Assembly (NCBI RefSeq): GCF_003122325.1
Contig: NZ_QFBC01000013.1
Coordinates: 124,001 to 188,000 of the forward strand
From: Rhizobium album
Lineage (GTDB): Bacteria > Pseudomonadota > Alphaproteobacteria > Rhizobiales > Rhizobiaceae
Direction of reading: 5' to 3'
Length of the DNA stretch: 64,000 nucleotides
Numbering within the stretch: position 1 is the first letter of the stretch; the number at the start of each line of letters is the position of its first letter. Positions 1 to 64,000 of the stretch are shown piece by piece. The position numbers were made by a program, and so were the translations under genes. A model generated the notes under the pieces. The model was not told the DNA's origin, searched no databases, and was given only the letters and a program-made list of their open reading frames with translations.

Positions 1-204
1 ATAGGAAAAACGCTGCACGCCGCCCATCGTCAGGCCGATGGCGTACGTATCGTGCCGGTGCGGCTCGAAGACGTTGCCGAAAAAGCGGGCTTGCAGAAAT
101 TCGATGCCCGGCAGCGCCGGGGAGCGCAACATCTGCACGCGCTCCTCCTCGCCGCACAAACGTTCAAGCCCCTCGGCGGCATGCTTGCCTATATCGTCCT
201 TCAT
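1..204 (-). CDS. AraC-family regulator, N-terminal fragment
   Basis: Reading leftwards from an ATG at 204 the frame stays open to the window edge (68 residues). The residues HRHDTYAIG followed by GGVQRF are typical of the cupin-like ligand-binding half of AraC-type transcription activators. The DNA-binding C-terminus lies outside the window. The gene is divergent from the DUF2000 gene, 27 bases away, so it may regulate it. The family call rests on a short motif and the effector is unknown. Confidence 0.7.
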   Translation of the reverse strand, partial: MKDDIGKHAAEGLERLCGEEERVQMLRSPALPGIEFLQARFFGNVFEPHRHDTYAIGLTMGGVQRFSY

Positions 205-231
205 CGTTGCATCCAGGGAAAAGACAGGGCC

Positions 232-639
232 ATGTTCGACACGAAAATCGCAATCATCCTTCGGGAAGATCTCGCCGGGTGGCAGAAGCTGAACGTCACC
301 GCCTTTCTGACCAGCGGGATTATCGCCGGCGCTCCGGAGATCATCGGCGAAGCCTATCGCGACCGGGCCGGCAATGTCTACAACCCGCTGTCTGTGCAGC
401 CGATCGTCGTGCTGGCCGCTGATTCGGAAACGATGGCGAAAATTCATCGCCGCGCCCTGGAGCGCGGAGCCCCGGCCTCGCTCTACATCGAGGAAATGTT
501 TTCGACCGGCCACGACGCTGCAAACCGGGCCGTTTTCGCCGAATATGCCCCCGAGGACGCCAAGGTCGTCGGCATCGGTTTGCGGGCCGAGAAAAAGATC
601 GTCGACAAGATCACCAAAGGGGCGGCTATGCATCCCTGA
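232..639 (+). CDS. DUF2000 family protein
   Basis: 135 residues. The start MFDTKIAIILREDLAGWQ, followed by KLNVTAFLTSGI, is characteristic of the DUF2000 family, small proteins of unknown function related in fold to peptidyl-tRNA hydrolase 2. The open frame continues upstream to 52, but that part lies opposite the AraC gene and encodes nothing family-like. ATG 232 is therefore chosen; it has a weak AGGG purine run in front. The divergent AraC regulator often accompanies such genes. The biochemical role is not known. Confidence 0.8.
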   Translation: MFDTKIAIILREDLAGWQKLNVTAFLTSGIIAGAPEIIGEAYRDRAGNVYNPLSVQPIVVLAADSETMAKIHRRALERGAPASLYIEEMFSTGHDAANRAVFAEYAPEDAKVVGIGLRAEKKIVDKITKGAAMHP

Positions 640-682
640 TCTAAACGCTCCAAATTTCTAAGATATTGATATATCTATTTTT

Positions 683-710
683 GATTGGGAAATTCACACA
701 TTTCCCAATC
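683..710. repeat. Perfect inverted repeat upstream of ftsK-like gene
   Basis: Two 11-base arms (683-693 GATTGGGAAAT and 700-710 ATTTCCCAATC) flank a 6-base loop. The hairpin lies 44 bases after the DUF2000 stop and about 115 bases before the ftsK-like start. It lacks a downstream T run on the plus strand but is followed by an A/T-rich tract on the minus strand. It could be a terminator or an operator. Confidence 0.6.
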
Positions 711-825
711 TCCGCCCCAAACAGTTTGCAACAAAGTTTGACCCGCATCCAAAGGGATTATTAACCTTCATTTCCTATTCGATTAGGGACGCCAATCGGC
801 AGTGTCTCTAGTGCTTGTGGGTCTC

Positions 826-3420
826 ATGCGAATCTCCAGAACCAACTTCCATCCGGCCGGCTCCAACGAAGAGGAGGCGAGCGATCACATCGACCACCAT
901 CGGCTTCCATCGCCGGAGGGGCACGAGGAGGGCTGGTATCGTGCGCATAGCCGCATTTCCGACGAACACGGCAACCCGGTGGTGCGGCAGGCTTTTGGCC
1001 ATTCGATAACGCCATCGGAAGAAGCCGCCGCGGCAAATACCTTGCCGCCGCCTGACGGCAGCTGGGAAAGCCATTTCTATCTGCGCCCCAACGTGCGTTT
1101 TACCCGCATGCCGGATCGCCATGCGCCGGTCCCGCCGGCGGCTGCCGAAGCGGTGCCGCCGGCCGAGGAGCCCGCCGTCGAAGCGGCGGCGCCGGCTATC
1201 GTCGAACCGCCCGTCCCAATCGAAGCGCCGCCCTTGCCGGTGACATCCGTGCTGCCGCCGGTCGCCCCGCCGCGCCATGAGCGGGCCGACGACGAGATCG
1301 ATTCGAGCATTGCGCTCACCGTCGGCTGGCGCGCATTGGCGCAGGCACGCTCCGCGCTGCTGCCGGTGACCATGCCGGCCCCTATCCAACCGGCCGTACA
1401 GACCGTAACAGCCGTCGTTGCCGAGCCCACCCGGCATCCGGCGCCGACAAACCATCTTTCCGATTTCGCCTTCTGGGAATCGATGGCCTTCGATCTGGAA
1501 GCCGAGATCGAGGAAGCCGCAACCCGGCCCGCCACCGTTCTGCAGCCGCTGCCGCCGATCGTGCCGGCACCCGTTGCCCTGACCGGTCTCTTCCGCGTCA
1601 TCGAATGGAAACAGACAGCCGCGTCGACGCAGGAAGCGCCGGTTCCGGCCGTTATCGCGCCGGCGCCCGAGCCTGTGCCGGCTCCGGCCCCAGTCGCCGT
1701 CGCTATCGCCGAACCGGTCGCCGAAAAGACCGTGGCGCCGATTGCCCCTGCAGTCGTCATCGACCTGCCGCGCCCCGTGGCGCCGGCTCCCATTCGCGAA
1801 ACGTCCGGCCTGTCGCTGGCCAAGCCGTTCCAGGTGGACCAGCGCAGTGCCGCCGCCGTCGCCCATGACGGTTACGAATATCCGCCCCGCACGCTGCTGC
1901 AGGAACCGCCGCAGTCGGCCGGCTATGTCATGGCGCAGGAAACGCTGGAGCAGAATGCCGGCCTCCTGGAAAGCGTGCTGGAGGATTTCGGCGTTCGCGG
2001 CGAGATCATCCATGTGCGTCCCGGCCCGGTCGTGACACTCTACGAATTCGAGCCGGCCCCCGGCGTGAAATCCTCGCGCGTCATCGGCCTTGCCGACGAT
2101 ATCGCCCGCTCGATGTCGGCGCTGTCGGCCCGTGTCGCGGTCGTGCCCGGCCGCAACGTCATCGGCATCGAACTGCCGAACACGACGCGCGAGACCGTTT
2201 ATTTCCGCGAAATGATCGACTCGCAGGATTTTGCCCGCACCGGCTTCAAGCTGCCGCTCTGCCTCGGCAAGACCATCGGCGGCGAACCGGTAATCGCCGA
2301 ACTCGCCAAGATGCCGCATCTCCTGGTCGCCGGCACCACCGGTTCGGGCAAGTCCGTGGCGATCAACACGATGATCCTGTCGCTGCTCTATCGTTTCCGT
2401 CCGGAAGAGTGCCGCCTGATCATGGTCGATCCGAAGATGCTGGAACTGTCGATCTATGACGGCATCCCGCACCTTCTGACCCCCGTCGTCACCGATCCGA
2501 AGAAGGCCGTGATGGCGCTGAAATGGGCGGTGCGCGAAATGGAGGATCGTTATCGCAAGATGTCGCGCCTCGGCGTGCGCAACATCGACGGCTACAATGC
2601 CCGCGCCGCTTCCGCCAAGGAAAAGGGCGAGACGGTCGTCTGCACCGTGCAGACCGGCTTCGACAAGGGCACCGGCGAAGCGATCCACGAGCAGCAGGAA
2701 ATGCAACTCGATCCGATGCCCTATATCGTCGTCATCGTCGACGAGATGGCCGACCTGATGATGGTCGCCGGCAAGGAGATCGAAGGTGCAATCCAGCGCC
2801 TGGCGCAGATGGCACGCGCCGCCGGCATCCATCTGATCATGGCGACGCAGCGACCCTCGGTCGATGTCATCACCGGCACGATCAAGGCAAACTTCCCGAC
2901 ACGCATCTCCTTCCAGGTAACGTCGAAGATCGACAGCCGCACCATTCTCGGCGAGCAGGGTGCCGAACAATTGCTCGGCCAGGGCGACATGCTGCACATG
3001 CAGGGCGGCGGCCGCATCGCCCGCGTCCATGGTCCCTTCGTTTCCGACGAGGAAGTCGAAAAGGTGGTGCTGCACCTGAAGGCACAGGGCCGGCCGGAAT
3101 ATCTCGATACGGTGACCGCCGACGAGGGCGAAGAAGAAGAGCCGGAAGATGCAGCGTCCGCCGTCTTCGACAAGACCGACATGGCGTCGGAAGATGGCAA
3201 CGATCTGTACGACAAGGCCGTCAAGGTGGTCTTCCGCGACAAGAAGTGCTCGACCTCCTATATCCAGCGTCGTCTGGCGATCGGCTACAACAGGGCGGCA
3301 TCGCTGGTCGAGCGCATGGAAAAGGAAGGCCTGGTCGGCCCGGCGAACCATGTCGGCAAACGCGAATTGCTGAACGGCAACCGCGATGCCACGCCCGCCG
3401 AAAGCAGCGAAGCCGAATGA
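826..3420 (+). CDS. ftsK: FtsK/SpoIIIE-family DNA translocase without N-terminal membrane segments
   Basis: 864 residues from ATG 826 (a GTG at 802 would add 8). The C-terminal half is a complete FtsK motor: Walker A GTTGSGKS near residue 505, Walker [11 protein letters not shown] near 640, then the conserved [13 protein letters not shown] stretch. A winged-helix gamma domain spans roughly 785-860 ([18 protein letters not shown]), the part that reads KOPS in chromosomal FtsK. The first ~370 residues are a low-complexity Pro/Ala/Val linker. No hydrophobic membrane-spanning segments are visible, unlike canonical FtsK with four. Rhizobial genomes often carry two FtsK paralogues; this looks like the soluble type. 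A role in dimer resolution or DNA segregation is inferred from the family. Confidence 0.92.
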
Positions 3421-3425
3421 ACGGA

Positions 3426-3454
3426 CGTGTCCGGCCCGTCGCAAGCCGGACACG
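3426..3454 (+). terminator. Stem-loop after ftsK-like gene
   Basis: A perfect 10-base stem (CGTGTCCGGC at 3426-3435 and GCCGGACACG at 3445-3454) with a 9-base loop starts 5 bases after the stop codon. No T run follows, so intrinsic termination is likely but not certain. Confidence 0.6.
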
Positions 3455-3524
3455 CCATCCCCGCCTGGGCTGCGGCCATTTCCGCGCTATGCGGCGATCC
3501 CGTTTTCCGGAAATGCGGAAACCG

Positions 3525-3989
3525 TCATGACGTTGGGACGCCGAGCCCGACCTTGATCCGGTCCATCGCGACGAATGTGCGGAAGCGCTTGACGTTGTTG
3601 TTGCCGAAGAACAGGCGGCGGGTCAGCGCCTCGTAGTCGGCCATGGACGGCACGACGATGACCAGCACGAAATCGGCTTCGCCGGTCACATAATAACATT
3701 GCTGGATCTCCGGACAGGCGGCGAACGCCTGTTTTGCCTGTTCGATCTGCTCCGCCGTCTCGCTGATGACCTCCACCTCGACAAAAATCGTGATCGCCTG
3801 GCCGACGGCGGCTGGATCGATGATGGCGACATTGGCGCGGATCACCCCGTCTTCCGTCATGCGCTTGATGCGCCGCTGCACCGCCGGCGCCGACAGGTTG
3901 ACGGCCTCGCCGATCATCCGCTGCGGCGTGGTGTTGTCCCGCTGCAGAATCTCCAGGATCTTGCGATCGAAGGCATCGAGATCGGGCAT
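3525..3989 (-). CDS. Lrp/AsnC-family transcriptional regulator
   Basis: 154 residues from ATG 3989. The N-terminal helix-turn-helix (DAFDRKILEILQRDN, then NLSAPAVQRRIKRM) and the C-terminal RAM ligand-binding domain (YYVTGEADFVLVIVV) are in standard order and length. The gene is divergent from the diaminopropionate ammonia-lyase operon. The 66-base element at 4001-4066 between them recurs upstream of the M20 hydrolase at 19049. It is therefore probably a local amino-acid-responsive regulator of both units. The effector is not deducible. Confidence 0.9.
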   Translation of the reverse strand: MPDLDAFDRKILEILQRDNTTPQRMIGEAVNLSAPAVQRRIKRMTEDGVIRANVAIIDPAAVGQAITIFVEVEVISETAEQIEQAKQAFAACPEIQQCYYVTGEADFVLVIVVPSMADYEALTRRLFFGNNNVKRFRTFVAMDRIKVGLGVPTS

Positions 3990-4000
3990 GCATGGCTCCA

Positions 4001-4066
4001 CGAAACAAACTTGCAAAACGACTGGAAAATATCAGCGCCTTTTTCGCATCGGTTGCAATATGTTTC
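4001..4066. promoter_or_regulatory. 66-base repeated regulatory element, copy A (putative Lrp operator)
   Basis: It starts CGAAACAAACTTGCAAA and ends ATATGTTTC, so the ends form an inverted repeat (GAAACAAACTTGCAA against the complement GAAACATATTGCAA). The centre is TCAGCGCCTTTTTCG. A same-length copy lies at 18955-19020. It fills the space between the Lrp gene and the ammonia-lyase gene, as expected for an Lrp-type operator with overlapping divergent promoters. Confidence 0.7.
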
Positions 4067-4090
4067 CACCATGCAACAAAAGAGGCCCCG

Positions 4091-5290
4091 ATGTTTATCC
4101 TGAACACAACAGCCGACCACGGGCATCCGCTCGATCCCACTGATGCGAACACGCTCGGCCTGGCAGCCGCGGAGGGCGTGGAACGCCATCTGCGGCACCG
4201 CGACAACCATGCCGAAACGCCGTTGATCGCCCTGCCGGGATTGGCGGGGGCCGTGGGTGTGGCTGCCATCCATGTCAAGGACGAAGGGCAGCGCCTCGGG
4301 CTTGGCAGTTTCAAGGCATTGGGCGGCGCTTATGCCGTCATTCGCCTCGTCCTGGAGGAAGCCGGGGCGCGGCTGGGGCGGCCGGCGGACATCGAGGAAC
4401 TGCACTCTCGCGAAATTCGCGCCATCGCCGGCACCATGACCTTCGCCTGCGCCACGGACGGCAATCATGGCCGGTCGGTGGCGCAGGGCGCGCAACTGGT
4501 CGGCGCGCGGGCGGCGATCTTCGTGCATGCAGGCGTCAGCGACGAACGCGTCGCAGCAATCGCCCGCTTCGGCGCCGAGATGATCCGTGTCGCGGGAAGT
4601 TACGACGATTCCGTCAGGGAAGCGGCACAAACCGCGAAGGAAAGGGCTTGGACGGTGGTCTCCGACACCTCCTGGCCCGGTTATGAGCGTATTCCCGGTC
4701 TCGTGATGCAGGGTTATACCGCACTGGTGCGCGAGGCGCTGCGGCAGATGGCCGAACCGCCGACCCATGTCTTCATCCAGGCCGGCGTCGGCGGCATCGC
4801 GGCAGCCGTTGCCGGGTATCTGGCATTGACGCTGGGCGAGCAGCGGCCGGTCTTCACCGTCGTCGATCCCGCCCGCGCCGCCTGCCTGTTCGAGACGGCC
4901 AAAGCCGGACATCCGGTGACCGTGCCGCATGATGAGCCGACCGTGATGGCGATGCTGGAATGTTACGAACCATCGCTCGTGGCCTGGCGCATTCTTTCGC
5001 GCGTCGCCGACGCGTTCATGACCGTCGATGAAGAGGATGCCGTCGCCGTCATGCGGCGGCTGGCAAACCCGGTTGATGGCGATCCCGCCGTCATTGCCGG
5101 GGAGAGCGGCGGCGTCGGTCTTGCCGGTTTCCTGAAGGCGGCAGCCGATCCGGCGGTGAAGGCAGCCCTTTCCATCGATGCGACGTCACGCATCTTTGTC
5201 GTCAACACGGAAGGCGCCACCGATCCCGGCAAATATCGGGAGATCGTCGGCCGTTCGCCGGCGGAGGTTCTTTCGGAAGGTGTGGCATGA
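4091..5290 (+). CDS. dpaL: Diaminopropionate ammonia-lyase (PLP fold type II)
   Basis: 399 residues from ATG 4091, preceded by AGAGG. The family converts 2,3-diaminopropionate to pyruvate and ammonia in the cytoplasm. The PLP lysine is expected in GLGSFKALGGAYA near residue 74. ATDGNHGRSVA, QAGVGGIAAAVAGYL and the C-terminal GESGGVGLAGF are family landmarks, and the length is normal. Its stop overlaps the next start by 4 bases, so it is co-transcribed with a metallo-amidohydrolase. Together they suggest breakdown of an N-acylated diaminopropionate or related non-protein amino acid; that substrate is inference. Confidence 0.9.
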   Translation: MFILNTTADHGHPLDPTDANTLGLAAAEGVERHLRHRDNHAETPLIALPGLAGAVGVAAIHVKDEGQRLGLGSFKALGGAYAVIRLVLEEAGARLGRPADIEELHSREIRAIAGTMTFACATDGNHGRSVAQGAQLVGARAAIFVHAGVSDERVAAIARFGAEMIRVAGSYDDSVREAAQTAKERAWTVVSDTSWPGYERIPGLVMQGYTALVREALRQMAEPPTHVFIQAGVGGIAAAVAGYLALTLGEQRPVFTVVDPARAACLFETAKAGHPVTVPHDEPTVMAMLECYEPSLVAWRILSRVADAFMTVDEEDAVAVMRRLANPVDGDPAVIAGESGGVGLAGFLKAAADPAVKAALSIDATSRIFVVNTEGATDPGKYREIVGRSPAEVLSEGVA

Positions 5291-6525
5291 GCGGGCATTC
5301 GATCGATCCCACCCGGCTGCTCGGCCGGCTTGCCCGCCTTGGCGCCATCGGCCGAGACCAGGAGTATTGGCTGGTACGCCTTGCCGCATCCGATGCCGAC
5401 AAACTGGGCCGCGACCAGTTCGTTTCCTGGCTGGAGGCGGCCGGACTCGAAGTCGCGATCGACCGGATCGGCAACATTTTTGGCATCTGGGCGCCGGAAG
5501 GCGTGAGCGACAAAGCACCGCTGATGCTCGGCTCCCACATCGATACGGTCATCAATGCCGGCATTTATGACGGATGTTACGGCGTGCTCGCCGGCCTCGA
5601 GGTCATCGAAACGTTGAAACAGGCCGGGTTTTCTCCTGCCCGCCCGCTCGTCGTTGCCGCCTTCACCAACGAGGAAGGCGTGCGATACGCCCCCGACATG
5701 ATGGGTTCGCTGGTCCATGCCGGCGGCCTCGATATCGAAACCGCGCTCGATAGCATCGGCACGGACGGTTCGCGGCTCGGCGACGAACTGAAGCGGATCG
5801 GTTATGCCAGCGACCGGGAGCCGGGTTTCCTGAAGCCGAAGGCTTATATCGAGCTGCATATCGAGCAAGGGCCCATCCTCGAACGCGAGGGCATTTCGCT
5901 GGGTGCGGTGGAGAACCTGCAGGGCATTTCATGGCAAAAGGTAACGATCGACGGCGATGCCAACCACGCCGGCACGACGCCGATCTCCATGCGCCGCGAT
6001 GCCGGCCATGCCGCGGCCCGCGTCATCACCTTCCTGCGCCAGCGAGCCAGGGCATCGGACACACCGACGGTGGCGACCGTGGGCTGCATGGCTTTCGAGC
6101 CCAATGCCATCAACGTCATCCCGTCACGAGCGACCTTCACCGTCGACCTGCGCGATCCGGACGAGCAGCGGCTGAGGGAGGAGGAGGGGGCACTGGCCCG
6201 CTTCCTCGATACCCTGTCGGCCGAGGAGGACGTGACAATCTCGGTGGAACGGCTGGCACGGTTCGAACCGGTGCGGTTCGATGCCGGTATCGTCACGTCC
6301 ATCGAGGCGGCGGCCAGGGCACGCGGGCTTCCCTGCCGGCGCATGACCTCGGGCGCCGGACACGATGCGCAGATGATGGCGCGCATCGCACCGGCGGCGA
6401 TGATCTTCGTGCCGAGCAAGGATGGTATCAGCCACAACCCGAAAGAATTCACCGCCGATGCCGATCTCGTCGCAGGCGCCAACATCCTGCTCGATGTCGT
6501 GCAGGCATTGGCCGGTAAAGAATAG
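5287..6525 (+). CDS. Zn-dependent amidase/hydantoinase family (N-carbamoyl-L-amino-acid hydrolase-like)
   Basis: 412 residues; ATG overlaps the previous stop (ATGA). It belongs to the M20-type HyuC/AllC group: metal ligands in GSHIDTVINAGIYDG, the glutamates in TNEEGVRYAP, and ELHIEQGPILEREG, followed by a dimerisation lid domain and SGAGHDAQMMARIAP near the end. These enzymes cleave carbamoyl, ureido or acyl groups from amino acids. Coupling to diaminopropionate ammonia-lyase suggests it releases the lyase substrate. The exact acyl group cannot be read from sequence. Confidence 0.88.
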   Translation: MSGHSIDPTRLLGRLARLGAIGRDQEYWLVRLAASDADKLGRDQFVSWLEAAGLEVAIDRIGNIFGIWAPEGVSDKAPLMLGSHIDTVINAGIYDGCYGVLAGLEVIETLKQAGFSPARPLVVAAFTNEEGVRYAPDMMGSLVHAGGLDIETALDSIGTDGSRLGDELKRIGYASDREPGFLKPKAYIELHIEQGPILEREGISLGAVENLQGISWQKVTIDGDANHAGTTPISMRRDAGHAAARVITFLRQRARASDTPTVATVGCMAFEPNAINVIPSRATFTVDLRDPDEQRLREEEGALARFLDTLSAEEDVTISVERLARFEPVRFDAGIVTSIEAAARARGLPCRRMTSGAGHDAQMMARIAPAAMIFVPSKDGISHNPKEFTADADLVAGANILLDVVQALAGKE

Positions 6526-6565
6526 GACTTCGACGGAGTTGAGGCGATGCGATTCCGCCCAGCCG

Positions 6566-7312
6566 TCAGTACGTCGTGCGTCCGCCCGACAGGTCGAAGG
6601 TTGCCGCCGTGGTAAAGCTGTTTTCCTTGGAAAGCAGCCATGCGACCATCGAGGCGGCCTCCTCCACTTCGAGGAAACGGCCGCGCGGAATACGCGAGCG
6701 CATATATTCGATGAATTCCGGCGTCAGCTGTTCGAGGATGCGGGTCTGGGCGGTTGCCGGGCTGATGCAGTTGACGGCGATGTCGTAGCCGGCGAGCTCC
6801 TTGCCGAGCGACTTGGTCAGGCCGATGACGGCTGCCTTGGAGGACGAATAGGCGGCGGCATTCGGATTGCCTTCCTTGCCGGCGACCGAGGCGATGTTGA
6901 CGATGCGGCCGTAGTTGCGCACCTTCATGCCCGGCACCAGGGCACGGTTGACGTAGAAGGTGCCGTTGACGTTGATGTCGATGATCTTCTTCCACATGGC
7001 GATATCGTAGGTATCGAGCGGGGCAGCCGGACCGGCGATGCCGGCCGAATTGACCAGCAGCGACGCGGGAGCTGCAATCTCTTCGGTCTTGCGCCGGGCC
7101 GCATCGACGGCGTCCCAATCGGCGATATCGACCGAAACCGTTGTCGCGGCGCTGCCCAGCGCTTCGCGGGCGGTGGCAAGCAGGCCCTCGTCGATATCCC
7201 ACAGCGTCACGGTGGCGCCGGACGCAACGATACGCCTGGCCATGGCAAAACCCAGGCCCTGGGCACCGCCGGTGACAACGGCATGCTGGCCTGCGAGATC
7301 GATCTGGTTCAT
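6566..7312 (-). CDS. SDR oxidoreductase, probable 2-keto-3-deoxy-L-fuconate dehydrogenase
   Basis: 248 residues from ATG 7312, preceded by GGAGGAAAAC. The Rossmann motif TGGAQGLG lies near residue 14, NSAG near 90, and the catalytic Ser-Tyr-x-x-x-Lys as VAGKEG then AAAYSSSKAAV. It is a classical short-chain dehydrogenase of normal length. Its position in a 6-deoxyhexose cluster (aldose dehydrogenase, mutarotase, lactonase, dehydratase) argues for the keto-deoxy-acid oxidation step. SDRs are promiscuous, so the substrate is inferred from context. It shares a divergent promoter region with the aldo/keto reductase. Confidence 0.82.
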   Translation of the reverse strand: MNQIDLAGQHAVVTGGAQGLGFAMARRIVASGATVTLWDIDEGLLATAREALGSAATTVSVDIADWDAVDAARRKTEEIAAPASLLVNSAGIAGPAAPLDTYDIAMWKKIIDINVNGTFYVNRALVPGMKVRNYGRIVNIASVAGKEGNPNAAAYSSSKAAVIGLTKSLGKELAGYDIAVNCISPATAQTRILEQLTPEFIEYMRSRIPRGRFLEVEEAASMVAWLLSKENSFTTAATFDLSGGRTTY

Positions 7313-7371
7313 GTTTTCCTCCGCCTTCCGGTTCCTCACGCAGCATGTTCGTGCCGCCTTGATCTCCGCTA

Positions 7372-7385
7372 TTATATTAGTGTAA
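7372..7385 (+). promoter_or_regulatory. Putative GntR operator 1 of the deoxyhexose cluster
   Basis: The sequence TTATATTAGTGTAA is identical to 12411-12424 and is an imperfect palindrome (10 of 14 positions symmetric). It lies between the divergent SDR and aldo/keto reductase genes, where it would cover promoter elements. Related sites occur at 10134, 11449 and more weakly 11331, all within this cluster. Confidence 0.7.
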
Positions 7386-7439
7386 CGATAGCAGCAAGAG
7401 CGGCCGGCATTTTTCGCGCGGCCTGGCGAGGAGGTTTTC

Positions 7440-8459
7440 ATGCAGGTGAGTGAGCGGCGATCGGTTGGGAAAACGGGCCTGGAGGTAACGGCGCTTGGCA
7501 TGGGCACGGCCGCGATGGGCGGGCTCTATGCGCCGGTTTCCGCCGAGGCGTCGCTTGCGGCGCTGGAGGCCGCCTGGGCTGCCGGCATCCGTCATTTCGA
7601 TTCCGCCCCGATGTACGGCCTCGGCCGCTCCGAACACCTGCTCGGCCATTTCCTGCGGGAGAAGGCCGAGGCGGCGACCGTCAGCACCAAAGTCGGAAGG
7701 CTGATGGCGCGCGAGCGCCCCGGACGGCCGCTACCGCCGGCACCGCCGAAGAACCCGCTCGATTCCGGCTGGCACAACGGCCTGCCGTTCCGCGAAATCT
7801 TCGATTATTCCTATGACGGCATCATGCGCAGCTTCGACGATAGCGGCCAGCGCACCGGGCTCGAAAAGCTCGACCTGCTGTTCGTCCACGATATCGGCAC
7901 CGTCACTCATGGCGAGGCGCAGGCGACGCATTGGAGCGCGCTCACCAGGGGCGGCGGCTTTCGCGCGCTCGACGAATTGCGGACTGCCGGGCTGATCGCC
8001 GGCTTCGGCCTCGGCGTCAACGAGGCGGCGATCGTCCTGGATGCGATGAACGAGGCGACGCTCGACTGCACGCTGCTCGCCGGCCGCCATACGCTGCTGG
8101 AGCAGCAGGCGCTGCCGTTGCTGGAAAAGGCCCGGGAAGCCGGCATGAGCATCATGATCGGCGGCGTCTTCAATTCCGGCATCCTGGCCGCCGGCCCCAC
8201 CGGTCACCGCAAGTTCAACTACCAGGATGTGCCGGAGGACATCGCCAGGCGGGTCGGGGCACTGTCTGCGGCTTGCGAACGGTTCGGTGTGCCTCTTGCC
8301 GCAGCGGCGATCCAGTATCCGTTGCGCAATCCGGCGGTCACGACCGTGCTCATCGGCCCGCGCGACGCGGAACAGGTGCGCCAGAACGTTGCCTGGTTCG
8401 AACAGGATGTGCCGGCGGAATTGTGGGAAGCGCTGCAGCGCGACGGTCTCATCGCCTGA
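7440..8459 (+). CDS. Aldo/keto reductase, probable L-fucose (D-threo-aldose) 1-dehydrogenase
   Basis: 339 residues from ATG 7440, preceded by GAGGAGG. The AKR tetrad is visible: Asp and Tyr in HFDSAPMYGLGRSEHLLG, Lys in VSTKVGRL, and His in LLFVHDIG. Length and C-terminal pattern match the D-threo-aldose 1-dehydrogenase/pyridoxal dehydrogenase subgroup, which oxidises L-fucose to the lactone. This fits the lactonase and mutarotase nearby. It is transcribed alone, away from the SDR. The substrate call is inference from cluster context. Confidence 0.85.
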   Translation: MQVSERRSVGKTGLEVTALGMGTAAMGGLYAPVSAEASLAALEAAWAAGIRHFDSAPMYGLGRSEHLLGHFLREKAEAATVSTKVGRLMARERPGRPLPPAPPKNPLDSGWHNGLPFREIFDYSYDGIMRSFDDSGQRTGLEKLDLLFVHDIGTVTHGEAQATHWSALTRGGGFRALDELRTAGLIAGFGLGVNEAAIVLDAMNEATLDCTLLAGRHTLLEQQALPLLEKAREAGMSIMIGGVFNSGILAAGPTGHRKFNYQDVPEDIARRVGALSAACERFGVPLAAAAIQYPLRNPAVTTVLIGPRDAEQVRQNVAWFEQDVPAELWEALQRDGLIA

Positions 8460-8460
8460 G

Positions 8461-8531
8461 AAGAGCATTTCCGCTTTTCTCCAAAGCGCGAAAAGCTCAA
8501 CCCTCCTGTTTTACGCAATTGCTGACGCAAC
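8461..8531 (-). repeat. Rhizobiales-type intergenic mosaic repeat
   Basis: On the minus strand this reads TTTTCGCGCTTTGGAGAAAA followed by GCGGAAATGCTC. It matches the tail of the repeat at 31062-31155. It fills the space between two convergent genes. Such short palindromic intergenic elements are common in Rhizobiaceae; the family name is from general knowledge and was not searched. Confidence 0.5.
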
Positions 8532-8566
8532 GGCGCCTCTGTCGATGGCAAGGCGCCGTTGCAGCG

Positions 8567-10078
8567 TCACATGGTGGCGCCGATGTTCCAGGGAACGAAC
8601 TCGTTGTCGCCATAACCCAGCGCTTCCGACTTGGTACGCTCGCCCGACGCCGTCTTCAGGATCAGCTCGAAAATCTGCCGGCCCTTTTCCTCCAGCGACA
8701 CGCCGTCCAGCACGTCGCCGCAGTCGATATCCATGTCTTCGTTCATCTGCACGTAGATGTGCGAGTTGGAAGCGAGCTTAATAGAGGGCGTCGGCTTGCA
8801 GCCGAAGGCCGAGCCGCGGCCGGTGGTAAAACAGAGGATATTGGCGCCGCCCGCCACCTGGCCGGTGGCCGAGACCGGGTCGTAGCCAGGCGTATCCATG
8901 AACACCAGGCCCTTGCTCTCGATCGGATCGGCATATTCGAGCACAGCGCGCAGGTTGGTCGAACCGCCCTTGGCGGCCGCACCCAGCGACTTTTCGAGGA
9001 TGGTCGTCAGACCGCCGGCCTTGTTGCCGGGGGAGGGATTGTTGTTCATCTCCATATTGTGGCGGGCGGTATAATCCTCCCACCAGCGAATACGCTCGAC
9101 GAGCTTTTCGCCCACTTCGCGGCTTTCGGCGCGGCGGGTGAGCAGATGTTCGGCGCCGTAGATTTCCGGCGTTTCCGAAAGAACCGCCGTACCACCCTGG
9201 GCGACGAGCAGGTCGACAGCCGCTCCCAGCGCCGGGTTGGCGGTGATGCCGGAATAGCCGTCGGAGCCGCCGCATTGCAGGGCGAGAACCAGTTCAGAGG
9301 CCGGCGCCGGCGTGCGCTTGTGGGCGTTCACCACCGGCAGCATGTCGTAGATCGCCCGCACACCGGCTTCCACCGTCTTGCGCGTGCCGCCGACTTCCTG
9401 GATCGTCAGCGTGCGGAACGTGGTGTTTTCCTCGACGCCGTAAGATTTCATCCAGCGCGGGATCTGGAAGACCTCGCAGCCGAGGCCGACCATCAGCACG
9501 CCGCCGACATTGGGATTGGTGGCAAAACCCCATTGCGTCTTCTTCAGCATTTCATGGGCTTCGCCGTTGACATCGAGGCCGCAGCCGGTGCCGTGCACCA
9601 GCGAAATGACGCCGTCGATATTCGGAAAGTCCTTGAGCACGCCCGACCTGTTGACCTCTTCGGCAATGAAGCGGGCAGCGCTGGCCGAACAGTTCACCGA
9701 GGTGAGCACGGCGATGTAGTTGCGCGTGCCGACCTTGCCGTTGGCGCGGCGATAGCCGAGGAAGGTGGCGCGTTCGGCCTCCGGCAGCACCGGCGTGTCC
9801 TTCAGGCCCTCGCCGAACATGTAGTTCCGCTCGAAGGTGTGAACGTAGACATTGTGCTCGTGCACCCAGTCGCCGGGCGCGATCGTTTCCCTGGCGAAAC
9901 CGATCACCTGGCCGTACTTGACGATCGGCTGGTCCTTTTCGATCGGCACCATCGCCATCTTGTGCCCGCGCGGAATGCGCACCTTCGCCGGCACGGCGTC
10001 GGCAAGATCCCCGGGATTGAACGGGTCGGTCACGAGGACGATGTTGTCGGTGGCGGAAAGCTGGATGAAACGGGCCAT
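8567..10078 (-). CDS. UxaA/GarD-family sugar-acid dehydratase (probable L-fuconate dehydratase)
   Basis: 503 residues from ATG 10078. Residues 1-~95 form a SAF domain (VLVTDPFNPGDLA, later APGDWVHEHNVYVH). The rest is the altronate/galactarate dehydratase core with VGTRNYIAVLTSVNCS, HGTGCG, LGCEVFQ, LQCGGSDGYSGI and a C-terminal metal-site region (CFTTGRGSAFG). These are metal-dependent dehydratases of aldonic acids, fused as in full-length UxaA. Here the lactonase product L-fuconate is the likely substrate, replacing the enolase-type dehydratase used in other bacteria. Substrate assignment is contextual. Confidence 0.85.
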   Translation of the reverse strand: MARFIQLSATDNIVLVTDPFNPGDLADAVPAKVRIPRGHKMAMVPIEKDQPIVKYGQVIGFARETIAPGDWVHEHNVYVHTFERNYMFGEGLKDTPVLPEAERATFLGYRRANGKVGTRNYIAVLTSVNCSASAARFIAEEVNRSGVLKDFPNIDGVISLVHGTGCGLDVNGEAHEMLKKTQWGFATNPNVGGVLMVGLGCEVFQIPRWMKSYGVEENTTFRTLTIQEVGGTRKTVEAGVRAIYDMLPVVNAHKRTPAPASELVLALQCGGSDGYSGITANPALGAAVDLLVAQGGTAVLSETPEIYGAEHLLTRRAESREVGEKLVERIRWWEDYTARHNMEMNNNPSPGNKAGGLTTILEKSLGAAAKGGSTNLRAVLEYADPIESKGLVFMDTPGYDPVSATGQVAGGANILCFTTGRGSAFGCKPTPSIKLASNSHIYVQMNEDMDIDCGDVLDGVSLEEKGRQIFELILKTASGERTKSEALGYGDNEFVPWNIGATM

Positions 10079-10133
10079 GGGATGCTCGACGTGAGGTGTA
10101 AGCGATCGTGGAAAACGACATCGCGTGATATTT

Positions 10134-10147
10134 GAATACTAATATAA
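10134..10147 (-). promoter_or_regulatory. Putative GntR operator 2, upstream of the dehydratase
   Basis: GAATACTAATATAA; its complement shares TTATATTAGT with operators 1 and 4. It lies 56 bases before the dehydratase start and matches the 14-base consensus at 11 positions. Confidence 0.6.
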
Positions 10148-10229
10148 CAGTAGGGCGATGGTCAAGCGCGCAGGCGCCGTGCAGCGCGTGCGCAGACAGC
10201 CGAAAAGCAAAAACGGCGTTCGTCGACGG

Positions 10230-10559
10230 TTAATCGTGGTGGAAGACTTCCACCATGTCCGCCCACCATTCGCCTTCCTTGCGCGTGGCAAGCGGCACCT
10301 GCAGCGGATCACAGATCTCCCACCATTTCTGCATGGCGGTCGAGAGCGCCATCGTCGCGGCATCCGCCTTGAAGTCGGTGCCGTGATATTCCCAATAGGC
10401 GAAGAGCAGGTTTTCCGGCTGGCGCAGGAAGATCGAGTAGTTGCGGATATGCGCCGCGGTGATGACGGCAAGCACGTCCGGCCAGACAGCGGCATGCAGC
10501 ACCTTGTATTCCTCGATCGCTTCGGGTTTCACGCCGATGCACAATCCCATTCGCTGCAT
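10230..10559 (-). CDS. L-rhamnose/L-fucose mutarotase family protein
   Basis: 109 residues from ATG 10559. The pattern MGLCIGVKPEAIEEYKVLHA, then VWPDVL, NYSIFL, LFAYWEYHG and EWWADMVEVFHHD is that of the RhaM (DUF718) mutarotase family. These enzymes interconvert the anomers of 6-deoxyhexoses so that the dehydrogenase receives the correct one. It follows the GntR gene by 50 bases in the same direction, so the two are probably co-transcribed. Confidence 0.88.
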   Translation of the reverse strand: MQRMGLCIGVKPEAIEEYKVLHAAVWPDVLAVITAAHIRNYSIFLRQPENLLFAYWEYHGTDFKADAATMALSTAMQKWWEICDPLQVPLATRKEGEWWADMVEVFHHD

Positions 10560-10609
10560 GTCAGACTCCGTAAGATGATGGGGATGTGATGGGGAGGGGC
10601 CGTTGCGGC

Positions 10610-11299
10610 TCAGCCGAAGGCGTTGTTCACCGCGGCCACTTCCAGCGTGTTGCGCAACGACGTGTTGAGGTGTTCGCGCATGGCGGTTGCCGCCGCCTCG
10701 CCGTCGTGGCGCTGCAGGGCTTTCAGGATCGCCTGGTGCTGCTGGATCGTCTGCTCGCCGTAACCCGGCTTGGGAATGGCGAGATAACGGCCGCGATCCA
10801 TCTGCGCCTTCGAAATGTCGACGGCGCGCCAGAGCATATGGAAACCGTTCACCTCGGCAATAGTGCGATGGAACACGTCGTCCAGATGGATGGCGTCGCT
10901 GTAGCGGCCACGGGCAATCGCCGTCTTGTGGGCGGCGATGTTGTCTTCCAGCACTTCCGCCTGCGCCTGCGTCAATTTTTCCGCGGCGCGGCGGGCGCTT
11001 TCCATCTCCAGCGCATTGCGGATGACATAGGCCTCCTCGATGTCTCGTATGCTGATGCGCGCCACGAAGGTGCCGGTCTGGGCAAAGACATTGACGAGGC
11101 CTTCGTCGCTGATGCGCTTGACGGCCTCGCGCACCGGCGTGCGCGACACGCCGAGCGACTGGGCGATCGCCATTTCGTTGATCGCCTCGCCCGGCTTCAT
11201 CTGGCCGCTGACAATCATGCTGCGGACCTTCTGATAGATCTGGTCGCGCAGCGGCAGGGATCGATTGAGATCGGAAGCGTCGATTTCCATGGCCACCAT
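10610..11299 (-). CDS. GntR-family (FCD) transcriptional regulator of the deoxyhexose cluster
   Basis: 229 residues from ATG 11299 (ATG 11290 and TTG 11323 are alternatives; none has a clear ribosome site). The winged helix-turn-helix spans about 20-80 (SLPLRDQIYQKVRSMIVSG, SLGVSRTPVREAVKRI). The all-helical FCD effector domain follows, with metal-type ligands in HLDDVFHRTIAE and HQAILKAL. Five related palindromes flank genes of this cluster, including this gene's own upstream region. It probably represses the cluster until a sugar acid binds. Confidence 0.88.
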   Translation of the reverse strand: MVAMEIDASDLNRSLPLRDQIYQKVRSMIVSGQMKPGEAINEMAIAQSLGVSRTPVREAVKRISDEGLVNVFAQTGTFVARISIRDIEEAYVIRNALEMESARRAAEKLTQAQAEVLEDNIAAHKTAIARGRYSDAIHLDDVFHRTIAEVNGFHMLWRAVDISKAQMDRGRYLAIPKPGYGEQTIQQHQAILKALQRHDGEAAATAMREHLNTSLRNTLEVAAVNNAFG

Positions 11300-11448
11300 A
11301 GGTTTGAAAAGCTGCTGAACCAAAGCACCATAATATTAGGATGTCAATGAATCGGCATCCATTCATCCCGAAACGGACTTTCAAATCCAGATCTGAGCGC
11401 CTTTCGGCGCACAGATCGCGGAAAATCGCGTTGCAGTTTCAGGCATTA

Positions 11449-11462
11449 TAATACTAATGTTA
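11449..11462 (+). promoter_or_regulatory. Putative GntR operator 3, between GntR and lactonase genes
   Basis: TAATACTAATGTTA matches the cluster's 14-base palindrome at 10 positions and lies 46-59 bases before the lactonase start. A weaker copy (TAATATTAGGATGT, 11331-11344) lies just in front of the GntR gene. Together they would allow control of both divergent units. Confidence 0.5.
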
Positions 11463-11507
11463 TGATAGGAAGTCAAAGATCGCTGCCGGGGCAGCCGACG
11501 AGGAGAA

Positions 11508-12344
11508 GTGACGTTGATCGTCGATGCACATCATCACCTGTGGCAGGCCGGGCGAGGGGACTATCACTGGATGTCGCCGGACGTACCGGTGCTGGCCCGC
11601 GACTATCTTGCCGAAGACCTGCGCCCGATCCTGCGTCGCGCCGGCGTCGACAGGACCATCGTCGTCCAGGCAGCCCAGACGGAAGCCGAAACCGATTTCC
11701 TGCTGACGCTTGCCGGCGAGGCGGATTTTATCGCCGGCGTCGTCGGCTGGCTGGATTTCGAGGATGCAGCCTTCACCGCAAAACTCGACGCCCTTCTGCG
11801 CCGTGAAAAATTCGTCGGGCTGCGGCCGATGCTGCAGGATCTTCCCGACGACGACTATCTGTTGCGACCCACCGTGCTCGCCAATCTCCGGCATCTGGCC
11901 GAGACCGGCGTGGCCTTCGATATCCTGACCTTTCCGCGCCATCTTCCCGTTGTCCTACGCATGCTGGATGCCGTTCCGGATCTGCGTGCCGTCGTCGATC
12001 ACCTGTCGAAGCCGCCGGTGGCGAGCGGCGAGCTGCAGGGCTGGGCGGAGGACATCGCCCGGATCGCGGCGCATCCCAACGTCTTCTGCAAGGTCTCCGG
12101 CCTCGTGACGGAAGCGCGGCAAACTACATGGTCGCCGAGCGATCTGGCGCCTTATGTGCGCCACGTCCTCGACGCGTTCGGCGCCGACCGCCTGATGTTC
12201 GGCAGCGACTGGCCGGTCTGTCTTCTCGCCGCCTCCTATTGCGAAGTGCTCAATGCCGCGCGCAGCATCCTCGATCCCCTGCTCGACGCCGACGGCATGG
12301 CGAAGGTCTATGGCGGCAATGCCACCGCATTCTACCGGCTCTGA
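11508..12344 (+). CDS. Amidohydrolase-family sugar lactonase (probable L-fuconolactonase)
   Basis: 278 residues from GTG 11508; TTG 11514 is better spaced from the AGGAG at 11501 and may be the real start. The family is amidohydrolase 2 (COG3618). IVDAHHHLW at the start carries the first metal histidines, and FGSDWPVC near residue 230 the catalytic aspartate. Some members hydrolyse L-fucono- and L-rhamnonolactone. Placement beside the aldose dehydrogenase and dehydratase supports lactone hydrolysis. Confidence 0.86.
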   Translation: MTLIVDAHHHLWQAGRGDYHWMSPDVPVLARDYLAEDLRPILRRAGVDRTIVVQAAQTEAETDFLLTLAGEADFIAGVVGWLDFEDAAFTAKLDALLRREKFVGLRPMLQDLPDDDYLLRPTVLANLRHLAETGVAFDILTFPRHLPVVLRMLDAVPDLRAVVDHLSKPPVASGELQGWAEDIARIAAHPNVFCKVSGLVTEARQTTWSPSDLAPYVRHVLDAFGADRLMFGSDWPVCLLAASYCEVLNAARSILDPLLDADGMAKVYGGNATAFYRL

Positions 12345-12410
12345 GGTTACCGCCCGCGACGCGGTTCATCGATGCCGAAGGAAAGCTGGCGCGCCGGCTT
12401 GCGGTCACTG

Positions 12411-12424
12411 TTATATTAGTGTAA
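12411..12424 (+). promoter_or_regulatory. Putative GntR operator 4, upstream of the sugar ABC transporter
   Basis: TTATATTAGTGTAA is an exact 14-base copy of operator 1. It lies 71-84 bases before the ABC ATPase start and so would place uptake under the same regulator as catabolism. Confidence 0.7.
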
Positions 12425-12494
12425 TAGGACATCACGGTCGAAGAGTGAGGCATCGGAAACGATGGTCGGTCGGACTTCAAGGGAGAGAAACGGA

Positions 12495-14012
12495 ATGCCT
12501 TCGGCCGCAAGCGCGCTGCATATGAGGGGGATCAGCAAGGTCTTCCCGGGCGTGAAAGCCCTGTCGGGAGTGGAGCTTGCCGTTCGCTTCGGCACCGTGC
12601 ACGCCATCGTCGGCGAAAACGGCGCCGGCAAATCGACCCTGATGAAGATCCTGAGCGGCGCCTATGCGCCTACCACCGGCACCATCGAGGTCGCCGGCAC
12701 CGACGTGCGCATGAAGCGGCCGGCCGACGCGCAGCGCCTCGGCATCCGTATGGTGCACCAGGAACTCAACCTCGTGCCGGATCTCACCGTCGCCGAAAAC
12801 ATCTTCCTCGGCCGCATGCCAAAACGCCTCGGCTTCTTCGATCGCGGTGGCATGCTGCGCCGCGCCGCCGCCGTGCTGGCCGAACTCGGCACCTCGATCG
12901 ATCCGCAGGAGCGGCTCGGCGATTTGACGATCAGCCAGCAGCAACTGGTGGAAATCGCCAAGGCCTATGCCGCCGATCCGCGCATCATCGTGCTCGACGA
13001 GCCGACCTCGAGCCTCAGCGAACACGAGACGGCGGCGCTCTTCCGCATCCTGCGCAAGATGCGCGATGCCGGCATCGCCATCATCTATATAAGCCATCGC
13101 CTCAAGGAGGTGCTGGAGATCGCCGACGAGGTGACCGTGCTGCGCGACGGCGCCATGATCGAAACACGGGCGGCGAGCGGCATCACCGCCGCCGAGATGA
13201 TCCGCCTCATGGTCGGCCGCGAGGTGAGCAACGTCTTCCCGAAGACGCCGTCGGTGATCGGCAAGCAGGTGCTGTCCGTCCGCGGCATCGGCGACGGCGC
13301 GCGGTTTGCGGATGTGAGTTTCGACGTGCGCGCCGGCGAAATTCTTGGCCTCACCGGCCTTGTCGGCGCCGGCCGCACCGAAGTGGCGCGGGCGATCTTC
13401 GGTCTTGCGCCGCTGACCACGGGTACGATCGAGATCGACGGTGCCCCGGTGACGATCCGCTCGCCGGCGGCAGCCGCGCGTGCCGGCATTGCCTACGTGC
13501 CGGAGGACCGCAAGGGCGACGGCATCGTGCCGGCCATGACGGTGCGCGAAAACATCAGCCTGCCCGTATTGCGGCGCCTCGCGAACCGTTTCGGCCGGGT
13601 GCGCCGCGGCGTCGAGCGCGACCTGGCGCAGACCTATGTGCAGAAATTTTCCATCGTGCCGCCGGATGGCGAGCGGCGCATCGGGCTGCTTTCCGGCGGC
13701 AACCAGCAGAAGGCGGTCATCAGCCGCTGGCTCGCCACCGATCCGAAGGTGCTGATCCTCGACGAGCCCACTCGCGGCGTCGATGTCGGCGCCAAGGCGG
13801 AAATCCACGGCATCATCGGCCAGCTCGTCGCCAACGGCATGGCCGTGGTGATGATCTCGTCCGAGCTGCCGGAAATCATGGGCGTGTGCGACCGCGTCGT
13901 CGTCATGCGTGACGGCCGCGCCTCGGCGCCGATCGCCCGCGAAGGCCTGACGGAGGAGCGCATCATGGCGCTTGCGACGGGCGAAGACAGTGCAGAAGGG
14001 GAGGCCGCATGA
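12495..14012 (+). CDS. Sugar ABC transporter ATP-binding protein (RbsA type, two nucleotide-binding domains)
   Basis: 505 residues from ATG 12495, preceded by GGGAGA. The first domain has Walker A GENGAGKST, signature TISQQQLVEIAKA and Walker B IIVLDEPTSSL. The second has the degenerate GLVGAGRTE and the signature LSGGNQQKAVISRWL. This tandem layout is typical of ribose/xylose-type importers. It is the first gene of a four-gene importer operon (ATPase, two permeases, binding protein) behind operator 4. The likely cargo is L-fucose or a related 6-deoxyhexose. Confidence 0.93.
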   Translation: MPSAASALHMRGISKVFPGVKALSGVELAVRFGTVHAIVGENGAGKSTLMKILSGAYAPTTGTIEVAGTDVRMKRPADAQRLGIRMVHQELNLVPDLTVAENIFLGRMPKRLGFFDRGGMLRRAAAVLAELGTSIDPQERLGDLTISQQQLVEIAKAYAADPRIIVLDEPTSSLSEHETAALFRILRKMRDAGIAIIYISHRLKEVLEIADEVTVLRDGAMIETRAASGITAAEMIRLMVGREVSNVFPKTPSVIGKQVLSVRGIGDGARFADVSFDVRAGEILGLTGLVGAGRTEVARAIFGLAPLTTGTIEIDGAPVTIRSPAAAARAGIAYVPEDRKGDGIVPAMTVRENISLPVLRRLANRFGRVRRGVERDLAQTYVQKFSIVPPDGERRIGLLSGGNQQKAVISRWLATDPKVLILDEPTRGVDVGAKAEIHGIIGQLVANGMAVVMISSELPEIMGVCDRVVVMRDGRASAPIAREGLTEERIMALATGEDSAEGEAA

Positions 14013-15007
14013 CGGACGTTGCCGCCATGGGACAGACGACAAAAGACGGCGCGCGGTTCAACCAGGGCAACCGGCTGGTCGGGCTGCTGTCGCGGGCCGG
14101 CCTGCTGCTCGCCATTCTCGCCGTCATCCTCTATGGTTCGATTTCCAATCCGGTGTTCTTCACCGCCGGCAATTTCGTCAACGTGCTGACCTCGATGTCG
14201 ATCGTCGGCATCGTCGTCGTCGGCATGACTTTCGTGCTGGTGGTCGGCGGGATGGCCGATCTTTCCGTGCCGGCAACCATCGCCTGCGGCGCGATCCTCT
14301 GTCTGGCGCTGCAGGCCTATATCGGCCCGGTGCCCGCCTTTGCGGTGGCGGTGCTGCTCGCCGGCGTCACCGGGCTCGTCAACGGCGTGCTCGTCGGTTA
14401 CGTCGGCATCAATCCGATCATCGCTACGCTCGGCATGGGCACGATCGTGCTCGGCATCGTCCAGGCCGCCGTCGGCGGCGTGATCGTCTACGGTGCCGAT
14501 CCGAGCTCGGCGGATTTCGTCAAGAGCCGCATCTTCGGCGTGCCGATGATCGCCATCATCTTCATCGCCATCGCCATTATCGGCAACTTCGTGCTGTCGC
14601 GCACCTTCTGGGGCCGCTGGACAATCGCCACCGGCGGCAACTACAGCGCCGCCGAGGCGAGCGCCGTGCCGGTGCGGGCCGTGCGGGCCGGCGCCTTTGT
14701 CATCACCGCCTTTGCCGCCGGCATCAGCGGCGGTCTTCTCGGCCTGACGCTGCAGAGCGCCCGTCCGCTGGTCGGCCAGGGGTATGAATTCAGCGCCATC
14801 ACCGCCGTCGTCGTCGGCGGCGTCTCGATCATGGGCGGCTTCGGCTCGATCCCGCGCGCCATGGCCGGGCTGGTCTTCGTGCAGCTGCTCACCAACGTCA
14901 TGGTGCTGCAGGGCGTGCGAACGCCGATCCAGGGTTTTGTTCTCGGTCTTCTGATCGCCGGTGCCGTCGCGCTCGACATTGCGCTGCGCAAGCGGGGTGT
15001 CGCGTGA
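14009..15007 (+). CDS. Sugar ABC transporter permease 1 (RbsC type)
   Basis: 332 residues; ATG overlaps the preceding stop by 4 bases. About nine hydrophobic segments are visible, for example LLLAILAVILYGSI, IVGIVVVGMTFVLVVGG and AIIFIAIAIIGNFVL. A GGQ-like loop (VVGGVSIMGGFGS) near residue 270 is typical of BPD_transp_2 permeases. It pairs with the next permease to form a heterodimeric channel in the inner membrane. Confidence 0.92.
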   Translation: MTDVAAMGQTTKDGARFNQGNRLVGLLSRAGLLLAILAVILYGSISNPVFFTAGNFVNVLTSMSIVGIVVVGMTFVLVVGGMADLSVPATIACGAILCLALQAYIGPVPAFAVAVLLAGVTGLVNGVLVGYVGINPIIATLGMGTIVLGIVQAAVGGVIVYGADPSSADFVKSRIFGVPMIAIIFIAIAIIGNFVLSRTFWGRWTIATGGNYSAAEASAVPVRAVRAGAFVITAFAAGISGGLLGLTLQSARPLVGQGYEFSAITAVVVGGVSIMGGFGSIPRAMAGLVFVQLLTNVMVLQGVRTPIQGFVLGLLIAGAVALDIALRKRGVA

Positions 15008-15993
15008 TGTCCGCCTTCGTCTCCACGCTTCTGCGATACCGCGTCGCCGTCATCCTCGGCCTGACGCTTCTCGTCGCCGCGATGATCGTGCCAGGCTTCG
15101 TCAGCCTGACGACGCTCAGCCTTGGCCTCGACCGCGGCTCGACCATCGGCCTCATCGCCATCGGCCTGACGGTTCTGCTGATCGCCGGCCAGATCGATCT
15201 CTCGGTCGGCTCTGTCTTTGCCGTCGCCGGCATCGTGGCGGTGATGTTGCAGCCGATGCTCGGCATGGGGCCGGCCGCGGTGGTCGGCGTGCTCGCCGGC
15301 ACCGCCGCCGGCATCGTCAACGGCTGTCTCGTCGTGTTCCTGCGCGTCAATTCGCTGGTGGCGACGCTCGCCACCATGCTGATCTTCCGCTCCATCGCCC
15401 ACTGGATGACCGCTAGCCAGCCCATCCCCGGCACCGACATCATGTTCTCGATCACGCTCAGCGAGATCTACCTGCAGGTCTTCACCGTCCGTAGCGGCCT
15501 GTTCCTGGTGTCGATCCTGCTGCTGCATGTCTGGCTGACGCGCACGGTGGCCGGCCGCAACCTCTTCGCCGTCGGCTCCAACGCGCTCTCGGCGGAAGCG
15601 AGCGGCATCTCGTCCGACCGCATCATGTTCTCGTCCTTCGTTTTCGCCAGCACGCTCGCCGGTGTCGCCGGCGTGCTGCAGAGCCTCGCCACCAATACGG
15701 GCTCGCCGGTCTACGGCTCCGAGCTCACCGTCGCCGTCATCGCCGCCGTCGTGGTCGGCGGCACCAGGCTTGAGGGCGGGCGCGGCTCGGCGCTCGGCAC
15801 GCTCGGCGGCGTGTTGACGATCGCCGCGCTGACGACGGCGATGGAGTTCCAATCCGTCCCGGCCTACATGCAGCAGGTCGCCTCCGGGCTGATCCTGATC
15901 CTGCTTGTCGTCCTCGACCGAACCGTTCGCACCGGCGGGAAAACCCGCCGGAAGCGCTGCCCACGCCTGACCTTATTTATTTCCAATCGATGA
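15007..15993 (+). CDS. Sugar ABC transporter permease 2 (RbsC type)
   Basis: 328 residues. ATG 15007 overlaps the previous stop (TGATG); GTG 15004 is an alternative. Multiple membrane segments and the signature AGQIDLSVGSVFAVAGIV identify the RbsC family, with VVVGGTRLEGGRGS near the end. The hydrophilic C-terminal tail is basic. It forms the channel with permease 1. Confidence 0.92.
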   Translation: MSAFVSTLLRYRVAVILGLTLLVAAMIVPGFVSLTTLSLGLDRGSTIGLIAIGLTVLLIAGQIDLSVGSVFAVAGIVAVMLQPMLGMGPAAVVGVLAGTAAGIVNGCLVVFLRVNSLVATLATMLIFRSIAHWMTASQPIPGTDIMFSITLSEIYLQVFTVRSGLFLVSILLLHVWLTRTVAGRNLFAVGSNALSAEASGISSDRIMFSSFVFASTLAGVAGVLQSLATNTGSPVYGSELTVAVIAAVVVGGTRLEGGRGSALGTLGGVLTIAALTTAMEFQSVPAYMQQVASGLILILLVVLDRTVRTGGKTRRKRCPRLTLFISNR

Positions 15994-16004
15994 AGGAGGA
16001 AAAC

Positions 16005-16943
16005 ATGATTGGTAAGACTGCAACAGTGCCCGCCATCGCTGCGGTCGCCCTGCTCGCCTCGACGGCCTTCGCCAGCGCCAAGACCGTCTGTTACGTCACG
16101 GCCGCCGATTCGCATGCTTATGCCACCCCGGCAAACGTGGCGCTCAACGACCGCGCCAAGGAGCTCGGCATCGAAATCCTGAGCCTCAGCCAGAATTTCG
16201 ACGTCCAGACCGGCACCGAGCAGGTCAGCACCTGCATCGCGCGCAAGGCCGACGGCATCATCCTGTGGCCGCTCGATCCGCAGGCCTACATCCCGGCGCT
16301 CGCCCGCGCCAAGCAGGCCAACATCCCGGCGATCCTGATCAACTCGCCGATGGCCGAGCAGGCCAACGAGTTCATCAAGTCCTTCACCGGTCCCGATGTC
16401 TATGAAGAAGGCAAGCTCGCAGCCGATTCGCTCAACGAAGCGATGAAGGGCGAAGGCGCCGTCGTCGTCATCGCCGGCCAGGCCGGCAACGGCACGACGA
16501 TCGGCCGTGTCGGCGGTTTCGTCGACCGCCTCAAGGAAACCGGCAGCAAGATCGAAGTGCTCGACACCGTCAACGCCGACTTCGACCAGCAGAAGGCGCT
16601 TGTCGCCAGCCGTGACCTGATCACCCGCTTCGGCGACAAGATCACCGGCGTCTATGCCAACGACGACACCATGGCCCGCGGTTTCATCGATGCGTGGAAG
16701 GAAGCCAATGCCGGCAAGCCGACGCCGCCGATCGTCGGCATCAACGGCCAGCGTGACGCCTTCGATTCCATCCGCTCCGGCGAGATGTATTCGACCATCG
16801 TCCAGTCGCCGGTCGAAGACGGCAAGCTCGCCATCAACACCATGGCGGAAATCCTCGACGGCAAGGAAGTCAATGCTCGCCTGCCGATCCCGCTCACCGT
16901 CGTGACGAAGGCCAACGTCGATTCCGTCGAGCCGGCATTCTAA
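16005..16943 (+). CDS. Periplasmic sugar-binding protein (RbsB family)
   Basis: 312 residues from ATG 16005, behind a strong AAGGAGG. The first ~25 residues form a signal peptide ending AFASA. The mature protein has the type I periplasmic-binding fold: ITAADSHAYATPAN-like start, GIILWPLDPQAY, GQAGNGTTIGR and GVYANDDTMARGF. It is the last gene of the importer operon, followed by a hairpin. The ligand is probably a 6-deoxyhexose, judged from the neighbouring catabolic genes. Confidence 0.92.
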   Translation: MIGKTATVPAIAAVALLASTAFASAKTVCYVTAADSHAYATPANVALNDRAKELGIEILSLSQNFDVQTGTEQVSTCIARKADGIILWPLDPQAYIPALARAKQANIPAILINSPMAEQANEFIKSFTGPDVYEEGKLAADSLNEAMKGEGAVVVIAGQAGNGTTIGRVGGFVDRLKETGSKIEVLDTVNADFDQQKALVASRDLITRFGDKITGVYANDDTMARGFIDAWKEANAGKPTPPIVGINGQRDAFDSIRSGEMYSTIVQSPVEDGKLAINTMAEILDGKEVNARLPIPLTVVTKANVDSVEPAF

Positions 16944-16955
16944 ACCGAACATGGG

Positions 16956-17002
16956 TCCGGAGTGGCTGCAGCGTGCATGATGCGCCTTGCAGCCGCTCCG
17001 GA
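16956..17002 (+). terminator. Stem-loop after sugar-binding protein gene
   Basis: TCCGGAGTGGCTGCA (16956-16970) pairs with TGCAGCCGCTCCGGA (16988-17002) with one mismatch. It begins 13 bases after the stop codon. No T run follows. The rest of 17003-17275 shows no convincing gene. Confidence 0.6.
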
Positions 17003-17275
17003 AACAAATTCCCGGACCGCCCGATACAAGCGGCAACGGCAGGCCCACGCACGTGTGCCGGCCCGTGAACAATTCATGGTCACCGGGCGCCAATGCTGGC
17101 CTCCGGCTCCGCGGCAAACCCTCCCGATCGATCGCCGGCCATGTCCGGTCGCCGTCCTCCAACTTACACTGGAGAGCGAGGCACAGGAGCGAAAGAACCG
17201 CCTCCCGTCGAAATCCATGCCGCAGGCTTGCAGCGTCGCAACCGTCGCCTGGCCACCCTTGCCAATAAATCGCTT

Positions 17276-17294
17276 CGTCTACTATAGTAATACG
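17276..17294. promoter_or_regulatory. 19-base operator, copy 1 (XRE-cupin autoregulation)
   Basis: CGTCTACTATAGTAATACG ends directly at the regulator's ATG. Its inverted near-copy lies at 17915-17933, in front of the acetyltransferase gene. The position implies that a bound regulator would block its own expression. Confidence 0.65.
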
Positions 17295-17861
17295 ATGAGC
17301 GAGGAAAATGACGTCGACAAGCGGATAGGAATGCGCATCCGGATTGAGCGCGAAGCCCGGGCATGGTCCCTGACCGACCTGGCCGAACGGGCTTCGGTGT
17401 CGCGGGCCATGGTCTACAAGGTCGAGCGCGGCGAGAGCAGCCCGACTGCGAACATGCTCGGCAAGCTGTCCGGCGCCTTCGGCTTGAGCATGTCCACCTT
17501 GATGGCGCGCGCCGAACTGAAGCAGGGGCGGCTGCTGCGTGCCGCCGATCAACCCTTGTGGAAAGACCCCGCGACCGGCTACATCCGCCGGCATGTCTCG
17601 CCAAAATCGGACCTTCCGCTCGATCTGGTCCAGGTCACCCTTCCGGCCGGCAGGAACGTGCCAATGCCGGCGTCGGCCTATGCATTCCTGCGCCAGCTCA
17701 TCTGGGTGATTTCGGGCCAGCTCGTCTTTATCGAAGGAACGGCGCGGCATGAGATGGGGGAAGGCGATTGCCTGGAACTCGGCCCCCCCGCCGACTGTAT
17801 TTTCAGCAACGAGAGCGGCCGCGATTGCATTTATGCGGTTATTGCCCTGAACATCGCCTGA
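17295..17861 (+). CDS. XRE helix-turn-helix regulator with C-terminal cupin domain
   Basis: 188 residues from ATG 17295. The N-terminal HTH (about 10-65) contains LTDLAERASVSRAMVYKVERGESSPT. A cupin sensor domain follows (about 110-185), with HEMGEGDCLELGPP. This architecture is common among regulators of small-molecule modification and export genes. No good ribosome site precedes the ATG because a palindromic operator abuts it, so a leaderless or weakly translated message is possible. The downstream acetyltransferase/permease pair carries the same operator. Confidence 0.88.
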   Translation: MSEENDVDKRIGMRIRIEREARAWSLTDLAERASVSRAMVYKVERGESSPTANMLGKLSGAFGLSMSTLMARAELKQGRLLRAADQPLWKDPATGYIRRHVSPKSDLPLDLVQVTLPAGRNVPMPASAYAFLRQLIWVISGQLVFIEGTARHEMGEGDCLELGPPADCIFSNESGRDCIYAVIALNIA

Positions 17862-17914
17862 CGCGCAGCCGCAACTGTTCCCCTTGCCTGTTCATGTCCA
17901 TCATGTTAACGTAT

Positions 17915-17933
17915 CGTATCAATATAGTAGACG
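17915..17933. promoter_or_regulatory. 19-base operator, copy 2 (acetyltransferase/permease promoter)
   Basis: CGTATCAATATAGTAGACG; its complement differs from the site at 17276-17294 at 2 of 19 positions. It lies 9 bases before the acetyltransferase ATG, with GGAGACGG in between. Confidence 0.65.
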
Positions 17934-17942
17934 GAGACGGCC

Positions 17943-18461
17943 ATGCTCATACGCGATGCGGGAGACGACGACATGCCCGCAGTCACGGCAATCTATAATC
18001 ACGCCGTGGCCAACACGACGGCTATATTCAACTATGCCGAAGTCGACGTCGCCAACAGGCTGGCCTGGCTGGCCGACCGCCGGAAGCTCGGATACCCGGT
18101 TCTGGTGGCCGTCGAAGACGATGGGCAGGTGGCGGGTTATGCCTCGTTCGGCGACTGGCGGGCATTCGACGGTTACAAGTACACCGTGGAACATTCGATC
18201 TATGTGCACATCGACCAGCGCGGAAAGGGAATCGGCGAAACGCTGCTGCGCGCCTTGATCGAGCGCGCGAAAGCGATCGGCAAGCACATCATGATCGCCG
18301 GGATCGAAGCCGGCAACACCGGGTCCATCCGGCTCCACGAGAAGATCGGCTTCGACACAGTGGGCCATATGGCGGAAGTGGGAACCAAGTTCGGGCGCTG
18401 GCTCGATCTCGTCTTCATGCAGTTGATCCTCGATCCCGGCACGACGCCGGACGGCCGGTGA
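17943..18461 (+). CDS. GNAT N-acetyltransferase, phosphinothricin/methionine-sulfoximine type
   Basis: 172 residues from ATG 17943 behind GGAGACGG. The start MLIRDAGDDDMPAVTAIYNH, then VEHSIYVHIDQRGKGIG (acetyl-CoA motif A) and LHEKIGFDTVGHM, matches the Pat/MnaT subfamily. That subfamily acetylates phosphinothricin and methionine sulfoximine. The downstream permease gene overlaps by 4 bases, giving a modify-and-export pair under the XRE-cupin regulator. The native substrate is not known. Confidence 0.85.
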   Translation: MLIRDAGDDDMPAVTAIYNHAVANTTAIFNYAEVDVANRLAWLADRRKLGYPVLVAVEDDGQVAGYASFGDWRAFDGYKYTVEHSIYVHIDQRGKGIGETLLRALIERAKAIGKHIMIAGIEAGNTGSIRLHEKIGFDTVGHMAEVGTKFGRWLDLVFMQLILDPGTTPDGR

Positions 18462-18907
18462 AGCCAATGCCCGCCGCTGTGTTCGTATTGCTGGCGGCCG
18501 CCGGTGCGGCGCTGGTTATCCAGAACCTGCTGATGACCCGTATCTCTGCGGACGCCTCGACGATCCTCATCCCGCTGGTGATGAACTCGGCCGTCGGATT
18601 GGTTCTGCTGCTGACACTGCTGATCGGCCGTGCAGGCCTGCCGGGCATCCACGAAGCCGTCGCCGCCTTCAGGTTCTGGAGCCTTCTTCCGGGCCTGCTG
18701 GGGTCGTTCTTCGTGTTCGCCAGCATTCTCGGTTACCAGCGGCTCGGGGCGACGGCGACCATCGCGACCCTCGTTGCGTCCCAACTCGTGGTCGGGCTGC
18801 TGGTCGATATGATGAAGTCGGGTGGAATCCGAGGGTATGAGACGGCGATAGCGGGAGCGGTGTTGCTTGGGACGGGCGCGATCCTGGTGACCTTTCGCCC
18901 CTCCTGA
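18458..18907 (+). CDS. Small DMT-superfamily membrane protein (DUF606/YdcZ-like)
   Basis: 149 residues from GTG 18458, overlapping the previous stop; ATG 18467 is possible. Five hydrophobic segments cover nearly the whole protein (for example VFVLLAAAGAALVIQNLLM and AIAGAVLLGTGAILVTF). This size and layout match half-size DMT permeases. It is co-transcribed with the GNAT enzyme and may export the acetylated product. Confidence 0.8.
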   Translation: MKPMPAAVFVLLAAAGAALVIQNLLMTRISADASTILIPLVMNSAVGLVLLLTLLIGRAGLPGIHEAVAAFRFWSLLPGLLGSFFVFASILGYQRLGATATIATLVASQLVVGLLVDMMKSGGIRGYETAIAGAVLLGTGAILVTFRPS

Positions 18908-18954
18908 TTTTTTGCCGCTGTTGTTGCCGGCGCAAGGGTGGCGGGTCTTCCATA

Positions 18955-19020
18955 CGAAACAAACTTGCAAATGGCAGCGCGCAATTCAGCGCCTTTTTCG
19001 TTGTCACTGACGTATGTTTC
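18955..19020. promoter_or_regulatory. 66-base repeated regulatory element, copy B (putative Lrp operator)
   Basis: It has the same length as copy A (4001-4066), with identical starts (CGAAACAAACTTGCAAA), centre (TCAGCGCCTTTTTCG) and end (TATGTTTC). It lies 28 bases before the M20 hydrolase start. No Lrp gene adjoins this copy, so control in trans by the regulator at 3525-3989 is proposed. Confidence 0.7.
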
Positions 19021-19048
19021 GTAAAACGACGAGGCAGGAGAGGGTGGC

Positions 19049-20212
19049 ATGAGCATCGACAGGCAGGCACTGCACGAGGAGATGACCGGCTGGCGCCGCG
19101 ACCTGCATGCCCACCCCGAATTCGGTTTCGAGGAGGCGCGGACCTCCGCCTTCGTGGCAGGCAAGCTGAGGGAGTTCGGGCTCGACGACGTGGCGGAGGG
19201 TATCGGCGGCACCGGCGTCGTCGGCACGCTGAAGCGCGGCAGCGGCAACAGGTCGATCGCGTTGCGCGCCGACATGGACGCGTTACGCATCACCGAACAG
19301 GGCGACAAGGCCTATCGTTCTCAGAACCCCGGCGTCATGCATGCCTGCGGCCACGACGGCCACACCACGATGCTTCTCGGAGCCGCCAAGGTGCTGGCAG
19401 AGGACGACGGGTTCGACGGAACCGTCCGCTTCGTTTTCCAGCCTGCGGAAGAATGGGGGCGCGGTGCCATCGCCATGCTCGACGACGGCCTGATGCAGCG
19501 GTTTCCCTTCGATGAGATCATCGGCATCCACAACATGCCGGGTCTGCCCGTCGGATGTTTCCAGACGCGGGCCGGGGCGTTCATGTCCGCCGAGGATAAT
19601 TTCGAAATCGTGCTGACGGGCGTCGGTGGCCACGCAGCGCGGCCGCATTCGGGCAACGAGGTCCTCGTCGCGGCGTGCGCGCTGGTCACCAATCTGCAGA
19701 CGATCGTCTCACGGCGCCTCGACCCCACCGACATCGCCGTGGTTTCGGTGACCGAACTGATCACCGATGGAACACGCAACGCGCTTCCGGGTCTTGCACG
19801 TATCCTCGGCGACGCCCGCAGCTTCAGGCCCGAGGTCAGCGCCGAGATCGAGAAACAGATGCGCATCATCGCGGAGGGCACTGCCTTGACCCACAATGTC
19901 ATGGCCGAGATGACCTATACGCGGGAATTCGTCCCGCTGATGAACGATACCGGGCTGGCCGAAGCAGCCTTCGCCGCCGCCCGTGACGTCTTCGACGCGG
20001 CGAGCGTGACGGTGCGGCGCGAACCGATGACGGCATCGGAAGACTTCGCCCGGTTCCTGGAGCAGGTTCCCGGCTGCTTCGTCTTCCTCGGCAACGGGGA
20101 AAACTCCGCCCCCCTGCACAATCCGACTTACGATTTCAACGACGACGGGCTTCTCCACGGCGTCGATTTCCACACCGCCATCGTCCGCCGGCGCCTGATG
20201 TTGCCGTTCTGA
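19049..20212 (+). CDS. M20 amidohydrolase (hippurate/N-acyl-amino-acid hydrolase-like)
   Basis: 387 residues from ATG 19049, preceded by GGAGAGGG. Metal ligands appear in HACGHDGHTTMLLGAA and in QPAEEWGRGAIAML, with a dimerisation domain around 185-290 and TASEDFARFLEQVPG near the end. It is of the normal length for this group, which deacylates N-acyl amino acids. The shared upstream element groups it with the diaminopropionate lyase operon, suggesting release of an acyl group from the same or a related compound. Confidence 0.9.
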   Translation: MSIDRQALHEEMTGWRRDLHAHPEFGFEEARTSAFVAGKLREFGLDDVAEGIGGTGVVGTLKRGSGNRSIALRADMDALRITEQGDKAYRSQNPGVMHACGHDGHTTMLLGAAKVLAEDDGFDGTVRFVFQPAEEWGRGAIAMLDDGLMQRFPFDEIIGIHNMPGLPVGCFQTRAGAFMSAEDNFEIVLTGVGGHAARPHSGNEVLVAACALVTNLQTIVSRRLDPTDIAVVSVTELITDGTRNALPGLARILGDARSFRPEVSAEIEKQMRIIAEGTALTHNVMAEMTYTREFVPLMNDTGLAEAAFAAARDVFDAASVTVRREPMTASEDFARFLEQVPGCFVFLGNGENSAPLHNPTYDFNDDGLLHGVDFHTAIVRRRLMLPF

Positions 20213-20309
20213 AGTCGGCGCTCTGCACGGGAAGATCGAGCTTTCCGATGACTTCGACGGCCTGCCCGAACATGAGCCGACCTGAAGACTGCGGAAGCAT
20301 GGCGCGGAA

Positions 20310-20362
20310 AAATGCGCAGCGGTTTTGCGAAAACGACGTGCAGAAACAAGGCGCTGAAGCGT
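20310..20362 (+). repeat. Rhizobiales-type intergenic repeat
   Basis: It contains TGCGCAGCGGTTTTGCG and GAAACAAG, the same head as the repeat at 31062-31155. It lies between two convergent genes. No coding sequence is seen here. Confidence 0.5.
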
Positions 20363-20392
20363 GAGGGCGAAGCTGGAGGATCACGACGCGTT

Positions 20393-21319
20393 TCAGTCTT
20401 CGCCCAAGACTGCGCGCAACCGGTCGAGATACAACCCCGCAGCCTGCGTCGCGGCGGTCGATATCGCCACATGCTCCATAAAATTATGCAGCACGCCGTC
20501 AAAGCCGCGATGTACGACATCGACGCCCCGCTCGGCCAGCATCCGGGCAAGGGCGGTACCCTGGTCGTAGATCGGATCCATCTCGGCGCCGAAAATCCAC
20601 GTCGGCGGCATGAGGTGAAGATCGGGTGCCAGGATCATCGAGGCACGCCAGTCGAGGCTGTCGCTCGCAGCGGCGAGGTAATGGTCGCAAAACCAGTACA
20701 TCTCCTCGGTTTCGAGATAGTGGTCCGTGGCAAAAACCTTCATCGAACCTTGCCAATCCGCCCTGTCGGGTAGCCGGAGATCGGTAGCGGGATAGAGCAG
20801 GACGGCAGCGCGCGGCGCCTGACGCTTTCGTGCCGCATGCAGGCAGGTGACAACGGCCAGCCCGCCGCCAGCGCTATCACCGGAAACGACGATGTCTTGG
20901 GGTTGCATTCCATAGACATCGGTGAGCCAGTCCCAGGCGATTGCCGCGTCGTCGGGCGCGCATGGGAAGCGATGTTCCGGCCCGAGCCTGTAGTCGACGA
21001 AGGCGAGCCGGTGACCGGTTTCATGCGCGATCCAGCGCGACTGGCGGTCGTAGGTTTGCGCATCGCCCAGCACGTAACCGCCGCCGTGGAAATACATGAC
21101 CAGCTTGTCGGCGGCAGCGTTGGGAGGCGTGTAGATACTGATCGTGGCGGCGGTTCCCGGAAGCGGCAGCCGCTCGACACCGATGTCCTCGACCAGTGCC
21201 GGACCTCGTGCAAGATAGCCGTCGCGATAGGCAACGCGGATATCCTCAAGCGTCGGCGACGGATTGGCAAGCTGCCGCTGCCGGATATCGGCGAGCATGT
21301 CCCTCATCGTCTGTTCCAT
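20393..21319 (-). CDS. Alpha/beta-hydrolase, hormone-sensitive-lipase-type esterase
   Basis: 308 residues from ATG 21319. The oxyanion motif HGGGYVLGD near residue 77 and the nucleophile elbow GDSAGGGLA near 147 define the HSL family. The acid is expected in FGAEMDPIYDQG and the histidine in HRGFDGVLHNF. The gene is divergent from the polyamine-type importer, 107 bases away. The ester or amide substrate is unknown; cluster context suggests a nitrogenous compound. Confidence 0.88.
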   Translation of the reverse strand: MEQTMRDMLADIRQRQLANPSPTLEDIRVAYRDGYLARGPALVEDIGVERLPLPGTAATISIYTPPNAAADKLVMYFHGGGYVLGDAQTYDRQSRWIAHETGHRLAFVDYRLGPEHRFPCAPDDAAIAWDWLTDVYGMQPQDIVVSGDSAGGGLAVVTCLHAARKRQAPRAAVLLYPATDLRLPDRADWQGSMKVFATDHYLETEEMYWFCDHYLAAASDSLDWRASMILAPDLHLMPPTWIFGAEMDPIYDQGTALARMLAERGVDVVHRGFDGVLHNFMEHVAISTAATQAAGLYLDRLRAVLGED

Positions 21320-21426
21320 TCATTCCTCCCCTTCTTTCGCTTTATCGCGAAGCATCTTGACCAGCCCGATACTTCGCGATACCCATTTCATAATTGTCCA
21401 TCAATTGCAATAATTGTATAGCGATC

Positions 21427-22461
21427 ATGACCTTCTTGAAAATCCGCGATATCGTCCATCACTACGGAAAAAGCCGAGGCGCAGCGCTCGATGGCGTTGG
21501 GCTGGATATCGGTGAGAACGAGTTTTTCACGCTGCTTGGCCCTTCCGGCTGCGGCAAGACGACACTGCTGCGCATCCTTGCCGGCTTCGAGCTTCCCGTC
21601 CAAGGTGAAATTGCTCTGGAAGGCGATCCGCTGTTGCGCGTTCCCCCATGGGAACGACCGGTCAATACCGTGTTCCAGAACTACGCGCTCTTTCCGCATC
21701 TTTCCATCCTGCGCAACGTCACCTTCGGCCTCAAGATGCGCGGCGTGCCGAAGAGCGAGCGGCATGCCAGGGCGCGCGAGGCGCTGCAACTCGTGCGGCT
21801 AACCGACTATCTCGACCGCCGGCCGGCGGAACTGTCCGGCGGGCAGCAGCAGCGCGTGGCGCTCGCCCGGGCGCTGGCCTGCAAGCCGAAGCTTCTGCTG
21901 CTGGACGAACCGCTTTCGGCGCTCGACTACAAGCTCCGAAAAGAGATGCAAGGGGAGCTCAAGCGGCTTCAGGTCGAGACGGCGACAACCTTCGTCTTCG
22001 TCACCCACGACCAGGAAGAGGCGCTGGCCATGTCCGACCGCATCGCCGTGATGAATGGCGGCCGGATCGAACAGATCGGCACGCCGACGGAAATCTACAA
22101 TCGGCCGTGCACCCGCTTCGTCGCGGGCTTCATCGGCGAGTCCAATATTTTCGAAGCCGTGCCGGATGCGCAAGACATGCTGCGCCTTGCCGACGGCACG
22201 CAGCTCGGGATCAGCAATGCGCAAGTCTGCCAGGTGGTCATCCGGCCCGAGGCGATCAGCATCGATCCGCAAGGGGCGATGCAGGGACGCATCGACGAAC
22301 TCGTCTTCACCGGAGCGGCAACACGCCTGTCCATCGATCTCGAAGGCGGCCTCGGTCGGGCCTTTGTCAACGCCCCGGGGGCATTGGCGAGCACGCTCGC
22401 GCAGGACCAGATCGTCCGCCTTGCCATCGACCCCAGGCAGGTCGCGGTGATAACGCCATGA
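21427..22461 (+). CDS. ABC transporter ATP-binding protein, PotA type
   Basis: 344 residues from ATG 21427. Walker A GPSGCGKTT, signature LSGGQQQRVALARAL and Walker B LLLLDEPLSALD are intact, followed by a TOBE domain (about 270-340). The sequence resembles putrescine/spermidine importers. It begins a four-gene operon with overlapping or tightly spaced genes. The ligand could be a polyamine or another small amine. Confidence 0.92.
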   Translation: MTFLKIRDIVHHYGKSRGAALDGVGLDIGENEFFTLLGPSGCGKTTLLRILAGFELPVQGEIALEGDPLLRVPPWERPVNTVFQNYALFPHLSILRNVTFGLKMRGVPKSERHARAREALQLVRLTDYLDRRPAELSGGQQQRVALARALACKPKLLLLDEPLSALDYKLRKEMQGELKRLQVETATTFVFVTHDQEEALAMSDRIAVMNGGRIEQIGTPTEIYNRPCTRFVAGFIGESNIFEAVPDAQDMLRLADGTQLGISNAQVCQVVIRPEAISIDPQGAMQGRIDELVFTGAATRLSIDLEGGLGRAFVNAPGALASTLAQDQIVRLAIDPRQVAVITP

Positions 22462-23357
22462 GCCGGAGCGCCTACAATCCCGCCAACCGGCTGCGGCGCT
22501 ATGTCCAGACTTTGCCGGCGGTGCTGGTCATCGCGCTGCTGATGGGCTTGCCGATGGTGATGATGGGTTTCGTTTCCATTGTCGAGCGGGCGCCGGACGG
22601 CGGCGTTCACTGGGGCGAATTTACCCTGCGCGCCTACAGCAATTTCCTCTTCGAGGAATCGCTGATGGGCGGCGTCGAGCTCAATACCGATTACGTCACG
22701 ATCTACATCCGCTCCTTCGTGCTCTCCGGCCTGACCGTTGTCGGCACGCTGCTGATCGCCTTCCCGGCCGCCCTGTTCATCGCCCTGCAGCCGCAGGAAC
22801 GGCGGAATTTTTACATCTTCCTGATCTCGATCCCCTTCTGGGTGAACCTGCTGGTACGCAATTACGCCTGGATCCTGCTGTTGCGGACCAACGGCCTGAT
22901 CGACCAGGCCCTGATCGGCTCGGGGATCATCTCCGAGCCGCTCGACCTGCTTTACACCGATATCGCGGTGGCGATCGGCCTGATCTATTCCTTCCTGCCG
23001 CTGATGGTGATGCCGCTTTATGCAGCGCTCGAAAAATTCGACTTTTCGCTGGTGGAAGCGGCCTTCGACCTCGGCGCCAACCGCATCAAGACGCTGTTTT
23101 ACGTGATCATCCCCGGCGTTCGCCCCGGCATCGTCGCCGGGTCCATCCTCGTCTTCATTCCCGGCCTCGGTGCCTATGTCACGCCGGCGCTGCTCGGCGG
23201 CTCGAAATCGATGATGATCGGCAACCTGATCGAGAACCAGTTCGGCGCAGCCCGCGACTGGCCGTTCGGCGCAGCCCTCTCCTTTGTGCTGCTGATCGTG
23301 GTGGCCCTTGCCGCATCGGCCCGCATTCTCTTCGGCGGCAAGGAGAAGCACCTGTGA
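22458..23357 (+). CDS. ABC transporter permease, PotB type
   Basis: 299 residues; ATG overlaps the previous stop (ATGA). Six hydrophobic segments are visible. The EAA loop sits in LVEAAFDLGANRIKTLFYVI, and SIPFWVNLLVRNYAWILLL is a typical PotB stretch. A long periplasmic loop follows the first membrane segment. It pairs with the next permease. Confidence 0.92.
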   Translation: MSRSAYNPANRLRRYVQTLPAVLVIALLMGLPMVMMGFVSIVERAPDGGVHWGEFTLRAYSNFLFEESLMGGVELNTDYVTIYIRSFVLSGLTVVGTLLIAFPAALFIALQPQERRNFYIFLISIPFWVNLLVRNYAWILLLRTNGLIDQALIGSGIISEPLDLLYTDIAVAIGLIYSFLPLMVMPLYAALEKFDFSLVEAAFDLGANRIKTLFYVIIPGVRPGIVAGSILVFIPGLGAYVTPALLGGSKSMMIGNLIENQFGAARDWPFGAALSFVLLIVVALAASARILFGGKEKHL

Positions 23358-24151
23358 GCAACCGGTTCCAATCCCTTCCCTGGCGGCTGCGCGGCCTGCG
23401 AAGCGCCACCATCCTCCTGTTCGCCTATCTCTACCTGCCGATCGCCGTGCTGTTCGTCTATTCCTTCAACGGCGGCGCCATGGCGACGATCTGGGAAGGT
23501 TTTTCGGTGCGCTGGTATGGGGAAGTGCTGTCGAGCGCGAATTTCCGCGCCGCCGCCACCAATTCCCTGGTGATCGCGCTCGCCGCCGCCGGCATCGCCA
23601 CGGTGCTTGCCACCATGGCCGCCCTCGGCTTCCGTGGCCGGAAACTCGGCGGCGCCGGCCTGATGATGCCCTTCCTCTCCTTCCCGCTGGTCATTCCGGA
23701 AATCGTCACGGCGGTGGCGACGCTGATCTTCTTCATCAGCATCGGCGTGCCCCTCGGCCTGGTCGGACTGATCGCGGCCCACACCGTCTTCTGCATCCCC
23801 TTCGCCTTCCTCACCGTCAAGGCACGCCTCGATTCCATGGACGAAACGATCGAGCGGGCAGCAAGCGATCTCTACGCGACACCGCTGAAGGGCTTTTATT
23901 ACGTCACGCTGCCGCTGCTGTGGCCGGCGGTCATGTCGGGCTTCCTGCTCGCCTTCATCGTGTCGCTCGACGATTTCATCATCTCGCTGTTTCTCGCCGG
24001 GCCGTCCTCGACGACGCTGCCGATCTACATGTTCGGCATGATCCGCCTCGGCGTGACGCCGGCCGTCAACGCGATCTCGGTCGTCATCCTGGTGCTTTCG
24101 CTCGCCGTCGTCGGCGTCGCCGCACTCATCAATCGCTTCAACCGCATCTGA
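23354..24151 (+). CDS. ABC transporter permease, PotC type
   Basis: 265 residues from GTG 23354, overlapping the previous stop by 4 bases. Six membrane segments are visible, and the EAA-like loop is ERAASDLYATPLKGFYYV. FIVSLDDFIISLFLAGP is typical of PotC. It completes the inner-membrane channel. Confidence 0.92.
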   Translation: MSNRFQSLPWRLRGLRSATILLFAYLYLPIAVLFVYSFNGGAMATIWEGFSVRWYGEVLSSANFRAAATNSLVIALAAAGIATVLATMAALGFRGRKLGGAGLMMPFLSFPLVIPEIVTAVATLIFFISIGVPLGLVGLIAAHTVFCIPFAFLTVKARLDSMDETIERAASDLYATPLKGFYYVTLPLLWPAVMSGFLLAFIVSLDDFIISLFLAGPSSTTLPIYMFGMIRLGVTPAVNAISVVILVLSLAVVGVAALINRFNRI

Positions 24152-24175
24152 TCAAAAACCAAGAGGGAACGCACG

Positions 24176-25219
24176 ATGTCATCCGCACGAAAGATCATCC
24201 TGGGACTGTTTGCGGCACTGGCCGCCTTCGGCCCCGCCCTGGCCGAGGAAGAAAAGAAGATCAATCTCTATTTCTGGCCGGCCTATATCCCCGAAGAACT
24301 GCTGCAGCGCTTCACCAAGGAAACCGGGATCGCCATCACGCTCGATCTCTACGATACCAATGAAGCCCTGCTGGCCAAGCTGCAGGCGGGAGCGACGGGC
24401 TACGACGTCGTCATTCCGTCCGATTATATCGTGCCGACCATGGTCAAGGCCGGCCTGTTGCAGAAGATCGACGCCAAAGCCATGCCGAACGGCAAGAACA
24501 TCGCCGACGGCTTTACGGCGCCGTCATTCGATCCGGAGCGCGCCTATACCGCGCCCTATACTTGGGGCACGACGGGCCTCGTCTATGACACCGCCAAGAC
24601 CGGCGGCGAATTGCCAGACAGCTGGTCGGTCTTCTTCGAACCCGGCCCGTTGAGCGGCAAGATCGCCTCGCTCGACGACGAGGTCGAGGTTTTTAATGCC
24701 GCCGCCTACTATCTCGGCATCGACAAATGCACCGAGACACCCGCCGATGCCCAGAAAATTCTCGACCTGCTGCTGAAGCAGAAACCGGACCTGAAGCTTT
24801 ATTCGTCCTCGGCGACCGTCGATCGCGTGATCGCCGGCGAAGTGGCGGTGCATCACATCTGGAACGGTGCCGCCCACAAGGTCATCGCCGCCGTGCCCAC
24901 CGCCCGCTACATCTATGCCAGGGAAGGCGTGACGCAGTGGGCCGACAATCTGGCGATCCCGACGACGGCGGCGCATCCGGACAATGCCCGCCTGTTCATC
25001 AACTGGATGATGGATCCGAAAAACATCGCCGAGGTCACCAATTACGCCGGCTACATGAACTCCATCAAAGGCAGCGAGCCCTATCTGAAACCAGAGCTTT
25101 CCCGGGATGCCTCCGTCAACATGCCGGCGGAATTCGCCGATCGCATGCGGCCGAGCAAGGAATGCTCGCCGACGGCGCGCGAGCTGCGCAACAAGGTCTG
25201 GACGAAACTCAAGAAATGA
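24176..25219 (+). CDS. Periplasmic polyamine-type substrate-binding protein (PotD/PotF family)
   Basis: 347 residues from ATG 24176, behind AAGAGGGAA. A signal peptide ends near FGPALAEEE. INLYFWPAYIPEELLQRF, GYDVVIPSDYIV and APYTWGTTGLVYD match PotD/PotF binding proteins. It closes the importer operon and is followed after 51 bases by gamma-glutamyltransferase, suggesting transport and breakdown of an amine or gamma-glutamyl compound. Confidence 0.92.
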   Translation: MSSARKIILGLFAALAAFGPALAEEEKKINLYFWPAYIPEELLQRFTKETGIAITLDLYDTNEALLAKLQAGATGYDVVIPSDYIVPTMVKAGLLQKIDAKAMPNGKNIADGFTAPSFDPERAYTAPYTWGTTGLVYDTAKTGGELPDSWSVFFEPGPLSGKIASLDDEVEVFNAAAYYLGIDKCTETPADAQKILDLLLKQKPDLKLYSSSATVDRVIAGEVAVHHIWNGAAHKVIAAVPTARYIYAREGVTQWADNLAIPTTAAHPDNARLFINWMMDPKNIAEVTNYAGYMNSIKGSEPYLKPELSRDASVNMPAEFADRMRPSKECSPTARELRNKVWTKLKK

Positions 25220-25270
25220 TCCCGAACGGCACCGGCGCAATCGCCGGTGACCCAACATTCATGGTCGTGC

Positions 25271-26815
25271 ATGTCGCTTTCTTCTCGCACCGAAACAGTC
25301 AAGCCTGCACTCCATTCCGACTCCGGGATGGTCGTTGCGCAGAATGCGCGTGCCGCGGCGATCGGTGCGCAGATCCTCGAGGCCGGCGGCAACGCTGCCG
25401 ATGCCGCCGTGGCCGTCTCCTTCGTGCTGGGTGTGCTGGAACCCTGGATGAGCGGGATCGGCGGCGGCGGTGCGGCGCTCTTTCGTGATGTGTCCTCCGA
25501 AAAAGTCTATTCCGTCGACTTCGGCCTGAAGGCGCCTGCCCGCCTTCGCCAGGGCGCCTATGCGCTCGCCGAAGGCCGATCACGGGAACTCTTTGCCTGG
25601 AGGGCGGTCGAAGGCGACCGCAATGCCATCGGCATCGACGCGGTCGCCGTGCCCGCCACCGTCGCCGGAATGGCGGCAATCCACGGCCGCTTCGGCCGCA
25701 TGCCGTGGAAAGACCTGCTTGCGCCGGCGATCGACAACGCCAGGGCAGGCCTCGACATCGACTGGTATTCCTCGCTGGTGATCGCAACCAGCATGGGTCG
25801 CCTGACCGATCCCACCATCGCCGCCCAGTTCCTGCCCGGCGGCCTGCCGCCGCAGGTGCTCGATGTTGCACTCGGACGACGGCTACCCCTGTCGCGGCTT
25901 GCCGATACGCTGGCGACGCTTGCCGATGAAGGTCCGGACTGCTTTCGGATCGGCAGCCTCGCCTCGACACTGGCCGACGAGATCGCCAACCTCGGCGGCA
26001 CGATCGGCGCCGGCGATCTCGCAGGCGTCACCGCCGATATCACTGATGCGACGTCAACGGTCTTTCGCGGCTCCGAGATCTTCCTCTCCCCCGGCCTGAC
26101 CGCCGGCCGGACGCTCGGGCGCACCATGGATCTTTTGGCAACCGACCAAAGGGCGAGGCACGGCGCCTCAATGCGCGACTGGTACGTCGCCATCGCCGCG
26201 TCGCTCGACAAGGCGCAGGCCGAGCGCTGGGCCAATGACGGCGATATCAGGCAGAACGATTGCACCAGCCACTTCGCCGTAGCCGACGCGGCCGGCAACC
26301 TCTGCAGCGTGACGCAGACCGTTCTTTCGGCTTTCGGTTCCGGCGTTATGACGCCGAAATCCGGCATCATCCTCAACAACGGCATGTTGTGGTTCGATCC
26401 GGAGCCGGGCCGGCCAAATTCCATCGCGCCGGCCAAGCGATGCCTGATGAACATATGCCCGACCATTCTCCGTCAGGGCGGGCGGCATACGGCGATCGGG
26501 GCAGCGGGCGGCCGGCGCATCCTCTCGGCCGTGGCCCAGATCGCCGGTTTTCTTGTCGACCACGGCATGACGCCGGAAGAAGCCATGCACCATCCCCGTA
26601 TCGATTGCTCGACGGCGGGCGTGGTCCAAGTCCCTCCATCGCTCGCCGGCCTGCTGGAGACAGTCTTTGCAGCAACGACGACCTCAAGCCCACCGCATGT
26701 TCCCTGGCCCATCCTCTATTCCATCGCCGCTGTACTTGCAGTAGAAGCCGATGGAGCAACCGGGTGCGCCGACCCGATCGCGCCGTGGTCGGATGTGGCA
26801 GTCCCGCACGGATAG
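25271..26815 (+). CDS. ggt: Gamma-glutamyltransferase family protein
   Basis: 514 residues from ATG 25271; GTG 25247 would add 8. AAAIGAQILEAGGNAADAAV starts the large subunit. The autocatalytic cleavage site is expected before the threonine of NDCTSHFAVADAAGN near residue 335, and the oxyanion region is NNGMLWFDP. No signal peptide is obvious, so a cytoplasmic or atypical location is likely. In gamma-glutamylation pathways such enzymes remove the gamma-glutamyl group. The ligase gene at 31182-32528 supports this reading. Confidence 0.88.
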   Translation: MSLSSRTETVKPALHSDSGMVVAQNARAAAIGAQILEAGGNAADAAVAVSFVLGVLEPWMSGIGGGGAALFRDVSSEKVYSVDFGLKAPARLRQGAYALAEGRSRELFAWRAVEGDRNAIGIDAVAVPATVAGMAAIHGRFGRMPWKDLLAPAIDNARAGLDIDWYSSLVIATSMGRLTDPTIAAQFLPGGLPPQVLDVALGRRLPLSRLADTLATLADEGPDCFRIGSLASTLADEIANLGGTIGAGDLAGVTADITDATSTVFRGSEIFLSPGLTAGRTLGRTMDLLATDQRARHGASMRDWYVAIAASLDKAQAERWANDGDIRQNDCTSHFAVADAAGNLCSVTQTVLSAFGSGVMTPKSGIILNNGMLWFDPEPGRPNSIAPAKRCLMNICPTILRQGGRHTAIGAAGGRRILSAVAQIAGFLVDHGMTPEEAMHHPRIDCSTAGVVQVPPSLAGLLETVFAATTTSSPPHVPWPILYSIAAVLAVEADGATGCADPIAPWSDVAVPHG

Positions 26816-26843
26816 TGGTCGCCCCCAACCGACGGAAACATGG

Positions 26844-27662
26844 ATGAGCACGAGCAACGGCTGGCGTCCCCCCGGCGATCTCGATCTTTCCGAGATCGAT
26901 CAACGGCTGTTCAACAACTCCGTTCGCAAGGCCATGGACATCCTGTCGGCCTTCACCCTCGCGCCCGCGCCGCAGACGATCCAGGACCTTGTCAAGACAA
27001 CCGGCAGCGACCGAAGCTCGGTGCAGCGCGCCGTCTACACGCTCCACAAGCTCGGTTATCTCACGCACGATCCGGTGACGCGGCGTTATGCGGTGTCGCT
27101 GAAAATGATGGACCTGGCCTTTGCCTATCTGCGGTCCGACCGGCTGACGGAGGCGACGCTGCCGCATATGGCAGCCCTCACCGATCGGTGCGGCGAGAGC
27201 GTGCATCTCAGTCGCCTCGACGGTTGGGACATTCTGTATCTCGTGCGCCTGCCGCGCGGCCAGCATCAATATTTCGCCGGCCTGCCGGGCCGGCGGCGCC
27301 CCGCCTTCTGTACCTCCGGCGGCCGGGCGATCCTGTCGCTGTGGGATCGCGAGGCCGCCCGGCACTACCTCCAGGAAAGCCCGCGCGAGCCCCTGACGTC
27401 CTTCACGGTCACCGATCCGGTGCGTTTGATGGAGATGATCGACGAGGCCCGCGAGCGCGGTTATGCAACCTCGGACGAAGAAACGCTGCTCGGCGATTGC
27501 GGCCTCTCCGTCGCCTTGCCGATTGGAAAAACAGGCGAGGTGGCGGCCCTGCACCTCACCTATTCCCGTTATGCCTATGATCGCAGCCGGGCGATGGCGG
27601 AATTGCTCCCGCATCTCCTGTCCGCCGGCAACGCCATCCGCCACGCGCTGGCGGCCGGATAG
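26844..27662 (+). CDS. IclR-family transcriptional regulator
   Basis: 272 residues from ATG 26844, 28 bases after the gamma-glutamyltransferase stop. The N-terminal winged helix (about 25-90) contains TIQDLVKTTGSDRSSVQRAVYTL when read through in two parts, and the IclR effector domain follows with FCTSGGRAILSL and GYATSDEETLLGDCGLSVA. It is probably co-transcribed with the importer/transferase operon and may regulate it. The effector is not known. Confidence 0.9.
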   Translation: MSTSNGWRPPGDLDLSEIDQRLFNNSVRKAMDILSAFTLAPAPQTIQDLVKTTGSDRSSVQRAVYTLHKLGYLTHDPVTRRYAVSLKMMDLAFAYLRSDRLTEATLPHMAALTDRCGESVHLSRLDGWDILYLVRLPRGQHQYFAGLPGRRRPAFCTSGGRAILSLWDREAARHYLQESPREPLTSFTVTDPVRLMEMIDEARERGYATSDEETLLGDCGLSVALPIGKTGEVAALHLTYSRYAYDRSRAMAELLPHLLSAGNAIRHALAAG

Positions 27663-27722
27663 TTTTCTTTGTTTTCGTTTGTCCTTTCGGGAAAACCGGT
27701 TCCCACTTTTCCCTGACAAACT

Positions 27723-28859
27723 CTAGGCGGCACAGATCCTCTTCAGCATGGCGATGACCTTCTGGTCGAGCGCATCGTTGATCGGCAGAGATTCGGATGC
27801 CATCCGGACGACGACCGTCTCGTTTGCCGCATCGATCCAGACGCTCTGGCCATGAATGCCCATACCGCAGATTTCCCCGCTTCCCGCCTGGTACCAGAAG
27901 TGACTGTAGCTGCCGCCGGGAAACAGGAAACCCTGGTCGCCTTCGGCCCAGACCTGCCTGTCGCCGCCCGCCCGCAACGCGTCGATCAATGCCGGCGGCA
28001 GGATACCATCGCCACCGGTCCGAACCAGCTCGCCGAGCCGCGCCAAATCGCGCGCCGTCATGCTGATGCCGCCCGAGGCGCGCGGATTGCCTGCCCGGTC
28101 GACGGTGATGTGGGCATCGCCATATGCGCCCATCGGCCGCCACAACAAGACGTCAAACAGGTCGGCGAAACGCATGCCCGACGCCGCCTCGAGGACGAGG
28201 GCCGCCATATCGGCATTCGGCGAACGATAGGCGTGGCGGCTGCCATGCGGGTGGCCGGCGCGCGGCAGGCGACACATCAGTTCCGGCAGCGTCATTGTGG
28301 GTTCGCCCGGGCGCTCGGGGTTCCACAGCATGGCGCGGCGATACCGATCATAATCGCCCTTCCTGTCGAGATAGGACTCGTCGAAATCGATCGCCACGGT
28401 CATGTTGAGCAGATGCCGGATCGGCAGGTCGCCATAGGCCGAGCCCAACGTTTCCGGCACATATCTGGAGACGAGGTCATCGAGCGAAAGCTGCCCGCGT
28501 GCCGCCAGCATGCCGGCCAGAAGACCGGTCACCGATTTCGAGATCGAGAAGACGATATGCGGCTTGGCCGGATCGTTATGATCGGCAGACCACTCGGCGA
28601 CGATCTCGCCACGGCGCATCACCACCAGGGAGTCGCTTTCCGATTCCGTCAGGAAGGACGCAAGATCTCGCTGCTCGCCGGACAGGTTTTCCACCTGAAG
28701 CCGGGCGAACGGCCCCAGATCGCGCGCCGCCGCCTCCGGATGGCGGGCGCCGTGGACAATCGCCGACGGTACCAGTTCCGAAACATTCTGGAACGACCAG
28801 CTCGAATAGGGCCGCATCCGCCAGTTCCCCAACGTCACATCCGTCCTCTTGAACATCAT
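27723..28859 (-). CDS. Serine hydrolase, class C beta-lactamase/NylB fold (copy 1)
   Basis: 378 residues from ATG 28859, which has AGAAGG upstream; ATG 28889 (388 residues) is possible. The nucleophile is in the S-x-x-K motif FSISKSVTGLLAG, and a Tyr-x-Asn-type motif is suggested by YRSPNADMAALVL. Relatives include esterases and 6-aminohexanoate-dimer hydrolases, which cut amide bonds. A paralogue is divergent at 29109, and a 25-base palindrome between them is shared with the ligase promoter. No signal peptide is seen, so it likely acts in the cytoplasm. Confidence 0.85.
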   Translation of the reverse strand: MMFKRTDVTLGNWRMRPYSSWSFQNVSELVPSAIVHGARHPEAAARDLGPFARLQVENLSGEQRDLASFLTESESDSLVVMRRGEIVAEWSADHNDPAKPHIVFSISKSVTGLLAGMLAARGQLSLDDLVSRYVPETLGSAYGDLPIRHLLNMTVAIDFDESYLDRKGDYDRYRRAMLWNPERPGEPTMTLPELMCRLPRAGHPHGSRHAYRSPNADMAALVLEAASGMRFADLFDVLLWRPMGAYGDAHITVDRAGNPRASGGISMTARDLARLGELVRTGGDGILPPALIDALRAGGDRQVWAEGDQGFLFPGGSYSHFWYQAGSGEICGMGIHGQSVWIDAANETVVVRMASESLPINDALDQKVIAMLKRICAA

Positions 28860-28943
28860 CGGCGCCTTCTGCAGCAATTTTCGCTCCATTTTCGACCGGG
28901 CTCGTTTGCGGGGCGCCGGTATTCCTCTTGCCTGTCAGTATTA

Positions 28944-28968
28944 TATTGCGATCGCAGATCGCGCAATA
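28944..28968. promoter_or_regulatory. 25-base palindromic operator, copy 1 (between serine hydrolases)
   Basis: It starts TATTGCGATCGCAGATC and ends GCGCAATA. The complement matches 22 of 25 bases of the site at 32632-32656. It lies in the divergent promoter region of two paralogous hydrolases, so one regulator may control both. The adjacent GntR gene (30306-31004) is the best candidate. Confidence 0.7.
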
Positions 28969-29108
28969 TGACATGCGATTTATCGACAAATGAGAGAGAA
29001 CATATTGCATTTTCTATGAAATTCGTTTCGAATGCCGTTGGAAATTTTTAGGAAACTCGTTTCAGATTTTCATCTTTGAACCGATATCAGAAAATCGAAA
29101 GACCACCG

Positions 29109-30302
29109 ATGAGCACGTCAGACACGCCCCGCTTCCGCGACCCCCTCAATCCCGGCGCGCCGATCATTCCGCGCCCGGACTGGGACCTGCCGCCCTATCA
29201 TCGCTGGACGTTCCAGCACATCCGCGAGATGACGGCGACGGCGCAGATCTGGCGGGGCGAAGGCCCGGTCATGCCGCTGCCTGTACGGCCGGAACCGATC
29301 GAGAACCTTGCCTACGATCATGCCGGCACGGAGCGCAGCATCGGCGCCTACATCGCCGACAGTTATGTCGACGGCTTCCTGGTGCTGCATAAGGGCGCCG
29401 TCGTCAGCGAGGTCTACCGCAACGGCATGAAACCGCATGGCACGCATCTCGCCATGTCGGTCACCAAGACGATCGTCGGACTGCTCGTCGGCATCATGGT
29501 CGGTCGCGGCGTGCTCGATGTATCGGCACCGGTCACCCGATACCTGCCGGAGCTTGACGCAACGGCCTACAAGGGAGCGACGGTGCAGCAGGTCCTCGAC
29601 ATGACCACGGGTGTCACCTTCAACGAGTCCTACACGACGCCCGGCTCGCATATGCAGAAGCTCGACCTCGCCTGCGGCTGGAAACCGCATACCGAACCGG
29701 ACTGGCCGCGCAGCATGTGGGAACTGGTGCTGACGCTGACCGAGCAGGAGCGGCCGCATGGCGCCGCCTTCGTCTATCGTTCGATCGAAACCGACATATT
29801 GGGCTTCATCCTCGAACGCGCGACCGGCACACCGCTTGCCGAACTCATCAGCCGGGAACTCTGGGTGCCGATGGGCGCCGGCGAAGACGCCTATATCACC
29901 GTCGACCATGCCGGCACGGCACTTGCCGATGGCGGTTTCTGCGCCACGCTGCGCGATTACGGCCGGCTTGCCCTGCTTCTCCTCAATGACGGCGCCCGCG
30001 ACGGCCGGCAGATCATTCCCTCCGGCTGGATCGAAGAGACGCGCAACGCATCCGGCGATCTCTTCCAGGGCGTCTATCGTTTCGCCCTGCCGGACGGCGC
30101 CTATCACAACCAGATCTGGATCGAGGACACGCAGCGGCGAAGCTACATGGCACGCGGTATTTTCGGCCAGTTCATCTCCGTCGATCCCGCGAGCGAACTT
30201 GCCGTCGTCCAGCTCGCCACCTGGCCGGAATTTGTCAGCGATGCCAGGACACTGGAATTCCGCGCCGTCGTCGATGCGATCCGCCGCCACCTGGCAAGCT
30301 GA
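29109..30302 (+). CDS. Serine hydrolase, class C beta-lactamase/NylB fold (copy 2)
   Basis: 397 residues from ATG 29109. The nucleophile motif is MSVTKTIVGLLVG (S-x-x-K), with FVYRSIETDILGFIL as the likely second motif. It resembles copy 1 in layout, including the W-x-FQ region near the start, but the two differ widely. It ends 4 bases before a convergent GntR gene. Likely substrates are amide or ester bonds in small nitrogen compounds; this is inferred from family and neighbours. Confidence 0.85.
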   Translation: MSTSDTPRFRDPLNPGAPIIPRPDWDLPPYHRWTFQHIREMTATAQIWRGEGPVMPLPVRPEPIENLAYDHAGTERSIGAYIADSYVDGFLVLHKGAVVSEVYRNGMKPHGTHLAMSVTKTIVGLLVGIMVGRGVLDVSAPVTRYLPELDATAYKGATVQQVLDMTTGVTFNESYTTPGSHMQKLDLACGWKPHTEPDWPRSMWELVLTLTEQERPHGAAFVYRSIETDILGFILERATGTPLAELISRELWVPMGAGEDAYITVDHAGTALADGGFCATLRDYGRLALLLLNDGARDGRQIIPSGWIEETRNASGDLFQGVYRFALPDGAYHNQIWIEDTQRRSYMARGIFGQFISVDPASELAVVQLATWPEFVSDARTLEFRAVVDAIRRHLAS

Positions 30303-30305
30303 CGA

Positions 30306-31004
30306 TCAGCTGCGCTCCGGCGCAAAACGGGCATGCTGCAGGAGAAAGGCCGCGCCTTTCTCGATATCCAGCACGATCGCCTGCCGCACTCCCGGCCCGT
30401 CGCCGCCGACGAGCGCGGCCAGGGCCTGCTCGTGATAGCCGATATCGAGACTATTGGCGAGGCGCCCCCGGAAGCCGTCGCCATAACGGCGCAGAAGCGG
30501 CCCGACCTGCATCCACAACGTCTCGATCAGGAAAAGCAGCGCCTCATTGCCGCAATGCCGGTAGATGGCGAATTTGAAATCGTAGTTTGCGGAGAGATAT
30601 CGGCCGATATCGTCCGATTTCGCCGCCTCCGTCAGCGCTTCGCTCAGCCTGCGAAGGGTGCGGAGATGATTGCCGTTGATCAGCGCCGCCGCCTTCTCGG
30701 CCGCGGCTCCCTCGACGACGACCCGCGCCTCCACGAGCTGCGAGAAAGCGGCAGCCGACATTTGCGGCACTTCGAGTGTGCCGTTCGGCAGCGAATTGAG
30801 CGCCCGCAGCGCCTGCAACCGCATCAATGCGGCCCGCACCGGCATGTCGCTGGTGCCGAGTTCGGCGGCAAGCTTGCGGGACGTCAGCTTCCGGCCCGGT
30901 TCGAACTGCCCGGAAACGAGGGCGCGCACGATCTCGCGATAAACCTTTTCATGCAGCGGCTCGCTTTCGACGGCGACGAGGCCGAGATGCCGTTCCTTGG
31001 TCAT
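30306..31004 (-). CDS. GntR-family (FCD) transcriptional regulator
   Basis: 232 residues from ATG 31004, behind GGAAGGTAGG. The winged helix contains LHEKVYREIVRALVSGQFEPG when read in two parts and LGTSDMPVRAALMRL. The helical FCD domain has a truncated-looking ligand set (YDFKFAIYRH, YHEQALAAL). Upstream lies a mosaic repeat rather than a clear promoter. It is the nearest regulator to the two 25-base palindromes. Confidence 0.88.
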   Translation of the reverse strand: MTKERHLGLVAVESEPLHEKVYREIVRALVSGQFEPGRKLTSRKLAAELGTSDMPVRAALMRLQALRALNSLPNGTLEVPQMSAAAFSQLVEARVVVEGAAAEKAAALINGNHLRTLRRLSEALTEAAKSDDIGRYLSANYDFKFAIYRHCGNEALLFLIETLWMQVGPLLRRYGDGFRGRLANSLDIGYHEQALAALVGGDGPGVRQAIVLDIEKGAAFLLQHARFAPERS

Positions 31005-31061
31005 CCTACCTTCCATAAAGCTGCCGGACACCTTGCCTCGTCTCCCGGCAAGGTCGAAACA

Positions 31062-31155
31062 CAAAGTGCGCAGCGGTCTTGCGTCCGGAATCGCTTGGAA
31101 ACAAGGGGATAGAATATTTTCGCGTTTCGGAGAAAGGCGGAAATGCCCTCTCGAA
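31062..31155 (+). repeat. Rhizobiales-type intergenic mosaic repeat
   Basis: Head TGCGCAGCGGTCTTGCG, middle GAAACAAG and tail TTTTCGCGTTTCGGAGAAAG, then GCGGAAATGC. The head recurs at 20310 and the tail at 8461 (inverted). It separates two genes read in the same direction. Confidence 0.5.
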
Positions 31156-31181
31156 AGGCGCCGGCCCGCACACGTCCATCG

Positions 31182-32528
31182 TCACGCCACCTCCAGATAG
31201 GTCTTGAATTCGAAGGGACTGACTTCCGCGGCGAACCGTTCCAGTTCCTGTCGCTTGCAGGCGAGGAAGGCGGCGCGCATATCCTGAGCGAAGATATCCG
31301 AGACAAGATTGCCCTGCTCGAAGGCACCGATCGCAGCCCGCCAATCCGCCGGCAATCGCGGCAGATCCTCGCCGTCGGCATCACTCTTGCGCGGCGCGCC
31401 GGGATCGATCTGCCCTTCGATGCCGGCGAGCGCCGCCCCCAGGATGGCGGCAAGCACCAGATAGGGGTTCGCGTCGGCGCCGGCGACGCGGTGCTCGATG
31501 CGCCGCGCCTGCGGAGCGCCGCCGGGAATGCGGACCGCCACCATGCGGGTTTCGTAACCCCAGGCAAGCGCGGTCGGCGCGTAGGAATTCGGCCGCAGCC
31601 GGCGATAGGAGTTGAAATGCGGCGCAAAAACCAGCGTGCTCTCGGCCATGCCGGACAGCATGCCGCCCACCGCATGGCGCATCATCTCCGTGCCGGAATC
31701 GGTTCCGTCGTCGAAGAGGTTGCGACCGTCCCGGTCGAGCAGGCTGAAATGAACATGCAGCCCGTTGCCGGCGCCTCGCCCGTAGGGCTTGGCCATGAAG
31801 CACGCCGCAAGACCGTGCTTACGGGCAATGCCCTTGACCGCCCGCTTGAAGAACAGCGCGTCGTCGGCCGCCTTCAGCACATCGGCGGTGTGAAGCAGGT
31901 TGATTTCGAACTGGCCGACGCCGTTTTCCGAGATCGCCGTATCGGCCGGAATGCCCTGCGCCTGGCAGGCGGCATAGACGTCGGTGAAAAAGCCGTCGAA
32001 CGCATCGAGTTCGTCGAGGTCCATGGCCGCATCACTGTCGAGCCGGCGCCCCGTGACAGGCGATTTCGGACCCACCGGCCGCTCCGTCGCCGGGTCGACC
32101 AGATAGAATTCCAGCTCGGTTGCCACGACGGGCGTCAGGCCGTGCGCTGCATACCGCTCGACGACGGCTGAGAGCGCCCGGCGCGGATCGACCAGGTAGG
32201 GCGAACCATCCGGATTGGAAAACCAGAGCGGCACCAGCGCCGTCGGCTGCGGCGTCCAGCTCACCGGCAGGATCGGCCGCCCCGTCCAGGCCGTCAGCCC
32301 GTCGGCATCGCCGGTCTGGTAAACGATGGGGTTGCCCTCGATGTCATTGCCCCAGACATCCATGGCACTGAGCGACAGTGCCATCCGCAACCCGCCTTCC
32401 AGCGCCTTGCGTGCCTGGGATACCGGCATGCGCTTGCCGCGCAGGATGCCGTTCAGATCGCAAACCGCGGCACGGACGCTTGAAAGGTCGGGCCGCGCCG
32501 CAATCCATTCCAGCTGCGCGGAGAGCAT
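31182..32528 (-). CDS. Glutamine synthetase-family gamma-glutamyl-amine ligase (PuuA-like)
   Basis: 448 residues from ATG 32528, behind GGTGGGAT. The N-terminal beta-grasp starts around VRAAVCDLNGILRGKRMP. The catalytic domain shows ELEFYLVDP, GVGQFEINLLHTADVL, NGLHVHFSLLD, the histidine loop FAPHFNSYRRL, and a C-terminal ligand arginine in IEHRVAGADANPYL. The substitutions and length resemble gamma-glutamylputrescine synthetases rather than true GlnA. With the importer and gamma-glutamyltransferase it suggests an amine pathway that works through gamma-glutamyl intermediates. Confidence 0.88.
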   Translation of the reverse strand: MLSAQLEWIAARPDLSSVRAAVCDLNGILRGKRMPVSQARKALEGGLRMALSLSAMDVWGNDIEGNPIVYQTGDADGLTAWTGRPILPVSWTPQPTALVPLWFSNPDGSPYLVDPRRALSAVVERYAAHGLTPVVATELEFYLVDPATERPVGPKSPVTGRRLDSDAAMDLDELDAFDGFFTDVYAACQAQGIPADTAISENGVGQFEINLLHTADVLKAADDALFFKRAVKGIARKHGLAACFMAKPYGRGAGNGLHVHFSLLDRDGRNLFDDGTDSGTEMMRHAVGGMLSGMAESTLVFAPHFNSYRRLRPNSYAPTALAWGYETRMVAVRIPGGAPQARRIEHRVAGADANPYLVLAAILGAALAGIEGQIDPGAPRKSDADGEDLPRLPADWRAAIGAFEQGNLVSDIFAQDMRAAFLACKRQELERFAAEVSPFEFKTYLEVA

Positions 32529-32631
32529 CGAAATCCCACCTGCATTAAAATCAGTTTTCAGCACTTTATCGACCCAAGCTCTTTACGTTTATTCCTATTA
32601 TTCAGCTGTTTATAAGCGCACCCGCAAATCC

Positions 32632-32656
32632 GATTGCGTGATCTGCGATCGCACTA
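32632..32656. promoter_or_regulatory. 25-base palindromic operator, copy 2 (ligase / MOSC-reductase promoter)
   Basis: It starts GATTGCGTGATCTGCG and ends ATCGCACTA, matching the complement of 28944-28968 at 22 of 25 positions. It lies between the divergent ligase and MOSC-reductase genes. Confidence 0.7.
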
Positions 32657-32700
32657 TAGATGTAGCATAACCGCTATTTCAGAAGCAGCAAGCGTGAATT

Positions 32701-34617
32701 ATGGCAGCAAGGATCAGTCGTCTTCATCTTTATCCGCTGAAGTCGGGAGCAGCAATCGACGTCAAGACGGCCAAGGTCGAGAGCGACGGGCTGTGGGGCG
32801 ACCGCCGGATGATGGTCGTCGACGAAAACGGCGCCTGCCTGACCTCCCGCCGGTTTCCCGATCTTCTCAAGCTGCATTGCAGCTTCGAAGGCGATATGAT
32901 CGTCCTGTCGGCCCGCGGCATGGATGCCGTCGCGTTCTCTCGATCGGCGCTCGATGTCTCCCCCTATCTGCCGGCGACGATCTGGGGCGAGGATGTCGAG
33001 GTTCTGGATGCCGGCGACGCGGTCGCGAAACGGCTGAGCGATTTCATCGGCCATCCCTGCCGGCTGGTGCTGCAAGGCGCGCGCACGGTCCGCCCGCTCC
33101 CCGAACGGCCGGGCACCGTCAACCTCGCCGATACGGCGCCCCTCCTGCTGATCGGCACCGCCTCGCTCGCCGAACTCAACCTGCACCTCGATACGCCCGT
33201 CGAGATGGCGCGCTTCAGGCCCAACATCGTGATCGAGGGCGTCGAACCCTTCGATGAGGATCAATGGGCGACCTTGCGGATCGGTGAGGTCGAGTTCGAG
33301 ACGATGGGTCCCTGCGACCGCTGCATGGTGACGACGCTCGATCCCGAAAGCGGCGATGTGCGCGCCGACAACGAGCCGCTGGCGACGCTGTCGAAACGCC
33401 GCCGCGGCGAGGACGGCAAACCCTATTTCGGCCAGTTTCTGCAGCCGCGTTCGACCGGCCGCATCCATGCCGGCGATCCCGTCACCATCCTTTCGCGCAA
33501 GCCGCCGCCAAAACTGCATCCGGCCCCGCCATCGACGCACATCATCAAGGCCTCGTCGCCCGACCGGCGCGGCGACGGCCCCCTCGATCTCACCTGCACG
33601 GCCATCATCGAAGAAACCGCCGATATCTCGACCTTTCGTTTCAAGGTCGAAGGGGGCGCCTGGGCGAATTACCAGCCGGGCCAGTTCCTGACGCTGCTGC
33701 TGGACATCGACGGCCAATCCTTCCGGCGCAACTACACGATCTCATCCTCTCCCACCCGCCCCCACCATCTGTCGATCACCGTCAAGCGCGTCGAAGACGG
33801 CCGGGTTTCCAACTGGCTGCACGACACTCTCAGGCCGGGCATGGCGCTGAAGGCGGCGGCCCCGAATGGCCGCTTTCATCTCGGTGCGACGGGCGGCGCG
33901 ACCAGGTTGCTGATGCTGTCGGCCGGCAGCGGCGTCACGCCGATGATATCGATGCTCCGCGCCATCGCCGATCTCGACCTGCCGCACGACGTGGTCTTCC
34001 ACCACAGCTGCCGGAGCGAGGCCGACATGGCCTTCCGCGAGGAACTCACGGCGCTGAGCCGGCAGATGCCGGGCCGTCTCACGGTCTCCTGGACTATTAC
34101 CGGCAATGTTTTGGCCCGGCCGGTTTCTGCCGATCCGGGACTTTACCGGGGCCGCCTCGACGCAAACATACTGTCGTCGATCTGCGCCGACATTGCCGGG
34201 CGCACGATCCTCTGCTGCGGGCCGGACGGCTTCCGGGCAGCGGCCCGCGCACTCCACGCAGAACAGGCACCCTCGGCCGCATTCCTGGAAGAAAGCTTCG
34301 GCGCAACAGCCGACGAACGCGTTGCGGAGAAGCCCGAATCCTATCGCGTCGGTTTCAGGAAAAGCGGACGCACCGCAGAAAGCACCGGCACCGAAACGCT
34401 GCTCGATCTGGCTCGCGCGCACGGTATCGCGATCCGCTCGGATTGCGAAGCCGGGATCTGCGGCGCCTGCCGCTGTCGTGTGATCGAAGGCCGGTGGATG
34501 CTTTCGGGGCGCTGCGTCGATCCCGACCGCCTGGCCCTGAGCGAAGAAGAGAAGGCCGAAAACTACGTTCTCGCCTGCACGACGCGGCCGCTCGGATCGG
34601 TCCTTGTCGACTTGTGA
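32701..34617 (+). CDS. MOSC domain / ferredoxin-NAD(P)H reductase / 2Fe-2S ferredoxin fusion
   Basis: 638 residues from ATG 32701. Residues 1-~265 are MOSC beta-barrel plus MOSC core (LYPLKSGAAI at the start, CDRCMVTTLDPESG near 210 with the sulfur-carrying cysteine). Residues ~300-400 are an FAD-binding barrel (RRNYTISSSP), ~400-520 a nucleotide-binding domain (LMLSAGSGVTPMISML), and ~545-638 a plant-type ferredoxin with CEAGICGACRCRV and a final LACTTRP cysteine. Such reductases feed electrons to Rieske oxygenases; none is seen nearby. It is divergent from the ligase and shares its operator. Confidence 0.9.
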   Translation: MAARISRLHLYPLKSGAAIDVKTAKVESDGLWGDRRMMVVDENGACLTSRRFPDLLKLHCSFEGDMIVLSARGMDAVAFSRSALDVSPYLPATIWGEDVEVLDAGDAVAKRLSDFIGHPCRLVLQGARTVRPLPERPGTVNLADTAPLLLIGTASLAELNLHLDTPVEMARFRPNIVIEGVEPFDEDQWATLRIGEVEFETMGPCDRCMVTTLDPESGDVRADNEPLATLSKRRRGEDGKPYFGQFLQPRSTGRIHAGDPVTILSRKPPPKLHPAPPSTHIIKASSPDRRGDGPLDLTCTAIIEETADISTFRFKVEGGAWANYQPGQFLTLLLDIDGQSFRRNYTISSSPTRPHHLSITVKRVEDGRVSNWLHDTLRPGMALKAAAPNGRFHLGATGGATRLLMLSAGSGVTPMISMLRAIADLDLPHDVVFHHSCRSEADMAFREELTALSRQMPGRLTVSWTITGNVLARPVSADPGLYRGRLDANILSSICADIAGRTILCCGPDGFRAAARALHAEQAPSAAFLEESFGATADERVAEKPESYRVGFRKSGRTAESTGTETLLDLARAHGIAIRSDCEAGICGACRCRVIEGRWMLSGRCVDPDRLALSEEEKAENYVLACTTRPLGSVLVDL

Positions 34618-34887
34618 GCTTGGCGATCATGCATTTTGAATGCGGCTACATCAATCCTGCTGCACCGCCGAGCGCACATCAGCAGCAGGTGAGGATCGCT
34701 GCAAAGCGATGCGATCAGGCCGGCCTGGGCCTGCCAGGGAAAGGCGATCGGCCGGCCGGCATCATCGGCGCTGTTTCTGAGAGCGGCGGTGCAAAAGTCG
34801 GCCACGGCGGAAAAATCCAGCCGCAGGCGGAGTAAAAAACCGACCATCTATTTCCTTTCTGCAATGAGCGCAGGAGGGACAGGGGGT
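34618..34887. other. Intergenic region, no convincing gene
   Basis: A minus-strand reading frame from ATG 34847 has a plausible AAAGGAAAT site but runs into the end of the MOSC-reductase gene and shows no recognisable family. It is not called. Confidence 0.3.
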
Positions 34888-35592
34888 CTACACCGTGAGG
34901 ATTACTTCTGTCGAGTAGTTCTCTTTGAGGAATTTGACGAAATTCGCTTGGAATTGCCTCGTATGGGCGTGCGCAAGTTCGTCGGCGCGATCGACATCTT
35001 TTTCCCTGATGGCCTCGATCATATCGTTGTGCTCATCGGTCAAGAGATAACCGTCGTGCGTGCGCTCAAGATACTCGAAATGGAGGTGTAGCATCCGCTG
35101 CCCCTGATTGAGAAGGCGCTCATAGAATGAGGCAAGGTAGGGATTCTTGCCCGAATGCGCGATTGCCATGTGAAACTGCTTGTTGGCCTCAGACATTTTC
35201 AGGTGGATGCCAGTATGAACAGAAGCCTCAAAGTCTTTTTGTCGTCGAGCGATTAGTTTGAGATCCGCCTCCGTTCTCAGCGCGGCGGCCAGTCGGGTGT
35301 TCATCCGTTGGGCGATGTCGAGAGCCTCAACGTACTTCGGAAACGTGGCGACTTCGATCGGCGCAACAATGGTGCTCCGGTTTGAAAGGGCAATGACGAG
35401 TTCCTCCCCAGCCAGTCGTATAAGTGCCTCACGCACCGGCGAGCGAGACATATCAAATCGTTCTGCGAGGGTGGTTTCATCAAGAAGCTGACCCGGTTGG
35501 AGGACCATAGAAAGTATTTCTCCCCGCAGGGTATAATAGACGCTTTTCCAGCCGGTGCCCCTAACGCGCCTTGCTTCACTATCTCCCGACAC
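34888..35592 (-). CDS. GntR-family (FCD) transcriptional regulator
   Basis: 234 residues from ATG 35592. The winged helix contains LDETTLAERFDMSRSPVREA, and the FCD domain contains NKQFHMAIAHSGKNPYL and DEHNDMIEAIRE. It is divergent from a DHDPS-family gene. Four copies of a 17-base palindrome occupy the 360 bases between them, two near each gene. It is the probable regulator of that gene and of itself. Confidence 0.9.
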   Translation of the reverse strand: MSGDSEARRVRGTGWKSVYYTLRGEILSMVLQPGQLLDETTLAERFDMSRSPVREALIRLAGEELVIALSNRSTIVAPIEVATFPKYVEALDIAQRMNTRLAAALRTEADLKLIARRQKDFEASVHTGIHLKMSEANKQFHMAIAHSGKNPYLASFYERLLNQGQRMLHLHFEYLERTHDGYLLTDEHNDMIEAIREKDVDRADELAHAHTRQFQANFVKFLKENYSTEVILTV

Positions 35593-35649
35593 GTGGGCTT
35601 GCTCCTGTTTTGAAAGACCTCCTGCAATCTACAAGGGGGATTGAGTTTT

Positions 35650-35694
35650 GTCGACATGAAGACGACTAAATGACGCCGTCGCCGCGAAGACGAC
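35650..35694. promoter_or_regulatory. Pair of 17-base palindromes, GntR side
   Basis: GTCGACATGAAGACGAC (35650-35666) and GTCGCCGCGAAGACGAC (35678-35694). The arms GTCGnC and GnCGAC are symmetric around five central bases. The starts are 28 bases apart, which places them on nearly the same face after about 2.7 helical turns. Confidence 0.75.
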
Positions 35695-35846
35695 AAAGAG
35701 CATCATGTGATCGACCGGCAACATGTTGTCCAGCAACATAAAAACGGGAGAAGCGCATGCGTGCACCACTGGCTCCGCATGCTTGGTCAGCAACCCGCTT
35801 GCCAATAGCGGCACGGAACAATTCGAAAATTCCCGCTCTTGACACT

Positions 35847-35892
35847 GTCGACATAAGGACGACATATTAAGTTAAGTCGACAACAAGACGAC
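35847..35892. promoter_or_regulatory. Pair of 17-base palindromes, DHDPS side
   Basis: GTCGACATAAGGACGAC (35847-35863) and GTCGACAACAAGACGAC (35876-35892) repeat the sites at 35650 and 35678. Their starts are 29 bases apart. The second lies 60 bases before the aldolase start. The stretch 35695-35846 between the pairs holds no recognisable gene. Confidence 0.75.
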
Positions 35893-35952
35893 ATAAGAAT
35901 GCCATGCCCCGCATGATGCCGGTGCAGGCCTTATCAACCCAGGAGACAAGAG

Positions 35953-36831
35953 ATGAAACTGTCAGGCGTCATGCCCGCCCTCGTCACCCCCTTCGACGCC
36001 AAAGGCCAGGTCGATTTCAAGGCCTTCGAAAAGCTGCTGGTGCATTTGCGCGAGGCCGGCGTCACCGGATGGGTGCCGAACGGCTCCACCGGGGAATATT
36101 TCAGCCAGTCGACCGAGGAGCGCCGCGATGTTCTCAGGTTCGTCAAGGAGTTCGCCAAGCCGGGCGAAATCCTGATTGCCGGCACCAACGCCTCCGCCAC
36201 GCGCGAGGTTATCGAACAGACTGCCATGGCGAAGGAAATCGGCTATGATACGGTCCTGCTCGCTCCGCCCTTCTACACTCGCCCGACGCAGCAGGAGTTG
36301 ATCCGGCACTATGAGACCGTGCTTACCGCGGTTGACGTCGACCTGGTACTCTACAGCTACCCCGCCAAGGACGGTTCGGACATCAGCTTCGAACTGATGG
36401 ATCACTTCGCTGATAATCCGCGTGTGATTGGCATCAAAGAAAGCTCGGGTGTGCTGCAGCGCGCCGTCGACATTGCCAGCCGCTACGAGGGCCGGATCCA
36501 ACTGGTTTCGGGCTCGGACGATATTGCACTCGACTTCATGTTCTGGGGCGCGGAAAGCTGGATCTGCGGCCCGTCGAACTGCATGGCTAAAGCCTGCTGT
36601 GATCTCGACCGCGCCTATCGGTCGGGCGACCTCGGCAAGGCCCGCGAGATGATGAAGACGCTGTACAGGGCGATGAACATCCTGGAATCTGGCAAGTTCG
36701 TCCAGAAAATCAAATATGGCTGCGAATTGCAGGGTTTGCCCGTCGGCGAATGCCGCGCGCCGCTCGGCCCTCTGACGGATGAGGAAAAGGCCGAGTTCCG
36801 CGCTGCCATGCAGCCGATCCTCAACTGGTAA
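35953..36831 (+). CDS. DHDPS/N-acetylneuraminate-lyase family aldolase
   Basis: 292 residues from ATG 35953, behind CCAGGAGAC. Family motifs are GWVPNGSTGEYFSQS, the tyrosine in LVLYSYPAK and the Schiff-base lysine in VIGIKESSG. The length is normal. Members include dihydrodipicolinate synthase and catabolic enzymes such as keto-deoxyglucarate dehydratase. The dedicated GntR regulator and operators argue for a catabolic role rather than lysine synthesis. The substrate is unresolved. Confidence 0.9.
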   Translation: MKLSGVMPALVTPFDAKGQVDFKAFEKLLVHLREAGVTGWVPNGSTGEYFSQSTEERRDVLRFVKEFAKPGEILIAGTNASATREVIEQTAMAKEIGYDTVLLAPPFYTRPTQQELIRHYETVLTAVDVDLVLYSYPAKDGSDISFELMDHFADNPRVIGIKESSGVLQRAVDIASRYEGRIQLVSGSDDIALDFMFWGAESWICGPSNCMAKACCDLDRAYRSGDLGKAREMMKTLYRAMNILESGKFVQKIKYGCELQGLPVGECRAPLGPLTDEEKAEFRAAMQPILNW

Positions 36832-37020
36832 GCCATTCGGCCGGATGGATAGACCGCCCGGTCTCACTTAACGTTTGTCAGGACGACATCAGTCAAATTA
36901 ATGAAATTAATACAGTGCTTAAGAGGTGTTTCCGGTTATTTCTGTTTTGTCGGAGGGGTAGATATCTTGACGTTATTCTGCGTCAATTTCCTGAGAAGCC
37001 ATTGACGATTTCTGCCAAGG
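36832..37020. other. Intergenic region before the insertion-sequence remnants
   Basis: AT-richer sequence after the aldolase gene with a half-palindrome (GTCAGGACGAC near 36887) resembling the 17-base operators. No gene is recognised. Confidence 0.3.
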
Positions 37021-37242
37021 GGCAGGACGTTCGGGAGCCTGACAGAGCAAGAGAACGACGCTAAAAACGACCGCTATGTCAATCTGCAAGAGCGGATACT
37101 CGCATCGGAGCCGCAGACACCCAAGGATGTGGCAATGCTGTTCCTCGTCGATACCGACGATGGTGACAGCTACCACTCAGAGGCACTCGAGAACCGCATG
37201 CGGGAACTGACTGGCATTGAGGCGAAGGCGGTGCAGCAATGA
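37021..37242 (+). pseudogene. C-terminal fragment of an unidentified protein
   Basis: An open frame without a good start reads TEQENDAKNDRYVNLQERIL, then DVAMLFLVDTDDGDSYHSEA, and stops at 37240. The composition is protein-like (acidic, helical) and unlike the flanking shadow frames. The beginning appears to be missing. I do not recognise the family. It is probably debris next to the transposase remnant. Confidence 0.35.
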
Positions 37243-38317
37243 CCAACGATGGCCAATCCACGTTACCCAAGATGACGGTGTCAATGCCGCATGAATTTTC
37301 CCCAGAAGTGGGCTCTTCCGCACTCTCCACCTGGCTCAAGGACCATCCCGGCGTCGAGATCATCGCCCGTGACAGGGCCGGCGCATATGCAAGTGGCGCC
37401 CGGGAGGGCGCGCCGAACGCCCAACAGGTCGCCGACCGTTGGCATCTTCTGCGTAACTGTTCGGACGCTTTGCAGAATGTCGTAGAGCGCCGATATCGCC
37501 TGGTTCGTGATATCGGAAAGTCATTGGTAGACCGGTTTGTGGAGGATGGGGGGAGCGATGCACGGCCAGAAGACCGGGCGGTCCTGCCGGCCCATTCGCG
37601 GCGGCAACATGCTCGGCACAAGGAACGACGCGCTTTGTTCGATGAGATGGTGCGGCTGGCGGGCATTGGCTGGAGCCAGCTTGCGATCCGGCGTGAACTC
37701 GGCATCGACCTGAAAACCATTCGAAAATGGCTGAAGGACGAACAGCCAGGGACGTGGCGACGCACCGTGTTCACGCCGAACCCGGCCGATATCCATGAGG
37801 ACTACGTGCGCCGGCGCTGGGGTGAAGGGTGCCGCAATGCGACCCGGCTCTAGGTGAAGTTTGCGATCGAGGATATCCTGGCAATGCAAAGAGTTTCCGG
37901 CAATGGGTGAAGATAAGGCTGCGCGACGGTCACGAGGCGCGGCCTCTGCCGGCCAATCCAACGAGATCATCATGGCGCATGCCGTCATCTCGACAAACGA
38001 CACGCCTCCTGACGGCATCCCCTGACACACTCCCGATTAAAGACCGGGCCTTTGTCGATGCAATTTGCAAAGCATCTCCTGATATCGCAGTTGCCACTGG
38101 TCTCGCTCGTCGCTTCCAGTGCATGGTCTGCGACCATGATCCTCGCGATTTGCAGCCGTGGCTGCGCGATGCGATGACCGGACCACTATCATCGCTGGCG
38201 AGAGGAATCCGTGGCGACATGGATGCCGTCGAGGCTGCGCTGAAACTACCGTGGAGCACCGGGCCGGTGGAGGGCAAAATCAACAAGCTGAAACTGATCA
38301 AACGCTCCATGTACGGG
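37239..38317 (+). pseudogene. ISL3-family transposase remnant, truncated and frameshifted
   Basis: The first frame (37239-37853) carries HPGVEIIARDRAGAYASGAR and QVADRWHLLRN, the DDE-region signature of ISL3 transposases. It breaks after RRWGEGCRNATRL. The continuation is in another frame (GYPGNAKSFRQWV, then DTLPIKDRAFVDA) and reaches [20 protein letters not shown]. Thus one frameshift near 37850 splits it. The zinc-finger N-terminus is missing, and the extreme C-terminus is cut at about 38317 by an IS66-type fragment. It is not functional. Confidence 0.85.
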
Positions 38318-38491
38318 CTTGCGCCAGGCGAACAACTGGTTCGGCTGGATGCCATGCCGACGCGCGACAAGGCTCACCGTTGCGTCCGGCTCGTAGGATT
38401 CCTGGATAATGGCCAGCTTCTCCGCCGTGCTCCAGCGCCGCCGCCGTTCAGGCCCAGAAAGAACCTGCATCTTATGGGTGGTGATAGTCAT
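38318..38491 (-). pseudogene. IS66-family orfA (TnpA) fragment
   Basis: 58 residues from ATG 38491: [20 protein letters not shown], then [17 protein letters not shown]. This is the helix-turn-helix accessory protein of IS66-type elements. After WRK the frame runs into the antisense of the ISL3 remnant, so the element is truncated at about 38318. No TnpB or transposase follows. Confidence 0.8.
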
Positions 38492-38510
38492 AGTACCAAC
38501 ATTACTCCTA

Positions 38511-38528
38511 CCCACTTAGCTAAGTGGG
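38511..38528. repeat. Perfect 18-base palindrome
   Basis: CCCACTTAGCTAAGTGGG lies 20 bases outside the IS66 orfA start, where the element's terminal region would be. It could be a terminal structure or a later palindrome. Confidence 0.6.
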
Positions 38529-38827
38529 GGAGCGTGTCCGGGCCTTTCGGGGGCTAATTCACTCTGAGAGGCGGTGCCAGAACAGCCGTGGGCTTACTCC
38601 CCGATCCGGAGTAGCCACATTGTCGAAGAACTGTCAGAAGCCTATCGACCATAGCCATTGCGCTCTCAGTCTTTTGCTGACAGCCGAGGCGGTTTGCGAG
38701 GTGTTTACCACCGGTACTGGCGCCGAACACGCGGTCAGGCTGGCTGCAGCCATTGGCGGCACGATCCGCCAGGCCCGCGAACTCATCGAAGCCAATCACG
38801 AAACACTGGAACTCATGCAGATCCGCA

Positions 38828-39262
38828 ATGAGCGCCACAGCAAAAGACGTCGAAATGACCGGCCGCCTTATCTTCATGGGCGAAATCAAGAAGCCCGTCG
38901 CCAACTCCGTCCCCCATGCCGACGTACCGCCCTTCATGCGCCGTCTGCAACCAATCGCCAGCGGTTTCAGCTATTGGGCCGTCGCCGATAGCGGCAAGTA
39001 TCAACTCGACTATCAGATGGGCCAGCGCCTCGGGAACGAGTATGTGGATTTTGTCGGCAACCATCCGACCCTGGGCAATGCGAACCTTCTCGGCTGGATC
39101 GTGAACGTCATGGCGCGCACTCGGGACCATAATGGCAAGATCGATGCATCCGCGCTTGGCTTCCTTAAGGTCGTCAACGATGCGATGGCTGCTGCTGCCA
39201 TCCTTGCCATGCCTAGCGCCGGGATTGAGTCGAATAGCGCCTACCTGGCGCCTATTCGCTAA
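38828..39262 (+). CDS. Hypothetical protein, 144 aa
   Basis: Starts at ATG 38828. The sequence has protein-like composition (MTGRLIFMGEIKKPVANSV, YQLDYQMGQRLGNEYVDFVG, LGFLKVVNDAMAAAA). No known domain is recognised. Just upstream, a different frame (about 38676-38850) reads AEAVCEVFTTGTGAEHAVRL and ELIEANHETLELMQIRNE, which looks like part of another small protein. The two may be pieces of neighbouring small genes or a disrupted operon left by the insertion sequences. Confidence 0.5.
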   Translation: MSATAKDVEMTGRLIFMGEIKKPVANSVPHADVPPFMRRLQPIASGFSYWAVADSGKYQLDYQMGQRLGNEYVDFVGNHPTLGNANLLGWIVNVMARTRDHNGKIDASALGFLKVVNDAMAAAAILAMPSAGIESNSAYLAPIR

Positions 39263-39346
39263 GCAGATCCAGTCAAACCTCGGCGTCATGCTGATGGGCT
39301 GGACTGACCAATCGGTATGGGAGACCCCGTCAACCTATCTGCGACT

Positions 39347-39583
39347 TTAGCCTCCCAGCAACGCAGTGTCGTCGGCAGGGTCCGGATCTTCCTCATAAGA
39401 GTTTCTCTGACCGGCCACGGCACTTGCGATTGCGTCCATAATTTCGCGGGGTCTCCACCCCGCTGAAACCGCTTGGTCAACTAAGTCGGCAACTGCATAG
39501 TCAATCGAGTTTTGAAGATGCCGCGCCCGATCAGGGGCTCCCGGAGAATGAATTGGGCTGTCGATAGGTATGGCCTTTGTCAT
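39347..39583 (-). CDS. Small hypothetical protein, 78 aa
   Basis: Starts at ATG 39583, overlapping the stop of the upstream gene by 4 bases, which supports translation coupling. Middle part LQNSIDYAVADLVDQAVSAG is helical and the end is acidic. No known domain is recognised. It is the second gene of a probable operon of short hydrophilic proteins. Confidence 0.65.
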   Translation of the reverse strand: MTKAIPIDSPIHSPGAPDRARHLQNSIDYAVADLVDQAVSAGWRPREIMDAIASAVAGQRNSYEEDPDPADDTALLGG

Positions 39584-39831
39584 TCTTGCTCTCGCACGCC
39601 CGGTGCAGAATTTCGCACATCCTGATCGACTAGGTCTGTCTTAACGAGAAGGGTGCTATCTTTGCGTTTCGTAGCCTCAATCACCGCGTCTTTGGTCGGA
39701 ACGTCGCGACCGTCTGAGCTGCCCTTTTCCATGTAATTAGACCCGCCAAAGTTTGTTGGCGTCTGGTTGATGTGCTCAGGCTTAACGTCCAAGGCTCCCT
39801 CGTTTTGATTTACTCGTTCTCCGCCAGCCAT
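39580..39831 (-). CDS. Small hydrophilic hypothetical protein, 83 aa
   Basis: Starts at ATG 39831. It is very hydrophilic (NQTPTNFGGSNYMEKGSSDG, EATKRKDSTLLVKTDLVD) and probably largely unstructured. The stop overlaps the next start (ATGA). Such proteins are frequent members of stress regulons, but no family is recognised. It may be read from the stress promoter at 40167-40191 through the gene at 39919-40110. Confidence 0.65.
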   Translation of the reverse strand: MAGGERVNQNEGALDVKPEHINQTPTNFGGSNYMEKGSSDGRDVPTKDAVIEATKRKDSTLLVKTDLVDQDVRNSAPGVREQE

Positions 39832-39918
39832 GTTTGCATCCTATCGTTATCTCACGTTTTGCATGGGCTATGACACTACAGCCCGACTGCTTAGATCATT
39901 TTGCGAGAACCGGATCTC

Positions 39919-40110
39919 TCACTCTTGCCGCTGTTCTGCTTGAACAGCTTTGCTATCCAAGCCGCGTTCCTTGGAATGCTGAGCTTTGTCCCGATTTGAA
40001 AGGACCATGTTCTCCGGTATCTCAGCGTTATTTGCTGAGGTCATGGCACCCGAGCCATCTCCCTTCGACGTTGCTCCGGCGCCAATATGCTTACGGTCTG
40101 CATTTGCCAT
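39919..40110 (-). CDS. Small hydrophilic hypothetical protein, 63 aa
   Basis: Starts at ATG 40110 behind AAAGGAGAACCCAA, a strong ribosome site. The composition is rich in Asn, Lys, Ser and Gln (GAGATSKGDGSGAMTSANNA), suggesting a disordered protein. An EcfG-type promoter lies 57-81 bases upstream. No domain is recognised. Confidence 0.7.
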   Translation of the reverse strand: MANADRKHIGAGATSKGDGSGAMTSANNAEIPENMVLSNRDKAQHSKERGLDSKAVQAEQRQE

Positions 40111-40166
40111 TTGGGTTCTCCTTTGGGATGCGGGTGCCTAGAATGTGCACCGTTCAATGAAACCAG

Positions 40167-40191
40167 AACTAAGCTAGGAGATGAGAGTTCC
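40167..40191 (-). promoter_or_regulatory. EcfG-type stress promoter P1
   Basis: On the minus strand GGAAC (40191-40187), 17 bases, GTT (40169-40167). It overlaps the 3' end of the upstream gene and points at the 63-residue gene. This is the consensus for the alphaproteobacterial general stress sigma factor. Confidence 0.7.
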
Positions 40192-40707
40192 AGGATTTCT
40201 ACGTAAACCGAACACCGATGCACGCGTTATTGCGTCAACAATGGTTTTTCCGGTCCTCGGATCTCGATCGGTGGTCCTGAGCTGCAAGCCTCTTGCACCC
40301 ACTTTTTTGATCGTCGGTTGGGCGGATTTATCGCCGTTGATAACCCTGATCCACGTGATGGCAAGATTGACAGAGTTGCCGTCGCGCGCGCCAGAGAGCG
40401 AAGAGGGGCGTCCAGATGGACCGATGTAGGTCCCAGTGTAACGGCCGGCCTTGTTACGCAATGTCGCGCTTATCGTCCGGCGGACGACCACGAATCCCCG
40501 ACATGATCCACTCATTGACAGAGCCCCACTTGTCGACGTTGTCTTGAATTTACAGGAAACCTGAAGTGGTTTTGCGCCGATTTTAGTAGTCGCTGATCCG
40601 CTACCAGACCACGTTCCTGACAGCGACTTTAGGAACGCGCTATCATCGGCCAACGTTGGCTGCGCCAGCAATGTTGTCGCAAATGCAGCAATAACAGCGA
40701 GCTTCAT
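40174..40707 (-). CDS. Secreted hypothetical protein, 177 aa
   Basis: Starts at ATG 40707; a signal peptide (LAVIAAFATTLLAQPTLA) covers about 20 residues. The mature part is rich in Ser/Thr/Gly (FLKSLSGTWSGSGSATT, SCKFKTTSTSGALSMSGSC) with two cysteines that could pair, predicting a small beta-barrel periplasmic protein. The C-terminus is basic. Resembles rhizobial periplasmic proteins of unknown role. Confidence 0.8.
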   Translation of the reverse strand: MKLAVIAAFATTLLAQPTLADDSAFLKSLSGTWSGSGSATTKIGAKPLQVSCKFKTTSTSGALSMSGSCRGFVVVRRTISATLRNKAGRYTGTYIGPSGRPSSLSGARDGNSVNLAITWIRVINGDKSAQPTIKKVGARGLQLRTTDRDPRTGKTIVDAITRASVFGLRRNPGTLIS

Positions 40708-40805
40708 CGAGAATCCTCTTTGGACGTTAGAAGACTTGCCCCTGAGAGAGCTTGCTTTGCAATGGTGAGGCACAAGTTCGCGATTCTAAGTCTCAGGTGT
40801 GCGAG

Positions 40806-41051
40806 TCAGCCCCTATATCGTCCTTCGTTAATATTCTTCGGATCGTAGTTCACTGACCACTCTTTTTCCGGCCCTTTCTGGCCCGGCGGTATCTTCTTGG
40901 CCGTGGCATCATCCGAGCCGGTGATAACCGTAGGCTTGGCACTTGCTACGCCATCATGGGTTTCGCCCTTTAGAGGTTTCGCAAACTGTCCTTTCGCATC
41001 ATCGCGGATTTGCTGCTTGGCGCTTTGCCTTTCTGAGCGAGCAACCATCAC
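40806..41051 (-). CDS. Small hydrophilic hypothetical protein, 81 aa
   Basis: Starts at ATG 41051, overlapping the previous stop. Basic N-terminus (MMVARSERQSAKQQIRDDAK) and low-complexity Pro/Gly/Lys tail (KKIPPGQKGPEKEWSVNYD). No domain is recognised. It is translated with the 67-residue gene behind stress promoter P2. Confidence 0.68.
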   Translation of the reverse strand: MMVARSERQSAKQQIRDDAKGQFAKPLKGETHDGVASAKPTVITGSDDATAKKIPPGQKGPEKEWSVNYDPKNINEGRYRG

Positions 41052-41251
41052 GCGTCACCTTTTGTCTTAAGGGCGTCGGTAAGATTTCGTTTCCGTGGAT
41101 CCTTGAGATTTTCGCCTGCTGCATCGCGGTCATGATCCGGATCATCTTTTGCAGGAAGGTAGCCGCGCGGCATGTTTTCTTGTGGACCTTCCCAACGTGG
41201 AGACTGGTCGGTTGTGCCCGGGACTCCGTCCCTTGGATTAATAATACCCAT
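41048..41251 (-). CDS. Small hydrophilic hypothetical protein, 67 aa
   Basis: Starts at ATG 41251, behind GAAGGAGAAGTAGT. Charged, Pro/Asp-rich and probably disordered (PAKDDPDHDRDAAGENLKD). An EcfG-type promoter lies 31-55 bases upstream. The stop overlaps the next gene. No family is recognised. Confidence 0.7.
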   Translation of the reverse strand: MGIINPRDGVPGTTDQSPRWEGPQENMPRGYLPAKDDPDHDRDAAGENLKDPRKRNLTDALKTKGDA

Positions 41252-41281
41252 ACTACTTCTCCTTCGTTTGCCAGATCACCT

Positions 41282-41306
41282 AACAGTATCGACGGGTAAT
41301 GGTTCC
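41282..41306 (-). promoter_or_regulatory. EcfG-type stress promoter P2
   Basis: Minus strand GGAAC (41306-41302), 17 bases, GTT (41284-41282), 31 bases before the 67-residue gene. Confidence 0.75.
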
Positions 41307-41336
41307 AAGGTCGGATGCCTCTTCACCCTGCGAGAG

Positions 41337-42137
41337 TTACTGCTTCGCAGTACCGGGCTCCGACATTTTGCGATGTTGCTTTGCCAACGTTTCGGCCGGC
41401 GTTACGTTTGCGACTGCCGCCATCAACTTGTTCTTCCATCCGGAAACAACGTCGCCTTCACCGTTCATCATGGCTTCGTAGCCGACTCTTGCCACGAAAG
41501 CCGGATCGTCCTTCTTTCCCTGACCGACGGCTGTATCCAGCATGTCGGCCCGCTCGAAGAATTCCGTATCTGTCGCGCCCGGCATTAGACATGTTACTGA
41601 TACGCCTGTGTCCTTCAACTCTTCTCGAAGGGCGAAGGAGAAAGAATTGATGAAGGCTTTTGTGGCGTTGTAAACGGCTTGAAACGTGCCCGGCATGAAA
41701 CCGGCGATGGATCCAGTGAACAGAATGCGTCCTTGGCCGCGGCTGCGCATACGGTTGCCGACCACATGGACCAGCGCAATGGTTCCGCTGATATTGGTAT
41801 CTACGACGCGTTGAGCTCCCTGCAAATCCTGGTCAAGGAAGTCGTCACCTAGACCTCTGCCAGCATTGGCCAGCAAGATATCTACTGTCCTGTCAAGTGC
41901 TTCAATGCCATTGACCAGGCGTCGAACGCCGTCCTCGGTGGCAAGATCCACCTGCATCGCCTCCACCCGCGTGCCAAACTCTTTCAGTCGTTGGGCCGCT
42001 TCTTTAATCTCCACCTCATCGGCGGCGATGATCAAATCGTAGCCGTCTTGTGCTGCGCATTTGGCCAACTCATAACCTATGCCGCTGGATGCGCCGGTAA
42101 TAACAGCCAGGCCTTTTCCGGTTTCGACAGGGTTCAT
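41337..42137 (-). CDS. SDR family oxidoreductase
   Basis: 266 residues from ATG 42137. NAD(P)-binding TGASSGIGYELAK near residue 16, NAGRG near 90 and catalytic YNATKAFINSF near 160 are intact. The sequence type (LxAANAGRGLGDDF, MPGATDTEFFERADMLDT) is that of broad-specificity SDRs. It follows the zinc alcohol dehydrogenase by 11 bases, so the two are co-transcribed from stress promoter P3. Function in aldehyde or ketone detoxification is inferred. Confidence 0.88.
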   Translation of the reverse strand: MNPVETGKGLAVITGASSGIGYELAKCAAQDGYDLIIAADEVEIKEAAQRLKEFGTRVEAMQVDLATEDGVRRLVNGIEALDRTVDILLANAGRGLGDDFLDQDLQGAQRVVDTNISGTIALVHVVGNRMRSRGQGRILFTGSIAGFMPGTFQAVYNATKAFINSFSFALREELKDTGVSVTCLMPGATDTEFFERADMLDTAVGQGKKDDPAFVARVGYEAMMNGEGDVVSGWKNKLMAAVANVTPAETLAKQHRKMSEPGTAKQ

Positions 42138-42148
42138 GCCAGTCTCCT

Positions 42149-43318
42149 TTACGGTTTCATGACGACCTTCACGCAGCCGTCCTGCTTGTCACGGAATGTT
42201 TTGTAGAGTTCCGGCCCGTCTTCGAGACTCGCCCGGTGGGTGATGACAAAGGATGGATCGATGTCGCCGTTCTGGACGCGATCCATCAAAAGAGGCAAAT
42301 ATTTCTGCACCGGCGTTTGCGCCATGCGCAAGGTCAGCCCACGATTGATTGCGGACCCCATCGGTATCTTGTCCAGAAAGCCACCATAGACACCGACAAT
42401 GGAAACCGTTCCAAAATTGCGGCAGCAATGGATGGCTTGGCGAAGCACGTGCGGTCTGTCTGTGCCCATGAAGGTTGCGACTTTTATCCGGTCGATACGG
42501 GAATCCCAGCTCGCCGCTGCGTCGGCTTCCGTACCGACTGCATCAATGCATGCGTCGGCGCCGCGCCCCTGCGTCAAATCCAAAATGCGCTCATAGATAT
42601 CTTCCTCCATGAAATCGAGGGTCTGCGCGCCAGCCGCCTCTGCGAGCGCCAGGCGCTCCGGTACGGTGTCAATTGCGATGACCCGCTCAGCTCCAAGCAG
42701 GAAGGCCGAACGAATGGCCATCTGCCCCACAGGCCCGCAGCCCCAGATGGCTACGGTTTCACCTGGCTGAATATTGCAGAAATCCGCAGCCATGTATCCG
42801 GTAGGAAAAATATCGGAGAGAAACAAAACCTGCTCATCCGAAAGGCCATCTGGAACCTTGATTGGGCCAACATCAGCAAAGGGGACTCGCAGATACTCCG
42901 CCTGACCGCCGCTGTAACCGCCGAGGAGGTGTGTATAGCCGAACAGGCCTGCGGGCGAATTGCCCCACATTTTTTTAACTTTTGAAGGATCGGGATTGGA
43001 ACGCTCACACCCGGAATAGAAGCCCCGCGTACAGAAAAAGCATTCGCCACAGGCAATCGTGAAAGGCACGACAACCCGATCCCCAACCTTGAGCTTTTTG
43101 TTGTCTTTTCCGACTTCGACGACTTCGCCCATAGTTTCATGGCCCATGATGTCGCCGCTATGCATATCCGGCATTACGCCGTTGAAGAGATGGAGATCAG
43201 AGCCGCAGATTGCGCAGGCAGTCACCTTGATGATTGCGTCCCGTCCATCCTCGATCTGCGGATCGGGTACACTTTCACAGCGAATGTCATGTTTTCCGTG
43301 CCAGGTCAGAGCTTTCAC
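42149..43318 (-). CDS. Zinc-dependent alcohol dehydrogenase (formaldehyde-dehydrogenase-like)
   Basis: 389 residues from ATG 43318. The catalytic zinc ligands sit in [13 protein letters not shown] and [12 protein letters not shown], and the four structural zinc cysteines in [15 protein letters not shown]. The cofactor motif is [14 protein letters not shown]. The longer middle part ([18 protein letters not shown]) is typical of the glutathione-independent formaldehyde dehydrogenase-like group widespread in rhizobia. It lies behind an EcfG-type promoter and precedes an SDR gene. Confidence 0.9.
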
Positions 43319-43392
43319 AGATTTCTCCTTTCTCCGGCGGCCTCAACTCGCCTCCTGCAAGTTGGCAGCGGGAGTTCCGCGCGCTGCCCCAC

Positions 43393-43417
43393 AACAAGCG
43401 GGCGGTCACAATGTTCC
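43393..43417 (-). promoter_or_regulatory. EcfG-type stress promoter P3
   Basis: Minus strand GGAAC (43417-43413), 17 bases, GTT (43395-43393), 75 bases upstream of the alcohol dehydrogenase gene. Confidence 0.75.
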
Positions 43418-43462
43418 GATGTCGCTCATCGCGGTGGACGGCGGTGGTTCGAAAATTGAAAG

Positions 43463-43487
43463 GGAACCATGTGCGTGACGGCTTGTT
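43463..43487 (+). promoter_or_regulatory. EcfG-type stress promoter P4
   Basis: Plus strand GGAAC (43463-43467), 17 bases, GTT (43485-43487), 30 bases before the small gene at 43517. It is divergent from P3, 45 bases away. Confidence 0.75.
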
Positions 43488-43516
43488 ATCGGAGGGAATA
43501 ATTCAGGAGATTGCAA

Positions 43517-43705
43517 ATGGCGAAGCCTACCGCGGACTACGAGCTGGACCACAACTCGACCGCCCATCCGGCGGACGAAAAAGCGACCCCTCAACTTGAG
43601 CCACCGATTAAGGAATCAAGTGAGCACACCCGCAAAAGTCATAAAGACCCGGATTTGCAGCCAATCCATCACTCGTCGAAGCGCGGAAAGCGGGTCAATA
43701 CGTAA
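43517..43705 (+). CDS. Small hydrophilic hypothetical protein, 62 aa
   Basis: ATG 43517 follows AGGAGA. The protein is highly charged (MAKPTADYELDHNSTAHPAD, then KSHKDPDLQPIHHSSKRGKR), predicted disordered. No known domain. It is the first gene behind promoter P4. Confidence 0.68.
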   Translation: MAKPTADYELDHNSTAHPADEKATPQLEPPIKESSEHTRKSHKDPDLQPIHHSSKRGKRVNT

Positions 43706-43728
43706 CCGTTCAACAGGAGGATCTAGTC

Positions 43729-43980
43729 ATGGACCATCTCGAATTGGAGCGAAAGCGAGAAGAATACCAGGCGGACATCGAGCGACTAACACAAGAATTA
43801 AAGGCGTTGCACGACGCAGGTTCTGTCAGCCCGTTCCCCGCGGCCGATGTTACGACAGAGTTCTCCGGGCTGATTGCGACGTTAGAAGATGCGGTTAAGG
43901 CGTTTCGAAAAGCCATCAACATTATCGAAGAGAAGTTGGCTGATAAAACTACTAAACAGAATTCGTCGTCTAAGCGGTAA
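43729..43980 (+). CDS. Small coiled-coil protein, 83 aa
   Basis: ATG 43729 follows CAGGAGG with 8-base spacing. The first ~30 residues (ELERKREEYQADIERLTQEL) form a predicted coiled coil, and a second helix covers 45-72 (FSGLIATLEDAVKAFRKAIN). It lies 23 bases after the previous gene, so probably in the P4 operon. No family is recognised. Confidence 0.7.
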   Translation: MDHLELERKREEYQADIERLTQELKALHDAGSVSPFPAADVTTEFSGLIATLEDAVKAFRKAINIIEEKLADKTTKQNSSSKR

Positions 43981-43982
43981 AT

Positions 43983-44282
43983 CTAATCAAGGCCAACGGA
44001 TAAACCATAGACGGCCGCAAACGCGTACAACCCGAACGCAATTGCGGCTACCCCTGCTATAAGCAACATCACTCCTCTACCTGCAATGACTTTTCGACGT
44101 GTCTGCTTGATTGGGTCCGCCGATGGAGCAATCCCGGTTGGAGTAGTTTTCTTGCCAAAGTCAGGCAGGTTCGCCTCCTTGGTATTGAATGGCTCAGGGG
44201 ACAACGACTCTAAAGGTCTCGGTTTCGGCCTGCTTGACCCGAACTCACGGGCTGAGAGGGTCGTAATGCGCGCCAAATCCAT
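43983..44282 (-). CDS. Small single-pass membrane protein, 99 aa
   Basis: Starts at ATG 44282. A hydrophilic N-terminal part of about 65 residues is followed by one membrane segment (GVMLLIAGVAAIAFGLYAFA). It follows the next gene upstream by 6 bases, so they form an operon. No family is recognised. Confidence 0.6.
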   Translation of the reverse strand: MDLARITTLSAREFGSSRPKPRPLESLSPEPFNTKEANLPDFGKKTTPTGIAPSADPIKQTRRKVIAGRGVMLLIAGVAAIAFGLYAFAAVYGLSVGLD

Positions 44283-44288
44283 CAGCTC

Positions 44289-44489
44289 TCATTCAGGGTC
44301 GTTGGGCGCCACTATATTGCTCTCAAGCTGATTGAGGGCGGTGGCTAGCCGCTGGTAGGCTTCTTTCGTAAGGTCATGGGCTTCGGTTGAGTCGTTAGCC
44401 ATCTGCTTTTGGACCGCTTTGTGCAAGATATCACGAATATCCCAAAGGAGCTTTTCGAAAGCAGGGCTGCAGGCGAGTTGGTTGGGCAA
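44289..44489 (-). CDS. Small helical hypothetical protein, 66 aa
   Basis: Starts at ATG 44489. Predicted all-helical (FEKLLWDIRDILHKAVQKQM, LTKEAYQRLATALNQLESNI). It precedes the membrane-protein gene by 6 bases. No family is recognised. Confidence 0.62.
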   Translation of the reverse strand: MPNQLACSPAFEKLLWDIRDILHKAVQKQMANDSTEAHDLTKEAYQRLATALNQLESNIVAPNDPE

Positions 44490-44575
44490 AGTAAGTCCTC
44501 ATTGATTAACGGCCACCGGTCCTATTGCTGGGCATCCTGATCGATAGCATGTGGTGACGGTTGCTCCGCGGGCTC

Positions 44576-44686
44576 TCATGGGGTGAAAAAAACGACATAG
44601 ATGCCGACCACTACCGCCGCTACCGCCAAGATGATTGCGACGAACGTGGCCATCCCGACCCGAGCTTTTCTTTCAGTGCTGCGCAT
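44576..44686 (-). CDS. Possible small membrane peptide, 36 aa
   Basis: From ATG 44686: a basic start (MRSTERKARVGMATFV) and one membrane segment (AIILAVAAVVVGIYVVFF). It lies in the decayed 3' end of the NRAMP remnant and has no clear ribosome site, so it may be fortuitous. Confidence 0.3.
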   Translation of the reverse strand: MRSTERKARVGMATFVAIILAVAAVVVGIYVVFFTP

Positions 44687-45168
44687 ACTGATCGAACACG
44701 GCTGGCGATTGAAAGTTCCAGACTGAACTTGACGCCCGCTTCGCCAATCGTGATCGGCAGACTGGGGATGCCGGTCGCCAATTCGACAGAGGCGCCCATT
44801 GCCGCCAAATTGGCGCCGATATTGATGCAGTTGGCGATGAACAGCAGACGGACTAGGAGGACGACCAGCGGCTTTGTCCAGATTGCGCCCATATTGACGG
44901 CAAGCCCGCATCCGGTCACCCGGCCGATCCTCGCGCTGGCAAACTGGATCACGGACATCAAGGGATAGGTCAGCAGCATCGTCCAGAGCATGTTGAAGCC
45001 GAATTAGGCTCCTGCCTGGGAATAGGTCGCGATACCGCTCGGGTCGTCTTCGGCGGCTCCGGTGATGAGACCAGGGCCAAGTTGCTTCAGAACCGAACCG
45101 GATGTCGGGCGCGGGGTCGGACGCTCAGAGGTGCGTGGCGAAAGTGAACCATCGAAAGGGGCGCTCAT
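44620..45168 (-). pseudogene. NRAMP-family divalent metal transporter remnant
   Basis: From ATG 45168 the frame reads LKQLGPGLITGAAEDDPSGI, then ATYSQAGA and a TAA stop (45004-45006). It resumes in the same frame with FGFNMLWTMLLTYPLMSVIQ and INIGANLAAMGASVELATG, matching the first three helices of NRAMP transporters, including the DPSG metal-binding motif. After that the similarity is lost and the remaining ~300 residues are missing. The gene is inactivated by a nonsense codon and C-terminal truncation. Confidence 0.8.
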
Positions 45169-45181
45169 GGGATAGTTCCGG

Positions 45182-45551
45182 CTAACGGGTTGCGCCAAGG
45201 ATCCATGTGACAGCCGCCGTGATCGCTACGACGGCAAGCAGATTTTCCCTGATCCAGCCGCGCGCCGCTTCACGAATGTTGCCACCGCCGGGATTGATGT
45301 TCGGTAGCCCTCGCCTTGACGCGATCGGCCTCTTCGACGTCGGCTCTCCCTGCCGGCACGGAGGTAAGACGAACGACTTCAGTCTCGACATCGTGCTTCT
45401 TGAATTCTTCGGTAATGAGCTCGAGCAGTTTACCCGTCGACGACACTTCGGATGACGACGAGGACTTCAGGGTGCTGTTCCCAAAAGTCCAGACGGCGGT
45501 GGCAATTGCCACTAGGGCCAGGTTTGAAAGCAGGTCGTTCCAAGGGCTCAT
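45182..45551 (-). pseudogene. Overlapping small frames: probable flavodoxin-type reductase remnant plus membrane tail
   Basis: The frame from ATG 45551 contains a hydrophobic start and then SSEVSSTGKLLELITEEFKK and HDVETEVVRL, resembling the N-terminus of flavodoxin-like NAD(P)H oxidoreductases, but the rest is lost. Another frame ends with AARGWIRENLLAVVAITAAV and ILGATR, like the C-terminal membrane anchor of DUF883/DUF3618-type small proteins. Neither is a complete gene. The region looks decayed. Confidence 0.4.
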
Positions 45552-45712
45552 TCATTCCTCACGCTTGACTATGACGTAAGCCTAATGAACCCGTGTAAAA
45601 TTTGACTGAAGATATCGTGGGGTTTGGACAGTCAGAAGCCTGCGGCCGCCTTTCATGATTACATAACGAAATTCTAAGATGATGCTTCGACAGTTTGGAG
45701 GCATGTAAGTTG

Positions 45713-47914
45713 ATGCGCATTGAACGTGCGGAGGGGTCAAGCGGCGCTTCCGGAAATGGCATACAGGATTCCGCGATCGATCCCTTGCGTCGTGTCGCTA
45801 CAACCTCGCGGACGAACGAGGACCTGGCCGAGCGTTACGTTTGGCTGGAGGCCATGATCAACCACGTCCCCGACTACATATATGCGAAGGATCGCGAGGG
45901 GCGCTTCATCTTCGCGAACGCTGCAGTAGTCACAAACAACGGGTTCGAACACTTCGACGAGATGATCGGCCTGAAAGATTCAGATCTTCACGGTTGGGAA
46001 GCGGCCACCGAGATCCATGAAATCGAGCGGCGGGTCATGAACTCTGGCGAGGCCGATCTTGGCTTTGAAGAGCGTGCCCTCAAGGGAAATTGCGACCGAT
46101 GGCTCATGATGTCGAGGGTGCCCTTACGCAACCGGGATGGTGAGATCGTTGGTGTCGTAGGCGCATCGCGCGACATTACTGCGCGTAAGGCTGCTGAAAG
46201 AATGCTTAAGTCGCAAACATGCATTCTGCAGGCAATTGTATCTGGCAAGCCAGTAGGCGAGTTCTTCCAAGAGCTTTGTGAGCAGCTAGAGACGGGGTCG
46301 CCGGGTTCTCGTGCTGCAATCCTCACGATGGCGACAACTGAAGAATGGAGGATTGCGGCCTGCCCGGCATCTTCCGCACTACCTACTTCAATCAGCCAAG
46401 GACCGCACGGTACACTCGTGGACGTCCTTCGAGGGGTCATCGGCGATAAGGGGGCGTTCAGATGCATCGACATCATCGGCGGTAGCGGAGACATATTAGG
46501 CTGCCTTCTCGTGTGGTACCCGGAAGATCAGCTCACATCGGAATACCTCGAATTTTTCGAGGCGGCGGCGCGCATGGCCGGAATAGCGATCGATCGAAGT
46601 CGTGACGAAGAGAAGATCCTTTACTTGGCCGAACACGATGCACTTACCGGGCTTCCGAACAGAGACAGGCTCGAACGGAGTCTCGATCGTATGGTAGCTC
46701 AGGCGGATATCGAAGGAGGGACACTCGGGGTTGCGTTTCTGGATCTGGACAACTTCAAGCATGTGAACGACAGCCTCGGACATAGGGTCGGCGATCTACT
46801 ACTGAGTGAAACTGCCGTCAGGATCAAACGGGCTCTCGGAGCTGATGGAATAGTGGGGCGGATCGGCGGGGATGAATTTGTCATCGTCCTCGAGGGGGAC
46901 GAGTCCTATGAGGCCCGGATGGAGCGTGTCCGTGCCGCGATATGCCTGCCGTTCACGGTGGACGGCGTCGAGCTTCAGACTGCATGTAGCATCGGTATTG
47001 CCGCCTTCCCGGATCATGGTCATTCCTCTGCCGAACTCATGGCGGCTGCCGATCTTGCGATGTATCGTGTGAAGCGGGAAGGACGCGACGGGGTCCGAAA
47101 GTTCACCAAATGTATGTCGGTTGCTGCGCGCGAGAAGGTGCGCATGACGAAGGAGCTGCGCACCGCAATCGAAAACGACGAACTGGTTGTGCACTACCAG
47201 CCACAGAAGGATCTGAGGACGGGCAAGGTATGCGGGGTCGAGGCACTGGTACGCTGGCAACACGAGGGCCGTCTTGTGATGCCAGGCGAGTTCATCCCGC
47301 TGGCAGAAGAAACCGGGCTTATTTGCGCTCTCGGAGAGTTCGTCATGACCAAGGCATGCGCTCAGGTTCGTGCCTGGCAGGCCGCTGGAGTTGAACCATT
47401 CAAGGTTGGGGTCAATATGTCGGCACGGCAGTTTCAGGATCCTGGGATGACCCGCAAGGTAGCCGACATTCTTAGTGCGGCGGACTTGGATCCGCGGTGG
47501 CTGGAAGTCGAAATAACCGAAAGCATGATCATGTGCGACGTGGCAGACTCCGTCCGGAAGATGTCGGAATTGACCGCGTTGGGGATCAGCCTTGCGCTGG
47601 ATGACTTCGGCACGGGATATTCAAGCTTGAGCACTCTAAAGTCCTTTCCGCTTTCGCGCCTCAAGATCGACAGTTCTTTCGTGAAAGGCATTCCTGCAGA
47701 CGAAAACGACATGGCGATCGCTTCCGCCATCCTGTCAATGGCGAAGAAGCTAGGTATACAGACCATGGCAGAGGGTGTTGAGAATGCCGAGCAGGAGCAT
47801 TTCCTCAGGGATGCCGGTTGCTGTCAGATGCAAGGGTACTATTTGGCTAGACCATTACCGCCGTCTGAACTCCGCGAATTTGTGACAAATTATCAAGAGC
47901 TACCATATCTGTGA
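45713..47914 (+). CDS. PAS-GGDEF-EAL cyclic-di-GMP signalling protein
   Basis: 733 residues from ATG 45713; the GGAGG at 45697 supports this start or TTG 45710. A PAS domain covers about 40-165 (MINHVPDYIYAKDREGRFIF), then a GAF-like region (to ~300). The GGDEF domain has RIGGDEFVIVL near residue 384. The EAL domain has VEALVRW near 510 and DDFGTGYSSLSTLKSFPLSR near 625. Both catalytic motifs are intact, so synthesis and breakdown of cyclic di-GMP are possible. No membrane segment is seen; the PAS domain likely senses a cytoplasmic signal. Confidence 0.93.
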   Translation: MRIERAEGSSGASGNGIQDSAIDPLRRVATTSRTNEDLAERYVWLEAMINHVPDYIYAKDREGRFIFANAAVVTNNGFEHFDEMIGLKDSDLHGWEAATEIHEIERRVMNSGEADLGFEERALKGNCDRWLMMSRVPLRNRDGEIVGVVGASRDITARKAAERMLKSQTCILQAIVSGKPVGEFFQELCEQLETGSPGSRAAILTMATTEEWRIAACPASSALPTSISQGPHGTLVDVLRGVIGDKGAFRCIDIIGGSGDILGCLLVWYPEDQLTSEYLEFFEAAARMAGIAIDRSRDEEKILYLAEHDALTGLPNRDRLERSLDRMVAQADIEGGTLGVAFLDLDNFKHVNDSLGHRVGDLLLSETAVRIKRALGADGIVGRIGGDEFVIVLEGDESYEARMERVRAAICLPFTVDGVELQTACSIGIAAFPDHGHSSAELMAAADLAMYRVKREGRDGVRKFTKCMSVAAREKVRMTKELRTAIENDELVVHYQPQKDLRTGKVCGVEALVRWQHEGRLVMPGEFIPLAEETGLICALGEFVMTKACAQVRAWQAAGVEPFKVGVNMSARQFQDPGMTRKVADILSAADLDPRWLEVEITESMIMCDVADSVRKMSELTALGISLALDDFGTGYSSLSTLKSFPLSRLKIDSSFVKGIPADENDMAIASAILSMAKKLGIQTMAEGVENAEQEHFLRDAGCCQMQGYYLARPLPPSELREFVTNYQELPYL

Positions 47915-48278
47915 TGACCAGACTTTAATCTGGCACTGCTTAAGTGTCTCGCCGGATTCCGGGCCGGCCGTCTTCGCGTGCGGCTGGACGAGCACTCCGG
48001 CTGGAGTGACATCTGCCGCAAACGAAACGGACGCTTTTTCTCGACGCGACCAGTCGCATTCGTGAGCAAACGGTGCTGCGACGGCGCGTGCCGCCAAGCA
48101 CGCTCGGTTGCTCGCTGCTCTTGAAGAGACTTGAGGCCGACGTCGAGTATCATGCTGTACGCGCTGCGGCTGTGCACAAATGATCGCCCAACCGGTCACT
48201 TACCTAAATAGTGACCAAACCTATTGCAACCCAAAAATCAGAAGGTTAAGAAATCGGCACGCATCAACAGGTATCTCC
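47915..48278. other. Intergenic region, nothing recognised
   Basis: Only shadow-like frames are present. A short palindrome (GGTCACTTACCTAAATAGTGACC near 48194-48216) with 6-base arms GGTCAC/GTGACC precedes the lipoprotein gene. Confidence 0.4.
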
Positions 48279-48677
48279 GTGCCGAAACAACTCTTCGCCT
48301 TGCTCGCAGCCGCAACCCTCATCTCATCCTGCCAAACCGGCGCCATGTGGCAGGACCGCTTGACCAAGCAACGCCCGGCGACCGCGGCCGAAAAAGCAGC
48401 GATCATCGACGGCGCGCGCCGGGTTCTCAAAGATCCCTACTCGATCATGGACGCGGAGATCTCCTACTTCATCCCAGCTGGATCAACCACCACGGGCAAT
48501 ATTTGCATCAAGGGGAACGCCAAGAACTCCTTCGGCGCATACACCGGTCGCAAGGGCTGGTTCCTGGATATGAGCAACAACGTCATTCGTTATGCTTGGG
48601 AAGGCCATCCGAGCTGCGACCTGCCGGGTATCCGTTATCAGCCGTTCCCAGAGATCTATAAGCTTCGGAATCTGTAA
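48279..48677 (+). CDS. Hypothetical lipoprotein, 132 aa
   Basis: GTG 48279 begins a lipoprotein signal (PKQLFALLAAATLISSC) with lipobox LISSC at residues ~16-20. The earlier in-frame ATG at 48180 would hide this signal, so GTG is chosen. The mature part has VLKDPYSIMDAEISYFI, GNICIKGNAKNSFGAYTGRK and a second and third cysteine. It resembles rhizobial proteins of unknown function with a C-terminal beta-domain. Probably anchored in the outer or inner membrane facing the periplasm. Confidence 0.8.
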   Translation: MPKQLFALLAAATLISSCQTGAMWQDRLTKQRPATAAEKAAIIDGARRVLKDPYSIMDAEISYFIPAGSTTTGNICIKGNAKNSFGAYTGRKGWFLDMSNNVIRYAWEGHPSCDLPGIRYQPFPEIYKLRNL

Positions 48678-48679
48678 CA

Positions 48680-48959
48680 ATGGAGTTTCCGAATGAGGCT
48701 GCCGCAGCTACCGAGGCGCGCAACGTTCTGGCTGAAATGGCGAGCGAAGGGCTGCGCCTCGAGCCGCCCAGACCGAGGCCCGTCACATTGTTTGCAGTGG
48801 CTTCAGGCTATAGAAACGGCACATCGTACAGGCGAAGAGCTCGCCCTACTGGGCTACAGCAGTCAAGGATCGGTAATCGCCCGCGTCGCGTTCCAGCTTG
48901 AGGAAAACCCGCCGATCGAATACCTGCACCGGCTCCTCAGCTATCCTCGCCTTTCCTGA
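48680..48959 (+). pseudogene. DUF6894-family C-terminal fragment and overlapping frame
   Basis: Frame from 48680 reads EFPNEAAAATEARNVLAEMA, the C-terminal helix of the DUF6894 family (compare 62047-62292), but the N-terminal beta-strands are missing. A second frame ending at 48959 (LGYSSQGSVIARVAFQLEEN) is open but unrecognised. Neither looks like an intact gene. Confidence 0.45.
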
Positions 48960-49293
48960 CCTATAAAGTAAATGGGCGCCTGGTTGCCCAGACGCCCGCC
49001 CACCGAACGGAGCAACAACCAAGGAGCGGCGGGTTGAACTTGGACGGTCTGCCCGGATAATTTGAGCCGCACCAGTTGCGGTTCCACTATCGACAACGCC
49101 TGATCTTGAATCGAAGTTTTTTAGACCGGTTGTCGACACTAACGTTTTTCGAACGCCAATCAGCATCTCGTGCAATCCGTAACAACAAACAGTGCGACCG
49201 GTTCCGAGAACCCACGAATTTTCGCCGACCGCAAAGCATGTATCGCTATATGAACTGCTAAAGTCTTGTGTCCCAACGCCGATCGGCCGCAAA
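48960..49293. other. Intergenic region, nothing recognised
   Basis: No convincing reading frame in either direction. It ends at the stress promoter P5. Confidence 0.4.
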
Positions 49294-49318
49294 GGAACCT
49301 CTCTTTGCCAGGAAAGTT
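49294..49318 (+). promoter_or_regulatory. EcfG-type stress promoter P5
   Basis: Plus strand GGAAC (49294-49298), 17 bases, GTT (49316-49318), 24 bases before the gene at 49342. Confidence 0.75.
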
Positions 49319-49341
49319 GTATTTCGTCCGGAGGTAAAAAC

Positions 49342-49527
49342 ATGTCAGATGAAGATCCTTATCGCCATATTTCCCAGACGTCCGAGACGCAGCGGGAGGC
49401 CTACCTCCGGCGCTCATCGCTGCATTTCCTTGAATGTGCCATTCACCTATGCGCATCCCACATGAGCCTTGAGGATGTGGCGCAAATCCTGGAAGCGGAG
49501 GCGCGGATGCTAAGAGAGCACGGATGA
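49342..49527 (+). CDS. Small helical protein, 61 aa
   Basis: ATG 49342 follows GGAGGTAAAAAC. The protein reads MSDEDPYRHISQTSETQREA, then LHFLECAIHLCASHMSLEDV, and is probably two helices with two cysteines. No family is recognised. It stands alone behind stress promoter P5. Confidence 0.72.
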   Translation: MSDEDPYRHISQTSETQREAYLRRSSLHFLECAIHLCASHMSLEDVAQILEAEARMLREHG

Positions 49528-49823
49528 AATCGCTCCTCTCGGCAGCGAGGGTGCCCGTCGGCCTGCCTGCTTTTGGTATAAGGCTAACTTCGACCGGGAG
49601 TTTAAGCGCATTACATCAAATTTGACCCATATTAAAGTGCCGGGCGCTGTCGGTGGTAGCCTGATATGAAAAAGTTGCGTTGAGAAATGAGGCTGGACTT
49701 GGTGACCGGCATGTTGGTCGTTTGAGACATGCTTGAAACCGAATAGCTTCCTGTGAATATTTGCAACCAAACCTAAATGAAGTGACAGGCAACAAGCGGC
49801 TCACCGCGGCCATAGGGTGGGGA

Positions 49824-50977
49824 ATGGAGAGTGCATTGTACCAGACCATCGTCAATGTGGCGGTGGCGACACTTTTCACCATAGCCTTCACCCTTGTTTC
49901 TCTTCGAAGAAACACAAAGGGAGATGCAGGTTGGTTCGCGGTCAGCTATGGCACCGGCATCCTCACGCCGGTCAGCGAACTGCTGGTCTGGCTGACCCCT
50001 TACCCTGCCGTTTTTACGGCTACCAGCTTCGCAAGTTTCTCGTTGGCCTTTAATTTCATGGCGAAAGGCCTGTCCGTTTACTACAAACAGCCGGTCAGCA
50101 ACTGGCTTCTGATCGCGTCCTTCGTCCTGTCTCTCATCGTTCGGGGGGCGATCTGGGGTGGTGCGCGTAATACGATGCCCTATGAGTTGCTTTATCAGCT
50201 ACCGTTTGCAGTCGCGATGGACCTGTGCGCGATGATCATTGCCAGTTCCCGCTCGAATGGTGGGCTGGAACATATCCTGACCGGCCTCTTCGGTGCTTTG
50301 GCAGCCTCTTTCATCGTAAAATCAGTTGTGGCTATATGGTTGAAAATTCCGGGTCCACCGCCTCACAATACCTGGACAGCAAATACGCGCTGTTCTCGCA
50401 GTCCTTGAGTGCAATCCTGCTCATCGCAATAGACTTGACGCTTTTGATGGTACTCATGCGCGATACGGTTGAGGCCGCCAATTCCATCGCCGAAATCGAC
50501 CCTTTGTCGCAGGTGCATAACCGAGGTGGTTTCAACGAGCGGGCCAAGCTGGCTTTGGAACGCAGCCAGAAGCGGCGCCACGAAGTGGCATTTCTGCTTT
50601 TCGACCTGGATCACTTCAAGCTTATCAACGACCGTTTTGGACACGCTACTGGTGACCGTGTCATCGAGAAGTTTGGTGAGATTCTCCGATTGGTCATATC
50701 AGATCGAAATGTCGCAGGGCGTATAGGGGGAGAGGAATTCGCGGTTCTCCTGGAGAACCTGACCGCACCGGCCGCAAGGGACGTCGCCGAGACGATCCGG
50801 CTGGCTCTTGCCAATACTCGGTTCGACGAACCGGACCTCCACGCCACGGTGAGTATCGGCATCGCCATGGCAGAACCTTTCGAAAGCCTGCATACGTTAT
50901 GCGAAAAGGCGGATATCGCTCTCTACCGCGCCAAGCGTAGCGGCCGTAACCGTACCGCCGTGACCGAGCCAACCTGA
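49824..50977 (+). pseudogene. Membrane diguanylate cyclase gene split by a frameshift
   Basis: From ATG 49824 (GGTGGGGA in front) the frame encodes about six membrane segments (for example FASFSLAFNFMAKGLSVYYK) and ends at 50408. The continuation is in another frame: after about 50350 it reads ASQYLDSKYALFSQSLSAIL and then a complete GGDEF domain with FDLDHFKLINDRFGHATGDR and RIGGEEFAVLLE to 50977. A one-base change near the CCGGGTCC at 50350 would restore a single protein of about 384 residues. It may be a true mutation or a sequence error. Confidence 0.85.
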
Positions 50978-51000
50978 TCTTGCCCCGAACGCGAAGCCCT

Positions 51001-51276
51001 TTACATCGACTCCAGCCGTGAAGGCTGGACATCTGCATTTTTCTCATGGCAGTGCGCAGCCGGTTGAAAACCTTGAGAGACACGATCCAAAAGGGCCGCC
51101 GCGTAAGTATCCGGCTCGGAGAAAACGTGTAAACAGGCTGCTGCGCCCCGGTCATCAACGGAAGCATTAGATCGCACTACGGCAATTGCGGGACTTGGGG
51201 GTGCAACGTCCTGTTGTTCCCCGTCGTCGGGAGTCAGAATTGCCAGTAAGGTCGCAGCAGGGAGGATGTATCTCAT
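51001..51276 (-). CDS. Small hypothetical protein, 91 aa
   Basis: From ATG 51276: a short hydrophobic start (MRYILPAATLLAILTPDD) that might be a signal, then a polar part with two cysteines (AAACLHVFSEPDTYAAALLD). GGAGG lies within the gene, not in front. No family is recognised, and the support is only the open frame. Confidence 0.35.
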   Translation of the reverse strand: MRYILPAATLLAILTPDDGEQQDVAPPSPAIAVVRSNASVDDRGAAACLHVFSEPDTYAAALLDRVSQGFQPAAHCHEKNADVQPSRLESM

Positions 51277-51475
51277 GACATCCGCCATACGGCAGTTTCA
51301 CTTGCGCCAGCCTAACGTCGTGAAGCGAAAATATAAAAAACACAAGCGTAAGGTGTTTTGACTGTTTATTAGCCCTTCCCGTTGCCCGGTTCTTTAAAAC
51401 TCCTGATCTATAAGGTTACTCGCGGCCAGGGGAAAAAAGGCCGGGGTATAAAATCGATCTAAACGGGGTTTAATC

Positions 51476-51787
51476 ATGACTGCTTTGCTGAAGCGTGCCC
51501 GCGCGCTAGAGGACAAGTTCGCCTATGATCAGGAATTCATGTTCAAGGCGCAGGCGCGTCGCAACGCGCTGATCGGCCTTTGGGCCGCGGCCACCATGCG
51601 CCGGGACGACGCGCAGGCGTATGCTCGCGAACTGACCACCGCCGATATCGCCGATCCGGACGGTGTCTTTGCCCGACTGCGCCGTGACTTCGATGCCGCC
51701 GGCGTGGAGGTTCTCGACGTCGACCTCCGTTGTCGCATGACCTCACTTCTCAAGGATGTTGCCAGGGATATGTACGAAGGACGGTGA
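51476..51787 (+). CDS. DUF1476 protein (F1-ATPase inhibitor zeta-subunit family)
   Basis: 103 residues from ATG 51476. ARALEDKFAYDQEFMFKAQA, then RRNALIGLWAAATM and a four-helix layout match DUF1476. In Paracoccus and other alphaproteobacteria this is the inhibitory zeta subunit of the F1 ATPase. This copy is away from ATP synthase genes and is somewhat divergent at the N-terminus, where inhibition resides, so it could be an accessory paralogue. Confidence 0.85.
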   Translation: MTALLKRARALEDKFAYDQEFMFKAQARRNALIGLWAAATMRRDDAQAYARELTTADIADPDGVFARLRRDFDAAGVEVLDVDLRCRMTSLLKDVARDMYEGR

Positions 51788-52077
51788 GACGGTCTGATTA
51801 TCGAGAGCGGGGTTTGATGAAGTCAGCTTCCGCCATCAAATCAATGATATGGGCCAAGCCTGGATCCGTGTTGGTTTTGCTGATGATGCCCATGCCAGCG
51901 GAAATGGAGTGCAGGGCATGCGCATGTCATGGCCGATACGACGAAAATCTTTCTCTAGCGCAGTTCTTTCGTCCATATGTCCTTCACCTCATTCTCCAAC
52001 ATGAGGTGAAATGGCAAGGGGAACGACTAAGTCAATACGAAACGCACCGCGGTTGACGGTGCGTTTCACAAGCTAGA
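51788..52077. other. Intergenic region with a possible hairpin
   Basis: GAAACGCACCGCGGTTGACGGTGCGTTTC (52039-52067) forms a stem of GAAACGCACCG and CGGTGCGTTTC just after the DUF2382 stop on the minus strand, a plausible terminator. No supported gene is seen; a short frame from ATG 51819 lacks family features. Confidence 0.55.
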
Positions 52078-52977
52078 TTAGCTGCGCTGGCTCTGAGACT
52101 GCCCAAATTGAGACTGACCCTGGCTCAGGCCGCGTTTATCTTCGACTTCGACCTCGGTATGGCGTACGGTTTCGTTGATTTCTTCAGTTCGTTCGGCTTC
52201 GGTTTTCTTGATGCCGATTTCTTCAACGACCCGGGCTTCCTTCGACACCACGGCTTCCTCGTGATGCTCCTCGGCAGAAATCGTCCGTTCTTCGAAAGCA
52301 CGGTCCGCGTCGGTAAGCAGCCGGTCGACATTTCGTCTCTCAATGGTGACATTTTCGTCACGGAGTGTGAGGCTTTCATTTACGGGACTTTCCACAGTGT
52401 AGGCCCTGACCTTGACGCTGCCGGCATTTACATCCCTTTTGCCAACGCGCAGATTTTCCTCCACGACCGGGATCGTTTCCTCGTTGCCGCCGGTCTGGTT
52501 GCGGAGCGCCGCCTGCGTGGCGATATCAATTCGGTCAGACCCTGTCGTGGCCGAGCTCGAATAGGAGCCATTCCATCCCTCCGTCCGCCAGGTATCGGCA
52601 CGCTCGTCAAGGTTGATGCTGCCTTCATCGTCGAGAATGTCCCGGACAGTCTCGTAGGAGCCGTCATCGACACCACTGACGGTGACAAGGAAGCCGCCGC
52701 GGCGCAGGCCTTCGCTGTAAACCTCTCGATCGTCATCGGGAAAGAAGAAGTCTTCCAGCGCCGCCCAGAACCCTGTCCGGCTTTCCGGCGGAGGTGCATC
52801 TGTACGATCGGCTTCATAGCCGGGGACCAGGCGCAAGTTGGCTTGCGCGATGCCAGCGTCGCGAAGGCGGGCAATGGCAGCCTCCGCCTCGGAGCGATTG
52901 TCGAAAAATGCGGTCAGCGTCGAGGCTGCGTTACCGGAGACATAGCTGGATGTCGTATCGCTATAGGTCTGTGTCAT
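52078..52977 (-). CDS. DUF2382 (YsnF/AvaK-like) stress protein, 299 aa
   Basis: From ATG 52977. Residues ~20-130 resemble the general-stress-protein 17M-type fold (TAFFDNRSEAEAAIARLRDA, GGFLVTVSGVDDGSYE). The C-terminal ~165-280 is a DUF2382 domain (TIPVVEENLRVGKRDVNAGS, then VRAYTVESPVNESLTLRDE, VTIERRNVDR). A Gln/Ser-rich tail follows. The start overlaps the end of the next gene upstream by 17 bases. Such proteins accumulate under stress or desiccation; the molecular function is unknown. Confidence 0.88.
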   Translation of the reverse strand: MTQTYSDTTSSYVSGNAASTLTAFFDNRSEAEAAIARLRDAGIAQANLRLVPGYEADRTDAPPPESRTGFWAALEDFFFPDDDREVYSEGLRRGGFLVTVSGVDDGSYETVRDILDDEGSINLDERADTWRTEGWNGSYSSSATTGSDRIDIATQAALRNQTGGNEETIPVVEENLRVGKRDVNAGSVKVRAYTVESPVNESLTLRDENVTIERRNVDRLLTDADRAFEERTISAEEHHEEAVVSKEARVVEEIGIKKTEAERTEEINETVRHTEVEVEDKRGLSQGQSQFGQSQSQRS

Positions 52978-53362
52978 GGGTGTGCTCCTTGCTGTTGGGG
53001 TAAATGCGCTCAACCACAAACTTTTGTTTGCGAAGGCTGATCGGGACGCGCTCATGCTGAACCGTGATCTCACGCTTGATCCGTATTTCTTCAACGAGGA
53101 CCAGCCGCTTTTCGACGATGACGCGTTCCTCGCAGATGGGTACAATAGTGGTATCTCCCTCGGTCCGAATCTGGGGGAATTCATCCACTTCGAGGCCGAT
53201 CGGTATACGTTCAATGCTCGCCGTCACCTGTTTGAGATCCTGCTCGACAGTCTCGTGGTCCAACTCTGTTTTCGTGCGAACTTTGACTTGTCCGTCGCTG
53301 ACACGGCGTTTGGCCACTTCAAGCTGTTCTTCAACACGTTGAATTTTGTCCGTTCGCGTCAC
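52961..53362 (-). CDS. DUF2382 (YsnF/AvaK-like) protein, 133 aa
   Basis: From ATG 53362. TTIVPICEERVIVEKRLVLV, then REITVQHERVPISLRKQKF, marks a single DUF2382 domain; the N-terminus (DKIQRVEEQLEVAKRRVSDG) adds another half-repeat. It overlaps the longer DUF2382 gene and lies 30 bases after stress promoter P6. The pair forms a co-translated stress operon. Confidence 0.87.
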   Translation of the reverse strand: MTRTDKIQRVEEQLEVAKRRVSDGQVKVRTKTELDHETVEQDLKQVTASIERIPIGLEVDEFPQIRTEGDTTIVPICEERVIVEKRLVLVEEIRIKREITVQHERVPISLRKQKFVVERIYPNSKEHTHDTDL

Positions 53363-53391
53363 CAGGTCGTTCCAGACGATTGCGTGGCCGA

Positions 53392-53417
53392 AACGAAAAG
53401 ACCGAGAAAATGGTTCC
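53392..53417 (-). promoter_or_regulatory. EcfG-type stress promoter P6
   Basis: Minus strand GGAAC (53417-53413), 18 bases, GTT (53394-53392). The spacing is one longer than the others but within the known range, because the base before GTT is C. Confidence 0.65.
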
Positions 53418-53604
53418 GCAGTAAGTCCGTTCGAAATGCTTTGGCTTCGAATGCGTTCCGGATCCTTTTCGATTTGCCTTCACCCAAAAAGTCTTTCCTT
53501 TCGAATGGGAGGCCGATATCGGAACGAATGAACCGTGACCTTTTGCGTTCAATCCATCGAATTGATTTTTCGTAAAATATATTGATCATGCCTATTGTTG
53601 GTTC

Positions 53605-55356
53605 ATGCGAATTGTCCCGACTGAGGATGACCTCTCACCGGTAGGTCAAGCCCAAGTTCCGATCGGTTCGGATGGTGGGGCCAGACGGGGAAAAGGACGC
53701 GTGAGAAAAAGACTGATGGCAGTGGCAGCCACTGCCCTTTTGCCGGCCATCGGGCTTTTGGCCTATAACGAATTTGCAAGTCGCGAACGGCGTTCGGCTG
53801 AGATCCATAGTGAAGCTGCAGCAGCGGCCCGCATGACCGCTTCGGAAGTCGAGCGCATTCTTGAGGGATCGCGTAGCCTGCTGATTGCGGTATCGGCGCT
53901 TCCCGCAGTTGTTGAAATGGACGCAAAGGCCTGCGGCGAAGCCCTGAGTCGCGTCGCCACTCGGCTCACTACCACAGGAGCCATCCTATTGATCGACACT
54001 AACGGCAAGCTGGTCTGTGACAGCCAGGGCAACGGCTCCGGTACGGATTTCTCGGATCGTTCCTACGTCGAGGACGGCCTTGCCGCCAAAGACCTTGTTG
54101 TTGGCGGATATACGGTCAGCAAGTTGACGGGCGTTCCCGTCCTTCCTGTCGCACTGTCGGTATACAACGATGACAAGCTCGTGGGCGTCATCGCAACCGG
54201 CATCCGCCTTGATTGGCTGCAGGCGCGGATCATTGAGCGCGGCGTTGCACGCGGTGGGGCGGTGACGATTGCCGACCATAACGGCGTTATATTGGCTCGG
54301 AATCCTTACCCCGAGCGCTTTGTCGGCACGCGCATACCCGATCCATACCAGCATCTGATAACCTCCGATGAGCCTGGAACCGTGGAAGTCAAAAGTCAGG
54401 ATGGCACCGAGCGGATCCTGGGCTACATTCCAACATCGGCAACCAACCAGCTTTACGTCAGCGCCGGGTTCTCACAGCAGGAAGCCTTTGCCGAGGTCAA
54501 CCGCCTGACCTTCACTGCCGTCATTATGTTGAGCTTGGGGGCTGTGTTGGCCTTCGTCGCAGCGACCCTTGTCGGAAGCCGGTTCATTCTGAAGCCGATA
54601 GCTCATATTGTCGATGTCATGGAGAAATGGCGTCAAGGCGATACAGCGGTCAGAACCAACATGGCCGGGAAATTCGGAGAACTCGGCCTTGTCGGCGGAT
54701 CCGTTGATACCCTTCTCGACGAGCTCGAGCGACGCCGGCTTGTTCTGGAAGCAGCCGAAGAACGACGAAGCCTGCTCGCTCGGGAACTGACCCATCGTGT
54801 CAAAAATACCCTGGCGCTTGTCAGCGCGATCGCCCGGCAGACGTTTAAGAGCTACCCGCTGCAGGTCAACTCGTTCATTCAACGCCTTGCCTCTTTAGGA
54901 AGCGCCTATGACCTGCTCTTTGCCGCTGAACACCAAAGTGCTGATATCAGGGCGATTGTCGAGCGCACCCTTCGGCCCCATCTGCCAGTCGTTGCTGACC
55001 GCGTAACGATCAACGGGCCGGAATGCCGGGTCGATCCCGATATCGCCCTGGCGCTTTCTCTGGTTATCCACGAGCTGTCAACGAATGCTGTCAAATACGG
55101 AGCCCTCCGGGATGAGCAGGGGTTGATATCGATCAACTGGAGCTGTGACACACGACGTGTGAGCCTTTTATGGCGTGAACACGACGGTCCCCCTGTGCTT
55201 GCCCCTGAGAAGGAGGGCTTTGGCTCGCGGCTTATCCGCCGGGCATTTCCGGCGGCAGCCAACGCGGAGGTCATTGCTGCGTATCTTCCAGACGGACTTC
55301 AGTTGACATTGGCATTTGATCTCCAATGCGCGGATGTCGGCATAGAAACCGGCTAA
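53605..55356 (+). CDS. Membrane sensor histidine kinase, Cache-HAMP-HWE/HisKA_2 type
   Basis: 583 residues from ATG 53605; GTG 53701 is an alternative. Membrane segments lie at about 36-52 and 298-322, enclosing a ~240-residue periplasmic Cache-like domain (ILLIDTNGKLVCDSQ, DRSYVEDGL). A HAMP linker follows. The kinase core has ARELTHRVKNTLALVSAIAR (H-box) near 392 and ELSTNAVKYGAL (N-box) near 490. This histidine kinase class includes the kinases feeding the PhyR/EcfG stress pathway. No response regulator is adjacent. Confidence 0.9.
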   Translation: MRIVPTEDDLSPVGQAQVPIGSDGGARRGKGRVRKRLMAVAATALLPAIGLLAYNEFASRERRSAEIHSEAAAAARMTASEVERILEGSRSLLIAVSALPAVVEMDAKACGEALSRVATRLTTTGAILLIDTNGKLVCDSQGNGSGTDFSDRSYVEDGLAAKDLVVGGYTVSKLTGVPVLPVALSVYNDDKLVGVIATGIRLDWLQARIIERGVARGGAVTIADHNGVILARNPYPERFVGTRIPDPYQHLITSDEPGTVEVKSQDGTERILGYIPTSATNQLYVSAGFSQQEAFAEVNRLTFTAVIMLSLGAVLAFVAATLVGSRFILKPIAHIVDVMEKWRQGDTAVRTNMAGKFGELGLVGGSVDTLLDELERRRLVLEAAEERRSLLARELTHRVKNTLALVSAIARQTFKSYPLQVNSFIQRLASLGSAYDLLFAAEHQSADIRAIVERTLRPHLPVVADRVTINGPECRVDPDIALALSLVIHELSTNAVKYGALRDEQGLISINWSCDTRRVSLLWREHDGPPVLAPEKEGFGSRLIRRAFPAAANAEVIAAYLPDGLQLTLAFDLQCADVGIETG

Positions 55357-56375
55357 GCTCCTTCACTGGAATGACAAAGCATGCGCGGGAAGACGACGGT
55401 GATGACCAACCCTTCAGGGCGCCATTCCCGCATAATGGTCGCACCTAAGCTGGTTTTAAGGGTACTTTCGAGCTTGCTGCCGAAGCCACGCGACAGGGAG
55501 GGTGATCGGACGGGCGGGCCGCCCCGCTCAATCCACACGGTTTGATAGCCGTTCGTCAGTGGCCGGGTGCTGATCTCGATGAAACCTTCTTCGGTCTGTA
55601 ATGCGCCGTACTTGGCTGCGTTGGTGGTAAATTCGTGAAACAAGAGCGCCAGGCTCGTCACATGCGGTGCAGCGAACTCAATGTCGTCTCCAGTGATTGT
55701 AAGACGGGATCTGCCAGTTTTGTGCGGCGCAACCATCGCCTCCAGCAGCGAGAAGAGAGAAACTCTATCGGCAGTCGCGGGATCGGCCTCATGGCTTCTC
55801 AGGGTGAGATCGTGAGCCCGGGCCAAAGCCACCAGACGCTCACGCATCAACTTAACCAGGTCACCTGGAGTTTCTGCTTCGCGGGCCGCAAGGGACAGTA
55901 GTCCACCAGTAAGTGCAAACAGGTTTTTGATCCGATGATTCATCTCGTGGAGGAGCAAGGATTGTTGCTCTTGTCCACGCCGCCGCTCAGAGATGTCACG
56001 CGCAATCTTGGAAGCCCCTACGATAATTCCGCCCGGAGTCCGGATGGGCGAAATCGTGAGGGAGATATCGATAAGTTGACCGTCTTTGCGGCGACGAACG
56101 GTCTCGAAATGATCGACGCGCTCGCCAGACTGGATGCGGGCGAGGATTGCCGGCTCTTCATCCAGACGCTCCGGCGGTATTAATATGGTAATGGGCTGGC
56201 CAATCACCTCGGTCGCAGAGTAGCCGAAAATCCGCTCAGCGCCGCGGTTCCAACTGGTGATAATCCCCTCAAGACTTTTGCTGACGATGGCGTCGTCGGA
56301 AGATTCAACGATGGCCGCGAGGAGGGAAGAGGGTTCGTATGCAAATGTGTTCGGCTGGTCTTTTGAATTCGTCAT
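55353..56375 (-). CDS. PAS-HWE/HisKA_2 sensor histidine kinase
   Basis: 340 residues from ATG 56375. A PAS domain with PAC covers about 15-135 (IITSWNRGAERIFGYSATEV). The kinase core has LLHEMNHRIKNLFALTGGL (H-box) near 145 and FHEFTTNAAKYGALQTEEG (N-box) near 250. It is soluble and convergent with the membrane kinase, with 3'-ends overlapping by 4 bases. Its output partner is not in the window. Confidence 0.9.
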   Translation of the reverse strand: MTNSKDQPNTFAYEPSSLLAAIVESSDDAIVSKSLEGIITSWNRGAERIFGYSATEVIGQPITILIPPERLDEEPAILARIQSGERVDHFETVRRRKDGQLIDISLTISPIRTPGGIIVGASKIARDISERRRGQEQQSLLLHEMNHRIKNLFALTGGLLSLAAREAETPGDLVKLMRERLVALARAHDLTLRSHEADPATADRVSLFSLLEAMVAPHKTGRSRLTITGDDIEFAAPHVTSLALLFHEFTTNAAKYGALQTEEGFIEISTRPLTNGYQTVWIERGGPPVRSPSLSRGFGSKLESTLKTSLGATIMREWRPEGLVITVVFPRMLCHSSEGA

Positions 56376-56446
56376 TACAAAAGTAAAATCTGTTGCTGGG
56401 GTCCGTTTTTTTACGAAAATCCGCCGGACGCTTCAAGATAATCAAT

Positions 56447-56692
56447 TCATGGTTTTCGGACCGGGTCCTCTTCTCTGGTGAGCTTCATCGTTGTCACACT
56501 TTCGAGGTTTGCATCAAGGAGCTCGACTTGGAGGAGCCAGAATGACGGATCGCGCAAACGCTCCCTTGCCATATCCAGCAACGCTGCACGAGCTTCCTTC
56601 AGAGCGGCCTCGTCATCCGGCATATCAAGAACTGTCCCAGTTAAGAACGCGTCCTCGTTTCTCTCAAGGGTCCGAAAATAGTAAAGGGTCAT
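56447..56692 (-). CDS. DUF6894-family small protein, 81 aa
   Basis: From ATG 56692, behind GGAGCGGTT. YYFRTLERNEDAFLTGTVLD, then DDEAALKEARAALLDMARER, has the same order of beta-hairpin and helix as the protein at 62047. The function is unknown. A strong hairpin lies 50-80 bases upstream. Confidence 0.78.
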   Translation of the reverse strand: MTLYYFRTLERNEDAFLTGTVLDMPDDEAALKEARAALLDMARERLRDPSFWLLQVELLDANLESVTTMKLTREEDPVRKP

Positions 56693-56742
56693 AACCGCTC
56701 CCACGAGTCGAGGCCTACGTCGTTCAGGATCCACGAAATGAT

Positions 56743-56772
56743 AGCGGGCCGCTCCTCCCAAAACGGCCCGCT
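56743..56772 (-). repeat. Stem-loop upstream of the DUF6894 gene
   Basis: AGCGGGCCG (56743-56751) pairs perfectly with CGGCCCGCT (56764-56772) around a 12-base loop. It may act in the leader of the DUF6894 message or terminate transcription from the right. Confidence 0.5.
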
Positions 56773-56991
56773 TCGCGCCAGCCGCCTAATGACGGCAGGC
56801 CTTACTCCACTGCACTTATCAGTGCTCGTCAATGGAGTGGCCCATAGAGAAATCACTAACTTTTTTAAACCGCATTAACATAATTAATTGAAAATCATCG
56901 ATTTTTAAAGGCGGTGGCCCTGCATTCCGATTTGTTCAAGCTTCGGTCACGAATGTTCCGCGCAATATCCAACGTTGGTCTCAAACGCTTC
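56773..56991. other. Intergenic region, nothing recognised
   Basis: AT-rich stretch with no supported reading frame, ending at stress promoter P7. Confidence 0.35.
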
Positions 56992-57016
56992 GGAACCGTT
57001 TGCCGCAAACGACGTT
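56992..57016 (+). promoter_or_regulatory. EcfG-type stress promoter P7
   Basis: Plus strand GGAAC (56992-56996), 17 bases, GTT (57014-57016). It is followed by a 146-base leader before the gene at 57163. Confidence 0.7.
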
Positions 57017-57036
57017 TTGAGGGCGATGCAAGTCGT

Positions 57037-57115
57037 GTCAAGCGGACACGATGGCATGGAGAACACAGGGATTTTTCCGCTTTCTTCCTGTGGCCAACGA
57101 AACGGCAGGCGAGCT
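57037..57115 (+). other. Conserved leader segment, copy 1
   Basis: It contains GTCAAGCGGACAC (57037-57049) and a 28-base block at 57088-57115 with TGGCCAACG. Both blocks recur in order in the leader at 61937-62002, also downstream of an EcfG-type promoter. The leader does not encode a recognisable peptide. Confidence 0.5.
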
Positions 57116-57162
57116 CCTATCCCATCCGGCTTGCGTCACCATCTTTTCCATTGGGGGCATGA

Positions 57163-57417
57163 ATGACGAACGACATCATTTTTGCAAAGCGGAGACTGCG
57201 CGGACCTCAATACTCGCTTGAGGAATTCGCAGAAGCCTACAATCTTCCTGAACCTGAAGCGACCCGCCTCTTTAAGCTCTCCGGTCCCAGCCGGGTCGAT
57301 CTCGATATGCTCATGCGCGTGAAGGCGCTGAAAGCGGCGTCGCCGAGCCAACCAGTGTTCCAACGCCTGGATTGGGTTGAAGCCCTGGGCCCTACTGCGT
57401 CAGCCGGGGCTGATTAA
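57163..57417 (+). CDS. Small hypothetical protein, 84 aa
   Basis: From ATG 57163, with GGGGGC in front. YSLEEFAEAYNLPEPEATRL, then LDMLMRVKALKAASPSQPVF, suggests a small helical, HTH-like protein. No family is named with confidence. Its end overlaps the 3'-end of the convergent vWA gene by 26 bases. Confidence 0.6.
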   Translation: MTNDIIFAKRRLRGPQYSLEEFAEAYNLPEPEATRLFKLSGPSRVDLDMLMRVKALKAASPSQPVFQRLDWVEALGPTASAGAD

Positions 57418-58702
57418 TAACTTTCAGAAACAGCGCCTGCATCGCTTCTGTTATCCCTTCCGTGGGAGACACCTCAAAGAACAAGCCCGGTGACGCGCAC
57501 TCCTGCATTTTTGCAGAGACCTCGCTCTGGAACGGTTTGATCCAGCTGTTATACCAACTGTTCTTGGGGAGCGGCAGATAGGTAGTATACAGAACGGCGA
57601 TCTTGATGTGCCGGTCCTTTACCAGCTTGCAATAGCTCGTATCGATCGGCTCCTGACAACGTCCGCCGGTCGTTTTCTTGGTGCACTTTGATGGCTTGTA
57701 ACTGTCACCTACTCCGTCCGATACAAAGAACAGAATTTTCTGCCGGTCATTGGTCGTGTCGCCGCTGCCAGGGGCATCGATGAGCTTGTTGATCTCCGTC
57801 AGGGCATTATCGAAACTCGTTTGCTGATCGTTGTTGTAGCCCTGCTTGGGAATGGTCATCAAACCCACCGCTTCCGCATAGGAACGAACCGTATCCATAT
57901 CCCCACTCAATGTCGCAGCGGCCGTCAGCTTCACATCTTCGGCTTTTGCTCCAAAAGTATACACCCCCATGCGGTACTGATTGGCAAACAACATGGTGGC
58001 CTTTGCCGTTTTGGTCAGCTCCTGGGTTGCTTTGCGTACGATATCAATGCGCATGCTGACGCCCAGGCTTTTGGCCAGATTATAGTAGTTGTTGACGTTG
58101 TGAACCTCGTGACACGCGAACGCGCAGGTGTCCTTGGTGTTTTTCTCCATCATGGCAATGTCGGCAGCCGTAGCCCCAACACCCATAGACGGCGTGTTGT
58201 CCAGCAACACGTAGAAATCAATGTGGGCGCCAAGCTGATAGGTGGCTTTGGCTTTGCCTGAGATCACCACTTCTTTTTTGCCAAACAGTTGGAGAAAGGT
58301 GGTCGGGATCCCTTTTTCGAACCGGACTTCCGAGTTGAGATTTTGTCCGGTCCTGTGAACGTCAATGTCGAGGTGCAGGGGAGTGACGCTCGATTATGGG
58401 TCGACCTGATCCGTAGTGCCGCTGCTGCTGCCGGTTTGCGCAAGGAAGAGATCGTGGGCCTCGTCGATCGCTTCTTGGACACTGCCGTTGCCACCCATCG
58501 TACGGGCCTTGGCGACACCCTTGGATTTCTCGGAGATGGCACCGACGGCCGCCGCGTCCGCTGCGTTCAACAGGTTTTCCCGCTCTTGAAGAGCAACCGA
58601 TATATCGATCGCCAGGCCGACAACGCCGCACAAAGGCGTCGCGAGGAGCGCCGTGATGATGCCGAAATTACCATTGCGACTTTTCAGAAACGAGCGGATC
58701 AT
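57392..58702 (-). pseudogene. TadG-like pilus-assembly/von Willebrand A protein interrupted by one stop codon
   Basis: From ATG 58702 the frame begins SFLKSRNGNFGIITALLATP, the Tad/Flp pilus TadE/TadG N-terminal membrane anchor, and runs to a TAA at 58396-58394. The very same frame then continues (SSVTPLHLDIDVHRTGQN) into a von Willebrand A domain with FYVLLDNTPSMGVGATAAD (metal site) and RQKILFFVSDGVGDSY, ending at 57392. Removing the single stop would give about 436 residues, normal for this family. No other Tad genes are nearby, so it is an orphan. Confidence 0.85.
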
Positions 58703-58933
58703 CCAGGTACTCCGATACACAACTCATTGATCTTTATGAGCAGTACCGTTCCTGACTTAATTTAGGACAAAGGCATACGCTTAAGACTTTGTTTCAATGC
58801 TGGCTTTCCAAACGACAAACAACATCAATCAGCCTGCGGATCTGATCAAATTTAATGTAAAAAGAATGACGGCAGCCGTGGCATATGCTCACCTAAAGCG
58901 GGTTGTTCGAAGGCTATACCGGCGGAGGGACAC

Positions 58934-59347
58934 ATGAAGCATATAGAAGATTTAGACTTGATTGTCGGGCGGCAGCTTCGGCAATGCCGAAAGCTTATGG
59001 GTCTCACACAGACTGAACTGGCAGCGGGTTTGGGTGTCAGTTTCCAACAACTGCAGAAATATGAAAGGGGCGTCAATCGGATTGGGGCCGGGCGCCTCCA
59101 ACAAGCGGCGGACATCCTACATGTGCCTATATCTTACTTTTTTGAAGATAATCGTCATGATGCCGAGCGGCAAAAACTCATCCCTTTGTTAAGTTCGCCA
59201 CAAATACAGGAGCTGAACAATCACTTTTGTCGCGTTTCCTCCCCTACCCTTCGTCAGGCTCTGGTGGAGCTCGTAAAAGCGATTAGTTGGGGGAGCGAAG
59301 ACGATGGTGTGTCGGACGAGGAAAGTATTCCGAAGTTTTTACGGTGA
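58934..59347 (+). CDS. XRE-family helix-turn-helix regulator, 137 aa
   Basis: From ATG 58934. HTH around 12-65: VGRQLRQCRKLMGLTQTELA, then VSFQQLQKYERGVNRIGAGR. The C-terminal half is a short helical domain (QALVELVKAISWGSEDD). This type is common and multi-copy in rhizobia, and similar to SinR/PuuR-like single-domain regulators. Targets are unknown. Confidence 0.88.
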   Translation: MKHIEDLDLIVGRQLRQCRKLMGLTQTELAAGLGVSFQQLQKYERGVNRIGAGRLQQAADILHVPISYFFEDNRHDAERQKLIPLLSSPQIQELNNHFCRVSSPTLRQALVELVKAISWGSEDDGVSDEESIPKFLR

Positions 59348-59528
59348 CCCACAAAATGCGGCCATAGTAGAAGAGTCATTGCCACTGGCGCTAGTCTGAC
59401 ACACGAAAGTGCCAACCTGCATGACCTATGCTCCACTTCAAGCCTATGCTGCTTGATCGCGCCGTTGCTGCCATTTCTGACGGTATGCGGTGTTTACGGC
59501 GGCGGGCGGCCCGCTTGAGAGCGTAGTC
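59348..59528. other. Intergenic region
   Basis: No gene recognised. The sequence separates the XRE gene from a minus-strand small frame. Confidence 0.35.
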
Positions 59529-59687
59529 TTACTTCTCGTCATTTCTTTCTGATTCTTTGGCCATGATAAGAACTTTTTCCCGCAGCAGTTTTCGATCGTG
59601 CTCCCGCGCAAAAGCTTTGAGATGAGTCAGGGCGTCGATACAAGTGGCCGGCTCCTGAGCGCGCTCGCTCTGATTTTTCCTATCTAT
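59529..59687 (-). CDS. Possible small protein with ATA start, 52 aa
   Basis: An open frame on the minus strand begins with ATA 59687, 5 bases after a strong GAGGAGG site, and ends at TAA 59529. The product is charged and helical (CIDALTHLKAFAREHDRKLL, then REKVLIMAKESERNDEK). No ATG, GTG or TTG is placed at the ribosome site. ATA starts are rare, so the call is tentative. It is 35 bases downstream of the DUF892 gene and could be in its operon. Confidence 0.4.
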   Translation of the reverse strand: MDRKNQSERAQEPATCIDALTHLKAFAREHDRKLLREKVLIMAKESERNDEK

Positions 59688-59722
59688 GGCACCCTCCTCA
59701 TCTCTTCACCGCACATATTCAG

Positions 59723-60286
59723 TCATCGCACGTCCATAGCAGACAAACAGAATTGATGACGGCGGCGGTCTGCGATCTCAAGCAGCTTTGGTCTTTCCCT
59801 TAGTGCCTTTGCTGTTGGCGGAAGCTTCGGCAAGTCCGTCAACGCTTCGTCGGTAGCGGATTCCTCCTGCAGCGTGGCGTCCAGAAGCTGCGCAGCTTCG
59901 TTCAGGCCCAACCGGCCGGCCCATGCCTTGAGAGTGCCGTAGCGGGTGATTTCATAATGCTCGACGGGCTGAGCCGAAGAAATCAGGCCAGCGTCAAAGG
60001 CTTCCGAACCCTTGTATTCTTCCATGATTTCCTCGCCTTCCGCCAGAATTCCGACGATGGCGTCGCAGGTCTTGCCACGCGCAGGCTTACCGAGCAGTTC
60101 AAATACCTGCTGCAGACGCTCGATCTGACCTTCGGTTTCTTCCTTGTGCTTCTGGAAGGCGGCTTTCAGATCCGCGGACTGGGTCGCCCGCGCCATCTTC
60201 GGCAAGGCTTTGACGATCTGGCGTTCCGCGTAGTAAATGTCCTTGAGGGTATCCAGGAACAGGTCCTGCAGGGTCTTCTCGGCCAT
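59723..60286 (-). CDS. DUF892 (YciE/YciF) ferritin-like protein with frameshifted C-terminus
   Basis: 187 residues from ATG 60286. LQDLFLDTLKDIYYAERQIV, then KALPKMARA and later EHYEITRYGTLKAWAGRLG, carry the Glu/His metal ligands of the ferritin-like DUF892 fold. After DEALTDL the frame gives PKLPPTAKALRERPK, but a one-base shift gives AEASANSKGTKGKTKAA then stop, the usual basic tail. Thus a base is missing near 59834, altering only the last ~30 residues. Stress-induced proteins of this family are widespread; metal storage is not proven. Confidence 0.85.
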   Translation of the reverse strand: MAEKTLQDLFLDTLKDIYYAERQIVKALPKMARATQSADLKAAFQKHKEETEGQIERLQQVFELLGKPARGKTCDAIVGILAEGEEIMEEYKGSEAFDAGLISSAQPVEHYEITRYGTLKAWAGRLGLNEAAQLLDATLQEESATDEALTDLPKLPPTAKALRERPKLLEIADRRRHQFCLSAMDVR

Positions 60287-60336
60287 TTTAGACTCCTATG
60301 GCTGGGGTTGAGAGGTAGAAGATGACAAAACCCGGG

Positions 60337-61215
60337 TTAGGCGATGTCATCCAATTCAATGCCGTGCTTGGTGCCGACCGCACCGCCGATCCACGCTGCG
60401 GCCGCTCCCACAGCCAGCGAGATGAAGGCGATGATCGCGGCAATCGAGATGACAGATGTTGCCGTATCTGCTGCCTGAACCGCAGTTTGCTTGGCGCTTT
60501 CCACAGCCTGGCGATATTGCGCTTCATACAGCTGAACCTGACTGCGGGCCTGCTCGACAGGAATGTTCTGTGCGCGAGCCAACGCTTCGGCTGCCTGCGT
60601 GCGTGCATTATCAGCCTGGGCCGGATCGCCGGTCATCACGCCGCGAACCGCAGCAACAGCGGCATTTCGGAGCGACTCCGGATCGCTTCCGCTTGTCTCG
60701 CGAACCTGCTGCTCAATGGAAGCCATGGGATCGGTCGCCGTAGCGATGGATGGTGCAGCTGCCGTCGCAACGGTGGCCGCAGTCTGACCTGCGCCCGCTA
60801 CCAAGCCCGAAAGACCGCTGTAGACGCCGCCAACGAGAGCGCCTACCGAAGTACCGAGCAGGTAAAGAAGAAAAAGGGTGGTGACAGCCCAGGACGTAAG
60901 CCCATGCAGTGCACCGGTGGACGTAGACGGGCGACCTGAAAGACGGCTGGCAATGTAACCGCCTGCGAATGAAGCGATAATACCGGTCAGAATGAACCAA
61001 ATCGCGCTGCCGATTGAAAACGTGCTCGCGTCCGGATTGTCGTTGGTCATAGGATCAAGGACTGCCGCACCAATGCCGATACCCAGTAAATTCAACAGAA
61101 AATGCGCTGTGAGCGCGATAACAGCGCCGGCAAGGACGGCGCCCCAGGAGATTTTGTGAAATGCCGCGGTTGACGGCTGCTCAAGTGGAACCGGGGTTAC
61201 GGAAACGGTGCTCAT
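60337..61215 (-). CDS. Multi-pass membrane protein (PhnA-like/rhizobial stress type), 292 aa
   Basis: From ATG 61215. Membrane segments lie at about 22-45, 65-90, 105-130, a hydrophobic Ala/Gly part at 130-150 and a C-terminal segment at 250-280 (AAIIAFISLAVGAAAAWIGG). The region between 155 and 245 is helical and Ala/Gln-rich (QARSQVQLYEAQYRQAVESA). Similar proteins in rhizobia are often annotated PhnA-like; the role is unknown. It lies behind stress promoter P8 and 50 bases before the DUF892 gene, likely one operon. Confidence 0.82.
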   Translation of the reverse strand: MSTVSVTPVPLEQPSTAAFHKISWGAVLAGAVIALTAHFLLNLLGIGIGAAVLDPMTNDNPDASTFSIGSAIWFILTGIIASFAGGYIASRLSGRPSTSTGALHGLTSWAVTTLFLLYLLGTSVGALVGGVYSGLSGLVAGAGQTAATVATAAAPSIATATDPMASIEQQVRETSGSDPESLRNAAVAAVRGVMTGDPAQADNARTQAAEALARAQNIPVEQARSQVQLYEAQYRQAVESAKQTAVQAADTATSVISIAAIIAFISLAVGAAAAWIGGAVGTKHGIELDDIA

Positions 61216-61262
61216 CGGGGAAATCCTATGCATGCAGCTCACAAGATTGTGATGCCCACTAG

Positions 61263-61287
61263 AACCTCGCTGCCCGGGTTCAGTTCC
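61263..61287 (-). promoter_or_regulatory. EcfG-type stress promoter P8
   Basis: Minus strand GGAAC (61287-61283), 17 bases, GTT (61265-61263), 48 bases before the membrane-protein gene. Confidence 0.75.
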
Positions 61288-61408
61288 GCTGACTGCCCCG
61301 CAAACTCACCGCAGGCAGCTGTCTTTTAACGAATCCAGCGATACCTTGATAAAGGCTGTTTCAGTTATATCTTACAGCCTATAGCCCGGCGGCGGACCGA
61401 CCGGCTTA

Positions 61409-61437
61409 GGGCCGTCGCTGACGAGGAGCGGCGGCCC
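61409..61437. repeat. GC-rich stem-loop
   Basis: GGGCCGTCGCT (61409-61419) pairs with AGCGGCGGCCC (61427-61437) with one mismatch, 7-base loop. It lies upstream of the small gene at 61505, between divergent units. Confidence 0.5.
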
Positions 61438-61504
61438 TACCGACAATGTCTCTATCCCGATTAACTCAGCCTGCGAAAATTCGCTTCGCGCCCAGGGAGG
61501 TTGT

Positions 61505-61699
61505 ATGCTTTTCAATCTTCTTTCTTATAGGGACAAGGAAATCGACAGTATCCTTCAGGCCGCGATTGAAACGTGCAACCGGCTCGATATTGACCTCAAG
61601 AGCGAAGATGGCCACAGAGTCTTGCAACGCGCGACCAATATAGCTGCCGGCGGCGTCATGGACGCCGATGAGATCGTCGCAAGGCTCTGTGCCAGTTAG
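61505..61699 (+). CDS. Small helical protein, 64 aa
   Basis: ATG 61505 follows AGGGAGGTTGT. YRDKEIDSILQAAIETCNRL, then GHRVLQRATNIAAGGVMDAD, is predicted helical. No family is recognised. Confidence 0.68.
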   Translation: MLFNLLSYRDKEIDSILQAAIETCNRLDIDLKSEDGHRVLQRATNIAAGGVMDADEIVARLCAS

Positions 61700-61887
61700 C
61701 GCTCCGCGCTCACCATGGAAATTCCGCCGAAACCGCCGTCTCGACCGAGATTTGTCGCAGGGGTAGCCGTCCGTGCAAGCCCGGCTGCGGCGCCTGGCGG
61801 TTACAGGGCATTGCGCCGCCGTCATGAGCCCCTGCCTGACGTGATCCGCGACGGCGGCTCCGGCGGAATTCCCAGCTCATCAGTGCA

Positions 61888-61912
61888 GGAACATTTTCAA
61901 GGGTTTAAGGTT
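61888..61912 (+). promoter_or_regulatory. EcfG-type stress promoter P9
   Basis: Plus strand GGAAC (61888-61892), 17 bases, GTT (61910-61912). A 134-base leader separates it from the DUF6894 gene. Confidence 0.72.
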
Positions 61913-61936
61913 TTTGTCCCGAGCGTCCGGAGCGAT

Positions 61937-62002
61937 GTCAAGTGGACGCAACAAGCATGTTTTGCGCTTTCACCCTATGGCCAACGTAGCGGCAGTCGAG
62001 CT
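61937..62002 (+). other. Conserved leader segment, copy 2
   Basis: GTCAAGTGGACGC (61937-61949) and a 28-base block at 61975-62002 match the leader at 57037-57115 at 11 of 13 and 24 of 28 positions. Both follow an EcfG-type promoter and precede a small gene. Confidence 0.5.
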
Positions 62003-62046
62003 TTGTACTTGTTTCGCTCCGGATCTCGCCATCAAGGAGCAAATGC

Positions 62047-62292
62047 ATGCCAAATTACTATTTCCGAACGTTGGAGCGGAACGGTGGACGAGAGGTCCAC
62101 GAAACGGCTGTCGAACTTCCAGACGAGGCCGCAGCAATTGCCGAAGCGCGCATTATACTGGGAGAAATGGCTGGCGACGGCCTGCCTCACAGCTCAATCA
62201 ACATGATGTCTGTTGAAGTCCTGGACGAACATCTGCAGCCGCTAATTGAGGTCCGCCTCACAGTGGAGGACATTCCCAAGCCTCACGCTTGA
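62047..62292 (+). CDS. DUF6894-family small protein, 81 aa
   Basis: From ATG 62047, with AAGGAGCAA in front. YYFRTLERNGGREVHETAVE, then DEAAAIAEARIILGEMAGDG, matches the paralogue at 56447-56692 and the fragment at 48680. The fold is a beta-hairpin plus long helix; the function is unknown. It lies behind stress promoter P9. Confidence 0.82.
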   Translation: MPNYYFRTLERNGGREVHETAVELPDEAAAIAEARIILGEMAGDGLPHSSINMMSVEVLDEHLQPLIEVRLTVEDIPKPHA

Positions 62293-62443
62293 TAGGCAAA
62301 AGCCAGCCCTCATCAATGGATTGGCAACCAGCCGCAGGCAAAATCCATTCAGCCTGGGCTCGTGCGAAGCCCTGAAACGTCGGTAATGGCGGCAAGCGTG
62401 CAGATCGCGCAGCGGTCCCAACTCGATTTTAAGGAAATGACTG

Positions 62444-63223
62444 ATGGCTCAAGGATGTAGTGGCTGCCGTGACGGGGCGGATTTTGTCTTGCCCTTCTCA
62501 ATGGCTTTCCAGCCGATTGTCGACATCACAAGCTCCAGGGTTTTCGCGCATGAAGCGCTGGTACGTGGGCCTCAAGGTGAAGGCGCCGGATCCGTGCTTT
62601 CGAAGGTAGAGCTCGCCAACCGCTATGCTTTCGATCAGCAATGCCGGGTCAAGGCGATCGAGTTGGCCGCCGTCCTTTTCCCTGCAGACCAGGACACCTG
62701 CCTTTCGATCAATTTCATGCCCAACGCTGTCTACGAACCTCGGGCATGCATCCGACTCACGCTCGCAACGGCCGTGAAAACCGGGTTTCCCCTCAAAAAC
62801 ATCATCTTCGAATTTACCGAAAATGAGCAGTTGGACACGGCGCATGTGCTCAATATCTTGAGCACTTACAAGGACATGGGCTTTAAAACCGCCTTGGATG
62901 ATTTTGGCGCCGGCCATGCTGGGTTGGGCCTTCTAACACATTTCCAGCCCGATATCGTCAAGCTCGATATGAACATGATCAGGGGGATCGACACGGACGG
63001 GGTACGACGAACCATTGTCAAGCACACGTTGCACATGCTTCAAGATCTTGGGATCCAACCGATTTGTGAAGGTGTCGAAACCGTCGGGGAACTTTCGGTC
63101 CTGCAGGAGTTGGGAGTTCGGCTTATCCAGGGCTATGCGCTAGCCAAGCCCAGCTTCGAAAGCCTCGCACAGCCATTGTCGGCTGCCGCCCTGATAGGTG
63201 AGACTGCTAAATCCACTTTTTAG
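62444..63223 (+). CDS. Stand-alone EAL-domain protein (cyclic-di-GMP phosphodiesterase)
   Basis: 259 residues from ATG 62444, with AAGGAAATG in front. The EAL signature is AHEALVRGPQG near residue 35. Further catalytic residues are in FEFTENEQ, DDFGAGHAGLGLL, DIVKLDMNMI and CEGVET, so the active site looks complete. The N-terminus MAQGCSGCRDGADF has a Cys-x-x-Cys that could bind metal or sense redox. No sensor domain is fused. Confidence 0.9.
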   Translation: MAQGCSGCRDGADFVLPFSMAFQPIVDITSSRVFAHEALVRGPQGEGAGSVLSKVELANRYAFDQQCRVKAIELAAVLFPADQDTCLSINFMPNAVYEPRACIRLTLATAVKTGFPLKNIIFEFTENEQLDTAHVLNILSTYKDMGFKTALDDFGAGHAGLGLLTHFQPDIVKLDMNMIRGIDTDGVRRTIVKHTLHMLQDLGIQPICEGVETVGELSVLQELGVRLIQGYALAKPSFESLAQPLSAAALIGETAKSTF

Positions 63224-63264
63224 TGAGCGTACGATTTAAGCACCCTCTATGAGACACTTTCAGC

Positions 63265-63726
63265 TCAGTCTTTTTTGTCTTCTACCTTGCGTTTGTCAGG
63301 GTAGCCGATCGCGACATCCCGTTCTCGGGTATAACTTGGAAATCGGGGAAGGGCGTCGGCAAAATCTACCCAGGGTAATTTCATGCGCCAGGAGCCATGC
63401 GCGACAGGCTTAAAGCGCTCAGGATGATCCATAAACCCAATTGTTATCCGAATCTCGTTTCTGAGTCCCGCATCGACGTAACTTATGGATGATCCGCAAT
63501 CCGGGCAAAACCCTCGTTCGATGCCAGGTGTCTTACTGAAGGTTCTTGGCCCCTTGTTGGTGAACGCAACTTTGTCTTTCGGGTACCCGATCCAAACTGT
63601 GAGGGGGCCGCCTATCGCCTTTCTGCAGTCATCGTCATGATCGTAATTGATCCAGAAGGGTTCACCCTCCAATTCCGCTACGATCGCTCCGCAAAAACAC
63701 GATCCTCGCTCAAAGCGCACCGCCAT
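63265..63726 (-). CDS. GFA-family (glutathione-dependent formaldehyde-activating-like) protein
   Basis: 153 residues from ATG 63726. The first cysteine pair is GSCFCGAIVAELEG, the second CPDCGSSISY. The CxxC-type zinc sites and central region place it in the GFA fold. The middle cysteines of the family (usually HCxxC) are here replaced by HDDDCRKA, leaving one cysteine, so the catalytic zinc site may be altered. The family name overstates what is known; formaldehyde activity is doubtful for most members. Confidence 0.85.
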   Translation of the reverse strand: MAVRFERGSCFCGAIVAELEGEPFWINYDHDDDCRKAIGGPLTVWIGYPKDKVAFTNKGPRTFSKTPGIERGFCPDCGSSISYVDAGLRNEIRITIGFMDHPERFKPVAHGSWRMKLPWVDFADALPRFPSYTRERDVAIGYPDKRKVEDKKD

Positions 63727-63832
63727 TTCGGACTTCCTTCGTAAATTGAAGCTGCGCCCAGGTTGGACCCCAGAGGATGGAACTGCAATGCCATAGCGGT
63801 CTGGATCTCCTACCGGCTCGGCGAGTTGCCAA

Positions 63833-64000
63833 TCAAGCCGACCGAAGAAAATCTTCCGCAGACATCAACTCGAGCTGTACCGAGAAACGGTCGCCCAGCA
63901 GTTTTAGGGAGGCATCATGCGTACTATCCGCGCTGCTGCAGACCGCATCGCTGAGAACAATGGTCCGGTAGCCGTGATCGATCGAGCCCAACACGGTGGC
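63833..64000 (-). CDS. Isochorismatase-family cysteine hydrolase, C-terminal part
   Basis: The frame enters from the right edge and ends at TGA 63833. DHGYRTIVLSDAVCSSADST, then HDASLKLLGDRFSVQLEL, is the C-terminal third of isochorismatase-like hydrolases; the catalytic Asp/Lys/Cys part lies outside. The short frames annotated on the plus strand here are antisense shadows. Confidence 0.72.
   Translation of the reverse strand, partial: ATVLGSIDHGYRTIVLSDAVCSSADSTHDASLKLLGDRFSVQLELMSAEDFLRSA

Follow-up and report, generated by a model that had tools for sequence, protein, structure and literature searches.

Results

GGAAC-GTT sites in the final 24 kb of the window

The window analysed here is a stretch of 64,000 nucleotides from Rhizobium album, the last 24 kb of which contain genes for small hydrophilic proteins, a Zn alcohol dehydrogenase/SDR pair, two DUF2382 proteins, two HWE histidine kinases, a membrane protein/DUF892 pair and a DUF6894 protein, together with two structured RNAs and a series of GGAAC-GTT sites (Table 1). 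An earlier note on this DNA had listed nine such sites on both strands, eight of them with identical spacing, and had read them as EcfG-type promoters marking a general-stress-response (GSR) island. Our scan of the window recovered all nine, positions and strands alike, with 17 bases between the two boxes (N17) in eight of them and 18 (N18) at 53392-53417. When spacings of 16 to 18 bases are counted, the whole window holds 15 matches, compared with a mean of 4.43 and a maximum of 10 in shuffled sequence, and the density proposed in the earlier note thereby withstands the comparison with shuffled sequence. N17 alone gives 10 matches, every one of them within 40167-61912; in 300 shuffled versions of bases 40001-64000 the number averaged 0.72 and never exceeded 5. 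Two of the 10 are additional to the earlier list; they have no convincing gene behind them and may be chance matches, and a good target is therefore missing for two of the ten N17 sites of the window.

Table 1. Predicted promoters, RNAs and selected genes in the final 24 kb of the window (positions are those of the window)
Feature	Position	Strand	Remarks
Putative EcfG-type promoter, N17	40167-40191	-	63-aa ORF 39919-40110, start codon 56 nt downstream
Putative EcfG-type promoter, N17	41282-41306	-	Small ORFs 41048-41251 (30 nt) and 40806-41051
Putative EcfG-type promoter, N17	43393-43417	-	Zn alcohol dehydrogenase 42149-43318 (74 nt) and SDR 41337-42137
Putative EcfG-type promoter, N17	43463-43487	+	64-aa ORF 43511-43705 (23 nt)
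N17 match, maybe chance	44695-44719	-	Within Nramp remnant; 205 nt from 66-aa ORF 44289-44489
N17 match, maybe chance	49181-49205	-	No convincing gene behind
Putative EcfG-type promoter, N17	49294-49318	+	61-aa ORF 49342-49527 (23 nt)
Putative EcfG-type promoter, N18	53392-53417	-	Two DUF2382 ORFs, 52961-53362 and 52078-53214
dCache-HWE histidine kinase	53605-55356	+	Domain match; one of 14 in genome
PAS-HWE histidine kinase	55353-56375	-	Domain match; another of the 14; tail to tail with dCache-HWE kinase
Putative EcfG-type promoter, N17	56992-57016	+	Probable start of Atu_At1 RNA; 9 bases from motif to RNA
Atu_At1 structured RNA (Rfam RF02496)	57026-57132	+	105.2 bits (cut-off 60); model 1-108, full length
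Putative EcfG-type promoter, N17	61263-61287	-	301-aa membrane protein 60337-61242 and DUF892 protein 59723-60286
Putative EcfG-type promoter, N17	61888-61912	+	Probable start of At1-like RNA leading into DUF6894; 13 bases from motif to RNA
At1-like RNA	61926-62019	+	39.2 bits, below family cut-off of 60
DUF6894 protein	62047-62292	+	Begins 27 nt past At1-like RNA

The sites had been described as lying immediately upstream of genes. This is true of seven of the nine, in which 20-74 nt separate the end of the motif from the start codon; at 56992 and 61888 the protein start lies 146 and 134 nt past the site, respectively, and in both cases a structured RNA lies between. Since two of the nine promoters appear to start structured RNAs, the suggestion that the sites give the small genes a coherent role does not simply hold for the ORFs at these two positions. 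The stretch belonging to the site at 41282-41306 has a copy, 87% identical over 413 bases, behind an N17 site on another contig (C4:36209).

Clustering across the genome

The window's group of sites is not the only one: the genome contains at least three clusters, on contigs C5, C4 and C11. These three low-GC stretches (134 kb), whose limits were set after the sites had been seen, contain 43 N17 matches, or 40 places when each of the three palindromic matches, which count on both strands, is taken once, against a mean of 3.6 and a maximum of 10 at 35 other spacings. Their site density is about 0.3 per kb, and only spacing 17 is in excess inside them; a spacing as frequent as N17 was looked for at the 35 other spacings and not found. 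In 378 kb of control sequence there were 5 N17 matches versus 8.5 at other spacings. The notion of a stress-response island is well supported, as one of several clusters and not as a single one, and the comparison with the rest of the genome speaks for a high density at the end of the window and in the other clusters, not for an enriched genome total.

Could the sites be chance matches or a by-product of low GC? Over the whole genome the motif is clustered without being enriched in total, the 255 N17 matches being about as many as the 239 of the reversed pattern, and the GC content of the clusters is 0.55-0.59, compared with 0.56 to 0.64 in the controls, most of which are above 0.60. However, the excess at N17 over other spacings is found within the same low-GC sequence; of the three low-GC control stretches on C11, L138 and L140 are without N17 matches, and the two matches in L141 are one palindromic place; and the site before the 301-aa membrane protein gene is kept in relatives (see below). 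Because the spacing control and the low-GC controls both went against it, we reject this explanation, which we consider extremely improbable.

The genes behind the C4 and C11 sites encode DUF892, DUF6894, DUF4142, topoisomerase IB, pyridoxamine-oxidase-like, PEBP and alpha-amylase proteins.

Conservation in relatives

Homologues of the 301-aa membrane protein have an N17 site upstream in 32 of the 40 Rhizobiaceae loci (mean of 0.5 for other spacings), and two of the eight loci without it (L025 and L038) have an N18 site instead. N17 was found before none of the homologues in 27 Methylobacteriaceae and three other loci. The neighbourhoods of the Rhizobiaceae homologues contain 116 N17 matches versus 19 in the comparison. 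Conservation of the site upstream of orthologues was found for this gene only. For the other window genes, homologues among the 81 relative loci were mostly too few, because these loci were fetched by one protein, and the site was absent in most rows; in this set, no N17 site precedes the homologues of the DUF892 gene (0/14) or the PAS-HWE kinase gene (0/11). In the window, the DUF892 gene is the second of its operon.

The core switch and its sigma factor

A canonical ecfG-nepR-phyR-HWE kinase locus is located on contig C12 of the same genome (scores of 53 bits for NepR and 383 bits for PhyR), with N17 sites upstream of phyR and of a small ORF at a distance of 1 kb. Genome searches, including one with the C12 EcfG as query, placed no EcfG, NepR or PhyR sigma-like domain match inside the clusters.

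The GGAAC box is common to other ECF groups. Another ECF sigma factor with such a -35 box, for instance an EcfG paralogue, might therefore use the sites in place of the C12 EcfG. The genome encodes EcfG relatives, the nearest of which (C45:12197) is 40% identical and the others 22-32%, and the product of C34:384090 has a 27.1-bit match to the PhyR sigma-like profile; moreover, in the part of the R. etli report available, half of the completed alphaproteobacterial genomes are said to have at least two EcfG-like factors (PMC3892343). Against this, the same source gives the R. etli EcfG1 motif as GGAAC-N16-CGTT, the spacing of which equals that of GGAAC-N17-GTT with its -10 GTT at a fixed distance, and finds the motif in only 1 of 19 EcfG2-dependent units; phyR itself is preceded by an N17 site, and no N17 site occurs within the 20 kb surrounding the C34 gene. 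We therefore regard use of the sites by another sigma factor as unlikely. Their reading as EcfG-type promoters is well supported by the specificity of the spacing, the core locus, the conservation in relatives and the presence of EcfG-regulon gene families behind them, and the transcription of these genes would probably depend on EcfG.

Neither of the two HWE kinase genes of the window has an N17 site of its own. The genome has 14 HWE kinase matches, of which 5 fall in the C5 and C11 clusters, and at least one kinase was present in 10 of the 40 Rhizobiaceae neighbourhoods of the 301-aa homologue, where about 1.6 kinases are expected. The dCache-HWE kinase is a candidate input to PhyR.

Atu_At1 RNAs

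The RNA at 57026-57132 belongs to the Atu_At1 family, and ORF 57163-57417 starts 30 nt past its end. The one at 61926-62019 is missing 14 positions of the model, which contain one side of the central hairpin, and, scoring below the family cut-off, is At1-like only. In the At1 fold the two ends pair and close the structure, and the loop of the 5' hairpin is predicted to pair with that of the central hairpin, with alignment columns 17 and 56 as a pair. Among the 104 At1 copies in genomes of the host's family, 85 have GGAAC 27-40 nt before the 5' end (2% in control windows), and the full N17-GTT is present in only 43, the others having CATT, GCTT and the like. In a set of 30 At1 loci, GGAAC was found upstream in 29 and N17-GTT in 16, and on named plasmids GGAAC precedes 9 of 10 copies. 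The family thus appears to be driven by EcfG. The Rfam search output for RF02496 gives just "Rhizobiales sRNA", and no paper on RF02496 or Atu_At1 was found in the open-licence literature; the GGAAC box, the predicted loop-loop pairing and the placing of copies before ORFs are findings of the present analysis.

The RNAs at 57026 and 61926 may not be free small RNAs but 5' leaders that control the ORF behind them. The window ORFs begin 30 and 27 nt past the two RNAs, a plausible ORF lies 27-51 nt behind four of the five At1 copies of the genome, DUF892, LigD-like or other stress genes occupy that place in some relatives, and the fold is closed by end-to-end pairing. However, although a loose test found an ORF behind 40/104 copies, one of at least 55 aa with a strict Shine-Dalgarno-like box follows only 22/104, compared with 108 of 1000 random positions (10.8%), which is only a twofold excess; a terminator-like hairpin lies within 90 nt in 20/104 copies, and the Rfam type is small RNA. 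In view of these counts, we do not put forward a leader function as a general property of At1, and for the two window RNAs we consider it possible but rather less probable than not.

Discussion

The promoter sequence, its spacing and the core ecfG-nepR-phyR-kinase locus are the same as those described, in the portions of the literature available, for the EcfG/RpoE2 regulon of R. etli and S. meliloti and for Sphingomonas. The target classes shared with these regulons are topoisomerase IB, general stress protein 26, YbhB-type PEBP, Zn alcohol dehydrogenases and glycosidases, and several of the gene classes behind the C4 and C11 sites also appear in the part of the S. melonis EcfG list that was accessible (PMC6599016). 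The targets are packed here in three low-GC stretches alongside HWE kinases, an arrangement that these partial accounts do not describe.

At1 also has parallels among known RNAs. According to the available parts of the reports, GsrN of Caulobacter and the GsrN-like/ReC64 RNAs of Rhizobiaceae are small RNAs made from an EcfG promoter (PMC5869019, PMC3892343), as At1 appears to be, and RpoE2 motifs have been predicted before 23 sRNAs in S. meliloti (PMC3616915). GsrN-like RNAs are usually found near the core GSR locus, as far as these sources go, whereas At1 is multicopy and mostly located elsewhere. In the genome studied here, the ReC64 position (C12:197525) carries an N17 site, and the At1 search gave no match there.

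Based on these data, we propose, with a probability of roughly 0.87, that the final 24 kb of the window are part of an accessory GSR island in a Rhizobiaceae genome. RNA polymerase carrying the resident EcfG, encoded on C12 together with NepR and PhyR, would recognise GGAAC-N17-GTT and transcribe the genes of the small hydrophilic proteins, the alcohol dehydrogenase/SDR pair, the DUF2382 proteins and the membrane protein/DUF892 pair, as well as the two Atu_At1-type RNAs, and the two HWE kinases brought by the island would signal to the host PhyR. The core switch would thus be borrowed from the host, the island supplying effectors and the two kinases.

The island may have been gained by transfer. 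The GC content shifts between the two parts of C5 (0.55 vs 0.63), pieces of an ISL3 transposase (37239-38557) and resolvases (L007:1498 and C4:57905) are present, and in the two congeners searched the homologues of the 301-aa protein are just 36-37% identical. No tRNA was found in the stretches scanned, and a megablast of 39000-63999 against 72,556 plasmids found no close copy, returning six records of which the best covers 8%. The right end of C5 and the left end of C4 are both low in GC and rich in sites; no 15-mer is shared between the final 150 bases of C5 and the initial 400 of C4.

A wider proposition, for and against which we see the odds as evenly balanced, is that Atu_At1 is a pseudoknotted family of the Rhizobiaceae and near kin that is dedicated to the GSR, in most copies launched from an EcfG promoter and acting both as free RNA and as 5' leader of stress genes, and that the islands are regulon-extension modules that carry no switch, bring sensors (HWE kinases), effectors and At1, and use the PhyR-NepR-EcfG of the host.

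These results connect the stress response with an RNA family that has received little study, providing a probable regulon for an RNA that the Rfam output calls just an sRNA, and the predicted loop-loop pairing of At1 is a structural feature that can be tested. Dozens of small unnamed genes become predictable stress genes. The findings also suggest that the general stress response can grow via gained DNA that carries sensors and targets and relies on the resident sigma switch.

Clusters of the promoter motif in the genome

All nine EcfG-type sites claimed for the window were found, the one at 53392 having an 18-base spacer (GGAAC-N18-GTT, N18), but the earlier list lacked two matches to GGAAC-N17-GTT (N17), at 44695 (-) and 49181 (-), neither of which has a convincing target gene. 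The window contains 10 N17 matches, with none in its first 40 kb; 300 dinucleotide shuffles of bases 40001-64000 averaged 0.72 and never exceeded 5. A remnant of an Nramp metal transporter (44620-45198, -) has an N17 site inside, and a weak match to the sRNA BjrC68 (25.3 bits, cut-off 39) lies at 48964-49065 (-), ~115 nt downstream of the site at 49181 (-). A membrane-like ORF and a GGDEF ORF, overlapping in different frames at 49761-50977 (+), are perhaps a frameshifted diguanylate cyclase; two further c-di-GMP genes are present at 45695-47914 and 62444-63223.

Compared with the genome as a whole (6.86 Mb, 62 contigs), there is little overall excess of the motif (255 N17 matches versus 239 for the reversed pattern), but N17 is concentrated in clusters. 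The stress-response island proposed for the window is not alone: the matches listed form at least three clusters, of which it is one (Table), and more are possible on late contigs. The three stretches, whose limits were set after the sites were seen, total 133,957 bases and contain 43 N17 matches at 40 places (three palindromic); for 35 other spacings (5 to 40) the mean is 3.6 and the highest count 10. Control stretches of 378,000 bases, excluding three loci fetched for their sites (L005, L014 and L015; 9 N17 in 60 kb), have 5 N17 matches versus an other-spacing mean of 8.5. The GC content of the clusters is low (0.55-0.59). Base composition is not the cause of the clustering, because three controls on contig C11 that are equally low in GC (0.56-0.58) are nearly N17-free, two having none and one a single palindromic place. 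The same divergent N17 pair, with one identical and one near-identical spacer, recurs at C1:112852-113264 and C4:36209-36621, and hence this stretch seems duplicated. The C4 cluster also contains a ROSE RNA thermometer (Rfam RF00435, 50.8 bits; locus L009:5961-6049).

Location of the main features (C, contigs of R. album; the window is C5:124001-188000)
Feature	Location	Remarks
N17 cluster	C5:164-193 kb	
N17 cluster	C4:1-59 kb	
N17 cluster	C11:49-81 kb	
Core locus	C12	order ecfG, nepR, divergent phyR, HWE kinase
Atu_At1 (RF02496)	window 57026-57132	Rfam 105.2 bits; starts 9 bases after promoter 56992-57016
At1-like RNA	window 61926-62019	39.2 bits, below cut-off 60; starts 13 bases after promoter 61888-61912

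Core switch and putative target genes

The assignment of the sites to EcfG made in the earlier note is well supported, and they are best regarded as putative EcfG-type promoters: their spacing is identical to that of the R. etli EcfG1 motif, GGAAC-N16-CGTT (PMC3892343), the genome has a canonical locus on C12, and an N17 site lies 50 nt before phyR. The only NepR of the genome and PhyR are both encoded in this locus. A second C12 site precedes a small ORF ~1 kb from ecfG, and a third lies on the opposite strand downstream of the kinase gene (L005:12525-12549, i.e. C12:197525-197549, -). In R. etli, the EcfG-dependent RNA ReC64 is located in the region past the kinase gene (PMC3892343), and by analogy the third site probably marks a GsrN-like RNA. 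The three clusters contain neither NepR nor a PhyR sigma-like domain, nor any relative of the C12 EcfG, and the closest EcfG relative elsewhere in the genome (C45:12197) is 40% identical.

Sites in the window precede the Zn alcohol dehydrogenase (Zn-ADH)/SDR pair, DUF2382 proteins, the pair formed by DUF892 and a membrane protein of 301 aa, and small hydrophilic ORFs that match no Pfam or NCBIfam family. A scan of 18 of the genes behind C4 and C11 sites gave alpha-amylase, DUF4142, DUF72, DUF892, topoisomerase IB, DUF6894, DUF4174, DUF2383, isochorismatase, NAD synthase, a pyridoxamine-oxidase-like protein and a sorbosone dehydrogenase/PEBP protein, while several have no family; the 301-aa protein also has a second copy behind one of these sites. 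An alpha-amylase-family gene at the end of C5 (L007:7165-7956), which runs past the contig end, presumably resembles a trehalose-synthesis enzyme. The EcfG table of S. melonis includes topoisomerase IB, general stress protein 26, a YbhB-type PEBP, Zn-ADH and glycosidases (PMC6599016).

Atu_At1 RNAs

All nine promoters had been assigned to genes, but those at 56992 and 61888 start RNAs, an Atu_At1 and an At1-like RNA (Table). The genome has five At1 matches, this pair included, and GGAAC likewise precedes the remaining three, with N17-GTT on C6 and C12 and N17-ATT on C4. Among 247 genomes sampled from the family, inferred to be Rhizobiaceae in the GTDB sense, 82 have a match (75 above cut-off); among 289 drawn by class with strict filters, only R. 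album has one. This taxonomic limit is not absolute, because a Mariluticola record matches among those listed in a plasmid search. GGAAC ends 27-40 nt before the RNA 5' end in 85 of 104 copies, and occurs in 84 of 4140 control windows further upstream. The full N17-GTT precedes 43 of the 104, and CATT is the second most frequent box (15); the 19 copies lacking GGAAC comprise 11 of the 91 above cut-off and 8 of the 13 below. On ten plasmids, drawn from 25 listed of 55 with At1, nine copies have GGAAC 30-34 nt upstream, three of them with CGTT. Judged by these upstream sequences, Atu_At1 appears to be an EcfG-driven RNA family across Rhizobiaceae. No paper naming RF02496 or Atu_At1 was found in a search of mainly open-licence literature. 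On a Phyllobacterium zundukense plasmid (L219) an HWE histidine kinase gene starts ~0.7 kb after At1, and on a Pseudochrobactrum plasmid (L218) the neighbours of At1 are otsB, CsbD and PRC-barrel genes.

In an alignment of 32 copies (three from R. album and 29 from the 30 top-scoring loci), the Rfam pairing with one added helix gives 95.9% of cells paired (33 pairs, 20 changed on both sides). The added helix joins the 5' hairpin loop (columns 15-19) to the central hairpin loop (54-58) and is 99.4% paired; slid versions reach 59% at most. This pseudoknot, absent from the structure line printed with the Rfam match, rests mainly on pair 17-56 (CG, GC, AU and UA), because none of the other four pairs shows changes on both sides. 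The RNAalifold consensus pairs column 19 with 14, competing with the end of the helix, and the window copy folded alone has an unexceptional energy (z -1.03). Four of the five R. album copies have a plausible ORF 27-51 nt downstream; ORFs are readable after the fifth (C12) too, but across a hairpin. A strict ORF test was positive for 22 of 104 copies versus 10.8% of random positions, and a terminator-like hairpin follows 20 of 104 within 90 nt. At1 probably occurs both as a free RNA and as a leader; the case for a leader in general is weak.

Conservation, borders and sensors

Relatives of the 301-aa protein (window 60337-61242) were collected at 70 named loci, which were assigned to families by title: 40 in Rhizobiaceae (6 labelled only 'Rhizobiales bacterium'), 27 in Methylobacteriaceae and 3 in others, two organisms contributing two loci each. 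N17 lies within 300 bases upstream at 32 of the 40 Rhizobiaceae loci (other-spacing mean 0.5), two of the remaining eight having N18 instead, and at none of the 27 Methylobacteriaceae or 3 other loci (means 0.12 and 0). The neighbourhoods contain 116 N17 versus 19 for other spacings in Rhizobiaceae, and 13 versus 9.7 in Methylobacteriaceae.

The C5 cluster begins near two ISL3-type transposase pieces (window 37239-38557) at a low-GC edge, the GC drop beginning earlier, from ~34.5 kb; a resolvase (C4:57905) lies close to where the C4 cluster ends. No tRNA was found in the scanned stretches, and in the two congeners searched the 301-aa protein has no close homologue, just distant ones. The putative gain of the island by transfer is likely. 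No paper on EcfG islands was found by title in mainly open-licence literature.

HWE-like kinases are present at 10 of the 40 Rhizobiaceae loci (~1.6 kinases expected at the R. album rate) and 2 of the 27 Methylobacteriaceae loci (~1.0 expected), observed and expected counts resting on different detection methods. In R. album, the C5 and C11 clusters together account for 5 of 14 HWE matches, whereas C4:1-60 kb has none. The window island carries sensors but no core switch. On these kinase counts, the island may be read as a plug-in that brings sensors to the switch of its host, in which case the kinases of the clusters would signal to PhyR. To the earlier picture of the window, the analysis adds that there are at least three clusters, that sensors occur without a core switch, and that Atu_At1 is apparently driven by EcfG.
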